Part shown: piece by piece, positions 1 through 64,000 of the stretch | Layout: every line of letters starts with the position of its first letter | How positions within the stretch are numbered: position 1 is the stretch's first letter | NCBI GenBank assembly: GCA_026075535.2 | Contig: AP026539.1 | Span: 12,400,001 to 12,464,000, forward strand | Direction of reading: 5' to 3' | Source of the DNA: Tricholoma matsutake | Lineage: Eukaryota; Basidiomycota; Agaricomycetes; Agaricales; Tricholomataceae | DNA length: 64,000 nucleotides | Notes under the pieces: generated by a model | What the model was told of the DNA's origin: nothing | Database searches by the model: none | What the model saw: only the letters and a program-made list of their open reading frames with translations | Translations under genes and position numbers: made by a program

Positions 1-897
1 GGTGTGTAGTCGACAAAGATGCTCTGATCCCTCGCTATATGAGAAGTGCATGCTGAGTCAGCCAACCAAGAATTTGGTGAGACAGCTAGTGCGATGTCAT
101 CCCTACAGTCCCCACAGAAAGCAAATTCTTCATCTGCCGCCACATTGGCATTTGTCGTGTCCTTCTGCTTTTCTCCAGATTTCCACTTTCCAAATTTGGA
201 TTTCTTCTTGCACTGCTTGCTGATGTGCCCCTTTTCCCTGCATTTGTAACACGTTATGTTCGGATTGGTGTTCCTTTTCCCAGGCTTCCCCACCAAGGCT
301 GTATCATCTGAATTGTGCATGTTAAGCCATCGATCATGTTCCAGAATTCAGGCTATAAGTGTGGGAGCATCCTTTAGGGCTGTAGTGTCTATAGAAGCAA
401 TATAATTATTCCAATTCTCGGGGAGTGAGGTTAGCAGAATAATGGAGAATTCCTCCCCATCAATCTTTCGTCCCAAATTGTGCAGCTCCTCCTGATAGCC
501 ACGCAATGTCCGAATATGGCATCCCTTCCACGCATTGTGACTGAAATAACTTTTGATGTGCCTGAACTATTCCCAATGCCCCCTGAGTCTCTAATAATGA
601 TTTCAACATATTCCACGCTTCCACTGTGCTTCTTGAACTCGCAACATACACCAACATTTTGTCAGCCACCCTCAATCGGATCATAGATAGCGCCATCCTG
701 TCCTTCTTACGCCATGCTGTTTGTTGGGCGGTATCCGTTGGTAGAGTAGTCGATCCATCGACATAATCCCACAAGTCTTGCCCCATCAAAATATCCATCA
801 TTTTGATTTTCCAAACGGCATAATTTTCGGCACCTGTCAAGGGCTCAATACGGTAAATGTTTGTGTGCGTCGGAGCATTTAAAATGTTGGCCATCAT
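1..897 (-). pseudogene. Copia-1 Gag and start of protease, runs off the window
   Basis: The Gag polyprotein of a Ty1/copia element packages the element RNA. It starts at the Met codon near 897 with a UBN2-type N-terminus (the words ENYAVWKIKM and ALSMIRLRVADKMLVYV are visible). A one-base frameshift lies near 515, after which the frame HIRTLRGYQEELHNLGRKID continues, and one TGA stop interrupts it near 330. A CCHC zinc knuckle (C-Y-K-C-R-E-K-G-H-I-S-K-Q-C) is encoded around 200-250. The protease begins with WLADSACTSHIA, carrying the copia D-S-A-x-T-x-H active-site motif, close to position 1. Integrase, RT and RNase H would lie to the left of the window. The frameshift and stop show this copy is not intact. 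Confidence 0.88.
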
Positions 898-956
898 TCA
901 AATTTCATCCAGGTGTTATTAGTTTGAGTATAGTGTGAGCGAGAAAATTCAGTTAA

Positions 957-973
957 GGCCAGGGCCCATAACC
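957..973 (-). promoter_or_regulatory. Putative primer-binding site of copia-1
   Basis: On the minus strand the 17 bases GGTTATGGGCCCTGGCC directly follow the 3' end of the LTR. The identical 17 bases follow the LTR of copia-2 at 25129-25145. Position right after the LTR and conservation between two divergent elements suggest the primer-binding site. I did not identify the matching tRNA. Confidence 0.6.
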
Positions 974-1172
974 TGTTGAATAATAGAGGACTTGAAAGAA
1001 TAAACAAACTTTGTTTCTTTTTGGTAGACAACTATGTACATAGAATATTTATATAGCCCAGTAAACTAAGTCGGTAACTATGGATCGGTATTATAAATAA
1101 TTGTGGCTATGCGTTACCGCCATGTTCGGTGTCAGCGTTGGTGTTGCCCAATATGTACTCCCGATTTCAACA
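974..1172 (-). repeat. 5' LTR of copia-1
   Basis: This 199-base block begins TGTTGAA and ends TTCAACA, a perfect 7-base terminal inversion. It lies directly upstream of the copia-1 primer-binding site and Gag on the minus strand. The five bases after it (TTACA) would be the target duplication, but the other end of the element is outside the window. It sits just upstream of the start of the dehydrogenase gene. Confidence 0.75.
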
Positions 1173-1333
1173 TTACAAACTAACCCTCCTTCCTAATTTT
1201 CTGGCTCCTACATCATGGGCATCGTCCTATCATTTTTTCGTGAAATTTACCTCCCAATCCGACCTACAGCGTGAATGACATTCCAGATCTCACTGGCAAG
1301 GTCTTCATTGTTACTGGTGGCAACAGCGCATTA

Positions 1334-3242
1334 GGAAAATGACAAATCTCTTATGGCTCTTATTCATCTGAGAAGTGTCTTAATCACATCTGGTACCTTA
1401 TATTCATCTTAGAATCCCCAAATTGTCTGACTTTTATTTTCCATAAGACATTACTTTAATTCTTAAGTGCATAAGAGGGGTAAGACTTGTACGATCTTAA
1501 GAAATCCATAAGTTGCTAATGATACAGGCATGTCATTTAAGACTGCATTTCAGATGGTTGGTCAACCAGTCAAAATAAACAATTCACAATCAGGAATCGA
1601 ACCAAAGACCTCGTGAGTCATGTACACAATCTTCAACAGACAAATTTGATGCAAAGCCACTTAGCCATACAAGCTCATTAATATGTGCTCATACTGAAAC
1701 ACTTAAGCTATGAGGACATGCTACATCTAATAGTAAACGGGATGTTTGAAAAAACTCTCTATAAGTCCCTTGTTGATTGTTTGTTTTGCACCACATGACA
1801 TGTTGAAGTTTCATTTTTGGTAACTTCCACCGAACTTGACGTTCCCTCCAGTCATTACCATCCAACAACCTTTCTACTGAGCTCCCACCAGGCAGCCGAA
1901 CACACCATTCCCCAACCTACCCAAATGCTCCCAGCTTTCCTATTCATTATTGACACATCTTGACAAAAATGTGACACACTCATAATGACTCATTAGTCTG
2001 AGTCTCGTCCACCTTATGCCCTTACGAGCCTCGTGAGTCATAATCTTTTTTCTTTCAATTGCCTAACTTCCAACAGCATGGCTAGGTGAACCATGATGGG
2101 TTTGTTTGGGGCTCAACTGACTCAGAGAGGTGCCATGAGACCCATGTAGTGGGAACACAGCAAGGTATGCACCCATTCTCGTGCACCCACTACCACTAAC
2201 TCCCTTGGACCAGATGGCAACAAAAATGTTGACCCCAACAATGCCAAATGACCTGCCACCACCACTGCAAGCAACTGCTTGCAGGGTGAGTACTAGCAGC
2301 TGATCATGAGGGACAGGACAGGGAATGATGGATGATGGACAGGGGTGGGAGGGAAGAACAACAGGGTTGGGGGACAATGACAACAACAACACCAACAGAG
2401 CCCATGATGGAGATGGATGACCTAGCACCTGCCCAGCCCTGTGAGCTACTACTTGTAGGTATTCTTTTTTTTCTCTTCATTTCATTGTTACTAGCTAATG
2501 TTTTTTGATGTTAATAGATGACAACAACATGGGGGACCACATGGCTGCTACCACCACCACCATAGCAACCCCAACTACTGCTGTGAGCACCTGCTCATGG
2601 GGTAGAAACAGGGAGCATCAAGAAAAGGACCACAAGGACCATGACCATGGGAGAGCAGCCAGCACCCCGTACCACGTACTACCACCACTGCAAGTGACTG
2701 CTCGCAAGGTGCATATGGGGTGCATGATGATGATGGGAAGACTACACTGATGATGATGAGCAGGACAACAGGATGACAATGACAGGACGGGGATGTCTCA
2801 AGAGCAAGAACAAGAACAACCTATGGCAGCGGCTAAGGTGGTGTTTTTGGGAAGAGCAGCATTGTGCAGCAGGAGAACGAGTTCCAGAAGGGTGCAGTCT
2901 AGGGAGTAGTGCATGTTAATTTATTGAGTACATGTAACACATAGTAGTTAGTTCAGTGTGTTTCATGATGAATCCAAAGAGTTTTATCCCTGCTCATACC
3001 TGTCTTATTGAGTCTTAAAATGTGTGAAATGTCTGCCTCAAGTTTTCATAAGGCCAATCTAGGCTATGTACAAGACCAATCTAAGCTATTATAAGGCAAC
3101 TGTAAGATAAAGAGTGCCTTATTCAGAATGGTACATAGCTTAATTAAGACATGAGGTCTTACTCATTGTATGCCTTACAGCAGTCTTACAGTGCCTTATG
3201 GCCTTATGTAAGACACATAAGAAAAATGTTATTTTCCTGATG
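1334..3242. mobile_element. Element A: non-autonomous TIR transposon of about 1.9 kb
   Basis: The ends are imperfect inverted repeats. The left end reads GGAAAATGACA followed by TCTCTTATGG, and the right end, reversed, reads GGAAAATAACA followed by TTCTTATGTG, with about 24 of 30 positions matching. Short words CTTATG and GTAAGAC recur near both ends as subterminal repeats. A degenerate target duplication (GCGCATTA at 1326, TGGCATCA at 3243) flanks it. It sits inside a coding exon of the dehydrogenase gene. No transposase frame is visible. It carries GAGCA-TGCTC type palindromes at about 2262-2283, 2583-2600 and 2686-2708 that also occur in elements B to F. Confidence 0.72.
1593..1667 (-). 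promoter_or_regulatory. tRNA-like Pol III promoter module in element A
   Basis: On the minus strand TGGCTAAGTGGC (1656-1667) fits a tRNA A box, and GGTTCGATTCC (1593-1603) fits a B box exactly. The spacing of about 53 bases between them is wider than in most tRNA genes. The module points toward the left end of element A. It is a tRNA-derived promoter relic and not an obvious functional tRNA, since I cannot pair an acceptor stem. Confidence 0.6.
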
Positions 3243-3594
3243 TGGCATCAGTAAGGAGACAGTCAAGGTGTATACTCACCAAGCAGCTAGGCAATTAAGG
3301 ATAAAAAATCTAACAAATACATACAGGCGCTTTTGCAACACAATGCAGTGGTTTATATTGCAACTCGAAACCAAGACAAATCCATGGCAGTCATTGAGGA
3401 ACTCAAGACCCTTGCTGGAAAGGAGGCGAAACTCCTCCAGCTTGACTTGTCTGACCTCAAGTCCATCAAAGAGTCTGCTAGGGTCTTTACCGAGTGAGAA
3501 CATGAGCTTATGTTCACGGTACCAATCTGATGGAGTTGAGGAATCAGGAAAGAGACAGAATTCACGTGCTGATCTAGTGTTGCCAACAGCGTAG

Positions 3595-4262
3595 ATCAGA
3601 GCCGCCCAGAGCTGCTCAAGCCATGCCCTAAGTTGCCTCAAATTCAGAGTGACTGGAGGGCTTCAAATGTTCTTAAAACACTATAAAACACTCTGTAGGA
3701 GTCCCCACTGCCATGTTGAGTACATGTTGTTATACCCTACTCCCCAGAGCCATCTCTCGAGCATGTTTTGCAATAGTATGAGGAGATAAACATAGCCAAA
3801 TAATCTCATCAAAGATACTGATCTGTGCAAAACTCAATAGTATGACTTGTTTCTTTTGTAATAATAGTCTACACAACCTATTTGACCATTAAAATACATA
3901 ACTGAAGCATAAATACAACTTGGATTGCAAGCCCACAACTTTGGGCAATCTCAATCAGCTTAGCTGGCTCAGAGTTGCTCAGGGTGACTCAGCACCATTT
4001 TGATCAGCTCAAGTGCCTGAGCTGCGCCGCAGGTGAGCCAAGCTGAGCTGCGGCATCACTATGCTGATCAACAATGTGTATGTCTAGTGCTTTGGGACTC
4101 AATGGTCATTGAATGTGTGGGGTCATGATACCCCCCATAGATCAGCTCACAAAGAATGGTGAGCTCCCACAACTGTTTACAATACCCATTTTGGTTTCAA
4201 CTCAACTTCAGGCTACAACCTGCAATTCGGCACAAACATCCTAGGTCAGATAACCTTTATCA
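3595..4262. repeat. Left subterminal region of the KDZ element
   Basis: No gene is supported here. The stretch 3950-4170 is rich in CAGCTC, GAGCTG and GGCTCA words in both orientations, as expected of subterminal transposase-binding repeats. The rest is AT-rich with nothing recognised. Confidence 0.4.
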
Positions 4263-4264
4263 TT

Positions 4265-5178
4265 ATTCAAGTATGGTCCCAGATTTTACCATGCTTCCTG
4301 CATAGGACACTTCAGGTAGGTAAGTTTCAGGGTCAGCATTGGCAATGCATTGGCAGATGAAGATTTGACCACTCACGCATCTACAACCATCAAACTGTTG
4401 GGTGCAGTATAAGCTGTAAATGTCATGGACAACATGCCCATTTCTAGCCAATGTTCTCGTGCAGTCTCCTCCACATGCTTATGTGAATTCTTCTCTGCCA
4501 ACCTGCCATATTATGTCAGCAATGGCAATGGCAATTGCATACCTTCACTTGGTCTGTTCAGAATATCCTTCTCTCTCCATTTTTGCCTGTTCTGCAACAA
4601 TCTCTGCCTGTTCTGCTGCACTCATGCTGTTGAAAACCCTCTTTATTGCTGGCAGTCACATTTTGAACCATCCAGGTGTACTTGAGTTGGCTTCCTCAAT
4701 GCCTAACATGTTTGCAATCTCTTGGAACATTCGATTGTGGTATAAACTCCAAATAACTTCCAATCTCTTTAATTTGAATTTGTTTGATTTCTGTGAACAG
4801 CCCTTGGTCATTTGCCAGTTGTTGGAAAGTCATGTTGTTAGTTCCTGGCAATGTGATCAACATTGCAAACTTGACATGCTTGACATGCTTGGTAGTTCAC
4901 CTTTGCATGAATACGACTCTCTGCCTCATCCTGTGGGTCATTTCCAGTTGTCCTCCAGTAATTGAATATTGCAGGCAGAATATCACACTTAAGTACTTGC
5001 AATTGGCCTGCTTTTGATTCCTGTGATCAGAATGCATCCCAATATGGCTCAATGATTGCCTGCTCTTGAATTGTATATTTGCTGTTCTTCTGGTACTGTC
5101 TCCTTGTTGGGTTGGCTGATGATGGCTCAGGTGGCATGGTGAAGGGACTGGTGTGGGTGAAAGAATGGCTGTTATCAA
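4265..5178 (-). pseudogene. KDZ-linked gene of unknown function, divergent from the transposase
   Basis: The minus strand encodes a broken but continuous protein. In order it shows MTFQQLANDQGLFTEIKQI, then ANSSTPGWFKM, RVFNSMSAAEQAEIVAEQAK, then, after frame changes, ARNGHVVHDIYSLYCTQQFDG. I recognise the general pattern (a GWF-x-M/R box followed by an E/K-rich helix) as that of an uncharacterised gene often seen next to KDZ transposases in Agaricomycetes, but I cannot name a function. Several frameshifts and stops interrupt it. It shares its upstream region, which holds the 100-base tandem repeats, with the KDZ transposase gene that starts at 5462 on the other strand. Confidence 0.55.
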
Positions 5179-5377
5179 TGATATCGAAAGATTAGCACAA
5201 GCATCACATGTCGATATTATTTACACAGCATTTCAGGGGGGATTGATGTTGGCAAAAGAATGGTCATATCATACTTAATGATATTGAAAGATTAGCACAA
5301 GCATCACATGTCGATATTATTTACACACCATTTCAGGGGGGATTGATGTTGGCAAAAGAATGGTCATATCATACTAT
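5178..5377. repeat. Two 100-base tandem repeats between divergent KDZ-element genes
   Basis: Two copies with a period of exactly 100 bases (5178-5277 and 5278-5377) differ at only a few positions. A diverged third partial copy follows near 5378-5430 (AGATATCAGCA and ATATTTACACAGC recur). They lie directly upstream of the transposase start at 5462 and of the divergent gene, so a role in the shared promoter or in transposase binding is possible but inferred. Confidence 0.85.
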
Positions 5378-6731
5378 CAAGATATCAGCATGAGGCTCAC
5401 ACGTGGCTGATAATATTTACACAGCCCACCCACATATTCCATTGATCCTCCTCAAATCATCATGAGTCTAACTAGAGCACCATACAAACAAAAGAGAAGA
5501 TCCAAGAAGAATGCCTCCCTGCATGAAGACAATGATGATGTAGTAGATACTGTTACACATGTGGATAATCAGGTCAAAATGGACACTGGACTGACAACAA
5601 AGCATATCAAGGTCCCTCTTATTGCAATAGCAGAACGCTATCCTACTACACAGGATAATCTCCACATTCCCCCAGAATAGGATGTTCAAATCCTCAGGTG
5701 CCCAAGGAGACAACACAGCCACATATCGGGATGGTCAGCATCTCACTCTCATTTGCTTACAAAGAGAGAAGGTTCGTAAGTACATAACAGACAGTGAGAC
5801 TATGTCTTAGAATTTGTGGGACATGTGGATGAATTGCTACAAGCATCATTATTGCAGCAGGCATGGTCCATTGACAGACAAGTGTGCAACTACTGTGCAT
5901 TCAACAAATGGGCCATTTGGAGATGCATTGATTGGTTGCTAGGCAGTACACTGTGTTGTGCATGTATGCGCATAACACACTGGCACAATCCCTTCCATTG
6001 TATTGAATGCTGGACTGGCACACACTTCCGCCAGGCCAAGCTATGAGAAGTTGGAACATACATTCTCATCAAGCATGAGACTGATCAACCGATTTGCAAG
6101 TCTCTGGAGTTTCAAAGTCAATATTTGGAGGCATTCAAGGAGATGAAAGATCATGCAGAGCAACAGTCTGCCACTCCACCAGCCAACACATGGCATTGGC
6201 CCTGAGATACATTGGCATCAGCTCCATCCCCTCAGCCTGGAGAAATGTCAGCATCGACCCCATGGCCTGACAATGACTCAATGAATGGCTCAAATGCAGA
6301 GTAACAGGGGGCCAATCTCCTGGCTGACCCATGGCATTGGCCCTGGGATATGGAGATGGATAGCACAATGGAAGGCAACAATCATGCAGATGACACCCAG
6401 GCTGATGCTGAATTTTTTTGCATGCCTTGATGCCCTCTTGCAGTACTTTACAGTCCCCCACCTGTCCTAGTGGACTCCGACTGGACTGACCAGAGTCCAC
6501 TGGAGTCCGAGGGGAGTCTGAGTGGAGTCCAATTGAACTACACTAAGTCATGTAGAGTTCAATGCCCCATTGGAGTCCAACTGGAGTCCGACTGGAGTCT
6601 GAGTGGAGTCTGAGTGGAGTCCAACTGGAGTCCGAGTGCAACCAAATGATAAGTCAATTAGATATAAGCTCAAAGGACTTCAGACTTGGTGAATTTCATA
6701 AAGTACCCGCAAAATAAATTTGTGTACTGCA

Positions 6732-6804
6732 GGAATTGAACTCAAGACCTCACCATAAGGAATCACATGACAAACCAAACAAGTATGCTCAACCACTTGA
6801 GCCA
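6732..6804 (-). promoter_or_regulatory. Left outward tRNA-like module of element B
   Basis: On the minus strand the A box is TGGCTCAAGTGGTTGAGC (6787-6804) and the B box is GAGTTCAATTCC (6732-6743). The module reads toward the left terminus at 6441. Closely related modules lie at the same place in elements C and D. Confidence 0.7.
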
Positions 6805-6968
6805 CAGGAGATTTATTGGGGATCAATATAAGGTTTATTTATGACTCAACTTTTCATATTCTTTGAGGAGGCATTTTTTAAACAATTAAGATCAAAAAAT
6901 TTTAATTAACCACATCCCTCATGTAGGACATGAGGGAGTGGGTATAATTTAATAATAAACAAAAAAAA

Positions 6969-7158
6969 ACCCTCTCGCATCTTGCGAGAGGGGGGGGATT
7001 ACTACTATGTACATAAAAACTAAACCCCTTGCGTTCAGCGCAAGGGGGGGATTCGTAAGTACTACAATATATATACCCCTTGCATTTGGTGCGAGGGGGG
7101 GGCAGAGATAAATTAAAAATAATAAAGACCCCTCCCCACACAAAATGTGGGGGAGGGG
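6969..7158. repeat. Array of four GC-rich hairpins in element B
   Basis: Four short inverted repeats of the type CCCCTTGC-loop-GCAAGGGG stand at about 6969-6993, 7025-7047, 7076-7098 and 7130-7158. They are separated by AT-rich spacers of about 30 bases. Stem sequences differ between hairpins but pairing is kept, including compensatory differences (CTCTCGC/GCGAGAG, CCTTGCG/CGCAAGG, CCTTGCA/TGCGAGG). This argues that the structure matters. Confidence 0.8.
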
Positions 7159-7811
7159 GGGTTGGGGGATGCAGTCTGGGGTGGGTGTCATTGCCCACCC
7201 CTCCTCGCATGCGTCTGTTGCCGTAGCAAGCCGCATCCATCATCCACCCTATGAGCAGAGGCTTGTAGGCGTGGGGATGGGTGCTGTGGTTGTTGTAGCC
7301 CTGGTCTACCCACCATCCACCCGACGAGCAGGTGCTCATCAGCGTGGGGTGGGTGTGTTGTCAGTTTTGCGGGTCTCCTAGTTCAGAGGGGTTGGGGGGA
7401 GGGGTCAGTGATGTGGCATGCGAGGGAGGGGGTAGATGGGTGCTTACCAGGTGGGTATCCTGCTCCACAGGTCTCCCGTTACCCCTCTGCCATCTCCTAC
7501 CCTTTATCGACACCCTCACATCCTGTTTGGATGGGGAGGAGGGGGCTGGCATGGGTGTCATCGGGTCTGGGTTGATCCCCATCGTTCTGTGTTGGCGTCG
7601 GTGTTGCCCTGTTGTTGTTCACCATCGTCACCTCCATTCCACCTGTGATCCACCCCCTGAGCAGTTGCTCAAGGGGCTGGAGGCAGGTGGTGTGTCGTTG
7701 GCCCCATTGCTTCGCGTTCTGGGGGTCCTGGTGACACTCACAATCCACCCTATGAGCAGGGGCTCGCAGGCGTGGGGTGGGTGTGTGGGGTTGTCTCGCA
7801 TCCGGCCGTCG

Positions 7812-8131
7812 GTCATTACCAGTAGAGTAGAACCTACAAAACAAAAGAAATGAGTTAGTTAGTTTATAAAAACAAAAAGCAAACAAAAAAAACTTACGTA
7901 GGGCACAAATGACGTGATCTGCATCATTTGGGTCCGCGTTCCATCCAGTCGGCTCGTTTGTGGGTGGTGGCGTCATTACCAGTAGTTTATAACCTAGAAA
8001 ACTAAAGAAACTGGTTAGTTCGTTTATAAAAACAAAAAGCAAACAAAAAAAAACTTACCTAGGGCCCAAACGACGTGATCTGCATCATTTGGGCCCGCAT
8101 TCCATCCATTCAGCTCGTTTGCGGGTGGTGA
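7812..8131. repeat. 160-base tandem duplication with GGGCCCAAA palindrome
   Basis: Two copies start GTCATTACCAGTAG at 7812 and 7972. Each ends in an inverted repeat of the type GGGCCCAAACGACG-loop-CATTTGGGCCC (about 7901-7935 and 8061-8095). Single copies of the same module occur in elements C and D. In D it lies in the opposite orientation (21765-21865). Confidence 0.8.
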
Positions 8132-8291
8132 TGATGGCAGATTGGGCATGGGAGCAGTGGCAGTGGGTGTCCATGCAGTGGTGGTAGTGGTAGAGAGAGG
8201 AGGGAGGGAGGCGGCGTCGACAGTGGTGGTGGTGAGTGATGAGCTGGCACATTTGATGACGCGGCAATATGCTTTGTCATACACAAGGTAC

Positions 8292-8362
8292 TGTGGTGTA
8301 ACGGTTATATTGTGCATCATGATTGATTACATAAGCAACCTATGGGATCTGGGTTCGATTCC
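8292..8362 (+). promoter_or_regulatory. Right outward tRNA-like module of element B
   Basis: The A box is TGTGGTGTAACGGTTA (8292-8307) and the B box is GGGTTCGATTCC (8351-8362), a perfect match to the B-box consensus. It reads toward the right terminus at 8653. The A box resembles Val/Glu-type tRNAs and differs from that of the left module, so the two ends captured different tRNA-like sequences. Confidence 0.72.
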
Positions 8363-10289
8363 TTTTCTTACACACTTTTTCCGCGGAATCTGACTGGACT
8401 CCACTCGGACTCCAACCAGACTCCAACCAGACTCCAACCAGACTCCACTGGACTCCACTGGACCAGTCTGAGTGGAATCCGGTGTTTGAGTGGATTCCAC
8501 TTGGAGTCCGGTCAGACTGGACTGGGACTGGACTGGCAACTTTGCAGGCAGTTGGCTGGTGACCAGTCCCAGTGGACTCCAGTCGGACTCTGGTCAGTCC
8601 AGTCAGACTCCAGTCAGAGTCCACTAGGAAAGGTGGGGGAGTGTAAAGACCTCCCCTCTTGCATGAAAGACAGGGAAATACTCAAGTTGGCGATGATGGT
8701 CTTCAAGACTTTATTGATGGTGATGATGAATGTGAAGTGCAAGCTGCTGATGAAGACATTCTCAGCTTTGCACCATACTTGCCTAGTGATATACTGGTGC
8801 ATCAGAACCTGGCCAATGTTGAGCTGATCATGGCACTGACTAGTGATGCCCTGAACAACACTTATGTCTGTGTGGTGCATACTAATGGAGTCCATCACTT
8901 AGCAATGGTAACCTGCAGTTGCATGGGGGAACACCGAATTCCATTGGACCTCGTGGCCAGTCACTTACTTCCTACAAGTTTCACCAAAATACGGACTCTT
9001 TTCACTGTCCACATCCTCAATCAATTTTGGCTCTGCAATCTGGAATTGAAGGCATCAGCATATCAATTTTATCAGCTGATTCAGTGCATCACGTTACCAA
9101 CACAGCCAGCTAAAGTCATAAATCTCTACCATGAGCTTCGGCACTTGTCCTGACTATGGCATTGGATGAAAAAATTGAACTGGGCAGGGTATGGACACAA
9201 TAAAAAAGATCTATTAAATTCTGAACCAGGATCACTGGCCAATTTCTCTCCAGCCTGTCCTCAGCCAGGCATAAATATACCAGAAAATTGGCAGGAAGAT
9301 GTGAACCAGTGCATGACTACAATCAACCACTGCATTAGCATCAACAATGAATATGACATTCAGATTTGTTTATAAACACATTTTTGTGGCCGATGGCAAT
9401 TTCAAGGCTGACCATGTTCAGCAGAAGAACTCTGATGATGTGTGGCTATGGGATGGAGCAGGAATGGCTCCAAACAAGGCAGAATATGAGCAGTTCCTCC
9501 TGTCTGCCATAGAACACTTGACAGTATGTACCAGTCCCTTCCCAATGTCCAAAGCTGGCCTGATGCATATTTGCTTGGCCAGAAGGCTCCTTGTGAAAAT
9601 AAATTCCAGGCCATTGTGAATGCTCTACAGGCATCAAAGGCCTGTGATATTACTGGGTTGGTGGCCATTGCATGTGCATGGCATGGCTGTTATGCCCCCA
9701 ATGCATTGGTAAACCTGTTTTGGGGAGAACAACAGAAGAATGTTGACTTTGCTTTTCTTCAAGCACTGAAGACCACCAGAGTTGACCCTCAACAGGGAGT
9801 CATGCTCATTTACAACATTGTCTGCCAGTACATTATCCACCTTTGGGAACATATTGGTGCCCATCTTCCAGCTGGCTTGACCATTGACCAGGCCATTGGG
9901 CTTATGCATGTTCATGGCCACAAGGATGAATGCTTTTTTTGCTATGCTCCATCTTTCATTCCAGGGTCCGGCATTGTAGCAGCCAAAATATTTGAGTCTC
10001 TGTGGTCAATGCTGAATTCCATTTCCCCCACAGTCAGAACAGCAACCTTGCCACATCTGGCAGAAATGCTTGATGATCACACTACAGATTCAAATCACAA
10101 GAAAATGCTTGGAATGGCAATTACACTGCTCAAAATATCGAGAAGCCCTCAAGACCTCCATGCAACTCAGCAAGCATCACATACGACTCACAGCAAGATT
10201 TGGCAACCAGGCTGTCAGTCAATGGGAAGATGAAGTGATAGCTGCAGAAGCAATGAGGCTTGTTGATGTAAAGGTGATGGATATCTACA

Positions 10290-10370
10290 CAATGCAGGCA
10301 CTGGCAATGGAAGCAGCATTGGCAATGGCACTGGCAATGGCAATGGCAATGGCAACAGCATCAGACACTG
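10290..10370 (+). repeat. GGCAATG coding repeat in the KDZ gene
   Basis: A run of GGCAATG and GGCACTG units encodes an Ala/Met-rich tract (MALAMAMAMA) in the C-terminal part of the KDZ protein. Similar GCCAATG runs occur in the noncoding right part of the element (13090-13120, 13300-13460). Confidence 0.7.
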
Positions 10371-11721
10371 CATCAAAAGTGGTTCAATCTGTTGAGGATG
10401 TTTCTGATGTGAATTTTGTTGAATGTGGAAGACAAGCACTTGCTTCCCACATGATAACATTAACACAATTGCAAAGTGCTGCCAATGTTGCCGATCATCA
10501 GATTGCCCCCTCACATATCACCCCCAACAATGAAGCCAAATTTGACCTTTCAGATGAAGAAACTCCAGCTGCAGGCACTTCACAATGTTTGGATGTCACA
10601 TATGCCATTCCAGTGGAAGAACAACAAATACAACTACCATCTGATGGACATCTTGCTAAAGTGGAGATTCTGCTTTGGAAGAACCAGGCAAGCCATTTGC
10701 TGAATCGGCTTGGGGAGCTCATTGCAGAAAAATCATTTCAATATTTGCATATCATTTGACCAGCGCCCAGGAAGGGTGTTTACACCCAGGCCAGATTGGT
10801 GGTCAAGGAATTGGTAGACAACATTACTTTGCATGCCCAAATGTATATGCATTGCCAAAGGCACTTGGTTGCTCTGCGATGTGATGCCGACACGTTAAGT
10901 ATGTTTCAGCCATTAGTGAAGGATGACCTGAAGGCTAGCACAGCTATTCTTAAACCCAATGCACCTGGTTCAACCAACCTTCATCTTTCCTGGATTTGGT
11001 GCAAGTCTCGCTGATCTGGTTATCTAGGGGACACCGCATTTGGTGCTGATGCCACTGCCGATGCCGATGGTGGCCGACTCTGGGAATGTACGTTTATTTT
11101 CAACCCACTCACATCTCTCAGTCCATTGAGTACATTTGCTTAGATCACAGGCTCAGAGCAATAGATGGAAGGAGGAACTTCTGCTGGTCACATATGAAAT
11201 GCAGTGGACTGTGCACTATTTCATGTATCACAATCAGAAGTGGTGCTCCACCTTGATCTCTGACAATACCCCTCCCAGTAGCCTAGCATATGCTCATTGT
11301 CAGCAGGCTGTCTGGTACGACTTAGCCTTTAGGGCTGACAAAGCATTCAGATCAACAAATGTCAATTATCATTCCCCTTTGTGACTATCCATTGTGTAAT
11401 CTAGATTATCTTGATAACTAACCATGATCAGTATGTCCAACATATCACTCACTATCTTCAACCCCTTTTCATTACAATTGGGCATGAAAGGTGCCCTGCA
11501 AAATCAGACACAGGAGGTCATCTGGTATGTGGAGTCATGATTCTGGTGGGTATTGCTGGAGATCAAACAATCCAATGTGATAAAACAACAATGGATGCAA
11601 AAATGTCTGTATAATGAACTTGTAAGATGTTGCCCAAACATAGGGATCCTTGTAATTATATATCACAGATGTATGTCATGTCCTGGATTGACATCGGCAA
11701 TACCATCGGCCTTATGATTGA

Positions 11722-12949
11722 GTGCTGATCCTACTTCAGTCCTTGGCTGACAGTCTGGCCGACATCAATATTGAACATTTGCTGCTTGGATTCCATCCAT
11801 CTCTCTTGGCTGCATTGGATGATGGTGTGGCGACCAAGGCACCCATCCACCTTGTGGATTCATATGCATGTGATTGGTGGAGACACTATCGGGAGCCAGG
11901 ACCCGAGCACATTTTGGGCATTGCCACCCTGGATGAGTGCCTCAATACCCATCAGCAATATGTTCCGGCACCCATCACTGACTCATCTCACCCTGGTAGC
12001 CAGGTGCTGCCAAGTCAGCCTGATTGCCAATCATGTCTCAATCTCCAGAGTCTTGTGCAAGATAGTTTAGCCAAACTACACAGCATGCATAACTTCATCA
12101 ATGGTTGTGAATCCTCCACTGACACTGCATTAAATGCAAATACCAGGCACACAGCAGGGTACAATCGGCTTCATGAGCTTGCCCTGCTCAAGGAGCTTCA
12201 GGCTCAAACACTGGCATCGGCAGCAGCCATGGCACTGGCAGCCTCCTCAAAGGCATCAGTAACAAGACAGTCAAACTGTATTGCAGCACACATGAAGGCC
12301 AAACTTGCCATTGCTGTTGCTGTTGCCAATGCTGTTGAAAATGACAATGAGGACAGTGAAAGTGATGGTGATCATGACAGTGATGGCAATGGTGACAATG
12401 GTGATAGGAAGGACAATGCTGTGGCCAATCGTCCACTGCCCACAGCCTCTCAGGCTGCTATGGCATGGGATAGTGAAGATGATTCACCTTGTGCTGACCA
12501 GCCAACTGCCTTTGAGGCAGCCATGGCATGGCAGAGCGATGAAAATCCATCCCCTCCTGCTTCTGGTATCACAGCACAATCTCTAACTGGCTTTGATGAC
12601 ACTGCCTTCTACCTTGCTGACACCACCTCTTCAGCATCAGGCCCCACAGTTTCCATTCCAACAGCAGTTCCAACTGCATCTGATGCAGCAGATGTTTTCT
12701 TTTCGTCTTCAGAGACTAGATTCCACCCATGAATCTAACAGTGAGGATGATGCTGCATCCAATGCTGAGGTCCCTGATGTTGACTCTGATCTCTCTTGTA
12801 CCATGTCCCCTACTAGCTCTCAGATAGACTTCCCCACTCCTTCTCACATCACACTCCCACGTTCCAATCTCTATGGTCCTGTGGACTTCAGCTATGTTGA
12901 TGTTACTTGGTTGTCTGGCTCTGATGACATGATGGATACTGACTCATGA
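11722..12949 (+). CDS. Hypothetical acidic, Ser/Ala-rich protein of the KDZ element
   Basis: A long open frame (11722-12732, about 336 residues) starts MLILLQSLADSLADINIEHL and continues with a region rich in Ala and a coiled-coil-like stretch (LALLKELQAQTLASAAAMAL). It then has an Asp/Glu/Ser tract (NDNEDSESDGDHDSDGNGD). A second frame to 12949 (THESNSEDDAASNAEVPDVD and YVDVTWLSGSDDMMDTDS) probably joins it by an intron or frameshift near 12690-12725. It lies downstream of the transposase on the same strand, inside the KDZ element. I do not recognise the family. The acidic tail suggests a nuclear or chromatin-associated accessory protein, which is only a guess. Confidence 0.5.
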
Positions 12950-13664
12950 TGCACTCTTCATATATATAGTACTGTTTCATGACTTACAATGTGTAATACT
13001 ATTGTTGATGGGTTGGTCCATGCTAATCATGGTGTAAAAACTGCTCAATTTCTTCCCCATCCATGGGATGTCATTTGTGAGGCCAAAATCATGCTGCATT
13101 GGACTGCCAATGCCAATGCCAATGCCTATGCTGATCCCACTGCTGCTTCCAATGCAATGCCATAGTGAAGGACTCACATATAAGTGAATTAATGCACCTC
13201 CACATTGAATGATGCAATGTACTCTTCCTTGGCTGGATAGTGCTGATGAGATGGCCCACATAGTGAGGTCCAGGTCCCTGTCCAACTATTGCTACCAGTG
13301 CCAATGCTGCTGCCGCTGCCAATGTGGATTTTATAATTAAAGGTGTCATTGATTCATGACCTAGCTCAATTTAAATGGAACAACATGAGACCAGGGTTCA
13401 CATTGGTCACCCAACTGCCATTGCTGTTGCCATTGCTGTTTGCCATTGCCATTGCCAATGGCTGATGCAATGATGGGGGTTTCCATGCATTGGATGCACC
13501 ATATGTGCTTAAATAGCAGCTTGTGTACCACACAGAATGCTCTCTAATGCACTCCATTGGTTACAATAGGTATAGGCACAGTTATATACAGTATGTTTGA
13601 CAGTGTCCACTGAGCCATATCATTCGATACAATGTGTACATCTGATAGACTGTATTATTTGGTA
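12950..13664. other. Noncoding right part of the KDZ element
   Basis: No coding potential is evident. The stretch is marked by imperfect GCCAATG/CATTGGC repeats at about 13085-13125, 13295-13325 and 13415-13465 and ends at the CAGCGTAG duplication. Confidence 0.5.
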
Positions 13665-13953
13665 CAGCGTAGCTTACCTATGTGGAGACTTCTATTTAAC
13701 CAAGCTCCTCTTGCCAATACTCCTCTCAACAGCAAAAGCCTCAGGAATCCCAGCACACATCATAACTGTTGCATTTACCATGGTGTTGATGTACAATGGA
13801 CTGCATTTTGAAACATTCAAGGATGGTCCTGCATGCAAAAAGCTTGGAGAACAAGCACTGTATAATCAAGGCAAGTTTGGGAACATTGTCTTTGCATTGG
13901 AACTTGCTTGCTGGTACGGTGACCAGGGGATAGTTGCAACATCTTTGAACCCA

Positions 13954-16771
13954 GTAATGCCTTTGTTAACATGTCCACTGTTTGTTCTGGGTCTCGACAG
14001 TTTTGTATATCGAGTATTTTGTCTGTTACTAGTGTTCGGACTCAGTGATGGTGAATACCAATATGTTTTGATCGCTGGTGAAATTGAGGATTATGTGTCA
14101 ATATTATGTATCCTTCATTATCACCTTTAATTTCTGTTGGTGAGTTCTGTGGGAATCCGAGTTCACTGTACAAATGTCTCAGCCATGTTGCCTCTCATCC
14201 AGCCTCCAACAGCACTACATATTCTGCTTCCGTAGAGGACAATGCTATCACAGTGTGTTTCTTTGATGTCCATGTGATTGCTCCCCCTGCTGCTAGAAAA
14301 ATGTAGCCAGTCATGGATTTGAGGTCATCAGCATTTGTGTATGCAGCACCTGCATATCCGTGGAAGAGGTTTCCAGTTCCAGTTTCATCTTGGGATTTTC
14401 TATATGTTATCCCTAGAGTTTTCATACCCACCAGGTATCTGAGTATTCACTTTATTGCACCATGGTGTTTTAAACCTGGGGTTGGGGTGTAGGCAGCCAA
14501 TTTATTAACTGCATAGCTTATGTCCAGTCTTGTGGAATTTGTCAAAAATTGCAGACTCCCCAATAATCGTGCATATGAATTGCTTCAATTGGGTTCATTA
14601 TCATCCAGATTTGGTCCAAGCTTTATATTGGGGTCAATGGGTATACCGGTAGGATTTGCATTGGCTATTCCTTCATTATGGAGAATATTTTCAATATATC
14701 TCTGTTGAGATATAGTTATTGCATTCTTGGTTTGTGTAACCTCAATGCCAACAATTTTACTTAGCTCTCCAAGATCTGTTACTTCCCATTCTGAGCAGAG
14801 TGTTTCTTTCATATAATCCATCATTTTATCAGATGAAGCAAAAAGTAGTGAGTTGTCCACCCAGATAGCCATTATTCTGAAGTCATTACCATTGCATCGT
14901 ATATATGTGCATGGATCAGAAATTAAGCATGCATAGCCATGGATTTTGAGTTTGGCATCAAATTCATTATTCCACTCTTGGCCTGCCTGTTTTAAACCAT
15001 AAAGTGTTTTGACTAACCTGCATACTCGACCCATTCCATCTTCACATCCCTCAGGCTGTTGCATATATATTGCCTCCTGCAAAGTGCTGTTTAGATATGT
15101 GCCCTTTACATCCATTTGTTGTAACTTGAGTCCCTTTTCAGGTATGAGTGCTAGTAATGCACGTAATGTATCCATCCTGACAACCGGTGAGAATGTTTCC
15201 CTATAATCAAATCCAGGTCATTGTGCATATCCTTTCACCACTAATCTTGCTTGATATCTTACTACTTCCCCTTCTTTATTGCGCTTTTTGACAAAGATCC
15301 ATTTATTTTTAATTGGTACTGCATTGTGAGGTTTCTGGATGAGTTCCCCAAGTCCCCTTCTCTGATAATAAATCCAATTCAATCTTCATGGCCTTTGGCC
15401 ATCCAGGCCAATCCAGGGAGTTCTTCGCATCTTCAAGACTCGTAAGTTCATCTCCAGCAACAATTGCATAGACTTCTTCTATTGATAAGAAATTGTTATT
15501 GTCCTCATATGCAAAAGGATTGTGAAGATGTTTATAATCAATACGAATTCCACATGTCTTCCACAGTTTGTCAGTATCTATATCTTTCTGTGTTTCATTC
15601 CATTTTTGCTTCTTTGGTGCAAAATTCTGAGTTCTATCATCAGAATCACCCATTGGTGGTGTGCTACCTGCAGACTTCCCCTCATGCAGTAAATTGGGCC
15701 TAATTTCAATATGGTCAGGAGTTGGTTTTTCTGTAGGTGTAATATTCTGGAAGTTGTGGGAGGTAAGTACTTTGTGAGTTTCTGCATTGCAATATTTTAC
15801 TGCCCCAGCACCATCATCATAGCTGACGTATGCTCAGCACCTTGGTAGCATTTTTCAGGGTTTCTTTTGACCTTGTAGTAATATCTATATGTGGCTCCCA
15901 AACTCCCATAAATGCAATACATTGGATTTTATTTTGTGCCATCCTTCGTAAGGTGTTGATTTCAGGAGATGTTCTGTAAATGATCAGTTACAAAGGTAAG
16001 CGGTGTGTAAAACTGCATATTTCCAAAGAAGTTGGTTGGCAGTTATCATGGCACATGATAGTTCAACAAGAGTTCTATTCATTTGCTCTGCGATGCCATT
16101 CTGCAAAGGTGAGTATGGTGCAGTTAGTCTTACTTCTATACTGCGTTCATTGCGCTATTTTTCCAACTTCTCATTTACAAATTCTTTTCCGCACTCAATT
16201 TGGATTCCCTTTGGTTTTTGACCTTGAATTATTAGATGTGTCAAATAATTTATTACTGCTTGTGTTGAGTCCAATTTCTCTTTCAAACACTGGACGGTTG
16301 TGTAGCATTTTGTGTCGTCCACACATAACAAGTAATATTGATTTCCATTTAAAGATTTGATCGTGTATTTTCCCCATAAGTCAATATGTGTCAATTCTCC
16401 GGGTTCAGTTTGTCATGTGGATATTTTAGGAAAGGGTTCTATGTGTTGCTTCACCTTGGTACATGCAATACAGTCTGGTTTAGGACTGTGTTTATCGACA
16501 TTAAATCCATCGACCAAATTCCTATCCAATAATTTCTGCAGGCCAGAATACCTGACATGCCCAAAGCACCTGTGCCAAGTTTCCCAATTGGGCACCACAT
16601 CATTATTGATGAATGATTGGTGATTGGCAGCTTCTATTGTAAGTGTCGGGTGTCGGTCACATACAGTTAATTCCATCTTGTATAAGTGGTTGTTAACCTT
16701 GTTCCCTTGTGCTATTTTCTTCCCCTCCTTAGTGACAAAGGTAATTCTTCCCTTTCCACCTGTATATCTTC
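13954..16771 (-). pseudogene. Copia-2 integrase, reverse transcriptase and RNase H
   Basis: On the minus strand the order is the GAG-pre-integrase zinc site (WHRCFGHVRYSGLQKLL, then CIACTKVKQH), integrase (YYLLCVDDTK, LTAPYSPLQNGIAEQMNRTL), RT (KLQQMDVKGTYLNSTLQEA, TLYGLKQAGQEWN, WVDNSLLFA) and RNase H (AITWTSKKHTVIALSSTEAE, DNEGYIILT, RDPEQTVDMLTKAL). Copia RTs usually have Y-V-D-D where this has W-V-D-N, so a catalytic Asp appears lost. Integrase carries stops and frameshifts near 16150, 15950 and 15850. The frame ends at the junction with the host gene. Confidence 0.88.
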
Positions 16772-17051
16772 CTGAACTTTACACTGCCCCACATAGTCCT
16801 GAAGGAATCCTGGTAGTCCTACCAGGAAGACCAGGAATCCTCCAGGAATCCAGTAGGACTCACCAGGACTCACCAGGAATGCAGTACTAGGACTCACCAG
16901 GACTCACCAGGACTCACCAGGCATCCAGTGAGACTCAGTATCCTAAAGTCATACAATAATGGAAAGTCAATTTGAGATACCTTACAAGTTTCAAGTGCTT
17001 TGGACTTCATGAATTTCACAAAGTACCTACAAAATAAACTTGTGCAGAGCA

Positions 17052-17122
17052 GGGATTGAACTCTAGAACTCATGATCAAGAATCACATGACAAACCAAAC
17101 AAGTGCTTAACCAGTTGAGCCA
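17052..17122 (-). promoter_or_regulatory. Left outward tRNA-like module of element C
   Basis: Minus-strand A box TGGCTCAACTGGTTAAGC (17105-17122) and B box GAGTTCAATCCC (17052-17063). It matches the left modules of elements B and D closely and reads toward the left terminus. Confidence 0.7.
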
Positions 17123-17283
17123 CAGGAGAATTATTAGCTGCAATGTAAAAGTGTATTTATACCCTCAAACTCAAACTTAGCTATGTCTCTCTTGAAGCTC
17201 ACAATTAAGATCAAATAAAATTTATTACCTACATCCCTATCATTGGACATGAGGGATACACCATTAATTACATAAAAAATAAA

Positions 17284-17488
17284 CCTCCCCCACACAAGGT
17301 GCGAGGGGGAGTCCTACAAATATATACATATAAAACTAATCTCCCCTCGCATTCGACGTGAGGGGAGCACCACAATTGTAAAGAAAAAGAAAGAAAAACC
17401 CCTCACCCACGTAAAATGCAGGTGAGGGGGAAGGTATTACCATAAATAAAAAATGAAAAAAACTGCCCCACGCAAAATGCGGGGGCAG
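17284..17488. repeat. Array of four GC-rich hairpins in element C
   Basis: Inverted repeats at about 17284-17311, 17341-17367, 17398-17430 and 17463-17488, for example CTCCCCTCGC-loop-GTGAGGGGAG and TGCCCCACGC-loop-GCGGGGGCA. They have the same number, order and AT-rich spacing as the array in element B, but different stem sequences. Confidence 0.8.
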
Positions 17489-18966
17489 CCTGGTGAGTCA
17501 TGCCTGTCATCCTGTCCCTGTTGTCCTGGGTGCTGGGCCTTCATTGTCGCTGTCCTTGTCATTGCTGTCCTGGGCATCATTTCTGTGCTGCTCCTGGACA
17601 TCGTTGCCATCCTGGCCATCTCCTGCTGTGTGGTGGTGGCCATCATCCCCATTCCACCCACAATCCACCCCATGAGCAGTGGCTCATAGGGCTGGAGGCA
17701 GGTGGTGTGTCATTGGCCCTGTTGTCATTGTCTGTTGTGGTTGGTGGCCATGCTTTGCCTTCTTGGGGTTCTGGTGCTGGTAGGCAGTGGCATCATTGTC
17801 ATCATCGATGGCACACACTCACAATCCACCCTACGAGCAGAGGCTCACAGGCGTGGGGTGGGTGTGTTGGGTTGTCTCATGTCCGGCCATTGTTACCAGT
17901 ACAGTAGAACCTATAAAACAAAAGAAATGAGTTAGTTAGTTTATAATAACAAAAAGCAAACAAAAAAAAATTATGTAGGGCCCATCCAGTCTCATCATAG
18001 TCAGTAGCTAGTACTCAAAAAGCTTTGTCAGTGACCAAAAAAATAAGAGAAAAAACTTACTTACAGCCCAAGAGACGTCATTGATGTCTCTTGGGCATTC
18101 CCTGGTGCTGGTGTCCTGTTGTCATTGCATGGTTGTCTCCATCCTCACACCCATTTGTCATCCTGGCTTCGCTGTCGCTGTCCTGGCCATGTTGCGTTCT
18201 CTGGTGCAGGTGTCCTGTCATTGTTGCATGGTCATCTCTGTCCTCGCACCCCTCCTTCCACCCTGCGAGCACTTGCTCGCAGCAGCAGTGCTGGGTGCTG
18301 GGTTGTGCTTGTCGTCTGTTGTCCTCCCTGTCCCATCGTTTTCATGGTCGTCCATTGTCCTCCCATCCTTGTCTTGCCACCCTGCTGCTCTCGTCATTTT
18401 GGGCCTTGCCACCCTGCTGCTCTCATCGTTTGCAGCTCCTCATCTCCATCTCCATGGTCCTCATCATCACTCCCCATTTCCACCCTGCAAGCAGCTGCTC
18501 ATGGTGGTGGAGGGTGCAGTGGTCATGGTGGGTCGCATCATACAATGAGAAACTATAAAAATTCAAAAGAAAACTAATATTAATCAAAAAAGAATGAAAC
18601 AAAAAAAAAAAACTTACCTGGGGCCCAAATGATGATGTATGTCGTTTGGGCCCATTTCCTTCTGGCCTTCCCTCTCTGCATTGTCATCACTGGCTGCACA
18701 GCAAGATACTTCTAAGAAGGTATGATGTCAGTATTCTGGAAGTACTCCTAATACTGCCACCATACTCACCAAGGGATATTTTGCCAGTATGCATACCAAT
18801 CTAGAATACTACTTCAGTACCTTCAGTACTATCAAAATATAGTACAATACTGTCAAAATACCTCTAGTGAAGTATGTTGACAATATTAGGAATACTGTCA
18901 GGATACTTTCACAGTACTTCTCAGGCAGTATTGTGCCTTGCACCCAGTGCATTCTCTGTTTCTTCA

Positions 18967-19012
18967 TTTGTTGTTTGTTGTTTGTTGTTTGTTGTTTGTT
19001 GTTTGTTGTTTG
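18967..19012 (+). repeat. TTTGTTG microsatellite
   Basis: About six tandem TTTGTTG units lie inside element C. They have no coding role. Confidence 0.9.
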
Positions 19013-19410
19013 TCATCTGTTGCTCACTCGTCATTCTTTGTTTGTCATTTGGTGTCATCTTGTTGTCATGATATAGTTAGAACCTAAAGAAGGAAAGAAA
19101 ACATTAGTTAGTTCAATAAAAAAAAAGTAAAAAACATTACCTGGGCCCCAAACAACATCTGTCATCGTTTGGGCCTGAGGTGGTTCAACTGCAGCCATTG
19201 GTGGCATTAGACAAGGTGGTGGTGGCCATAGAAGCAGTGGCAACAGGTGTTGACAGAGGGGAGGTGGTGGAAGTCAGGTGGCATTGTCATTGAGAGTGGT
19301 GATGATGGTGGATGATGAGCTGGCAATGTTGATATGCAGCTGTGTGCTTTGTCATGCACAGCCACCCCAATGGTACCTAGAGCAGTAAGTGGACATACCT
19401 CATAAGTCTA

Positions 19411-19474
19411 TGTGGTGTAGTGGTTATATTGGCTATGCTAAAATGTTGTTGTCTCATGCCTAGGGTTCAATTCC
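19411..19474 (+). promoter_or_regulatory. Right outward tRNA-like module of element C
   Basis: A box TGTGGTGTAGTGGTTA (19411-19426) and B box GGGTTCAATTCC (19463-19474). It is the counterpart of the right module of element B and reads toward the right terminus at 19835. Confidence 0.72.
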
Positions 19475-19843
19475 AGCTCATGTTATTTATTTTATTACTT
19501 AGTAGTAGTAGTAGTAAGGACTCCTGGTTCAATCCTACTGGATTCCTTGTGAGTCCTTGTGAGTCCTTGTGAGTCCGGTGAGTCCTGATGAGTCTACAGA
19601 GTCCTGGTTACTCTTATAGAGTCCTACAGGATTCCTGGTCAGTCCCCCCAGATTCCTGAGAGTCCAAGTCCTGGGGAATTCCTGGAATAGTACCAGGAAG
19701 AGCCTGATTTACCTGGAATATACCAGGACTGAACCAGGAATCCCACTGGAGGAAAAACAACCAGGAATGCAACATTTGGTGAACAATGGCTGTGGCAGGG
19801 ATAACCAGGAATATGTGGGGCAGTGTAAAGAGCTCATATCTTC

Positions 19844-21006
19844 CCCCAGCTGCATCCCACTGCCCCAACAAAATCAAATTATTCTGTGTTCCAGGTACAT
19901 GGAGTATGTCCTCCAAGCACAAAATATAATTGTGACCATTACATGTCAAAATTAATTCAACAGTTCAGCGGCCCTCAATTTTCGCTTCTTTACCACCTAC
20001 ACCTGTTATGGAACATTTTTCCACAGGTGTGTATGCAATAAAGGCTTCTCTTTGACATGTAACATGCAAAGTTGTTGCTGAATTGGCTAACCAGTCATAC
20101 CAGATCAATCGCTCATCATTTCCATCAAGGTTACAGGCTTCATATGTGTAAAGTTCTTCATTTACTGGAAATGCAATCAATTCCTCCCCCACATTTGAAT
20201 CTTCAGTACCCTTCTTTGATCCTTCTTTTTGCTTCTCTTTTCCCTTCTTTTCTCTCCAACAATCTCTTTCCTTATGTCCTATATTTTCCACAGTTCTGAC
20301 ATTTGTTACCAGCATATTTGTGACATTTACTTGACCAATGTCCTGGTTGCTTACAATGTTTGCAATAAGGTTTGTTGGAGGATTTATGATCAGTGATGCT
20401 CTCTTCCAAAGTTTTGGTAGTTCTGCTATTCTTCTGGGTATTAACCAGGTTTGTGCTAGAACCATTAGAATACTTGTTATGAGAGTGCATCATACAAATT
20501 TTATATTCCTCCCGTAATAAACCAATAAAGGAATCTGAGGAAATTCTCCTTTTGGGGTCCGGATCATTGGGATCATTGGCATTCCCATTACAGGGTTCGA
20601 CATAAGCCTGCCAAGACCAAGGTAAAGATGCCAAAATAATCACTTTGAAGTGTGTGTCCAAAACATGGAATTCCACATTGGGGAATTTATTGATGCAGTT
20701 GCAATATGATTTAAGCATGTCAAGGTGCTTTGGGATATCATCCACATCTAGTATCTTGGTCTCATATAACATGCAGTGTATATGATTTACTGTTTGATGT
20801 GCCTTGTTCTTGTGAGTGACTGTAAGTGCTGAATACATTGCTTCAGCTGATGTTTTCAATCCAACATGATCCATTTGAGAGGAGGTGACATTATGCATGA
20901 TTACTTGTTGTGCCCAAGAGTCGTTTTTGTCCTAGTTATTTGCATTAACGGGATCTTTGGTTTCATCTGGTGGTCTCACACTGCCAGTAGTATATCCAGT
21001 TATATC
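19844..21006 (-). pseudogene. Copia-2 Gag (C-terminal part) and protease
   Basis: The minus-strand frame resumes with GYTTGSVRPPDETKDPVNAN and then MHNVTSSQMDHVGLKTSAEA. Two CCHC knuckles follow (CKHCKQPGHWSSKC and CQNCGK then GHKERDC), the second split by a frameshift. The protease region reads YDWLANSATTLHVTC. The family has D-S-A/G at this site, so the catalytic Asp appears to be Asn. The frame continues through LEDILHVPGTQNNLILLGQW up to the element C junction. Confidence 0.85.
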
Positions 21007-21272
21007 TACATTGTCCAAGGTCTGGGTCAGGACCACCTGAACTGGGTCCGACCCAGCTCCAAACCTCATGGGTCCAGTCCAGGTCCAGCTTGCAGGTGGA
21101 CTGGACTGCATTTGCAGGTCCAGGTCCAGGTGAGGAGCAGACTGTGAACCAGGTCCAGACCACGAGGACCCTCCCTCTCTCACTTGGGGGGCATCGTGCT
21201 TTGTTCAAGTCCTTGTGCATGGCAAACCAATCATTCATAGCACATAATGGTACAGCCCAGAGTCCAGTAATG

Positions 21273-22664
21273 CTGAACTTTACACTGCCCCACATAGTCC
21301 TGGAGGAATCCTCCAGGAATCCAGTAGGACTCACCAGGAATCCAGTGGGACTTACCAGGATTCCTGGTATGTTACCAAACATCTAACCATAATGGAAAGT
21401 CAATTTGATCTCTTACAAGTTCAAGTGCCTCAACTTCAGAAATTTCACAATGTGCACACAAAACGGATTTGTGCAAAGCAGGAATTGAACTCAAGACCTC
21501 ATGATGAGGAATCACATGACAAATCAGACAAGTGTGCTCAACTAGTTGAGCCACAGGAGAATTATTTGTTATCCATATAAAGTTTATTTATGACTCAAAC
21601 TCAAACTCAAACTCTCTCAAAGTCACTATTAAGATCAAATAATTTTAATCAACTACATCCTTCGCATCTAATGTGAGGGATACAATACAATTAACTACAT
21701 AAAAAAAGCCCTCCCATGCACCTCGTGCAAGGGAGAGCCCTAAAAATATTTACAGATAAATCTGCATCGTTTGGGCCCTACATAAGTTTTTTTTGTTTGC
21801 TTTTTGTTTTTATAAACTAACTAACTTGTTTCTTTTGTTTTATAGGTTCTACTCTACTGGTAATGATGGCCAGACACGAGACAACCCAACACACTTACCC
21901 CATGCCTGCAAGCCTCTGCTCATAGGGTAGATTGTGAGTGTGCAGTCGCCGACAATGACGATGCCACTGCCTACCAGCACCAGAACCCCCAGAACACGAA
22001 GCACGGCTGCCAATCATGATGGATGATGACAACGGGGCCAATGACACACCATCCACCTCCAGCCCCATGAGCCACTGCTCGTGGGGTGGATTGTGGGTGG
22101 AATGGTGATGACAGCCACCACCACAGCAGCACCCCAATCTGCTGCTGCAAGCAACTGCTCATGGGGCAGAAACAGGGAACCATTGGGATGGGGATGATGG
22201 GGAGACAGGGACAGGGACAGGGATGGGGACAAGAATGGGGAGCAGGACCCATGCACCCACACCATGATAAGACACCACCAGGCCACCCCCTCCCCCCTCA
22301 TTTTGTGTGGGGAGGGTTTTTTTCATTTTTTTTCTTTCATATTAATGCCCTCCCCCTCGCCTGCATTTTACAATGGCGAGGGGATTTTCTTTATATTTAT
22401 TTTATTACTTAGTAGTAGTAGTAAGGACTCCTGGTTCATTTCTACTGGATTCCTGGTCTGTCCTCCTGGATTCCTCATAGTCCAAGTCCTGGGGAATTCC
22501 TGGAATGGTACCAGGAAGAGCCCAATTTACCAGGATTATACCAGGAATCCACCAGGAATCCTACTGGAAGAGAAACTGCCAGGAATAAACCATTTGGTGG
22601 ACAATGGCTGAAGCAGGGACTACCAGGATTCCTCCAGGAATACGTGGGGCAGTGTAATGAGCCC
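21273..22664. mobile_element. Element D: non-autonomous TIR transposon, 1392 bases, nested in G
   Basis: The duplication CAGTAATG (21265-21272 and 22665-22672) flanks it. The ends are CTGAACTTTACACTGCCCC and, reversed, GGGCTCATTACACTGCCCC. The left tRNA-like module (A box about 21535-21552, B box GAGTTCAATTCC at 21481-21492, minus strand) is present and the right one is missing. The AGTAGTAGTAG stretch just inside the right end matches that of element C, so D looks like an internally deleted and rearranged relative of C. The intron-like module with TACCAGTAGAGTAGAACC and GGGCCC lies inverted relative to B and C. Confidence 0.9.
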
Positions 22665-23159
22665 CAGTAATGCGTAAAAAAGACCAGGTTATTTGCATAA
22701 AAATTGTCTATATTTGTACCTTCTTTTTTCAACTTTTTTTTCCGTCCACCCATGCTGCACATAGGGCCCTTCATCACATTCCTGGCTCATGGCAAGTGAG
22801 ATCAAGTGGATTTGAGCCTGATTGTGGAGGGTGGAAGACATACCCAGTGATCAAAGAGGGTGCAAGGTATGTATTACCCAGAGATAATCACACAGCCACA
22901 CAAAAAAATGGGAGAAAATGAGGGTCAGCTTACATCCTACATATCTCAAATACAAGACTTACCTGTGTAACTCCAGGTCATACTAATGCAAAATGGGATA
23001 TTTGAGATGTTGAAGGTGATCAGGACAAGAATGATCATAACACTACACCAAAAAAGAGTAAGCTGCATTGAAAATGAGTGCCGTAATGTAAGAACCTTAC
23101 CAAATGCTATTTCCAATGGATTAGCATCACAAACCGAGTTCTGTGTGAGCTCCTTGTTC

Positions 23160-24560
23160 TGAGTATATGAGAGATGCATCAAAGCCCAGTGGAGAAGCAT
23201 GTCACACAGATAACACATTGAAGGATGCATCCCAGATCGAGTGGATCCATTTGCCATCTCAAGAGGCAATACAGAATGACCAAAAGAGAGGGCATTGCAC
23301 TGATGAGGAAAGTGGAAGTGAGGATGAGCTTCCCAAACTTAAAAGACAGGTAAGTGCTGAAATACCTTTGTTGATAATGTAGTCCCTGACAGTATCTCCC
23401 AACATTTCCCAGCAAACGTGGCAAGTGACTCAGACCGTTCTTGATTCCAACATGATAAGTGATGATGCTGATGAGTGAGAGGGTAATGCTGAGAATGCGG
23501 ATATGGATGATGGAAGTACGGAAAGCGGTGATGATGAAGACGATGTGCCATACACTGCAGATGAGGAGGCTGCAAGACAGAAGTTTCACCTTGTGTTGAA
23601 GGAAAGCAACATCAAACAGGTGCATATGTTATGTTGCTACTCGATCATCCAAACAATATGTAACATTGCCATGTCAGACCACAACCATCACACAGAAATG
23701 TGTCAAAACTCGTGATGTTTGCCTATGTTTCAGAGAACATGTCAGAATCATTGATGGAAAATAAATGGCAGGATATTACTGCCTGCTCTGTCTCAATGGA
23801 TATAAATGTCTTAGGTTATGTTGGTTTATTCCCATTTGGTGTATCTGAGTTTATTGTTTCATCTAGATCCCAGCGAATATGCACAGTCAACTATCTGCAG
23901 AAAAAACACCAACTGCACATAAAGCCTACCCACTCATGATTCAGCTCATTACGAAATGGGAGGAATATCTTGATGACCCGAAGTTTGCCCCCATGAAGAC
24001 AGCCCTGGAAACTGGTCTTGCAAATGTAAATAAATGGTATTGAACAGTGAAGGATACTATGATGTACTTTATTATGCATGGTAAGTTGTAAACCTTTTTA
24101 TTGGCCTTCTATCTGAAATATGGGACAGTTCTTGACCCTATGCAAAAACTCACATCTCTTCAAGCTGCTTGGACCAAAGGTGAGGTGAGAATGGCAAAGA
24201 AGAAGTTTGAAAAGATTGTGAGTACTGTCTTAATGTCTTCCCCTCATCATAATTGACATTCTAAGCAGTTTCTGGAATACAAAGCATGATACAGTGCAGG
24301 AATTACACCCACCCTGCCTACCACTTCATCCAAAACCCCCTCCAAGCAATGCTCAATCAGAGTTGCAGGGATGGATGATTTCATGGACCAATTCATAAAA
24401 AAATGAGAGGCTACATCTGTGACATTCATCTCAGCTGCAGCTCAGGTGGTTGACCCACTTGAAGAATTTGATCAATATTTTTCTTGCCCATGTGTTGACC
24501 GAACAGTTTGCACTGATCTGGTTGCTGAACAGATTCAGCATGTCATGGAAACATGAAGAA
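23160..24560 (+). pseudogene. Broken hAT transposase of element G
   Basis: Fragments in several frames, partly separated by likely introns, resemble the middle and C-terminal parts of fungal hAT transposases. They are AYPLMIQLITKWEEYLDD, KFAPMKTALETGLANVNKWY, VKDTMMYFIMH, then LDPMQKLTSLQAAWTKGEV and VVDPLEEFDQYFSCPCVDRT. An acidic N-terminal region (DEESGSEDELPKLKRQ, YTADEEAARQKFHLVLKES) precedes them. The C-terminal hAT dimerisation region is missing after about 24560. The family call is moderate. The gene is dead. Confidence 0.62.
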
Positions 24561-24844
24561 GAAAAAATTTGGTGGGTTACAAAGGCTACAAGGAGCATAT
24601 ACAAATGGCAGGCTTGAAGTACAGAAGGAAATTTGGGTTGCTTTAGATGCAGATTTTGAGTGTTGGAGTGAGGATGATGACTAGCTATGCACTTGTGGAC
24701 TTTTTTTCTTTCTTGAAAAAAACTTTTTTGGGCATGTTGGACCCAGTCGAACCTGGTCCAGACCTGGTCCAGACTCTGCAGGTCCAGGTCCAGGTCCACC
24801 AAAATTTGCTTGGACTGGGACCAGACCAGACCATGGACAGTGTA

Positions 24845-25090
24845 ATTGATAAATCCCTTTTTCATTCTCTCTTTCCATTTGTGCCAATTCTCGTCCATTA
24901 AGTGATTGTGTTCAGCAATTTTGTTCACAGTTGAATATTCTTTTGTCTGAATCAATTCAATTGCTGGTTGTGATGTGGCCTGCTGCCATTGTTGAGCAGC
25001 ATTAGAGGTGTAAACTCTACTAGCTCAAATAGGGGCTGAGGGTGTGTCTTCCTCAGGCTCTTCTGGTTCAACAAATTAATCTGACATCAT
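24845..25090 (-). pseudogene. Copia-2 Gag N-terminus
   Basis: The minus-strand frame starts at a Met codon near 25090 (MMSD, then a stop, then FVEPEEPEEDTPSAPI). It continues into EHNHLMDENWHKWKERMKKG, which is the typical copia Gag N-terminal region. Two in-frame stops are present. The frame is cut at 24844 by element G and continues at 21006. Confidence 0.82.
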
Positions 25091-25145
25091 GTGTCCAAGT
25101 CCAGAACGAGTTATTTAAATATGAAAAAGGCCAGGGCCCATAACC

Positions 25146-25319
25146 TATTGGGATTATGGTGTGAAGGAGAAGTTCAAAGGGATTAAATGATGGGAGTTTA
25201 GTACAAGGTAGAACATCTCATACTCTCCTATACTATGATGTACATATGTTGTGATCTATAAATACATCATGTTCTATTTTTATACATGATGCACTAGTGT
25301 TGTGCTTGTGATGTTGTCA
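25146..25319 (-). repeat. 5' LTR of copia-2
   Basis: The block between TGACAACATC (minus-strand start at 25319) and the primer-binding site at 25145 is AT-rich and has a TATA-like TATTTATAGATC. No second copy lies in the window, so the outer boundary is approximate. It overlaps the first bases of the DIRS direct repeat (GTTGTCATAA at 25313). Confidence 0.55.
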
Positions 25320-25718
25320 TAATGGCAGGTTCCAAGGGAAAGGAGTCCTTTTCATAGGCCTCTGCACCACCTCATGATCATATGACTAGCTCTGCTATCC
25401 ACATAGAGCTTTGCTCAAATCTCCCCTTTTCACATGGTCTGTGCCTTGGTGCTAGAGGCTAGCAGATGCCAGGTATAAGACAGATGAAGTGTGAATAGGG
25501 ACTCCTGTGTTGCTTCCTTTTGACTATCATCGGTTGCAAGCAACACAGGTAAGCACCTCATGCTCAGATTGCAACCAGCTCCTCATTTTCTCAGTATTGT
25601 TATTCAAGGGCTCCACCTACTATTTGAATAACATTTACTCACATTGTGAGAGCTTCCATGATCTTCTTCAGGCTTATCTCAACTAGGATATCACTTTTTA
25701 GGATTCATATGGCTCTCC
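25313..25718 (+). repeat. Left direct repeat of the DIRS-like element
   Basis: From GTTGTCATAA to GGCTCTCC this sequence matches 62869-63273 with about 95 percent identity by eye. After the MITE the repeat appears to resume for a few bases (GCTCTCCATTAT near 26100-26111). It may be an LTR-like or split-direct-repeat (A1/A2) end. Confidence 0.85.
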
Positions 25719-26092
25719 TAGTGTTGCCACTGGCTCAGCCGAGGTTTTTCAATAAATTGACTACAGCATGCCAGATAGATTTTATAAATTCACCAAAATA
25801 TTTGGCCATATGGACAAACCAATAAGCTGAGGGGTCTTCTGCCAATCTTAGTCGATCCGATGCCCCGTTCCTGACTTATTTACTCCGCTTTGATTTCAAG
25901 CCAAGCCATCAAGCCGAAATTTATTTATTAAATAATTCAGGAACACTTGATCGGATCAACTAATGTTGGCAGAAGACCCCTCGGCTTATGGACCCATTTA
26001 TATGCCCAAATGTTCTGGTGAATTTATAAAATTTATCTGGCATGCTATAGCTACTTTATTGAAAAACATCGGCTGAGCCAGTGGCAACACTA
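25719..26092. mobile_element. Foldback MITE of 374 bases with hAT-like ends
   Basis: The two halves are long inverted repeats of about 145 bases. The left begins TAGTGTTGCCACTGGCTCAG and the right ends with its reverse complement. GGCTCTCC stands before it. TGCTCTCC follows six bases after the end, which is an 8-base duplication with one mismatch and a small insertion. The first ten bases equal the left end of element I (30208), so the MITE is probably a small relative of it. No coding sequence is present. Confidence 0.85.
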
Positions 26093-26333
26093 GGCCGCTG
26101 CTCTCCATTATAGCTTTGCTATTCTATCCATTTGAATTCTACTAGTGAGTGGATTTCTTTATCCTTTCCTATCTGAGTACCTGACACTGTCACATGACAT
26201 GTACAGGCTTCATTGAATTGTTCAGTCAACATTTGATTTTCTTCGCTATCACTGCTCAGTAGTATCCTTTCATTTGCTCCCATCCTTCCTCTCTGCTCGG
26301 CAACTCCCCCTATTGACATCACTCCTTTCTCTC
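26093..26333. other. Leader of the DIRS-like element
   Basis: This short AT-rich stretch lies between the left repeat and the Gag-like frame. No gene or motif is recognised here. Confidence 0.4.
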
Positions 26334-27858
26334 ATGTCCAATGCTCCATCTCCCAGTCCTGCAGGACCTCAGGCTGAGATTGAAGATGCTGTTTGTGCAC
26401 ATGCAGAAGCATGCCAAAAAATTGTGGACAACACCATTTCTGAGTCCATTCCTGGCCCAACCTTTCTCGCGCAACTTACATACACTGGGGCAACACCGGA
26501 TGAGGCAAGGGACTACATTGAGCAATATATGCAGCATAGAAATAACCAAGAAGCTGTGGGATCAGCCAACACAGGCCTGCTCTCCACACAACCCAATCCA
26601 AGTGCTCCCAACCTGGTTGACACCGCTACATTGATTGCTTGGGTGCTACTCCGAGCAAAGGTTGATCACTTCCAGGGGGGCCTCCTCTCAATCCATCACA
26701 GCCTCTGGAGGATCTCTCTTGAATGAATTGGTGAGCCTGCTCGGTTGCTAAGGCACCACATCTATCGCAGTTGTTTGATTTGATGGCAACTGACCCTCAC
26801 CTTGAGAAGACTCAGGATCTCCTCTCCATTTACTGTCCACAGAGCTCCCAAGATATCCTTGTCAATAAGGCCCAGTTCGCTCTGGTTGGTGATCCCCTTC
26901 CTCAGACTATTTGGTGCCAAATTCTTCTTGATATGTTCATTGATTTTGAAAGACTATTTGCCTCAATGGACAATGGCTATGATCACCATGATGATCCAAA
27001 GGACTTCAGAGCTGGCTATGTGTTGGTCAAGAAGGATCTAAGCACCCTCTCCAAACCAAAGCTGACTGGATACGTGTATTTGGTGCCTGGTCTGCGGGGG
27101 TGGTTTGCTTCTTTCCCCACTGTGAAGCTGAGCTCAGGGAGTATCAGTTCATTGTCATGGATCTGTTCTGAGCTGTGCCTACAAATCCTCTTGTGGCCAT
27201 ATCTTTTGATGTGCAAGTATGCAACAAGTATTCCAAGAAGCCTTTCCATCTTGATGATCAGGCCCAACTCAACTTACCACTGCTTGCTCAAATGCTCTCT
27301 CTGACTTTGCCAAATCCTCCATGCGCGAATAAGAGAGTCATCTCTACTCAAGCATCTGCTCCTGCTAACTTGAAACACACGGATGTGGCAAGCATGGGAT
27401 CTGCTGTATTTGTGGTGAAGGGCATCGAGCAAAGGACAACGAGCAGTGCTTCACTCTCCTACAATCTCACAATGGATCATGAGCTTTTGGGTTTACAAGA
27501 GGATGTAACATGGTTTGCTGAGAAGGGACCACACTCTCTGAGTAATCCACTACTAAAACATAGGGCAGCAGTTATGCTTGACTCCCCTCAGTTTCACTGG
27601 GGGTTCGTATGGTTGGATAATTCAATAGATCACATTTCACCATCAGCACTTTACACTGAGACTGCCCCTGCTCTGTGATCTCCACCACAACACATTTTGG
27701 ATAATCCTGTGATCCAGGAGTCTATCCACTCTTTAGGCAATACAATCAAAGTTGAAACACCTTTTGATGTCGACAAGTTCAAGCTTCTATTAATGGATCA
27801 TCCAAACAAACCATTGGTATGGTCCATAATGAAAGGCATGAAGGCTTTTGGCCTTTTG
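26334..27858 (+). pseudogene. Gag-like protein of the DIRS-like element
   Basis: Starting at MSNAPSPSPAGPQAEIEDAV, the protein is followed through several frames: LAQLTYTGATPDEARDYIEQ, LLRAKVDHFQGGLLSIHHSL, FRAGYVLVKKDLSTLSKPK, FGAWSAGV, EYQFIVMDLF and VPTNPLVAISFDVQVCNKYS. A CCHC-type knuckle (CCICGEGHRAKDNEQC) lies at about 27399-27450. The order, with an AWSAGV block followed by a zinc knuckle, matches the ORF found upstream of RT in Agaricomycete DIRS-like elements. Frameshifts and a stop after SLE near 26725 make it nonfunctional. The coding sequence continues toward RT up to the element E insertion. Confidence 0.7.
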
Positions 27859-27866
27859 ATGAAGGA

Positions 27867-28858
27867 CAGTAATTTACACTGCCCCATATGTTCTGCACAG
27901 ACTGTGTGGACTCCATGCAGAGTCCAACCATCTGGTGACCAAAATGAAAAATTACACCCCTTTCACCATGGACTCCACCCCAGTCCATGTGGAGTCCACA
28001 TAAGTCCACACGGAGTCCGCATAAGTCCATGCAGAGTCCACATAAGTCCACATAAGTCCACACAGACTCCAACCATCTGGTGACCCAAATGAAGAATTTA
28101 GGCATGGGTTGATGGCAAAAAAAAACAAGGATGCCCCCACGACAGGGGACATTTTATTGGTAGTATTAAATACAAAAAAGTTGCCCCCCTGCCGAAGAGG
28201 GGGGCAGTAGACTATAGAATAAAATAAATAACCCACCATCTCGCTAGCATGCAAGACGGCAGGGGCAGGTGCATTCATTGTCGGCCCTCTCTTGTGGCCC
28301 CCTCTTGTCCCCCCTCACCATTCCCTGTTGGTCTGTATGCACCCCCCTTCCTCGTTGTTGTTCCACCCGTGATCCACCCCATGAGCAGTTGCTCATGAGG
28401 CTGGGGGTGGGTGGTGCATTTGAGCTGGCAATGTTGATGACATGGCTGTGTGCTTTGTCATACAAAGCCAAACATACATATGTAGTTGCATAAATGGCTA
28501 TAAACAATAATGGCTGCGTAGTGTAATGGTAATGTCCATCTGTACTTTATTAGTTAACCATGAGGCTCCAAGTTCAAACACCATTTGTGACATTATTTTG
28601 CTAAGCTCAAATGGTCTGCTCAGATGCATGTGGACTGTCCTTGCTGGTCCGACCTGGTTGATCACAGATGCGGATGGACAAAATCTGCAGAATCTGAGTA
28701 AAATATGTGGAATCTGTGTTAATCTGCACTGATCCATGCAGATTGGCACACCCTGTTGCACAGCTAAAATGGTTTATTGTATGGATTGCAAATCTGTGCG
28801 GAGTCCATGTAATTCTGCACGGATCCATGTGGAACATATGGGGCAGTGTAAAGACCTC
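27867..28858. mobile_element. Element E: non-autonomous TIR transposon, 992 bases
   Basis: The duplication ATGAAGGA (27859-27866 and 28859-28866) flanks it. The ends are CAGTAATTTACACTGCCCC and, reversed, GAGGTCTTTACACTGCCCC. GGAGTCCA and GGACTCCA words are subterminal. Only the right tRNA-like module is kept. A GAGCA-TGCTC palindrome (ATGAGCAGTTGCTCAT, 28380-28395) and short C/G hairpins (about 28132-28150 and 28182-28206) remain. It cuts the RT gene of the DIRS-like element. Confidence 0.92.
28516..28582 (+). promoter_or_regulatory. Right outward tRNA-like module of element E
   Basis: The A box is GCGTAGTGTAATGGTA (28516-28531) and the B box AAGTTCAAACACC (28570-28582) is degenerate. It reads toward the right terminus at 28858, as in elements B and C. 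Confidence 0.62.
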
Positions 28859-28866
28859 ATGAAGGA

Positions 28867-30207
28867 GAATGAAAGATTGAACTAGAAGAGCTCATTCCAA
28901 ATTACAAATCTAATGCTGAAGATGTAGAGGCAATTCAGGCTTTCCAAGGCCTTGAGATTGCAGCTGGGCGATGGTTGAACTCACTGGAAAGCACAGAGCT
29001 TCTCCCAGGAATGAAAATCTTCCCAATGTTCGTGGTTTGGCAGAACAAAAAACCCCATGTGGTGACAGATCACTCTTGCTCCAGAATAAATGATGGCATT
29101 CCACAATCAGAAGTTAAGGTCAAGTACGATGACATGCATTCATTCGGTCAAAATCTTCATGACACTTGTTCTGCTAATCCAGGAAGATGTTTGGTGACCT
29201 TCAAGTCAGACGTTGCCTCCGCTTTCCTCAACCTGCCTGCCCACCCCATTTTCCAACTTTGGCAAGTCGTAAGAATCAAAGGAAAACTATTCATCATTCA
29301 TCACCTTGTTTTTGGCAACCATGCTTCTCCTTGACGCTGGTGTGCTGTTTTGGGATTGCTGTGCTGGCTTGGAGTTTGCAAACTTGGGATTCCTGGCTTG
29401 CACATTTACATGGATGACTTCTTCAGCTGGGACTATGCTGACAACCTGATCTGGTACTGGGGAAAGTTGCATCCATGATGACAGGTTCAATTTTTACTTC
29501 TCTGGGAAATGATCTCCTGTCCTTTTGAAGATCGCAAGCAGGATCACAGTGAAGCATTGAAGATAATCAGCTTCTGGGTGGACATTAATGTGGGCAGTAT
29601 ATTGTTACCTCCATCTGCCATATCTGATGTTATTACAAAAATTGATCTTTTTCTGGCTACTCCAGGCTGTTCACCATCCCTTTGAACATGGCAATGCTTA
29701 GGTGGACATTTTATTGAACTGGATGTTGAATGTGCTTCCCTGGGGTCAGCCAGCCTTGTCAGAACTCTATTGCAAGATTAGTGGCAAATCCTGGTTGCAC
29801 CATGGAATCCCCATTAATGTGGCTGTCATTGTGGACTTGACATGGTTGAAGAATGTCATTCCTGCTGCCATTGGAATCTGCTTTACAGATATGGGTATGT
29901 GGCTGGATCACAATGCTGACATGGTTATGTGGACAGATGCAAGCCTTTGCAATGCCCTGGCATTTGTCTACTCCAACAATGGTTTTCTCTACCCCATCAG
30001 ACCTCCACCCATAGGAGTAAAAGTGGATATCTTCTTCCTGGAGTTGCTTGTGATCACATCCACTGTTCATCATGCTGGTTTGTTATCATGACCTCCTCGT
30101 CGAATCCTCATCTGGACAGACAGTCTGGATTCTGTTGCCATTTTGAACTCACTTCACATGGTCGAGTTGCTGCACAATGGCCCGCTGCTGGGTATTGCAG
30201 ACATCAT
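28867..30207 (+). pseudogene. Reverse transcriptase and RNase H (5' part) of the DIRS-like element
   Basis: After a frameshift near 28872 the frame reads EELIPNYKSNAEDVEAIQAF, then PMFVVWQNKKPHVVTDHSCS, CLVTFKSDVASAFLNLPAHP and, after frame changes, the RT catalytic box HIYMDDFFSWDY (Y-x-D-D). RNase H follows with MVMWTDASLCNALAFVYSNN, FFLELLVITSTVHHAG and WTDSLDSVAILNSLH, where the family has D, E and D catalytic residues. Several stops (after NHASP near 29333, and near 29480) show decay. The frame is cut after GIADII by element I and continues at 61540. Confidence 0.82.
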
Positions 30208-30329
30208 TAGTGTTGCCATGACTCAGCTAAAAGTTGACTTGAAAGCCAAAGTTGGTCACATGCTGGTTCAGGTCACACGCCACTTCCTGATGGAAACCGC
30301 CAGTTGATTTGGTCACAAATTTGACTCAG

Positions 30330-32785
30330 GTCAGGACTTGAAGTTGACTCACACCATACTCACCACTCCCCCAAATACAACTTTGTCACTTCCCCAGTCA
30401 ACTCCAATCAAGATCGATACTTCCATGAGACTTCCCTTTACTACCCATAACAAATATTGTATAGAATCATGTACTGCAATGGCAGTGGAGATGGAGAAAT
30501 ATCTTGTTGGCCCAATGCCCATCCAACAGTTTCTGGATGATTTCTTTCCAGTCAAGAAACTCCCCCATCTTTCAAGTTCTAATATTCCTTGATTCAAATG
30601 TGGCAAGTATAATACTACCATTCAAGCTAAAACAGAAATAAATACATACAACCCCTTCATGAGTTTCAGCTACCTAATAACTTGCTTGTTCTCTCACAAA
30701 TTTTTTCTTCAAGGTAAAATCAACTCAAGTATTTGCTCCTAAACTCAAAATTGTCAATTCATCTGATATCCCTGATTGTAATCCTCAACTCGATTTTCCA
30801 TTCAAGATCAAACCTGATATCTCCATCTATTCCATTGACTCGTTCCCTGGGGTGGTGACTGATTCTTCAAAAGTAGAGATGTTCCTTGAGTTCAAGTGGA
30901 AATCCAGTGATGATCCGTTCTGTGATGTGTATGACATAGAACATCTGCATGACAAGGACCACAAGACTGTTAAGTCATTCCTTTGCAACACAAAAGCACT
31001 CTAGGGCAGATTACTGCTTATGCTGCTGCTCAACTTGGCTCCCAATTTCATACCCATATCTATTCCATCCTTATCATAAAGGATACATCAAGGATACTTC
31101 AGTGGGACAGATCTGGCACACTTGTGACTGAAGCTATCAAATACAATGAATGTTGCCATCTCACTGAGTCTTTCCATTGCTACTCAGAAGTCTTGCCAGA
31201 GATGCATGGTAACGATCAGTCTGTAATGGATCCAACACTGGCTGAAGCAGTCATGGCTAGGCAAGCCTTGAACCTAGACAACACAGTCCCCCTTGTCTAG
31301 CTTACAATCCCTGACATGGATGGCTCTCCACTCTATTATATTGTGGCTAGCCCTTGGGTGACTCTCTATACCCCACCAGGGTGTGCTACCTGTGGATTCC
31401 CAGCATACGATGTCTCAGGATGGATGCCAGTGTTCATGAAGGATTCATGGAGGGTGGATATACCAGATATATGGGCGGAGGGGCTCATATATAATAAATT
31501 GAAGGCAGCCGGTGTTTCCCATGTTCCAGACTGTCTGTCATCAGGAGGTATCTTGATGAACCGGTACCACACTACAAAGACATTTAAGTATATCAATGTG
31601 CCATGGGCCTGCTATTTGACTGCACATTTTGTTCCTCATCGACACTATCATCTCACTTTGGATGTCATTGGGTGTTCCCTGAAAACATTTCGATCTTCTT
31701 ATGAAATGGTGTCTGTTGTGCATGATGCAATTATAGGTAAGCTTTTGTGATGCAGCTGAGAGGCAGAAGTTGACTATGCATGCATTTTAGCACTTATGGA
31801 TGCTTATAGAGCCAGGTTCTTGCATCACGACTTTAGTCCTGGCAACATCATCATCACCGTGGATGGCAAGGGACTGCTCATCGATTGGGATTTGTCAAAA
31901 CTTTTGGCTGGGAAGTCGGAAACTCCTAGGCATGCAATGCAAACCGTGCATCCCAAATTCCAACTTTTTATTGTGATTCCAACTAACACTGCTCTATAGG
32001 GTACCTGGCAATTTATGTCTGCTAGATTAGTTGCTCGACTGGATGGAGTGCACAGCTTCCAGGATGATCTCGAGTTGACAATCTATGTGTTGCTATACAT
32101 GATCTTGATGTATTCTGAGACATCTGATAGGGATTGGGTGCTGACATTTCTGTCTGGTGTCCTTGATCCTCAACCTCATGGGGAGACTGGTTGATTTAAC
32201 AAGGCAGACTCTCTCAAGGCATGGACATTTTTACAACAAGTCAATTTTACTGGCCAACATGCCCTTCATCATCTTATCAATCAGCTGGGTGACCTATTTG
32301 CAGTCCGATATGAGGACAAGCCCACTGGAGCCCAAGAGACTATAGCGAATGTCTTAAAGATGGTGATGGCAGCTGACCCTGATAATGCTGAGATTGCAAA
32401 GGCACATAAGGCAACCTTCTCTTACTCATATTGGACATGGATGAATGCACTGAATGACCACCAGCATACAATCAAACTCTTTGAAGTTGTGCTGTGAGAT
32501 TCTGCCTCATGGCCAGTGAATGATATTGCAGTAAAGTGGGAGTTCCAAACCAGGACACCGTTACCTCATCCTGTGACCAAGACTGGATGGGATATGCCAT
32601 TTTTTGTTGTTGGATTAGACAAGGATGATGATGTAGAGATGGATGAAATGTCGTGGGCAGATACTGGTGGTTCTGAGAGGTCTGATGACTCTGACCAGAT
32701 GATGGTGGCTGATGACAGTGAGGTTAGTAATAGCTCTCTTCTACCTGAGATGTGTAATTCTGATTTTATGTTCAGGAGTGAGTAA
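30330..32785 (+). pseudogene. FunK1-type fungal protein kinase
   Basis: FunK1 kinases are a basidiomycete-expanded family of protein-kinase-like proteins. The N-terminal part (MAVEMEKYLVGPMPIQQFLD at about 30480-30545) and the middle (SFPGVVTDSSKVEMFLEFKW, WGQITAYAAAQLGSQFHTHI, ILQWDRSGTLVTEAI) match the family order. The catalytic loop is FLHHDFSPGNIIIT (HRDxSxGN in the family, Arg replaced by His) and the metal-binding segment is GLLIDWDLSK. GTWQFMSARLVARLD and FQDDLE follow. The C-terminus is acidic (KDDDVEMDEMSWADTGGSER). In-frame stops (near 31300, 32195, 32495) and mixed frames suggest a decayed copy, although introns may explain some breaks. It begins only about 120 bases from the left end of element I. 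Confidence 0.82.
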
Positions 32786-33049
32786 GCTATTGCTCACCGA
32801 ACACCAACAGTCAGCAACCTTCATCAGATAATCGATTATACTTGAGCTTCGGTTATGAGTCTTATGACAATACCCATCTTTTCTTTGAGTGTTGGCCATT
32901 ATCTTTCCCTGACATAGTGATTATTCATTGACTGCCTGTCACAATTTATCTTCAGATTCTGTATTATTGTCGATTCCTACATACCTGTTTTGAATATACT
33001 TGCTCTGATTACTGGATTTGTTTATAGCCTTGGAGTGTTGTATAAGAAC

Positions 33050-34429
33050 TAGTCTTTGAAGGTCCAGTCAGGTTGTCTCACTTACAAAATCCCACCAACC
33101 GTGACCACAACCATGGCCAACCAGTTGGTGACTGGTTGTTGTCAGCTTGCAACTAGTTCCAACCAGTCGCAACCATACATATGTACAGTAATTTGTAAAT
33201 AATAATATGTATTAATAAAACTAATAATAAAATAACAAGAACCTTCCCCCTACTTGCATTGGGAGTGAGAGAGGGGGGGAGGTAGCTGTAGTCACGTAGA
33301 AAAGATCAAGAACCCCCCTGCTCACATTTGGAGCAAGAAAGGGGGGTGGGGGGCCACCGTCATCATTATTGGGGTTGGTGGTGGGTGTTGGTGATGTGGC
33401 AGTGGTGCTATGTCATCATCGTCATTGTTCTTGGGGTTGGCAATGTTGTGGCGGTGCCACATCATTGTCATCAGGTTGGTGTGGCGGCCTGTCATACCCC
33501 CATTGTCATTCCTCTCAATCAGCACCCCCATCTCCCCCTGCGAGCAGTGGCTCACAGGCTGGGTGGTGGTGCTGGAAACATATTAGAGACCCCTCCATCT
33601 TGCATTTGGAGCAAGGGAGGGGGGTGTCACCATAGAAAAAGAACATACCTCTCCATCTTGCATTTGGAGTAAGAGAGGGGGCATGTCACATCTAGGTGGG
33701 GTGGGTTAGCTGTGATGTGGCATGGAGGTGGGTGCGGCTGGGGGCTTACCTGGCAGGCATCCCCCTGCTGGGGTCTCCTGGTGTCCCTCCCCATCCTCCT
33801 GACTGATCAGCACTCCTCACATCCCATTTTGATGGGGAGGAGGAGGTAGAGTGGGTGGGTGTGGTTTGTACATGTCGGCGCACATCGTTACCAAAGAATT
33901 TCAACCTAAAAACATAGAAATAAAGTTAGTAAACATAAAGATATACAAAAGAAAACTTGCCGTGGGCCCAAATGACGATAATGTTGTTTGGGCCCATGTT
34001 GTTTGTGGCCATCATTGTTGTTGTCATGAGAAGTGAATGACAGCACATACAAACAAATGTGTTGCACTGCTGTTTACTTGCACCACACATATTCAAACAT
34101 ATACAAATGGCCCAAACATATATAAACCCTTGCCCATCCAACCTGTCATTCCTTGGGCATGCCCCAAATTTGTTACGGAGTAAGTAAATTGCATAGAAAA
34201 TAAAATAAAAATTGTACTATCTAAGATTGAGTAGCGAGGTAAGGCCACCCAGTTGCGACCGGTTGTGACCAGTTCCAATTGGTTGGACTTGCGAGCCTGA
34301 GCCTACCAACTGCAACCACAACTGTTGACACTGAGGCCCAACTGCAACCAGAAAGACTGGTTGCTTGTGGTTGGGTCCAGTTGAGTTCTGGTTTTTTTTT
34401 GGTTGCAGCAACTGGACCCTCAAAGAGTA
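33050..34429. mobile_element. Element F: non-autonomous TIR transposon, 1380 bases
   Basis: The perfect 8-base duplication ATAAGAAC flanks it (33042-33049 and 34430-34437). The ends are TAGTCTTTGAAGGTCCAGT and, reversed, TACTCTTTGAGGGTCCAGT, 17 of 19 matching. AACCAGT/ACTGGTT words form subterminal repeats (33100-33180 and 34245-34370). Four hairpins lie at about 33243-33283, 33311-33349, 33588-33622 and 33647-33682. A GAGCA-type palindrome (TGCGAGCAGTGGCTCACA, about 33538-33555) and a GGGCCCAAA palindrome (33964-33995) are shared with elements B and C. I see no tRNA-like module and no gene. Confidence 0.9.
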
Positions 34430-34481
34430 ATAAGAACGTGGTTCAATTCATGACTCTTCTTGCAAGAAATCGAGCCCTATA

Positions 34482-37477
34482 ATGGCGATGCATCGGAATC
34501 ATCCAGCTACACAAGTATGCCTGCAACCTAACACAGTTACTGAACAACCAACTGACACTACAAACAGTCAAACACACACTCTTGTACTACCCAGCAACCT
34601 AATGAGGCTAATGCTCCCAAGGATGGCAAATTATTTGATCTCAATGTCTCTGGTAGCGAGAGTGATGGGCCTGTCCAGCCAGCTCATCAGCCTCATAGAC
34701 GAGCTCAAGATGCAACCACTGGTACTGGTGCCACTGAAGTGGATCAACACATCAATGACCCGACCCAAGTCCAAGATTCACAGAAAGTTGCTGATACTCA
34801 TCACTTCTTCAAATGACAGGGTGACAGCAACATTTATAAAGTCTGCAAGTAGGCACTTTGCATCTTGGTTTTTCTGATTGACTGAAGACAATGTTGCTTA
34901 TAGGAAGATGTATGATGACAACCCTGTGAGTTGGCCAAGCAGCAGATGCTATGTATACTCAAAAGGAACATCGACTACATCACTTAGGCCTCACATCAAA
35001 AAATAACATTTGGAAGAGTATAAGAGGTTAGCAAAAGAGCATGGTTGGAAGATATTGCTACCAGGGCTCATTTCCCAAGCTTGGTCGGAACCAGCTGTGC
35101 CAGCTACAATCTGACAAATTTGACCAACATCCCTTTCATGAGTACCTGCTAAGGTTCATCATTGCGGATGATCAGGTATATGTCTTTCCCTCCTTTGCAT
35201 CCAAGTAACTGTCTCATTTGAATCATTCCATGTTTCACAGTCCTTGAATGTCATAGAATGTCATGAATTCAGGGCTTTGCTACTTCTCTTACAAAATGAC
35301 CTAAAGGAAATAATGATTCCACACCATACCAAGATGCGTGAGCTTATTGTCAAAGCATGGTGGCACTATTTCAAAGTCATGAAGAAGGATCTCAAGGTAC
35401 TCCAGGCTCTACCTTACTGTGTTTAATGCTCACTAACATAATATATCTAGCAAGCCATTGGTAGAGTCTCATTTACCACCAACATCTGGTTGAATAAAAA
35501 TTGTCGACCCCTTCTTGCAATCACAGCTCACTGGATAGCAAAAGTGGAAGGGTCGACTTCCCTGCAACTGAAAGCCTCACTCATAGCCTTTCATCATCTT
35601 TGTGGTGGTCATGATGGTGTGTCGCTTGGGAAAACTGTCCTCCGCCTTCTTGATAGGGCAGGTGTTACCATCAAGGTAGCATTTTTTATTGTAGGCCATG
35701 GATTTACTGATTTGACTATCTGCCAAGGTTGGCCATTTCACTGTAGACAATGCCAGCAATAACAAGACCATGATACAAGAGTTAGACTGGTTACTCCAGG
35801 CTCACAAGATTCCCTTTGACACTCAAGATCAAAAGATTATGTGTTACTCACATGTCATAGATCTTAGCTGTGGACGTATTATCAATGGGCTCCCTCAGGT
35901 CAATACACACTCTGATATCAGTGATGGGGATGCTGATGAATTACCTTTACTTACTGAGCCAACATATACTGATGCAATTGCACATGATACTATATCCCAT
36001 GCTCGCACTGTTGTCCAGGTTATTCGAGGATTGGGAATGTGTAGCAATGCATTTGGTGATGTCATGAATGAATGTGCCATGCCATTCTGGACATTACAAA
36101 TGGTAATTTTAAGGGCTGGTTCAAGGCAGGGCAACCTCTCAAGATCATACAACTCAAGAGACTACAACTACTGCGAGATGTGCACACTAGATGGGACTCT
36201 GAATTCTATATGCTGAATAGACTTCACGAATTATGCCTGGTAGCTTTTTTGCATCTTTTGATTCTGATTGCTGACAAACAATATTCAACATGACAGGCAG
36301 TCAATTACTTCCTCACTCTCCCGAATAACAATCAGCTAGCAAAGTATAAAATACATCCCCAGGAATGGCAAGTCATGCAAGATGTGGAGTTGATTCTAAG
36401 TGTGAGTATATCAGATCTCAGATATCCTAACCAAGCAACACCATCACCAGATTCTGCATAAAGTATAACACATTACAGCAGCAGAGAAGACCCCAATTTT
36501 GTCAGGTGCCATTCCCACCTTCAAAATGTTTATGTCACGATGGAAGAAAATTGCCAGGGAACACCCCCATCTTAAGGACCTGATTAAGCCTGGCCTTGAC
36601 TGGGCTTACATGTACTATGGTCAGATGGATCGTACAAAGGCATATATCATTGCAATGTGTAAGCAATTAACTTGATTAACAATTGTTACTAATGTAACAA
36701 TTATATATTAAGTGCTTAACCTGGCTATCCAGATGTCATAGATACAAACACACTGGGATAACCGATACATCGAGGATGCCAAAACAAAGATTCTGGAATT
36801 GGTGAGCAGGTGTTACGACATAACAACAGTAAATATCTAACTGTCCTACAAGATGGGGGAATATTGTGAAAATGTCACTACAGAAGCAGAAACTGAACAG
36901 CCAGCCTCTGAGGATCCATGGCCAGGATATATGTCACTTGCAGCACAATATGGTTTGGGGGATGAAATGGAGATTGGTAGCTCTACTAGTTCACATCATC
37001 AAGCAACCATCGAAGAAGAGTACTCATCATATATTACAGCTCCTCTCTCCCCAGCATCAATGGACATCCTCAAGTTTTGGGAGGTAAGTTTGTGGACATA
37101 GCGCTAACAGATATCTAACACATTGATTCTCAGGTGAACAGCAGCACATTTCTGACACTTTTTAGAATGGTGATGGACTACCTTCCAATTCAAGCCTCAG
37201 CTGTACCCTATGAATGAATTTTTTCTTCAAGTGCCAAAACTGACACAAAGAAACAAAACCACATCAGTCCCTTACTCATGGAAGCCCTGCAGATGCTCAA
37301 ATTCTACCTGAAGAAAGAACATCTCAACTTCACAGAATCATGGGTGATGCCAGAATCACAGATGACTGAGGACGACCCAGACAAAGATCATGATCTTCTA
37401 GACAATTTGCTTGGAGATGTTGGAGTCCAGGATACTTTAGATAGTATCATGCAGTCCATTGAAGTCGATGAAGCCTG
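34482..37477 (+). pseudogene. hAT transposase with BED zinc finger, probable transposase of element I
   Basis: The N-terminal part contains a BED finger split by an intron (NIYKVCK, then KGTSTTSLRPHIKK and LEEYKRLAKEHGW). The catalytic core continues with HPFHEYLLRFIIADDQ, TTNIWLNKNCRPLLAITAHW, FTVDNASNN, IMCYSHVIDLSCGRIINGL and LLRDVHTRWDSEFYMLNRL. The C-terminal dimerisation region reads FLTLFRMVMDYLPIQASAVP, then IFSSSAKTDTKKQNHISPLL and MLKFYLKKEHLNF, a full hAT signature. At least eight exons in different frames are needed. Stops occur after HHFFK (CHH FFK* near 34814) and before IFSSS (near 37217). No separate TIR pair around this gene was found, so I assign it to element I, which has the matching 8-base duplication. 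It could instead be a nested element. Confidence 0.82.
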
Positions 37478-37922
37478 ACTCAGACAGTCTGAAATGTGTA
37501 GTTCTCTAGCTGCTTACCTATGTCTTGTGTTACTTTCTCACTTGTGTACAGTAGTATTTCTTTGCTTTTTGCCTTTTTTCAGTAACTTCAGTTCAAAACT
37601 GCTCATGAATATATGATTTTCTCTTAAGCCTCAGCGAACTTTAACTTCAAGTTTGGTTAAAGTTACAGGTCACAGTATTACAGTCACTCTTTTTAAGTCA
37701 TCTGCCAATGCCATGCTCCAGTGACAAGCTCCTGGATGCAGCTGGAAGAAACTCCCAGCATGCTACTTGACACCAGTCTCCAGTGATGGCCTCTCACCAG
37801 CTAGCTGGGACATGAGGGGTGAACTGTAGGAAACTAAAGCGCTGAGATTGGTGCTCTGCAGTTCACAAGGCATTTAACCCTAATATTGGGGGGCTATGAT
37901 CAGCTCAGCCTTTGTCAGGACC
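37478..37922. other. 3' flank of the hAT gene
   Basis: This noncoding stretch contains likely 3' untranslated sequence and a CCAGTGAC/CTCCAGTGA word pair near 37720-37785. No gene is recognised. Confidence 0.4.
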
Positions 37923-38677
37923 TGTTACAATTTGTTATCTGGACCTGCAAGACTGGGCACTTCATTTTTCTTGTTTGACTCGACTCACTTCTGATGGGAG
38001 ACACTTTGACGCATGATGACTCCATGCACCCGAACCCACTTCCATGCATGCTGTGATATGACAGCCCTTTGACATGAGGTCCATGACATTGGACACTCAC
38101 AATCGACATGCTGCGCTGCAGCATGTCCTTGACATTGGATCCTTGACATTGGATCCGTAACATCAGACGCCTCATGCCAGGCATGAGGCTATTCTCTTAT
38201 TGATCCCTGACATGCTGTGCCGCAGCACTCCGTAACATCGGATGCCTCACACAAGGCATGAGGCCTGTCTTTTCTATTGTTCTTTCTATTTATACTTGAT
38301 AATGATCCTACATTCTGATTGGACAATAGATATCTTTGAACCGTATATAAGCTGTAGTAATACTGCCTGTATTCCCCAGCTTGACCTAATTCAAATAATG
38401 GTCTTAGACTCAACCAGAACACTCAACAGCTTAGGAAGCCCCTAGCTGTGATAATTCGAACTCAACAGTTGGAAAGCCTCCAACTGTGATACATGAACCA
38501 ACGGTCTAGGCAGAAAGCCTCTGAGTATGGACAGCCGTATTGACTTAGGAAGCACCAAGTCCTGAACAGAACCTGATACAGTAAGAAAGCCTCTTACTGC
38601 AAGAACCGATACAGTTGGAAAGCCTCCAACTGCAACATATGAAGACTAGGCTGAGTTAAGGACCTATAGTCTTAACA
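37923..38677 (+). repeat. Solo LTR of the gypsy-2 family
   Basis: A 755-base block from TGTTACAATTTG to GTCTTAACA is the reverse complement of the gypsy-2 LTR type (46011-46606, 52730-53445). It is flanked by the perfect 5-base duplication GGACC (37918-37922 and 38678-38682). No internal sequence follows, so it formed by LTR-LTR recombination. It contains TTGACATTGGATCC repeats and a CCTCATGCC-AGGCATGAGG palindrome near 38170-38190. Confidence 0.93.
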
Positions 38678-38792
38678 GGACCTGGTCAAGTTAGGGAGAG
38701 TGCTAGTAGTTCCAGGGTAGAAATCTGGAGGGCAGGAGGCGGGCCCCCCCACTGGCTGAAACACTTCGTTCCCGCACCACAAGTGCATAGGA

Positions 38793-39610
38793 ATGGGTCA
38801 GCGCATATACTTTCTAGTCTTCTTATTGGTACATATTTTCGCTAAACTTGTCCTTCACATATCCATAAATTACAACCCTATTCAAGATGCTGATGAGTAC
38901 AATGACGAGCTCATAGGAGAGCTTTGTATACTTTTCTCTTTGCTTCTAATGCATATATGGGCTTCCTTTCTGGTCCAAAACTGATGTGTATATGATATCC
39001 TATCCCAGCACCACCACACACAATCTATTCTCAACCAACTCAATACCCTCTCCATGACGCACAAGGCCCTCACATCAAATTACAACATGCACCAGCAAGA
39101 AATGGTTTCAGTCCAACAAGAACTTGATGTGGCCAAGCATGAAGTTGGATATATTCAAGGGGATCTTGCCCTAGTGAACAATAGCAAGGAGAAGATGCAG
39201 AAAGAGCTCGACAAAATGCTGGAGCAGCTGGGAAATGCTTGAATCGAATTGAAGGCGGAGAGAGAGGAGAGAAAATGTAAGATAGCTGGCATGAGGGAAA
39301 GATTAGACACAAATTTAGTCGAACATTTGTTCCCAATTCCTTTTGCTTTGTTGATGTGTAAAATATCCAGCTATGCACAACTACAAACATCTTTTTGATC
39401 TCTGAAGCTTTTGTACGATGCTTCCCAAGCCTTGCTGAGTGAAATGCGCCACAGTTGTGGATGGGCAGCTGATGGTCTATGGAGTATGTTAATGTTCTTG
39501 CCACTATCACAGAATAATGCTGATATAAACATCGAAGCTCTTGAACCTCTCTTGGATGCTGCCAACAACTACACCCACTCAGGAGGGTCCTTGGGGAGCT
39601 TCAGGACAGA
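38793..39610 (+). pseudogene. Hypothetical coiled-coil gene fragment
   Basis: A hydrophobic frame (MGQRIYFLVFLLVHIFAKLV) is followed by LNTLSMTHKALTSNYNMHQQ and a strong coiled-coil stretch (VQQELDVAKHEVGYIQGDLA, KEKMQKELDKMLEQLGNA, then a TGA stop, then IELKAEREERK). A further frame to 39610 reads ALLSEMRHSCGWAADGLWSM and ALEPLLDAANNYTHSGG. I do not recognise the family. It lies between the solo LTR and the oxalate decarboxylase start. Stops and frame changes suggest decay or unrecognised introns. Confidence 0.4.
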
Positions 39611-39688
39611 TTAGCTGGCTGTAATATCTTTTCTGTTTTCCGAGCCTAATATTGACCCTGTCGTATGCCACACCCGCGCCGGCATTTA

Positions 39689-40331
39689 TGTTACAATTTT
39701 CCTTGTAACTCATGGAACCCAACCAACCCAACCAACCCAACGATCCCCTCCAGACAGGAGGCACTACCTGATTCATGCCTAGGGCATGTCCTTGACACCA
39801 GACACATGCATCCGATCCCCTTCCCATGGAAGGCACCCTTGATGCATGGTGACTCCATGCACCCGAACTCATTCTCACACAAGCTGTGATACAACAGCTT
39901 CTTGACATGAGGTCCATGATGTAGGACTCATGATCGACATCAGATCCTTGACATCGGATCCATGACATTGGATGCCTCATGCTAAGCATGAGGCTTATTG
40001 TTTCTATTCTTACTGATATGCATCTACCTTTCCGATTGGACGATAAGGACCTCCCTTGTAGTATAAGTACTGCAACTCATAGTAGGGATGTCCTTAGTTT
40101 AGATCTAGGCAATTAACAGCCTTAACTTGTGAACTCGTAAACTTACTCAAAACCACTAAGGAAGCCCCTTAGTGCATGAACCTGAACGACTCTATGCAGA
40201 AGGCCTGCTAGAGTTCACTCTCCATCTTACGTCGGATGCTCCAAGTAAGACCAGTGCTGAACGACTCGTCGAGGAAGCACCTCGTCAAACAACATCGACT
40301 AGATCGAGTGGTTGAGGCTTTGCCCTTAACA
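39689..40331 (+). repeat. 5' LTR of gypsy-1
   Basis: It begins TGTTACAATTTTCC and ends GCCCTTAACA. It contains TTGACATCGGATCC repeats and the palindrome GCCTCATGCTAAGCATGAGGC, features shared with the gypsy-2 LTRs. A TATA-like stretch (TAGTATAAGTAC near 40059) may mark the promoter. Confidence 0.93.
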
Positions 40332-40399
40332 TAAGATCTAAACTATCTGCTAGCCCACCTACCTAGGTGTAGGCAATACATCTCGAAACACACCACAGC

Positions 40400-41543
40400 A
40401 ACCTGGGTCTAGACAAACCCCAGACTGACCACCAAGAGAAGCAGAACCACAGCCAGGTTCATCATGGTACCAATACAACGGAAGACTAGTCCGTTACTTG
40501 ACCCCAGCACAGCGTTGGTTCTACAGATCAACCAACAGACAAAGAGGAGATTTCCTCACCGACGAAGAATTTGAACGACCACACACACCCCCACCCAAAA
40601 CATCCACCCACTTCCTAATAGATGAAATTGACAACCTCCACAATGAGATGTCCGAACCCACCGCAACCACACTAACAATGTCTGTGAAGGACATTCAAAT
40701 CTGATCACCTACAGACTTCTCAGGAGAGCGGACCAAGACTGCCAAGTTCCTGTAGGAGATAGACCTGTACTTGCGAATCAATGACCAGGTCTACGACATG
40801 AATGACAAGAAGATCATCCTCATGCTGTCCTTCATGAATGGAGGGACAGCAGCTGCCTGGGCGCAGGCATTTGTCAATCAACATCAGTCCAAGGGACTTG
40901 GAGAATATGCAGACTTCCGACAGAAGGTCCTAGAGGCCTTCTCACCGATCGACAATGCCATAATGGCAAGACAGAGATTAAGAATCTCAAACAAGGTTCA
41001 GGGAACGTTGAAGAATATGTGGTGAACTTCCACATCCTGAAAGACAGGACGGGAATCACCAAAGATGCAGCCATGATTGAGTACTTCATGGATGGACTGC
41101 ATCCCAAATTACTGAAGAGGGTACACACAATGGAGACAGTGCCCAACACTCTCGAAGGCTGGATAAAGGCAGCTTCGAAATACAAAGGCCAATGGAAATG
41201 GGCCATGGCAATCCTGGGAAAGACCAGGCAAAACCAGATGACAAAAGAAACAATGCAGAAAGGACAGCCCTCTCTTGACATCAACCGACTGACAAACCAA
41301 GAATGCGTGGAACACCTCCAAAATGGATTGTGTTTCATCTGTCACCAACCAGGACACCGATCGTCTGACCACAAGGAGGGGAAGAGCCCCACCCAGATGG
41401 GATCAGCACCCCCTCCCTACTGAAACCACTTCACCCAGAGAAGGACTGGGGTGGACACCTATCAGAAGATCTGCACAATGCTGGATGAACTAGATGAAGA
41501 GAAAGAACGAGCTCTCAACCTCATGGAGGAATTGGGTTTTTAG
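40400..41543 (+). pseudogene. Gypsy-1 Gag
   Basis: The coding sequence begins before the first Met-like frame, around WYQYNGRLVRYLTPAQRWFY, which aligns with gypsy-2 WYRYQGRLVQ. The capsid region follows (FLRINDQ-type YLRINDQVYDMNDKKIILML, SFMNGGTAAAWAQAF, AMIEYFMDGLHPKLLKRVHT). The zinc knuckle is C-F-I-C-H-Q-P-G-H-R-S-S-D-H, with His in place of the last Cys, as in gypsy-2. Stops TGA at 40702 and TAG at 40753, and a one-base frameshift near 40970, break it. Gag ends with LGF and a stop at 41541-41543. Confidence 0.85.
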
Positions 41544-41557
41544 AACAGTGGCCTGAT

Positions 41558-41953
41558 ATGACGCCAGTCACCGCTGTAGTCTCCTTAGGGTCTGTACTCT
41601 TAGCTACCATGAATAGACAATCTATGCACCTGTCTATTTGGGTAGCTGAGACAGACAACGGGAAAGACGTCGCAACAAATGCACTCCTCGACTCTGGAGC
41701 AGGAGGAGTCTTTATTGACTCAAAATTTGTCGAACAAGAAGGGATCAAGACATATCCCTTAGGCTGCACCATCCAGGCCACAAACATAGATGGAACCCTG
41801 AACAGGCAGGGAACGATCACCACATGTGTGAAGGGGAGGCTCCACATCAATGGGAGGAGCTACCCAATGGAATACCTAGTTGCCAGACTAGGTAAAGAAT
41901 CAGTAATCCTGGGCCTGCCATGGCTGTGGGAGATAAACCCAATAATCAACTAG
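41558..41953 (+). CDS. Gypsy-1 aspartic protease domain
   Basis: The frame encodes about 131 residues from MTPVTAVVSLGSVLLATMN, with the retropepsin active site NALLDSGAGGVFI and the flap-side YLVARLGKESVILGLPWLWE. It ends at a TAG where gypsy-2 has WR (INPVIDWR), so the stop is secondary. It lies in a different frame from Gag, so Pol expression would need a frameshift. Confidence 0.85.
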   Translation: MTPVTAVVSLGSVLLATMNRQSMHLSIWVAETDNGKDVATNALLDSGAGGVFIDSKFVEQEGIKTYPLGCTIQATNIDGTLNRQGTITTCVKGRLHINGRSYPMEYLVARLGKESVILGLPWLWEINPIIN

Positions 41954-41999
41954 AAGAAGGGAACCTTTGAGTTCCGAGATGAAGAACGACAGGCTCAAA

Positions 42000-42937
42000 T
42001 CCAACAAATCTTGGAGAAGACAAGAAGAGCTGAATGGGCCCTCCCAAATACCCTAAAACTCCCCAGGGTCAACACTGGAAGGGATGCGCCAAATGACAGA
42101 ATGGCACGAATTCAACACATCGTAGCCAAGACAAGACAGAGGCTCTCTGAAGAGAAAGAGAGAAGCCTTACCCGAGCCAGATTAGCCATGGCAAAAACTA
42201 GAAAAAGACTCTCCAAGGAAAAGGAGAGAAACCTTGCCCAAGCCTGACTAGCCATGGCAAGAACAAAGGAAAGGCTTTCTGAAAAGAAAGCAAAGGAGCT
42301 GAATTCGGTCCAGAAAGCCGTCGTGAGGACCAGGACCAAGGGCACCCCTAAAGAAGAAAGGAATCTTGAAGCAGCAAGATGCGACGTCGCCAAGACCCAA
42401 GAAAACCAGAAGAAGAAACAACTGGAAAAGGGCAAAAACAATGAATGTGACAGGACACGACAAATCATGCAAAAGATGAAAGAACTGCTAACCTCCACAG
42501 GGGAGGGAAGCACCAGCAAAAGGAACATGAAAACGACACTATGAAACAGGATAAGCAACCCTCGACAAGGGACTACCCTGACCCATGACTATAGGACCCC
42601 AGATCACGGTACCATCAATGCTGAAGTTCCTATGCCCAGGGAGACTCCCCCTCAGGTAAAGGTCGAAGAAGTACCTGATGAGGAACTACTGGCAGACACC
42701 AGCATGGAAATACAAGCAATGGGAGAAACCCACAAACAAGATGTGACAGACCTCCTGATTGTGTATGTATGAGGGGAACCGGTCATTGGCATATTTGAAC
42801 CACCAGAAGAACCACCTCTGACCAAGGAACACCGAAGACCAACCCATACATACATACAGAAAACAAACACGATCTCCAGGATTACAAGAGCCAAGGACTC
42901 CCCACGATACACATTCTCAAAGAGTGCATGGATCAGA
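42000..42937 (+). pseudogene. Gypsy-1 Pol linker, Lys/Glu-rich
   Basis: This part encodes a charged, repetitive linker (IVAKTRQRLSEEKERSLTRA, MAKTRKRLSKEKERNLAQA, then a TGA, then MARTKERLSEKKAKELNS), a triplicated helix-like unit. Further on are DLLIVYV, a TGA at 42770 and GEPVIGIFEP. Gypsy-2 has the same linker at about 50700-51000 and reads YIRGEPVIGIFEP, which shows that the TGA replaced an Arg codon. Confidence 0.7.
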
Positions 42938-44665
42938 GTGAAGACATCCATCTCCCAGCAACTCACACATAAACAGGATGAGGGGAAAGAGGTTAGCAAA
43001 CAAACCCTGGATGACCTACTGCCAGCAGAATACCAGAAATACAGACAAGTATTTGAGAAAGCCGCATCTGAAGGATTCCCTGAATCAAGACCATGGGATC
43101 ATGCGATCAACTTGAAGGAAGGCTTTGTACAAAAGGATTGCAAAGTCTACCCCCTGACACCAAAAGAACAAGAGAAGCTCAATGAGTTTCTAGACAAAAC
43201 CCTGGAAAAAGGATACATTCAACTGTCAAAATCACCCATGGCATCCCCATTCTTCTTTGTGTCAAAGAAGGACTCTGACACTCTGCGACCTTGCCAAGAC
43301 TATCACTATCTGAATGAAGGAACAATCCGGAACAACTACCCCCTGCCACTGATCGGTGACCTCTTGGACACACTGAAGGGAGCAAGATTTTTCACGAAGC
43401 TTGATATTCAATGGGGATATCATAACATACAGATAAAGAAAGGAGACATGTGGAAGGCAGTGTTCAAGACTAACTGAGGGCTATTTGAGCCAATGGTGAT
43501 GTTCTTTGGGCTGTGTAACTCACTGGCAACATTCCAGGCCATGATGAATGATCTCTTCTGAGACATGCTAGATGAAGGATGGCTTGTCATCTATATGGAT
43601 GACATCCTGATCTTCTCGAAGATGGAAGAAGAACACCGGACAAGGACCGAAAGGGTCCTCAAATGACTGCGACAATGTGATCTCTACCTGAAAATAGAGA
43701 AATGCAAGTTCAATGTGCAAGAAGTTGAATTCTTGGGCATGATCATCAGGCCCAATGAACTTGCAATGGACAACACGAAACTGGCTGGGATCAAAGACTG
43801 GCCCACGCCAAAGATGGTGAAGGATGTAAGATCCTTCCTAGGATTTGGAAACTTCTATCAGAGATTTATTGGACACTTTGTGGATCTGGCCAGACCGCTG
43901 AATGATTTGACGAAGAAGGACAAGAAATTTGAATGGACGAATGACTGCCAGCAGTCGTTCGATACACTAAAAAGGAAGTTCAATGAAACCCCAGTACTGC
44001 TGATGCCAGACACAACAAAACCATTTGTGGTGGAATCTGATGCCTCGAAATTTGCAACAGGCGCAGTACTCAGACAACAGGACACCAATGGAGACTGGCA
44101 CCCATGCGGTTACATCTCACACTCTTTCAATGAAGCAGAAAGAAATTATGAGATATACAACAGGGAACTGCTGGGAGTGATCTGAGCACTGGAAACATGG
44201 AGACACTACCTACAGGGAACACCATTCCCTGTGATGGTACTGTCCAATCACAAGAACCTGACATACTTGCCTCAGCCACAGAAACTGAACCAATGACAGG
44301 CTAGATGGGCCATCTACCTGTCACAATTCGACCTGAAGCTACAACATGTACCAGGATCACAGATGGTACAATCTGATGCCCTATCAAGGAGAGCAGATCA
44401 CATAGCTGAAGAAGACACCAACAACGAGGACAAGACCATCCTCACCGATGAACTATTCATGAAAACAATTGACACTGAGCTCCAGGGAGCCCTGGTCTCA
44501 GCAATAATGAAGGACAACCTCATAAATGATGCTTTATGAGCCCTGAAAAACAATGGAACTCCCCCAATCAAGTCTGCATTGGAGGACTGGAAATTCGAAG
44601 ATGGCTGATCTTTTTCAAAGACAGATGCTATGTGCCACAGGACGAGACCCTCCGCTGAGCGATCA
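42938..44665 (+). pseudogene. Gypsy-1 reverse transcriptase and RNase H
   Basis: RT motifs run in order: [91 protein letters not shown] and the catalytic box [13 protein letters not shown]. RNase H follows with [20 protein letters not shown] and YNRELLGVI. Premature TGA codons lie at 43475, 43559, 43664, 44183, 44294, 44537 and 44656. At most of these gypsy-2 or the family has Arg. A one-base deletion lies near 44605. Confidence 0.9.
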
Positions 44666-45903
44666 TATGGAAATATCATGACAGCATCACGACAGGGCAC
44701 CCTGGACAATGGCAAACAATCGAACTGATCCGACGAGACTACTGGTGGCCAGGAATGGCCAACTTCATAAAGAAGTACGTCGAAGGCTGCGCAAAGTGCC
44801 AGCAAATGAAGATCAACATGCACCCGACAACCCCACCACTGACACCGATATCGTCCAATGCCAGCAGACCATTTGAGCTGGTGATGACAGATTTTATTAT
44901 GGATCTGCCCATAATAAACAGATTTGACTCAATCATGGTCGTGGTAGACCATGGTCTTACAAAGGGGGTAATTTTTATCCCTTGCACGAAGACGATTGAT
45001 GCCCTATACCTGTGCCATGTGTACACAAGATTTGGACTCCCTGGGAGGATCATCTCAGACAGAGACCCTCGATTTGCATCCAAACTCTTCCAAGAACTCG
45101 GCCGACTGCTCAGGATCAAGCTATCCATGAGCACCGCCTATCACCCCCAGACTGACGGCGAAACGGAGCAAGTAAACCAAGAACTAGAGGTTTACCTCCG
45201 CATGTTCTGTTCAAACAAACCTGAAGATTGGGAGCGTTATCTCCCAATGGCAGAATTCGTGCATAACCAGAAGACGCACTCCGCAGTAAAACATTCGCTG
45301 TTTTACTTGATGATGGGATATCAACCATGTGCTATCCCCACCCCTTACAAAAAGATGAACATGCCAGCCACAAAACAGAGAATCCAAGAACTTCTCTCTG
45401 CGAGAAGAGAAGCTCTTGCTGCACACAAACTAGCCAGACAGGCTATGGCTGCCCAAATGAAAGGGTGATACGAACTGTTCAAGGTTGGAGAACAAGTATG
45501 GCTTGACTCCAAGAACCTGAAGATTGGCTACCCAACGAGAAAATTGGCACCAAAACAAGAAGGGCCCTTCTTGATTGAAGATGGCCTGTCAAGAATGACA
45601 TACCGATTGAAACTGCCGCTGAGATGGAAGATCCACCCAGTATTCCATGTGGCTTTACTCAAGCAATACCATGAGAACAACACTCACGGACAGAACTTCC
45701 TGACTCCACCACCCAACCTCGTGGAAGGAGAAAATGAATATGAAGTGGAAGCAGTCATCGCACACAAGAAGCATGGCAAGACACACCATTACCTCATGAA
45801 ATGGGTTGACTACCCAACATCCAAAAACACATGGGAACCTGAATCGAACTTGAAAAATGCCCCCAAGATCCTGATGGCATATAAGAAGAGGTACCACCTC
45901 TAA
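44666..45903 (+). pseudogene. Gypsy-1 integrase with chromodomain
   Basis: The HHCC zinc domain reads H-D-S-I-T-T-G-H-P-G, then CAKCQQMK. The catalytic core has [36 protein letters not shown] and [20 protein letters not shown] (D, D and E). The GPY-like and chromodomain regions follow (WKIHPVFHVALLKQYHEN, NEYEVEAVIAHKKHGKTHHY, LMKWVDYPTSKNTWEPESNL), which marks a chromovirus. One TGA at 45466 interrupts it between core and C-terminal part. Confidence 0.9.
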
Positions 45904-46010
45904 CGAGAACCAAACCCCCCCCCCCTTCGTCCCACAACAACACTCCCCTGATACCTGCCAGACGACAATTGACCCGAGACCCATTGAATGTTGACGCCCT
46001 TCACATTCAC

Positions 46011-46606
46011 TGTTAAGACTATAGGTCTTTAACTCAGCCTTGGCTTCGTATATCACAGTTGGAGGCTTTCCAACTATATCGGTATCGCACTAGGAGGCTT
46101 TCCTAGTGTATCGGGCTTCTGGCCTTCACTTGGGTACTTCCTCAAGTCGTTATGGCTATCTGTACTCAGAGGCTTTCTGAGTAGACCATCGGTTTGTGTA
46201 TCACAGTTGGAGGCTTTCCAGCTGTCGAGTTCGAGTTATCACAGCTAGGGGCTTCCTAAGCTGTCGAGTGTTCTGGTTGAGTCTAAGACCATTGATTGAA
46301 TTAGGTCAAGCTAAGGAATACAGGCAGTATTACTGTAGCTTATATATGGTTCAGAGAATGTCTATTGTCCAATTGGAATATGAGATCCTTGTCAAGTAAA
46401 TATAGAAGGAACAATAGAACAGTAAGCCTCATGCCTAGCATGAGGAGTCCGATGTCACGGAGTTTGACATCATGGAATACTGCGGTGCAGCATGTTGATC
46501 GACAGGAGTCAGGTCAGGGGGTGTCTCCATCAGAAGTGAGTCGTGTTGTGTCAGAAAGGAAAAATGAAGTGCTCGGTCTTGCAGGTCCAGATAACAAATC
46601 GTAACA
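46011..46606 (-). repeat. 3' LTR of gypsy-2
   Basis: From TGTTAAGACTATAGG to AACAAATCGTAACA. It is about 120 bases shorter than the other LTR because a block with repeated GGAGTC-GACATCA units (53205-53320) is reduced here. Confidence 0.93.
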
Positions 46607-46867
46607 TCACCCTCTCTCTCTCTTCGAAGTCACTGACTTTGATCAAAATCTCTTTCTCCTCTCTAGTCAGGAGGTGGGGTGGGGTTGTGGGGTTTGAGGG
46701 AATCAGTTGGAGCACAGCAGTGTTCCCAACTCTCCATGTTCTCCGAGCAGGAGCCTCTTCGCCAGGCTATATCCGCTCTCATCATCATAGTGGGTATACC
46801 ACTGCAGGTCTCTCCACAGGGGCACACTTACCCCTGATAGTGGTCTTCTGCTGGGGGCGAGTCCTTC

Positions 46868-47101
46868 TCAATTGATGTAGAAGTCCTCTGGGAAGTAGTC
46901 CTCCTCGTCTAGTTCTCCCTCAAAGCACCACTCTTCGTACTGTGCCCTCACCCAATTGTAATCCGCCTTTGTGCTTCTCCAGGCAAAGAGACAGCATTTC
47001 GGACAGGTCGAGGTCATCCTTCTTATCCAATCATCCCTTGTAATCCAGAAGAGAATCCCATGCAGGCATATCCATGCGGGTCTGCCAGAGAGTATGTTCG
47101 T
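46868..47101 (-). pseudogene. Extra ORF downstream of pol in gypsy-2
   Basis: The minus strand encodes NILSGRPAWICLHGILFWIT, RDDWIRRMTSTCPKCCLFAW, RSTKADYNWVRAQYEEWCFE and GELDEEDYFPEDFYIN, then a TGA stop. It matches the gypsy-1 frame at 53524-53811 nearly residue for residue at about 60 percent identity. The start codon position holds ACG where gypsy-1 has ATG. After the stop similarity continues (GLAPSRRPLSGV, then LWRDLQWYTHYDDESGYSLA). It contains a C-P-x-C-C motif. No known function is recognised. Confidence 0.7.
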
Positions 47102-47242
47102 CAGTGGTCATTGGTCAACGACCGTTTGCCCAGTCCTTGCTGGGGTTCATCATAGGTGTAGTGTCGATGGGATGGTGAGCATTCTGTGGTTTCTTTTGTG
47201 GTTTGTTCGGTGGGTGTCTTGGTCTTGGGGGTTCTACAGCTG

Positions 47243-48560
47243 TCATCGCTGTTTATATGCCCCTAGGATTGTCTTGGTGTGTTTCAGGTTTCCCTCAGGC
47301 TCCCATGAGTTCTCCAAGGTTGGGTATCTGACCCACTTCACTAAGAAGTGCATGGTCCTTTCTTTCTTCTTATGTCCGATGATCGCTTCCACTTCATATT
47401 CCAATTCGCCTTCTATCAGATCAGGCAGCGGTTCTGGGAAGTTTGGTCCATGTGTCTCGGTTTCTTTATATGGGGAAAGGAGCACCGCGTGGAACACCGG
47501 GTGTATCTTCCACTGTTCTGGCAACTTCAGTCGGTAGGAGAGTGGGCTCAGGACCTTCTCGATAGAGAACAGTCCTTCTCTTTTCAGTGCAAGCTTCTTT
47601 GTTTGGTGCATCGTTCTGAGGTTCTTTGCTTCTAGACACACTCTGTCTCCTTCTTTGAGCAGGGTGAAGTGCCTTGTCATTCTTTCCACCATCATTTGTC
47701 TGGCCAACTCAAGAGTTGCCTTCGCTTCATCTTGGGCCTGTTGCAGTGCAACTATTTGATTTTCTATGGCCAGTATGTTCATCTTCAGGTAGGGGAGTGG
47801 GATCGCCTTGGGCTCATAGCCCATCATGAGGTAGAATGGGGAGTTCTTCTGTACGGAGTGGGTTCTCTGGTTGTGCATAAACTCCGCGGTCGGGAGGAGG
47901 TGTTTCTAATTCTCCTGGTTGTTCGAGCAGAAGATTCATAAGTATACTTCCACTTCTTGGTTCACCCATTCTGTCTCCCCATCGGTCTGGGGGTGGTACG
48001 CCATGCTCATTGCCAGCTTGATTCCGAGCAGTCTTCCTAGCTCCTGGAAAAGCTGTGAAGCAAATCTGGGATCTCTGTCGGAGATGATCTTGTCTGGGAG
48101 GCCGAATCATTTGTAGACATTGTCTAGGTAGAGGGTGGCCACTCCCAATGCATCTACAGTTTTCCTGCAAGGGATAAAAATCACCTCCTTCATAAGCCCA
48201 TGGTCTACCATGACCATGAGTGCATCATAACCATTGGACTCCGGCAAGTCGGTTATAAAATCTGTCGTCACCATCACAAATGGTCTTGTTGCTTCGGATT
48301 TGATCGGTTGCAGTGGGGGTGTTGTCAGGTGGGTGTTGACCTTCATTTGCTGGCATGTGGCGCATCCAGCAACATAGTTCTTGATGTATGTCATCATTCC
48401 TGGCCACCAGTAGTCCCTTCTGATCATTCCTGGCCACCAGTAGTCCCTTCTGATCATTTCGGTAGTCTGCCATTGTCCCGGGTGTCCACTTGTTATTCCT
48501 TCATGGTACATTTGCACCAGCCTCTTCCGCAGTTCTCCGTTGTCGGGGATGTAGCACCTG
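47243..48560 (-). pseudogene. Gypsy-2 integrase with chromodomain
   Basis: The zinc domain (YHEGITSGHPGQWQTTEMIR, then CATCQQMK) contains an in-frame direct duplication of RRDYWWPGMI (plus coordinates about 48390-48445) that gypsy-1 lacks. The core reads VTTDFITDLPESNGYDALMV, then [10 protein letters not shown] and [10 protein letters not shown]. The C-terminal part (MHNQRTHSVQKNSPFYLMMG to WKIHPVFHAVLLSPYKETET) ends in a chromodomain (ELEYEVEAIIGHKKKERTMH, FLVKWVRYPTLENSWEPEGN). A TAG stop near 47908 and a stop near 48107 interrupt it. Confidence 0.9.
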
Positions 48561-50682
48561 TCTCAGATGAATAGAAGGCCATCTTCTATCTTCCAGTCTT
48601 CCAATGCCAACTTTATCGGTGGTGTTCCTTTGGTCTTTAGCGCCTCGATTGCACTTTTCACCAGGTTGTCTTTCATGATACTCCCTGTGAGTAAGTCATG
48701 CATTTTGGTGTCAATGAATTTCACGAATACTGTTTCTGGCAGCATTGTGATGTCTTCATTATCGTTGTCTTCTTCCAGTACGCTTCCAGTATGTGATCTG
48801 CTCTCTGTGATAGCGCATCGCTCTGTACCATCTGTGATCCAGGCACAAGGATGATTTGCAAGTTGAATTCCGATAGGAATAAGCTCCATCTTGCCTGTCG
48901 TCTGTTCAGTTTCTGCGCCGTTCGGAAGTACGTCAAGTTCTTGTGATCCGACAGGATTACCACTGGGTGTTCTGAACCCATTAGGTAGTGTCTCCAGGTT
49001 TCTAGCGATCATATTATCGCTAGTAGCTCCCTGTCATAAATCTCATAGTTCCATTCCATTGGTGTTAGTGCATGCGATATGTATCCACATGGGTGCCAGT
49101 CCCCATTCATGTCCCTTTGTCTCAGCACTCCTCCTGTAGCATGTTTCGAAGCATCTGATTCGATTGTGAATGGCTTTGTTGGGTCTGGCATCAGCAGTAC
49201 CGGTGCTTCTGTGAATTTCCTTTTCAGCATTTGAAAGGCTTGTTTGCATTCCGTTGTCCAGTTGAACGTCTTGTCCTTCTTTGTCAGTTCATTAAGTGGT
49301 CTGCTTGTCTCCGCGAAATGTCCAATGAATTTCCTGTAGAAGTTTCCAAATCCTAGGAAAGATCTGACTGCCTTTACGTTTGTCGGGGTTGGCCAATCTT
49401 GTATACCTGCCAGTTTCATGTTGTCCATGGCAATTTCGTTGGGTCAGATGATCAGACCTAAGAATTCCACTTTGTGGACATTGAATTTGCATTTCTCTGG
49501 TTTCAGGTATAAGTCGTTTTCTGCCAGTCTTTGCAGTACCCTCTTTGTCCTTTCCTGGTGTTCGTTCTGATCCTTGGAGAATATCAGGATGTCGTCCATG
49601 TAAATCACAAGCCATCCTTCTCCAATCATGCAGTGGAATATCTTGTTCATCATTGCCTGGAAGGTCGCTGGTGAGTTGCATAATCCAAAGAACATCACCA
49701 TTGGCTCAAACAGCCCCCTGTTCATTTTGAAGGCTGCTTTCCATTGATCTCCATCCTTGATTCTGATGTTGTGATATTCCCATCGGATGTCCAATTTCAT
49801 AAACCATCTTGCCCCTCTCAGTTTGTCCAACAGGTCTCCTACCAGTGGCAGCGGGTAGGTGTTCTTGATCATTCTGTTGTTCAAATACCTGTAATCTTGG
49901 CAGGGTCGTAGCGCATCTGAGTCCTTCTTCACAATGAAGAAGAATGGCGATGCCATGGGCAATTTTGATGGTCAAATGTATCCCTTCTGTAGGCTTTCAT
50001 CGAGAAACTCGTCGAGTTTCTTTTGTTCTGCTGGTGACAATGGGTAAACCCTGCAATCCTTTGCCGTAAAGTCCATTTTCAGTTCAATCACATGATCCCA
50101 GGGTCTTGATTCTGGGAATCTCTCCGATGCTTCCTTTTCAAATATCCGTTGGTACTCCCTGTACTGTTTGGGGAGTAGTTCATCGAGGGTCTTTTGTTCA
50201 GGGTCTCCTTCCTTCTTGTGTGTCAGGTGTTGTGAGACCGATGTTTTTGCCCTGATCCAGATATTTTGTCCATAAGCATATCGCGGTGATCCTTTTGCCT
50301 TTACGATCCGAGAGATTGTCTGCATTGTCTGAGAATATCCGTATCTTGGCTCGTCATACTCCTCTGTCAGCAGTGTCCTAGCTGGTTCGAATATTCCAAT
50401 GACAGGTTCTCCTCGGATGTAGGTGACCAGTAGCTTGTTGTCTTCGATCTTTAGTTTGGGTGTCTCTTTCGGTTGTTCCGTTGCCTGTTCCGTTGCCTGT
50501 TTGTGGTTTGCCTGTGCTGGGTTTTCCTTCCCAGTGTCTTCTTCGTCTTGTGGCCCAATGGGTTCTGCGTTCTGAAGAGTCGTGATCGCGATCTCTTCAT
50601 CGTCTATTTCTTCAATCATCGCCTTTCTTGTCTCAATGGGCATCTTGCTTCTTCTTGGTTCAGCATGGAGGGCTCCCCCCAT
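48561..50682 (-). pseudogene. Gypsy-2 reverse transcriptase and RNase H
   Basis: Order on the minus strand: GEPVIGIFEPARTLLTEEYD, FPESRPWDHVIELKMDFTAK, YPLSPAEQKKLDEFLDESLQ, stop, [59 protein letters not shown] and [13 protein letters not shown]. RNase H has [20 protein letters not shown] and [14 protein letters not shown] stops (49972, 49446, near 49006, near 48563) interrupt it. The stop after ELLAII is at the same residue as a TGA in gypsy-1. Confidence 0.9.
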
Positions 50683-50706
50683 TAATCTTGCCTTGGTGAT
50701 GATTCT

Positions 50707-51513
50707 TCAGCAATCCATTCGCCGTTCTTCATTCATCGGTTTCTCTTTCTTCAGGGTAATCTTTTCCCTCTGTTTTGCGACTATTCGGGCCAATGCCATT
50801 TGTCTTCCTTCTTTCTTGGCGGCCAGTTTCTCCAGTTCTCTGGTTGCCACCTTTTTCCATCGTGCTTGTTCTTCCTCGGCAGTCTTCTTCTTGAGGGCGA
50901 GCTTTTCTTGTCCTTTGGCGATGATCTTTTGGCACCATGCCTGTCGCTCTTCTTTCGTCATGTCTAGGGGGTCCTTCTTTTTGGTTCCCCTCTGGCGCCA
51001 TGACAAGTGTTCATCGTTGGTTTTCTTGGTCTGTACCCTACCAATAAGGGTTCTTCCTCTTCCATATGAAAATTCAGGATGGGTCTTGTCATTCATCCTG
51101 AATTGGAAGGTTCCAATTCTCCAGTCGATTACTGGATTGATTCTCCTGAGCCACGGCAAGCCCAAGATGACTGATTCCTTTCCCAGTCCTGCAATGAGGA
51201 AGGTTGTTGGGAAGGTCCTTCCATTGATCGTCAGGAGTTCCCTGGCACAGCAGGAAATCTCCCCCTTCTTGTTTGGGGTTCCATCCACGTTCTTGACCTT
51301 GATCACCTTCTCCAGGGGGTGCAGCTCAAATCCGCTGCTCTCCGCGAATTCATGACTCATGAATATCCCTCCCACTCCAGAGTCGAGTAGGGCTTCGGTT
51401 TCGATGGCTTTCCCTCTGCCTGCTCCTAGCACTTTGACATCTAAACACATAGATTGATTCTTCAAAGTGGCTAGTAGTACAGAGCAGACAGAGAGTTTGG
51501 TGGTACCTGGCAT
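50707..51513 (-). CDS. Gypsy-2 protease and linker
   Basis: This is a 268-residue open frame starting MPGTTKLSVCSVLLATLKN, with the retropepsin site EALLDSGVGGIFM and GLGKESVILGLPWLRRINPV. A charged repetitive linker follows (QKIIAKGQEKLALKKKTAEE, ELEKLAAKKEGRQMALARIV). It lies in a different frame from Gag and ends just before the RT frame, so Pol was probably once continuous. Confidence 0.85.
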   Translation of the reverse strand: MPGTTKLSVCSVLLATLKNQSMCLDVKVLGAGRGKAIETEALLDSGVGGIFMSHEFAESSGFELHPLEKVIKVKNVDGTPNKKGEISCCARELLTINGRTFPTTFLIAGLGKESVILGLPWLRRINPVIDWRIGTFQFRMNDKTHPEFSYGRGRTLIGRVQTKKTNDEHLSWRQRGTKKKDPLDMTKEERQAWCQKIIAKGQEKLALKKKTAEEEQARWKKVATRELEKLAAKKEGRQMALARIVAKQREKITLKKEKPMNEERRMDC

Positions 51514-51530
51514 CGAGGCAGGCCACCTCT

Positions 51531-52682
51531 TTAAAAACCCTCATCCTCAATTGCAGCGAGAGCTCCTTTCTTTTCTTCTTCGTCAAGTGCTTTCATGATT
51601 GCTCAGATCTTCAAGTAGGCTTCCTTGCCTTTATTCTTTGGGAATGGCTGGTCCTCAGTCCTCTTTTCCCCTTTCTTGTGTTTGGATGCTCTGTGTCCAG
51701 TCTGATGGCACACAAAGCACTGTCCTTTTTTCATATGTTTGATCCCCTCCTGGTAGGAGAGCTGGTTGATCTCGAGTGGGGTCTCCTTTGCCTTGGAGTT
51801 CAGCAGCTTCCTTGTCAAAGCTTCCTGCAGTCTCCCTGTTATGGCCTTTGCTCTCCTCCACTGTCCGTCATACTTTGAGGTGGTGTTGATCATCCCCTCC
51901 AGCACTGTGGGGATCGTCTCCATGTTAAAGATCCTCTTGAGGAGCTTGGGGTTTAACCCATCCATGAAAAGTTCTATCAGGGTGATATCGTCGTTGATTC
52001 CTGCCTTTTCTCGCAGGATTTGGAACTGTGCAATGTAGTCCTCCAGGTCCTGTCCCTGCTTCAGTGTCTTCATCTTGGTTCTGGCTCTGCCAGCTTCGTC
52101 AATTGGCGTGAACACTATCTTGAGTGCCACTTCGAAGGCTGACCATGCTCCTAGGTCTTCCTTCTCTGCCCATGTCTGTGCCCAGGGTGCGGTGGTTCCT
52201 CCATTCATAAATGACAATGCAAAGATGATTTTCTTTTCATTGGTGTCGTAGATTCTGTGGTTCACTCTCAAATAGAGTTTTACTTCTTGTAAGAACTTTG
52301 CAGTTCTTGTTTGGTCCCCTGTGAAGTCAGAGGGGGTTCGGATTCTAATCTCCTTGGTCGATGCAGTGGGTTCAGTAGACATGCTGGTGTTGTCGTTGGA
52401 TAGGGAGAATGGATCTTGTTCTGGGGTTTCTTCTTTATTGGAAGATCTAAAGTCTTCTTCGTCGAGGTATCGGGGTTCTTCATCGAGGTATTGGGGTTCT
52501 TCATCGAGGTATTGGGGTTCTTCATTGAGGTATTGGGGTTCTTTGTCACTGGTCCTTCTTGAGAACCACTTCTGTGCTGGTTCCGAGTACTGTACTAACC
52601 GACCCTGGTATCTATACCACGGGGTTCTTCCTCATGATGATGCTCTAGTTGGAGGTCTGTCTGGGCTTTGTCTGAAAGACAT
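51531..52682 (-). pseudogene. Gypsy-2 Gag
   Basis: The frame begins MSFRQSPDRPPTRASS, a TGA stop, then WYRYQGRLVQYSEPAQKWFS. A heptapeptide (E-E-P-Q-Y-L-D) is repeated four times, encoded by 21-base units at about 52461-52545. The capsid reads IRIRTPSDFTGDQTRTAKFL, SFMNGGTTAPWAQTWAE and LIELFMDGLNPKLLKRIFNM. The zinc knuckle is C-F-V-C-H-Q-T-G-H-R-A-S-K-H, ending in His. A TGA interrupts after YLKI (51603) and Gag ends DEGF-stop at 51531, as in gypsy-1. Confidence 0.87.
52461..52545 (-). repeat. 21-base tandem repeat in gypsy-2 Gag
   Basis: Four copies of a 21-base unit (GAGGTATTGGGGTTCTTCATC on the plus strand would be 21 bases, so only its translation E-E-P-Q-Y-L-D is given) lie in tandem. 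Gypsy-1 has a single non-repeated equivalent (TDEEFERP). Confidence 0.88.
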
Positions 52683-52729
52683 TGTGTCTGCACCTAGGTA
52701 GGTGGACTACATAGATCAGCTTGACCTTT

Positions 52730-53445
52730 TGTTAAGACTATAGGTCTTTAACTCAGCCTTGGCTCCGTATATCACAGTTGGAGGCTTTCCAACTATATCA
52801 GTATCGCACTAGGAGGCTTTCCTAGTGTATCGGGCTTCTGGCCTTCACTTGGGTACTTTCTCAAGTCATTATGGCTATCTGTACTCAGAGGCTTTCTGAG
52901 TAGACCATCGGTTTGTGTATCACAGTTGGAGGCTTTCCAGCTGTCAAGTTTGAGTTATCACAGCTAGGGGCTTCCTAAGCTGTCGAGTGTTCTGGTTGAG
53001 TCTAAGACCATTGATTGAATTAGGTCAAGCTAAGGAATACAGGCAGTATTACTGTAGCTTATATATGGTTCAGAGAATGTCTATCGTCCAATTGGAATAT
53101 GAGATCCTTGTCAAGTAAATATAGAAGGAACAATAGAACAGTAAGCCTCATGCCTAACATGAGGAGTCTGATGTCATGGAGTGCTGCGGCACAGCATGTC
53201 AAAGAACAATAGCAAATAACCCTCATGCCAAGCATGAGGCATCCGATGTCAAGGAGTCCAATGTCATGGAGTCCGACATCATGGAGTCTGACATCACGGA
53301 GTCTGACATCACAGAATACTGTGGTGCAGCATGTCGATTGACAGGAGTCAGGTCAGGGGGTGTCTCCATCAGAAGTGAGTCGTGTCGTGTCAGAAAGGAA
53401 AAATGAAGTGCCCAGTCTTGCAGGTCCAGATAACAAATTGTAACA
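52730..53445 (-). repeat. 5' LTR of gypsy-2
   Basis: This 716-base block starts TGTTAAGACTATAGG and ends AACAAATTGTAACA on the plus strand. It has an internal array of GGAGTC(T/C)GACATCA-like 13- to 15-base units at about 53245-53320 and CCTCATGCC-AGCATGAGG palindromes. The adjoining internal sequence keeps CCACCTACCTAGGTG, also present after the gypsy-1 LTR at about 40356. Confidence 0.93.
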
Positions 53446-53523
53446 TTCACCCTCACCCCCCTCCATTGATAATACAAAAAGAACATGGCGACTGGACAAT
53501 GAGTCATTGACCAGTCACCAAGA

Positions 53524-53811
53524 ATGAACAGACTGCCAGGGCAACCCTCTTGGGAATGCCCCCATGGAATCATATTCTGGATAACAAGAGATGACTGGGT
53601 AAGAAGAGTATCCTCGACCTGCCCAAATTGCTGTCTCTATGTGCGGAGGAGCACAAAGATGGATTTAGGCTGGGTAAAAGCACAATTCGAGGAATGGTGC
53701 TTTGAGGGAGAGTTGTACGACGATGACTACTTCCCCAAGGAATTCTCCCTCAATCGTTATGGCCTAACCCCAGGCAGAAGACCACTGGTGGGAATCAACC
53801 CACCACTGTGA
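53524..53811 (+). CDS. Extra ORF downstream of pol in gypsy-1
   Basis: A 95-residue open frame begins MNRLPGQPSWECPHGIIFWI, followed by TRDDWVRRVSSTCPNCCLYV, RRSTKMDLGWVKAQFEEWCF and EGELYDDDYFPKEF. It ends at a TGA, after which similarity to the gypsy-2 copy continues (KDLQWNTHYDEESGFELARQ). It lies between pol and the 3' LTR on the same strand, in the env position of retroviruses, but has no signal peptide or membrane segment. The C-P-x-C-C pair and conserved W/Y/F residues suggest a small folded, perhaps zinc-binding, protein. Function is unknown. Confidence 0.72.
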   Translation: MNRLPGQPSWECPHGIIFWITRDDWVRRVSSTCPNCCLYVRRSTKMDLGWVKAQFEEWCFEGELYDDDYFPKEFSLNRYGLTPGRRPLVGINPPL

Positions 53812-54366
53812 AAAGACCTGCAGTGGAACACCCACTATGATGAAGAAAGCGGATTCGAGCTGGCAAGGCAGCTCTTATTTGGATGACACACAGAACTGGG
53901 AACATTGCTGTGTTCCAGCCGACACCCCCACACATCGACACCCCAGACTACTGAGCACAACTAGGTGTGAAGCGATTGTCCGCAAAGATGTTAAACTACC
54001 GATCGTCCACAAAGACATTAAACTACCGATAGTCTGCAAAAGATGTTAAACTAGCGACCGTCTGCAGAGACAATAAACTACCAATCATCCACAGAAGATG
54101 TAAAACTACGATGATTTCCCTTGACACCACACAAACCTACGGACCCTTCCCCTTCCAATGACACCACTGACTCTTTGACACCACTGCCTAGGGCAGCACG
54201 AACTAGAAGAACCTGATCATAGTCCAAGTTTGGACATGAATTATTCCTCCATTGCACCCCTTGACCCTGAACCACCCACATATCCAGACCACACCCAATC
54301 AGACCGTGGAGGAGAGATGAAGATTTAGGTCAAAGTGTGGAACTTTCGACCATAGCAGGGGGGTAA
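53812..54366 (+). other. Gypsy-1 3' untranslated region
   Basis: The first 75 bases still resemble coding sequence in gypsy-2. From 53975 to 54115 a short motif (TTAAACTACCGATCGTCC/GTCTGC with AAGATGTTAAACTA) is repeated four to five times at about 30-base spacing. A purine-rich stretch (GGAGGAGAGATGAAG near 54309) precedes the 3' LTR and may be the polypurine tract region. Confidence 0.55.
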
Positions 54367-55036
54367 TGTTACAATTTTCCTTGTAACTCATGGAACCCAA
54401 CCAACCTGACCAACCTGACGATCCCCTCCAGACAGGAGGCACTACCTGATTCATGCCTAGGGCATGTCCTTGACACCAGACACATGCACGATGCATGCTG
54501 ATTGCATGCATCTGATCCCCTTCCTGTGGAAGGCACCCTTGACACATGGTGACTCCATGCACCCGAACTCACTCCCACACATGCTGTGATACAACAGCTT
54601 CTTGACATGAGGTCCATGACATAGGACTCTCATGTCCTTAACATCAGATCCTTGACATCGGATCCATGACATTGGATGCCTCATGCTAAGCATGAGGCTT
54701 ATTGTTTCTATTCTTACCTAATATGCATCTACCTTTCGGATTGGATGATAAGGACCTCCCTTGTAGTATAAGTACTGCAACTCATAGTAGGGATGTCCTT
54801 AGTTTAGATCTAGGCAATTAACAGCCTTAACTTGCGAACTCGTAAACTTACTCAAAACCACTAAGGAAGCCCTTTAGTGCGTGAACCTGAATGACTCTAC
54901 ACAGAAGGCCTGCTAGAGTGCACTCTCCATCTTATGTCGGATGCTCCGAGTAAGACCAGTGCCGAACGACTTGTCAAGGAAGCACCTCATCGAACAACAT
55001 CGACTAGATCGAGTGGTTGAGGCTTTGCCCTTAACA
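54367..55036 (+). repeat. 3' LTR of gypsy-1
   Basis: It matches 39689-40331 along its whole length with scattered differences and one extra segment near 54487-54512 (GATGCATGCTGATTGCATGC). It ends GCCCTTAACA at 55036, and oxalate decarboxylase coding sequence follows. Confidence 0.93.
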
Positions 55037-56404
55037 GTTTATCTTCCCTGCAACCTCTCCTATCAATCCAGCCACCAGAGATGCAACTTGCCTGTCTTTA
55101 AATGCAGCTACTGGAGGAGCTCTGGCTGCTATCCTTGGTCCACAGAATGAAGCCTTGGAGCTGAAAAACCTGGATGTCATTGCCCTGCTGAAGACAGACA
55201 ATGGCCAGGTCCCTAATGCTAAGTGGCCATTCTCACTCAGTCATAATCAAGTAACTGCCGGAGGTTGGTCTCATCAGCAAAATAGTACATCAATACATGT
55301 AAATCATACATGGATTCATCCTTACACATGCATAGCTGAGTCATTACCTATTGCGACTGCCTTGGCAGGTGATCACTTTCCTTTCCACTTGCCCTGAGTC
55401 ACCAATTAACCTTTGGTTTCTAGGAGTCAATATGTGTCTCAAGGTTGGAGCAATCCAGTAGGCTATCTGGTTATGTTAAAGTGGTGATTTGCTGACCAGC
55501 TTTCAATAGTGAAATGCACTGGCACAATACTGCTGAGGTTCATGTCTTGACCTCAAATTCTGGTCCACATTAATAATGGTTCCTACATAGTGGGCTTACA
55601 TGCTAAAAGTAATATTGTGTTCACTTGTTCTCCTTCACTACTTATCCATCATTCCAGGGTGATGTTAGGATCAGCATGGTGAACCCTCAAAGTGAAGTAT
55701 TTGTTGGAGATGTGGTCTGTGTCTCCACACCTGTTATTCTGTGTTATACATTGATGACCTTTTGCTCAGGGCAAAGGAGACCTGTGGTATTTCCCTCCCA
55801 GCAATCCGCATTCTATCCAAGCAAAGAATACAATGAAAGATGGCACCGAGTTCCTCATCATGTTCAATTCTGGCACTCTTTCCAAGGATGCCACATTCCT
55901 TCTCACTGACTGGCTTGCACATGTTCCCAAAACGGTCCTAGCAAAAAATTTTGGGGTCCAGAATTTGAGCCTTTTTGACCATATACCTGAAACAGAGCTA
56001 TACATATTTCCTTGTAAGTTTTTTGTACCTCTTCATTTCATCATGTGGTCCATAATGCATATCAGTGTCCCCATCACCAGAGAACATTGAGACGGATATG
56101 GTAATTCCTAATAACACTCCAAATCCATATACATTTGCTCTGTCCAAAGTCAATGCAATGAAAATGCCAGGAGGGAGTGTAAAGGTGGTAGATTCAAGGA
56201 CTTTTCACATGGCTGAAAAAGTAAGTGCTGTTGAGGTTGAAGTGGAGGTTGGAGGCATAAGGTATGCAGTTGTTCCAACTGAAAAACAGTAGTCCGTCAG
56301 CACATTGCAGGGAACTACACATAAGTACCACCAATATGCTTCATGCATTCCATTTATTGAATCCATTACTAGCATCCGACAGAACCAGAGTGGAGCTTCT
56401 TCAT

Positions 56405-57440
56405 GTAAGTTATCCTGTACGCTGCGAATGATGGAGTTAAATTGTTTGCAAAAATAAGATGATGTGCCTAACTTACCAAAATGGATTACAATGGTCGATT
56501 GCATCATTAGGTAATATAGTATAAATGATGTTCTGTTCCACCATTGTTCCAGCACATACAATGTCTAGTCTTTGTAATATCCTGAACCCCAAGGATGGTA
56601 GATGACTGACAATCAAGTACATCTCTTAAATGTCAAAATTGCAAGCATATCGAGGCTTGTTTGTCTGATACTGATGGATGACCCCAACACACGCTTCCTG
56701 TAATCCTTTGCTGTGCCATCCTTGGAAGCCCTCAGAAGGGTCTTACAATTTGAGAAATATATGCTGCAATGGAAGAAAAGTATTCCTACTATAAGATGGC
56801 TGGCTCGACATGGAAGGTGATTGTTTTTGTGATACTCTAGATTCCTAATCTCAGCTTGCCCTGGTTTAGCAATCTGTTTGCCACCACTTATCTCTCAATC
56901 ATTTACTTGAATGACAGCCAAGACCAGTCACCAACCCAACTTTTGAATCATATTGGATGGTCAACCTGGTGGCACCTCCAGCCACAAAATGACATCACAA
57001 ATGCGGCTGGCCAAACAAGGATGCAGCTGATACATTATTGCACCCTCCAAAGAAGCATGGCAAGCCACAGAAATTTCCACTCCCATCTGAGCCCAACAAA
57101 CTTGAAGAGGAAGATGGAGGCAGGGATGAATTGGATGGAAGGGAGGGAGTGGAAGTCTCACCTTGTTGTGTACATGATACATCCTGGGCCAGCCATGACT
57201 TCGACCATGACAAGCTCAAATACAAAGAAGTACACAATATTATCCATGCCTCAGAAGAAGAGTATGAGAGTGAGGAGGAGATGATACATCTGCTTGATCG
57301 ATGGAATTCCCTAGTGGGGCTTAGTTGTTTTACATCCTCCAACTCAATGCAACCCTTTTCCCTTCCTCCATTTTCATTGGTTCAGATGACATCATCAATT
57401 ATATGCAGAGTGAAATTGCAAGCCTGCAATGTCAATCCAC
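56405..57440 (+). other. Extra sequence inside the second cupin of oxalate decarboxylase
   Basis: Between FFM (56404) and the next recognisable cupin residues (about 57480) lie some 1000 bases, too long for an intron in this genome. One frame at about 57038-57306 looks coding (HGKPQKFPLPSEPNKLEEED, CCVHDTSWASHDFDHDKLKY, IHASEEEYESEEEMIHLLDR), acidic and unrecognised. Another at 56856 (FSNLFATTYLSIIYLNDSQD) is less convincing. It is probably a further decayed insertion, whose ends I could not find. Confidence 0.4.
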
Positions 57441-57909
57441 AGAGGCTGTTTCACTGTCTCTTTGGCTGTCCAAACAGTTATGACGCTGTTCACATCTACC
57501 TCAAATGCTCAAACTTTCAATTTCATGGTAAGAACTTATTCCCACAGGTCATGTTTCCTTGCTGTATTTCTTATTTAGGCTGGTGATGTTGGTTACATTC
57601 CTCCGTCATTTGGTGTGTCCCCAATGCTTGGGCTCTTATGATGGTTTCTCACCACGGCTTGGTAGGACATTATGTGGAGAACACTGGAAATACAATGCTT
57701 AAATTCCTTGAGGTTTTCCCATCAGGCAAATGATTATGGAGGCCATATTCTGAATGCTTAAAGATCTCAATACATATCAGGCTTGTTCCAAGACATCTCA
57801 CTGGCACAATGGTTGGCATAAATGCCTCCATCTCTTGTCAAGGCACACCTCGGGTTCTCAGATGAGATGATAGCAAATATTAATAGACAAAAATTAGAAG
57901 TAGTGTAAT

Positions 57910-58657
57910 CCCATAGTAATAATCCTATACATATTAGCTTAGAAAACCTTGCTTTGGAGTAATTTATGTAGTATGTCATCTATGTGACTAGGTTCTTCAA
58001 AAGAAGATGAAGCAAACTCAGTGTGACAGAGAGCATGATGCATATATGAGTATGTAATCCAAAAAAGGTTTCTGCTTGGCGCCACCACCAATGAGGCTCA
58101 TTCCGAGTCATTCACCCTCAATAACAGGTTGTGAGAAAAAAAAGTGGTCAGAAAACACTGAGAACTTGAAGACATTCCAACTTCCAAGTCATACAGCCAC
58201 ACCATGTGGTCAAGAATGGCACAACACATGAAGAAGTCCTCGACAAAAGACAAACTTAAAAAGAATAAGGCTAAATTGACAGAGTCAGTTAGTACTCTTT
58301 GCATGGACAATTCTTAGTTTGAATTGGGCTACACAGACTCGAGTTCCTGTAGGACTCCTACCAGGTGCAGCCCAAAATAATGGTTCTGTAGGAATCAAGC
58401 CCAAAGTGAGCACTTTCTTTCTGTGATCTTGACAGACTTACCTCAGACTTCTGAGTTCAGAAAGCAAACATTCCCAAGCCAAACATCAACCTCCTCATCC
58501 TTGGCCTTCTTTCCCACCCTAATAAGACAAAAATCAGGTGCAAAAAAATTTTCAAACCACAGCAGAGTACAAAGCTGACATATGGTACAATAATTGTAGC
58601 TGGTAAATTGTGTGAGGAGCTTCCTTGGCCAACCTACAGCTATGACCAAAAAATATG
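57910..58657. other. Intergenic stretch between oxalate decarboxylase and oxygenase-like gene
   Basis: Mostly AT-rich sequence. A short basic frame near 58205-58310 (Lys-rich: TKDKLKK-like) could be a first exon of the following gene, but I cannot support it. Confidence 0.35.
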
Positions 58658-59870
58658 AATGCCTTGATTGATGAGGCATCTTGTAAGATGGAAATGGCAG
58701 TGGATAGTCCAGCAGATGCCTGCTCTGGCATGTGGTACAATGAGGGAGGCAATCTATTGGTAGCTGCCTTTGCCCATCAAATTGAGACCACTTCCCATCA
58801 GGTGAGTCCAAGCATTTAACTGGTAATACTGATTCTCATATGAAGAATGGGGTGGACAAACAGGCGCATGAGGAGTGGCCATATTATGAAGGTGCTGAGT
58901 CTGAGAAATGGACAATGGCAGATGTGGATGCAGCAGATCCCTCCAGGGTTCACTATGATGGTGTACCTGTAAGCCAGAAGTTTTCAACCAGTGTTTCTAC
59001 TTACCAACAATGCTTATAGCCAAAGTTGCTTTGACAGGCACATGAGGCTCTTCAATTTCTTCACTCCCAGGTCCATCCCATAGTACACCAGCAGGATATT
59101 CGGCACGATCCCACAGCAGATGTTGTAGATCTCCCAAGCACTTTTCAGGCTGCACAGTTAAACAATGAACTAGATCCAGATGAGCCTAATACCAGGAGGC
59201 CAGGTGTACAATATCATGAAAATGAAATGGGAAGAGAGTGGGTCGGCATCACACATCTAGTTCATGCCTGGGCAATGCAAGGCCAGAAGGTCAGCTGTAT
59301 TTCTTTGTGGAACCTATCAATATTTAAACTTGTTTCTTTGACTTTTTCTAACACTAGAATGGCCCTCTTGTCATCTCTAAGGACCGGGTTTGAGGTAGCT
59401 CAGATGCTATGGCTGTCAATTGGTACTTTCAAGTCACAAGGGAGATTGCAGATCTATTGTCAGCATATTTCAAAAAAGCATTTTCAGAGTACCATAAGAA
59501 ATATTCAGAAGCCTTTGCAGCAGGATGTTGGAGCCAGGTGGATCCAGGGCCATGGCTAGGACAAGCATTGGTTTTTAACCTACAGGTGCTTCCACATGTG
59601 GATGCTCTTGATGATGGCCCCACAGCTTGCTTCCCTGTGGGGTTCTTTAGCGGAGGAGATATGCATCTATCTGATTTGGGGCTTAAATTTCAGTAAGAAT
59701 TTTCAACTGCTTTCGATGACATCTTAGCCTTTCTCTCTTTTACAGATATTCTCCAGATGACACCCCTATCTCTTTGTCAGGCTGGCTTTACCATGCAGTA
59801 CAGCTATGGCAGCCACTTCCAGGAGAACCTTTGACCTCTGGATGCATTGGTAATGTGTTTTTTTCCCCCA
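58658..59870 (+). pseudogene. Candidate 2OG-Fe(II) oxygenase, TET/JBP-like
   Basis: Exons read NMNALIDEASCKMEMAVDSP (from 58658), TGNTDSHMKNGVDKQAHEEW, HEALQFLHSQVHPIVHQQDI, ELDPDEPNTRRPGVQYHENE, then AVNWYFQVTREIADLLSAYF and CWSQVDPGPWLGQALVFNLQ. The core is VLPHVDALDDGP, FPVGFFSGGDMHLSDLGLKF, QYSPDD and SGWLYHAV. H-x-D, G-x-F-S-G-G, a L-P/S-D-L-G strand, a P-x-D turn and a later His are the pattern of double-stranded beta-helix dioxygenases of the TET/JBP group, which in Agaricomycetes are expanded together with KDZ transposons. The 2OG-binding Arg was not located. Introns with GT-AG ends (about 59288-59358, 59694-59745) fit. A stop after ISKDRV near 59388 suggests decay. Confidence 0.5.
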
Positions 59871-60402
59871 CAACTCCTATTGTAGGCTGGAAGGAAAAGC
59901 TGCTGGGTGGAATAGAGATACTTTGACCAATAGATTTCCATCTTCTTCAGCTTATGCACACCATTAGAGGTCTAATTTGTATTCCTTCAAGTATGTCAGA
60001 TATAGGTTGCTGTTTGTTTGACAATTTGGAACAGTGTTGAGCATCCACCAAGGAGTCCAAACTAAGTGCAGCATATACTACTAGGCTCTTCTAACCTCTC
60101 ACAACTCAAAGTCCAGTAACTGGCAGTAGCTACACTGTAACACTGGCACATTCATTGCTTGGCATGTGATATAAGCATTGACAACAATCTGGGGAGGAAG
60201 GGGACAACAGCAACAAGGAAAGGGGCAGTGGCCAGGGATGACAAGAACAGGGACCCACATACCCAGGATGATGCACCAGAGGACAACACACCAAGCTGCA
60301 CCAGGACGACGGACTGACGCCAATGCACCATGATGCACCCAGGACAGCAGGGCTGTGTATGCCCTTCCTCCACAATTTGCATGGAGGAGGGGACTTTTTT
60401 TC
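59871..60402. other. Gap between oxygenase-like and CK1-like genes
   Basis: No gene is recognised. A hairpin CCTTCCTCCAC-loop-GTGGAGGAGGGG-like (about 60363-60392, TTCCTCC with GGAGGA) followed by T7 resembles the hairpins of elements B to F, and the GA-rich stretch before it resembles their interiors. It may be a remnant of such an element, whose insertion removed the kinase N-lobe. Confidence 0.4.
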
Positions 60403-61063
60403 AATTCTGGCTTTTTACATGGTAACACATTTAATGTCCACCATGCCCAGCTTCATTGTCTCCAATATATGCATGCTTGTAACTTCCTTTATCATGACCT
60501 CAAACCCAACAACATTGCTGTGGGTGTTGGGCAGAAGGCCAGCATAGTATATCTCATTGATTTTGGCCTTTCAAAGCAGTTCAGGGATCCAAACATGCAT
60601 ATGCACATTCCATATATTAACATGCATGGCCTCACTGGAACAGCTGTATTCACCTCTATTCATAGTCACATTGGTTGGGAGCTAGGCAGACAGGATGATC
60701 TTGAGTCACTTGCTTATATTCTGATCTACTTCCTCCTTGGTTCTTTGCTGTGGCAGAGCTTGGGCCATCAGGACATTGAAGAAAATTTTGTGCTGAAACT
60801 CAAACAACAAATCAATGTGCACAACTTGTCCCACAACCTTCCAGTGGAATTTTGCAAATTCCTAGAATACACGTGCTCACTTTCTTTTGATGATAAACCT
60901 GATTACAACTACTTGTATGACCTTTTTGATGGTCTCTTGTCACAAGAGGGATTCCCAAATGACTCATCATTTGATTGGAGTGCTTATGGTGGGCAATCAG
61001 GTGGCAAGGATAGACATGGTGCATATGATGCATACAACAAATGTGGCATACATCGAACTGGGT
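60403..61063 (+). pseudogene. Casein kinase 1-like protein, C-lobe only
   Basis: CK1 kinases phosphorylate Ser/Thr. The open frame begins near LQYMHACNFLYHDLKPNNIA (HRDxKPxN in the family, Arg lost) and continues with VYLIDFGLSKQFRD (DFG present), HIPYINMHGLTGTAVFTSIH and LGRQDDLESLAYILIYFLLG. This is the characteristic CK1 order of LTGTxxxxSIxxHxG and DDLESLxY. LPVEFCKFLEYTCSLSFDDK and DYNYLYDLF complete the C-lobe. The N-lobe with the ATP-binding Gly loop and Lys is not found upstream, so it is truncated. It is the last gene before the right end of element I. Confidence 0.82.
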
Positions 61064-61531
61064 AAGTGCTATGCACCAACTACATTTATGCTGGATACTA
61101 AAGGAATTTCCACCAGACTGCACTCTCAGGCTCGAAAGCAAGAGCAACTTAGCAAGATTGACCTATCTTGACTATGCTGGTGGTGCTGATGCAGCATAGC
61201 AGTGTTGATGTGGACCAATGGATTATCAAACCCCTTGTCTTGCATTTAGTTATATTCCTCAGTTATCCTTTATATCACTTCTGTAGCTATATAGAGTATA
61301 CCCCTTCAATCATGGTATATAGAGTATACCACAACTAGCTGGCTTTCAGCCAAAGTTGGCCGAAAGCCAGCTGAAGTCATGTCAATTAATCTTAGGCTGA
61401 AACCAGCTTGAAGTGCTGACTTGAGTCAAAGTTGCAGCTTCCGAATACAAACTTGCCGAAAGCTGGTCACATGTCAGAAAAGCCATGACTTTCAAAGTCA
61501 GCCTGGGACAAGCCGAGTCGCAGCAATACTA
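61064..61531. other. Right subterminal region of element I
   Basis: Noncoding. It holds a direct repeat (TATAGAGTATACC at about 61290 and 61317), a palindrome AGCTGGCTTTC-GAAAGCCAGCT (61337-61347 and 61362-61372) and repeated AAAGTTGGC, CCGAAAGC and GGTCACATG words also seen near the left end (30208-30300). It ends GCAATACTA before the duplication. Confidence 0.7.
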
Positions 61532-61539
61532 GACATCAT

Positions 61540-62868
61540 CCTTTGCACCAGAATGGATTTACACGTCCAGTTTATGGAAGGAAAGAGGAATGTGCGTGCC
61601 AATATGTTATCTCATCTTTTGTTAGATGAATATCAAAGCAAATTCTCTGCTGTCTGCATCGAGAGCTTTACTCCTCCATGGGAGCTTCTGGTGGTGTGAT
61701 GGAGAGAGTACTTTTGAGCACACTGGGGGGGGAAGAAGACCACTCTGTGTGTGCCTCGCCCCCCCATGGAGCTGGGAGACCTTGATGCCCATGCTCTTTA
61801 TTTGCAGGTGAACTCTATCGAATGCTCAACATCAAAAAATTATACTACTGGAGCTTGAGACTACATTAATTTTTGCATACTCTACTCTCTACCATTGGAT
61901 CCAACACCCACCACATTATCTCACTACATTGCCTATTCATCTCAGTTCATTGCCTCTGCACCAAATATCTCACAGGCATGCAACACTTTCTCAAGGATCT
62001 ATATCCTGATTTTGATGCTAACCATGCTCACCCTCTTGTAAGCTCCACTATTCAGGGTTCAAAGAAAGTGCATGTGGATGCTGTCAAAAGGAAACTCCCA
62101 CTTTGATTACCTCACCTGCAGGCATTCCTCAGTATTGCCCACTGCACTGGAAGCTATGATGACTTCTTGTTTATTGTTCTAATGTCTTGCACATTCTATG
62201 GCTGCCATTGCATGGGTGAACTGGTCCAGAAGAATGATCGCAGTTTGTTCGACTGGAGGAAGGTCATTAAATGAGCATCAGTGACCTTTGAAAGGGGATG
62301 TGCTCAGTATCACCTGCCATATCACAAGGGGGATCCTTTCTATTGGGGTTCAGATGTGATTCTGACAATCCAAGATGTTGCTGACCCAGTACTGTTGCTC
62401 CAGGAGTACTTGGAATGGTGGGATCACCTCCATGGTGCCAAGGCAGCTCTGTTCCTTCATGAGAATGGCTCTCACCCCACTTGCTCATAGTTTGAATTCA
62501 AATTCTTCACAGTCCTTGATCATCGTTTCGGTGGACACTCCCTACACACAGGTTATCCCACCTTTTTGGCCTCTCTCGGCATCTCAGAATCTATCATACA
62601 AGCTGTCAGTCAGTGGTCTTCAGAGGCTTGGAAGATCTACTACATCTGGGAGAATCCCGGGGTTAGGGTCAATTAGCAATTGGCAGCTCTGCGACTGCAT
62701 AACTAGTCACACAGCTCTATGCTCCCCACTTTGCATCTTTTTCACACCTCCACCACCCACACACAAATCATTACTTAGTGCATCTGCTCCCTCACATATA
62801 TTATTTCAGGGTCCATCTAGGTGGATCTTGGTTTTCTGCTATTACTTCACTCTGAGCAAGCAGCAGAG
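61540..62868 (+). pseudogene. RNase H end and tyrosine recombinase of the DIRS-like element
   Basis: The frame continues the RNase H of 30207 (LCTRMDLHVQFMEGKRNVRA, NMLSHLLLDEYQSKF, IESFTPPWELL). A tyrosine recombinase follows: YINFCILYSLPLDPTPTTLS, HYIAYSSQFI, HAHPLVSSTIQGSKKVHVDA, RLPHLQAFLSIAHCTGSYDD and FYGCHCMGELV. It ends HSLHTGYPTFLASLGISESI, IQAVSQWSSEAWKIYYIW. The family has LLRLGEL and HSLRAG, so both catalytic Arg are His here, while the His and the terminal Tyr (KIYY) remain. Frameshifts and a stop near 62101 add to the decay. Integration by a recombinase in place of a DDE integrase defines DIRS-like elements. Confidence 0.8.
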
Positions 62869-63279
62869 GTTGTCATAAAGGTGGGTTCCAAGGGAAAGGA
62901 GTCCTTTTCATAGGCCTCTGCACCACCTCATGATCATATGACTAGCTCCACTATCCATGTAGAGCTTCGCTCAAATCCCCCCTTTTTGCATGGTCCGTGC
63001 CTTGGTGCTAGGGGCTAGCAGATGCCAGGTATAAGACAGATGAAGTGTGACTAGGGGCTCCCATGTTGCTTCCTTTTGACTATCACCGGTTGCAAGCAAC
63101 ACAGGTAAGCACCTCATGCTCAGATTGCAACCAGCTCCTCATTTTCTCAGTATTGTTATTCAAGGGCTCTGCCTACTATTTGAATAACATTTACTCACAT
63201 TGTGAGAGCTTCCACAATCTTCTTCAGGCTTATCTCAACTAGGATATCACTTTTTAGGATTCATCTGGCTCTCCATTAT
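62869..63279 (+). repeat. Right direct repeat of the DIRS-like element
   Basis: From GTTGTCATAA to GGCTCTCCATTAT it matches 25313-25718 plus the bases after the MITE, at about 95 percent identity. It starts directly behind the recombinase gene, in the same orientation as the left copy. Confidence 0.87.
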
Positions 63280-64000
63280 CACTTCAGGCAACCACCCCTG
63301 ACCCCCTACTTAGGGTAGATTGTCCCACCAAGAAAGACTACCCTAAGTAGGCCTAAGACCAGGGGATAGTTCCAAGCTCCATGGTCCTCCCCATGCTTAG
63401 GCCTGCACATCCCATTGGGAAGCCCCAAAAGGCAGTTTGATCTGCCCCACAGAACTATATTTGGACTAAGTATACCTTGGGGAGGTCCAACTGCTGTGGG
63501 CAGCCCCATGTTACATTTGGGCCAGTCCCAATAATGTGGGATTTCCCTGCCCTGTCACATCACAATGATCACATATACTTGGGAGTCCCAGAGGTGATGT
63601 GACAATTAACTAATATAGCTTCATTTAAACAAGAGATCCAATTCTTTATATGTTATATGTGTAACTTATGTTTGAATAGCCAGATACTCTACTGTAACCT
63701 ACAGGTATGAGAAGCCAGGTGAAGATAGAAGGTGATACAATTGAATGAGGTATTTTACTTTTTGTGACATGTGACAATTCTTTTTACAGAAAAAGTCAAA
63801 AGCTCTACAGCAGTTATTACAAAGAGACTCTGATACACACCTTTAATGTATATTATTTCTTTGTAGGATGTACCCCAGTGGTGTATCCCCTGCCTACTGA
63901 GGCCACAACTTTCCCCTTCTGGTGTATTGCTTGTACATGTTTATGATAGGCCAGTGTGTGACCATTTCACCTCACCTAACCTTCCCACAGTATGTCACAT
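63280..64000. other. Unassigned right edge of the window
   Basis: A perfect 14-base inverted repeat CCTACTTAGGGTAG (63305-63318) / CTACCCTAAGTAGG (63338-63351) lies at the left. GCCTAAG, GGCAG and TTTGG words follow to about 63550, perhaps the end of another non-autonomous element. From 63600 the sequence is AT-rich with no supported gene. Confidence 0.4.

Follow-up and report, generated by a model that had tools for sequence, protein, structure and literature searches.

The locus raises the question of whether a 31-kb block in the genome of Tricholoma matsutake is a single transposon that carries several genes, or an assembly of unrelated ends, genes and repeats. The window, meaning the whole stretch of 64,000 nucleotides that was analysed (assembly GCA_026075535.2, contig AP026539.1, positions 12,400,001 to 12,464,000), provides all feature coordinates given below, with the strand marked as + or −. 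The reading favoured here, with a probability of about 0.85, is that the hAT DNA transposons of T. matsutake include a family of large elements with several genes, in which a kinase-bearing core gained a repeat, termed X, and captured pieces of host DNA, the window copy being a swollen member.

Borders and content of the window insertion

hAT elements generate 8-base duplications, and their ends often fit the motif YARNG. The block 30208-61531 is one hAT insertion, recognised by the 8-bp target-site duplication GACATCAT to its left (30200..30207) and right (61532..61539) and by inverted ends starting at 30208 and 61531, all of which the initial annotation had described correctly. For the GACATCAT pair, the probability that eight bases agree by chance at two preset positions is about 1.7e-5. 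The left terminal inverted repeat (30208..30228, +) is composed of TAGTGTTGCC and approximately 11 imperfect bases, matched by eye, and fits the YARNG motif, while the right one (61511..61531, −) is altered in the window copy, reading TAGTATTGCT, and is found elsewhere as TAGTGTTGCC or TAGTGTTGCT. TAGTG is present at all left ends that include base 1, and at right ends outside the C2 group, to which the window insertion belongs and in which the right end reads TAGTA.

Empty sites were sought with a query of 365 bases, made of the window flanks fused over a single GACATCAT. The fused flanks are matched across the junction on contig 8 (359 bases, 91%) and contig 11 (339 bases, 90%), reaching equally far on either side in both. 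From 66 candidates 40 matches were scored, including a further 32 at 71-81% identity and six that are the C2 flanks themselves. By alignment, these uninterrupted repeat copies are the empty target sites of the window insertion that the initial annotation had proposed looking for in what it labelled a DIRS RNase H locus.

Within the block lie later, nested insertions. A 1.4-kb hAT-type insert (33050..34429; TAGTCTTTGA...TCAAAGAGTA, 8-bp duplication ATAAGAAC), in which a transposase was not seen, is missing from copies C5, C10, C1a, C8, C4, C1b, C1c and C1d. A solo LTR (37925..38675) has a 5-bp duplication, GGACC, read by eye. Gypsy-type LTR element A (39693..55036; LTR pieces 39688-40331 and 54366-55036) contains a second Gypsy-type element, B (46011-53454), the class of both being assigned from reading their ORFs. 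Subtraction of the three nested blocks reduces the element from the present 31 kb to 13,849 bp, in line with the earlier estimate of ca. 13.8 kb.

The intron-bearing hAT transposase gene (34430..37478, +), for which homologues were found, was missed by Pfam on single exons and required spliced pieces. Its Dimer_Tnp_hAT domain (PF05699) scores E=2.7e-8 in the window, with the stop written as X, and E=4.6e-14 in C5. The gene was previously called full-length, which is true of its extent, but it harbors an in-frame stop (37215-37217) in the dimerisation exon; the window copy of the element is now broken. The 8-bp duplication, short TIRs with YARNG-type ends and dimerisation domain are together characteristic of the hAT superfamily.

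Kinase genes of the element

The FunK1 (fungal-type protein kinase) gene (30681..33048, +) has several introns by our own splice reading, readable HHD..P.N and DWD motifs and a Pkinase_fungal match of E=1.8e-23. At 83% or more, FunK1 is found at 14 loci, 13 with the left end of the element and one adjoining its hAT gene. Viewed from the ends, 13 of 14 left ends are adjoined by FunK1, the remaining one (C6:10339228) giving no FunK1 match, and the earlier designation of FunK1 as element cargo is upheld. The CK1 (casein kinase 1) gene (60190..61065, +; Pkinase E=5.8e-11) adjoins 13 of the 15 right ends found. Its designation as cargo holds in this respect, but the window version has lost ca. 0.86 kb of the 5′ region that C5 keeps, the C5 version having CK1 delta as best match (E=3.7e-80). 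Both kinases occur together at only eight loci, corresponding to five insertions (C2, C5/C12, C10, C6 and C4), with C6 having both but no hAT gene. When gene content is compared between copies, as had been suggested, FunK1 and CK1 are regular passengers, but the decarboxylase and 2OG-like genes discussed below are not.

Codon-position tests on clades and distant relatives comprised nine comparisons. CK1 changes between clades number 8, 4 and 20 at codon positions 1, 2 and 3 (p=0.0015), against 17, 8 and 12 by the same count for the right end, which is noncoding (p=0.19). Values of p<0.05 were also obtained for two exons each of hAT, compared with C1:14220517, and of FunK1, compared with C11, both relatives at ca. 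65%, and were not reached for FunK1 of C6b, FunK1 of C8+C1b or the two noncoding controls. When variation was pooled across copies, neither FunK1 nor hAT nor CK1 was consistently more variable at third codon positions. The third-position bias of CK1 between subfamilies suggests past selection and opposes the explanation, to which we give somewhat less than an even chance, that FunK1 and CK1 are passive hitchhikers, acquired once in an ancestor and without a role for the element. That explanation is also at odds with the regular placement of FunK1 at left and CK1 at right ends, and with the intact HRD..P.N motifs of C5 FunK1 and C13 CK1, while it accords with decay everywhere, with the absence of codon-position bias in FunK1 among copies (21, 21, 24) and with the small size of the CK1 test, 32 changes in one of nine comparisons. 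Tentatively, and at odds clearly below even, a mushroom hAT lineage may instead have adopted FunK1 and CK1 as regular genes under selection; the kinases would then target the transposase, host silencing or the DNA-damage response.

Copies elsewhere in the genome

Other copies with their own 8-bp duplications, which the initial annotation had proposed searching for, exist on contig 5, where a 14.8-kb copy is collinear with the window element, and on contig 10, which has a further insertion. Matching duplications are present at three insertions, GACATCAT (C2), GTCAAAGA (C5) and TGACTGGT (C10), from a comparison of 17 flank contexts, 13 of which had only one end in hand. The ends of C10 now point in opposite directions, indicating an inversion. 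The C6 flanks, compared for a duplication, do not match (ATGGTGGG / AGGGGACC) and those of C12 have diverged (ATCAAAGA / GTTAAAGA). Both C5 and C12 are collinear with the window element after nested blocks are taken out; with such a copy elsewhere, bearing its own duplication, the initial view of a single large hAT insertion with later nesting, moving with extra genes, is borne out.

The three C2 copies have 1.5 kb of flank in common on either side at 98-99% identity, and C5 and C12 have in common 369 bp of left and 1.5 kb of right flank (94%); within each of these groups the block was copied together with its flanks. Such sharing would be expected if the multi-gene block were a segmental duplication of host DNA that spread without transposition, an explanation that is nonetheless quite improbable, because flanking bases and duplications differ between groups and the C2 insertion has empty sites. 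Occurrence at different sites, along with empty sites, is again in keeping with the hAT superfamily. The element copies examined are decaying, by CpG loss.

The ten-base end TAGTGTTGCC occurs 1,879 times in the genome (944+935) and its reversed control 94 times (51+43). By our own count, 21 plus/minus pairs among 100 places listed have starts 269-373 bases apart and are MITE-like. The sequence alone is therefore not diagnostic, and tallying copies by it was rejected, as it is common to MITEs. These figures, and a 95% match between one inspected MITE and the last 20 bases of the element, lend themselves to an account in which a small MITE-type insertion owns both ends, unrelated elements invaded later and the 31 kb represents stacked insertions in place of one element. 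The same MITE, however, compared with the whole element, has no match outside those 20 bases, and the ends recur jointly with FunK1, hAT and CK1 at other sites; this account is refuted in the main by C5, a collinear copy flanked by a duplication of its own, and is highly improbable.

Repeat X and captured host fragments

The content of the element forms three layers, namely the core, repeat X and a patchwork of host fragments within X. Repeat X consists of a left part (37628..37924, +), its continuation (38676..38805, +) and a right part (58121..60189, +) containing a 2OG/TET-like gene (predicted exons 58864-59925). Elsewhere, three copies of X have their first base at the equivalent of 37628 or 37629. 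X is absent from two element copies, C1a and C8, which retain empty sites, and an 18-bp duplication occurs where it is present; a clear duplication was not seen at a separate X copy on C13, the sole one read at both borders. Candidates for the class of X, from inspection by eye, are an inverted-repeat element, a Helitron and a LINE. X is a separate repeat that inserted later, just after the transposase gene, and the 2OG-oxygenase-like gene, once regarded as hAT cargo, belongs to this separate insertion. Its T. matsutake homologue P0020 has a 2OG/TET motif seen by eye only and no match to Pfam and PDB sequences, and a structure model of the 2OG/TET-like protein, predicted from two sequences, has a pLDDT of 33.6, too low to be of use.

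The patchwork begins with a captured host-like fragment (38806..39667, +), which has a coiled-coil-like ORF and an 87% match to contig 13:7696801-7697595. Oxalate decarboxylase follows, its first ~25 bp (39668..39692, +) beginning inside the signal-peptide coding sequence and its main part (55037..56456, +) matching PDB oxalate decarboxylases (best E=3.3e-44). Piece Z (56457..57480, +), which matches contig 3:9211916-9213125, is inserted within the decarboxylase sequence, after which the contig 9 locus continues (57480..58045, +) with ca. 18 bp of the locus absent at the junction. Contig 9 holds an intact, donor-like oxalate decarboxylase gene with full signal peptide, besides which the fragment is found at four loci of two insertions (C2 and C5/C12); a gene outside, with a copied fragment in more than one insertion, is the pattern of transduplication. 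Within the element the fragment has sharp borders, is cut in the signal peptide and is split. Judging from its sequence, it is a broken captured fragment and not the working cargo gene originally described.

Comparison with known elements

Pack-TYPE gene capture in plants, reportedly non-autonomous, likewise places host fragments between transposon ends, whereas the matsutake element has a transposase gene.

Published elements are compared here as they appear in extracts of the cited papers. The matsutake element is a true multi-gene hAT, and a 14-kb cargo hAT already has precedent in ToxhAT (PMC6737239); ToxhAT and the hATs carrying histone H3 (PMC6710886, PMC3538342) were overlooked in the earlier remark that a cargo hAT of such size would be unusual. 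ToxhAT, of ascomycetes, has 14.3 kb, 74-bp TIRs and, reportedly, target-site duplications that are not identifiable. Both elements combine a hAT-like transposase and several other genes with a nested transposon, further insertions and RIP-like decay, but the matsutake element, in a basidiomycete, has short imperfect TIRs, two kinases and, at three insertions, clear 8-bp duplications, gene content differing as judged by description only (PMC6737239). The hATs with captured histone H3 (ca. 9.5 and 5.6 kb) hold one host gene, that of P. fijiensis having 20-bp TIRs, 8-bp duplications and a capture without introns (PMC6710886, PMC3538342). They too are fungal hATs with host coding sequence taken up; the matsutake decarboxylase fragment, in contrast, spans predicted introns and lies in a patchwork within a second repeat.

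Fungal DNA transposons with a TET/JBP gene include hAT7, from rusts and with 7-bp duplications, and the alpha-kinase-bearing IS3EU (PMC12730594). The matsutake element would resemble them in its putatively TET/JBP-like gene and, as in IS3EU, resembles them in having a kinase gene; unlike in these elements, its 2OG/TET-like gene arrived with repeat X and its kinases are FunK1 and CK1. MarorhAT of Marasmius oreades is an active mushroom hAT, also with non-autonomous kin having the same TIRs, but spans 0.6-3.4 kb, and cargo is not mentioned in the extract (PMC9674265). A literature search for large or cargo-bearing hATs in Basidiomycota found none under most phrasings. A giant, cargo-bearing element of Starship type, with a tyrosine recombinase as captain, although similarly large, multi-gene and fungal, has a negligible probability given the hAT dimerisation domain, 8-bp duplications and inverted ends, the kinases FunK1 and CK1 as outermost genes where a captain would be first at one end, and no recombinase in the scan of spliced pieces and part of the ORFs.

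Proposed history and significance

As a multi-gene hAT family, these elements would descend from a core ordered as left end, FunK1, hAT transposase, spacer S, CK1 and right end, of ca. 10 kb as the sum of its parts, a whole core copy not being seen among the copies examined. The core would have moved by cut-and-paste, producing 8-bp duplications of the target, as seen at the three insertions above. In one lineage, repeat X with its 2OG/TET-like gene would have landed just after the transposase gene, and next the host-locus pieces (oxalate decarboxylase, piece Z and the coiled-coil piece) would have ended up mid-X, the likeliest route of capture being a template switch while a gap left by the transposase was repaired. 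The resulting 14-kb form, with X and host pieces, is present at two insertions, C2 and C5/C12, and the window copy was enlarged to 31 kb by the two Gypsy-type elements, the solo LTR and the small hAT-type insert. The kinases would probably be element genes that aid transposition or shield the element.

On this history, growth steps of a hAT element would be kept in one genome, with kinases but without X, with X, and with X and the host patchwork, alongside empty sites and a gene resembling the donor. Should the kinases serve the element, they would provide a testable case of kinases as DNA-transposon accessory genes, and might partly account for how fungal-type kinases spread in mushrooms.

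Structure of the insertion

The block at window positions 30208-61531 carries inverted ends and, as read from the window sequence, has GACATCAT on either side. When the flanks were joined through a single GACATCAT and searched against the genome (161,040,721 bases, 13 contigs), at least 34 other places were matched through the junction (40 of 66 candidates being scored), the best at 91% over 359 of 365 bases; these places are empty sites of the insertion. Duplication, inverted ends and empty sites together bear out the proposal of the initial annotation that this 31-kb block is a single hAT insertion, and its estimate of about 13.8 kb before later nesting also holds, 13,849 bp being left once three nested blocks are subtracted. 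Each of these has, by eye, its own duplication. The first (33050-34429; 1.4 kb, ends TAGTCTTTGA...TCAAAGAGTA) is flanked by the 8-bp ATAAGAAC and perhaps represents another non-autonomous hAT-type family, while 5-bp duplications flank the second (37925-38675; GGACC) and the third (39693-55036; GTTTA/ATTTA, one base changed). A MITE at C1:13312-13647 (L001), one example of a genome-wide set, has a full-length fold-back structure and 20 terminal bases in common with the element; its flanks, AGACCAAG and AGACCGAG, differ by one base.

Copies across the genome

Queries with the 400-bp left end and the 300-bp right end, 15 candidates being scored for each so that counts are lower bounds, found at least 14 loci where the left end includes its first base and at least 15 loci with the right end, self-hits excluded. 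Flanks distinguish 17 contexts, with both ends in hand in four (contigs 2, 5/12, 10 and 6) and one end in 13. The three contig 2 copies, C2:12324232-12355525 (-), 12430208-12461531 (+) and 12604610-12629875 (-), alternate in orientation, with their flanks, within about 306 kb. Both 1.5-kb flanks are common to all three at 98-99%, so that they are one insertion, duplicated; the triplicate is a recent inverted segmental duplication. On contig 5 the copy (C5:2245119-2259900; 14,782 bp) has GTCAAAGA on either side, and that on contig 12 (C12:8694387-8706041; 11,655 bp) has the same flanks, diverged, so that the two are one insertion. TGACTGGT stands at each of two ends on contig 10 (C10:1046176 and C10:1060498) that now face opposite ways, recording an inversion that cut through the element. 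Further copies with the same ends and 8-base duplications, for which the initial annotation proposed a search, exist on contigs 5 and 10; at C6:9839732-9848263 both ends are present and the flanks do not match.

Core genes

The genome search placed the hAT gene region at 11 loci and picked up one further, distant relative (66%); FunK1, a fungal-type protein kinase, adjoins the region at all eight loci outside contig 2. The hAT gene is reduced to its 3' part on contig 12, and the contig 6 copy has none. FunK1 at 83% identity or more occurs at 14 loci, with the left end present at 13 and the contig 4 copy next to the hAT gene; one of the 14 left ends, C6:10339228, lacks a FunK1 match. Weaker FunK1 matches at four places (65-77%; two on contig 1, two on contig 11) may be older relatives. 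Casein kinase 1 (CK1) adjoins 13 of the 15 right ends found, at a distance of about 2 kb on contig 10, with hardly any CK1 on contig 3 and a diverged piece of it on contig 7. The best match of the contig 5 CK1 is casein kinase 1 delta (E=3.7e-80). Both kinases occur together at eight loci, representing five insertions (contig 2 three times, contigs 5, 12, 10, 6 and 4). With FunK1 accompanying left ends and the hAT gene, and CK1 the right ends, these three genes are taken as the core of the element. Compared between copies, two genes of the cargo initially listed, FunK1 and CK1, therefore recur with the ends, and oxalate decarboxylase is present as a fragment only. A hAT relative at C1:14220517 (66%) and a FunK1 relative at C1:14251582 (77%) lie 31 kb apart and are perhaps parts of an older related element.

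Repeat X and captured host sequence

In two copies, C1a (contig 1) and C8 (contig 8), the spacer S, located between the transposase gene and CK1, follows directly after the transposase gene. Repeat X starts at position 37628 in the window and on contigs 5, 12 and 10, with parts of X on contig 4; elsewhere it starts at 37628 (two contig 7 places), at 37629 (contig 13) or 35-37 bases further in (five other places). On contig 13 a second TATATGATTTTCTCTTAA follows the far end of X and is itself followed by S. With its two sides taken from different copies, X thus has the appearance of an insertion that made an 18-bp duplication; a separate contig 13 copy of X, for which both borders were read, speaks against this, since no clear duplication is seen there. 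The stretch from the end of X through S is missing in the window and on contigs 5 and 12, which brings X next to CK1. The 2OG/TET-like gene (58121-60189) lies within X and is found at many genome places, with or without hAT parts; as a component of an inserted repeat, absent after the transposase gene in C1a and C8, it is not supported as part of the proposed cargo. Within X, a unit of about 460 bp (59609-60067) also occurs by itself at five places with 89-91% identity and perhaps forms a small separate element.

Inside X, the window, contig 5 and contig 12 copies contain a fragment of an oxalate decarboxylase, together with a coiled-coil piece, piece Z and one more stretch. Piece Z has a contig 3 match with sharp borders. 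On contig 9 lies a decarboxylase whose signal peptide is complete, followed 18 bp later by the sequence of the element's last stretch; this locus would be the donor. The contig 9 match spans predicted introns, so the captured template was DNA rather than a spliced transcript. Because the element's fragment begins within the signal peptide and, in our reading, has Z placed ahead of the end of the second cupin, it should make no enzyme. It is present in two of the three contig 2 copies and on contigs 5 and 12; the third contig 2 copy (C2:12604610-12629875) gave no decarboxylase match, and a genome search with the fragment did not find it in C1a or at the contig 4, 8, 10 and 13 copies. Its description as a host-type cargo gene is accordingly abandoned for a cut, interrupted fragment found in element copies on contigs 2, 5 and 12.

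Decay and selection

Most departures from the majority sequence are C to T at CpG: three regions (9, 6 and 9 copies, respectively; C1c, C1d and C6b excluded) show 2.2, 1.3 and 2.6 of them per CpG site, versus 0.03-0.41 at other C's. Such strong change is seen in element copies on contigs 1, 2, 4-6, 8-10, 12 and 13, and is expected of methylated transposons. Trees of three regions are star-like, with C5 grouping with C12, and C8 with C1b/c/d. The transposase gene, initially described as full-length, is full in extent and holds a stop in its dimerisation exon in the window; stops also occur in this exon in C1a, C10 and C8, and C5 and C4 have none in it.

Within copies, codon positions changed about evenly. 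Between two clades of CK1, fixed changes at codon positions 1, 2 and 3 number 8, 4 and 20 (p=0.0015), the same comparison giving 17, 8 and 12 in the noncoding right end (p=0.19). For FunK1 the counts are 21, 21 and 24 in C6b, the oldest copy (p=0.87), and 26, 24 and 28 in C8 with C1b (p=0.86); FunK1 exons compared with the contig 11 relative are uneven (30, 21, 43 and 8, 38, 17).

Relation to known elements

The copies demonstrate that a hAT carrying extra genes inserted at several sites, that the element grew step by step and that it decayed. Host pieces may have been captured by template switching in gap repair, and the FunK1 and CK1 kinases could serve the element. ToxhAT is a hAT-like element of 14.3 kb with eight genes and without identifiable duplications (PMC6737239), whereas the matsutake element has clear 8-bp duplications. 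Other reports describe histone H3-bearing hATs about 9.5 and 5.6 kb long (PMC6710886, PMC3538342), TET/JBP genes carried by hAT7 and other fungal transposons, an alpha-kinase carried by IS3EU (PMC12730594) and active mushroom hATs of 0.6-3.4 kb (PMC9674265). No earlier description of a hAT that carries both FunK1 and CK1 was found in the open-licence literature, covered mostly at listing level. The matsutake element represents a real, large, multi-gene hAT family, the more noteworthy should its kinases turn out to be genes of the element.
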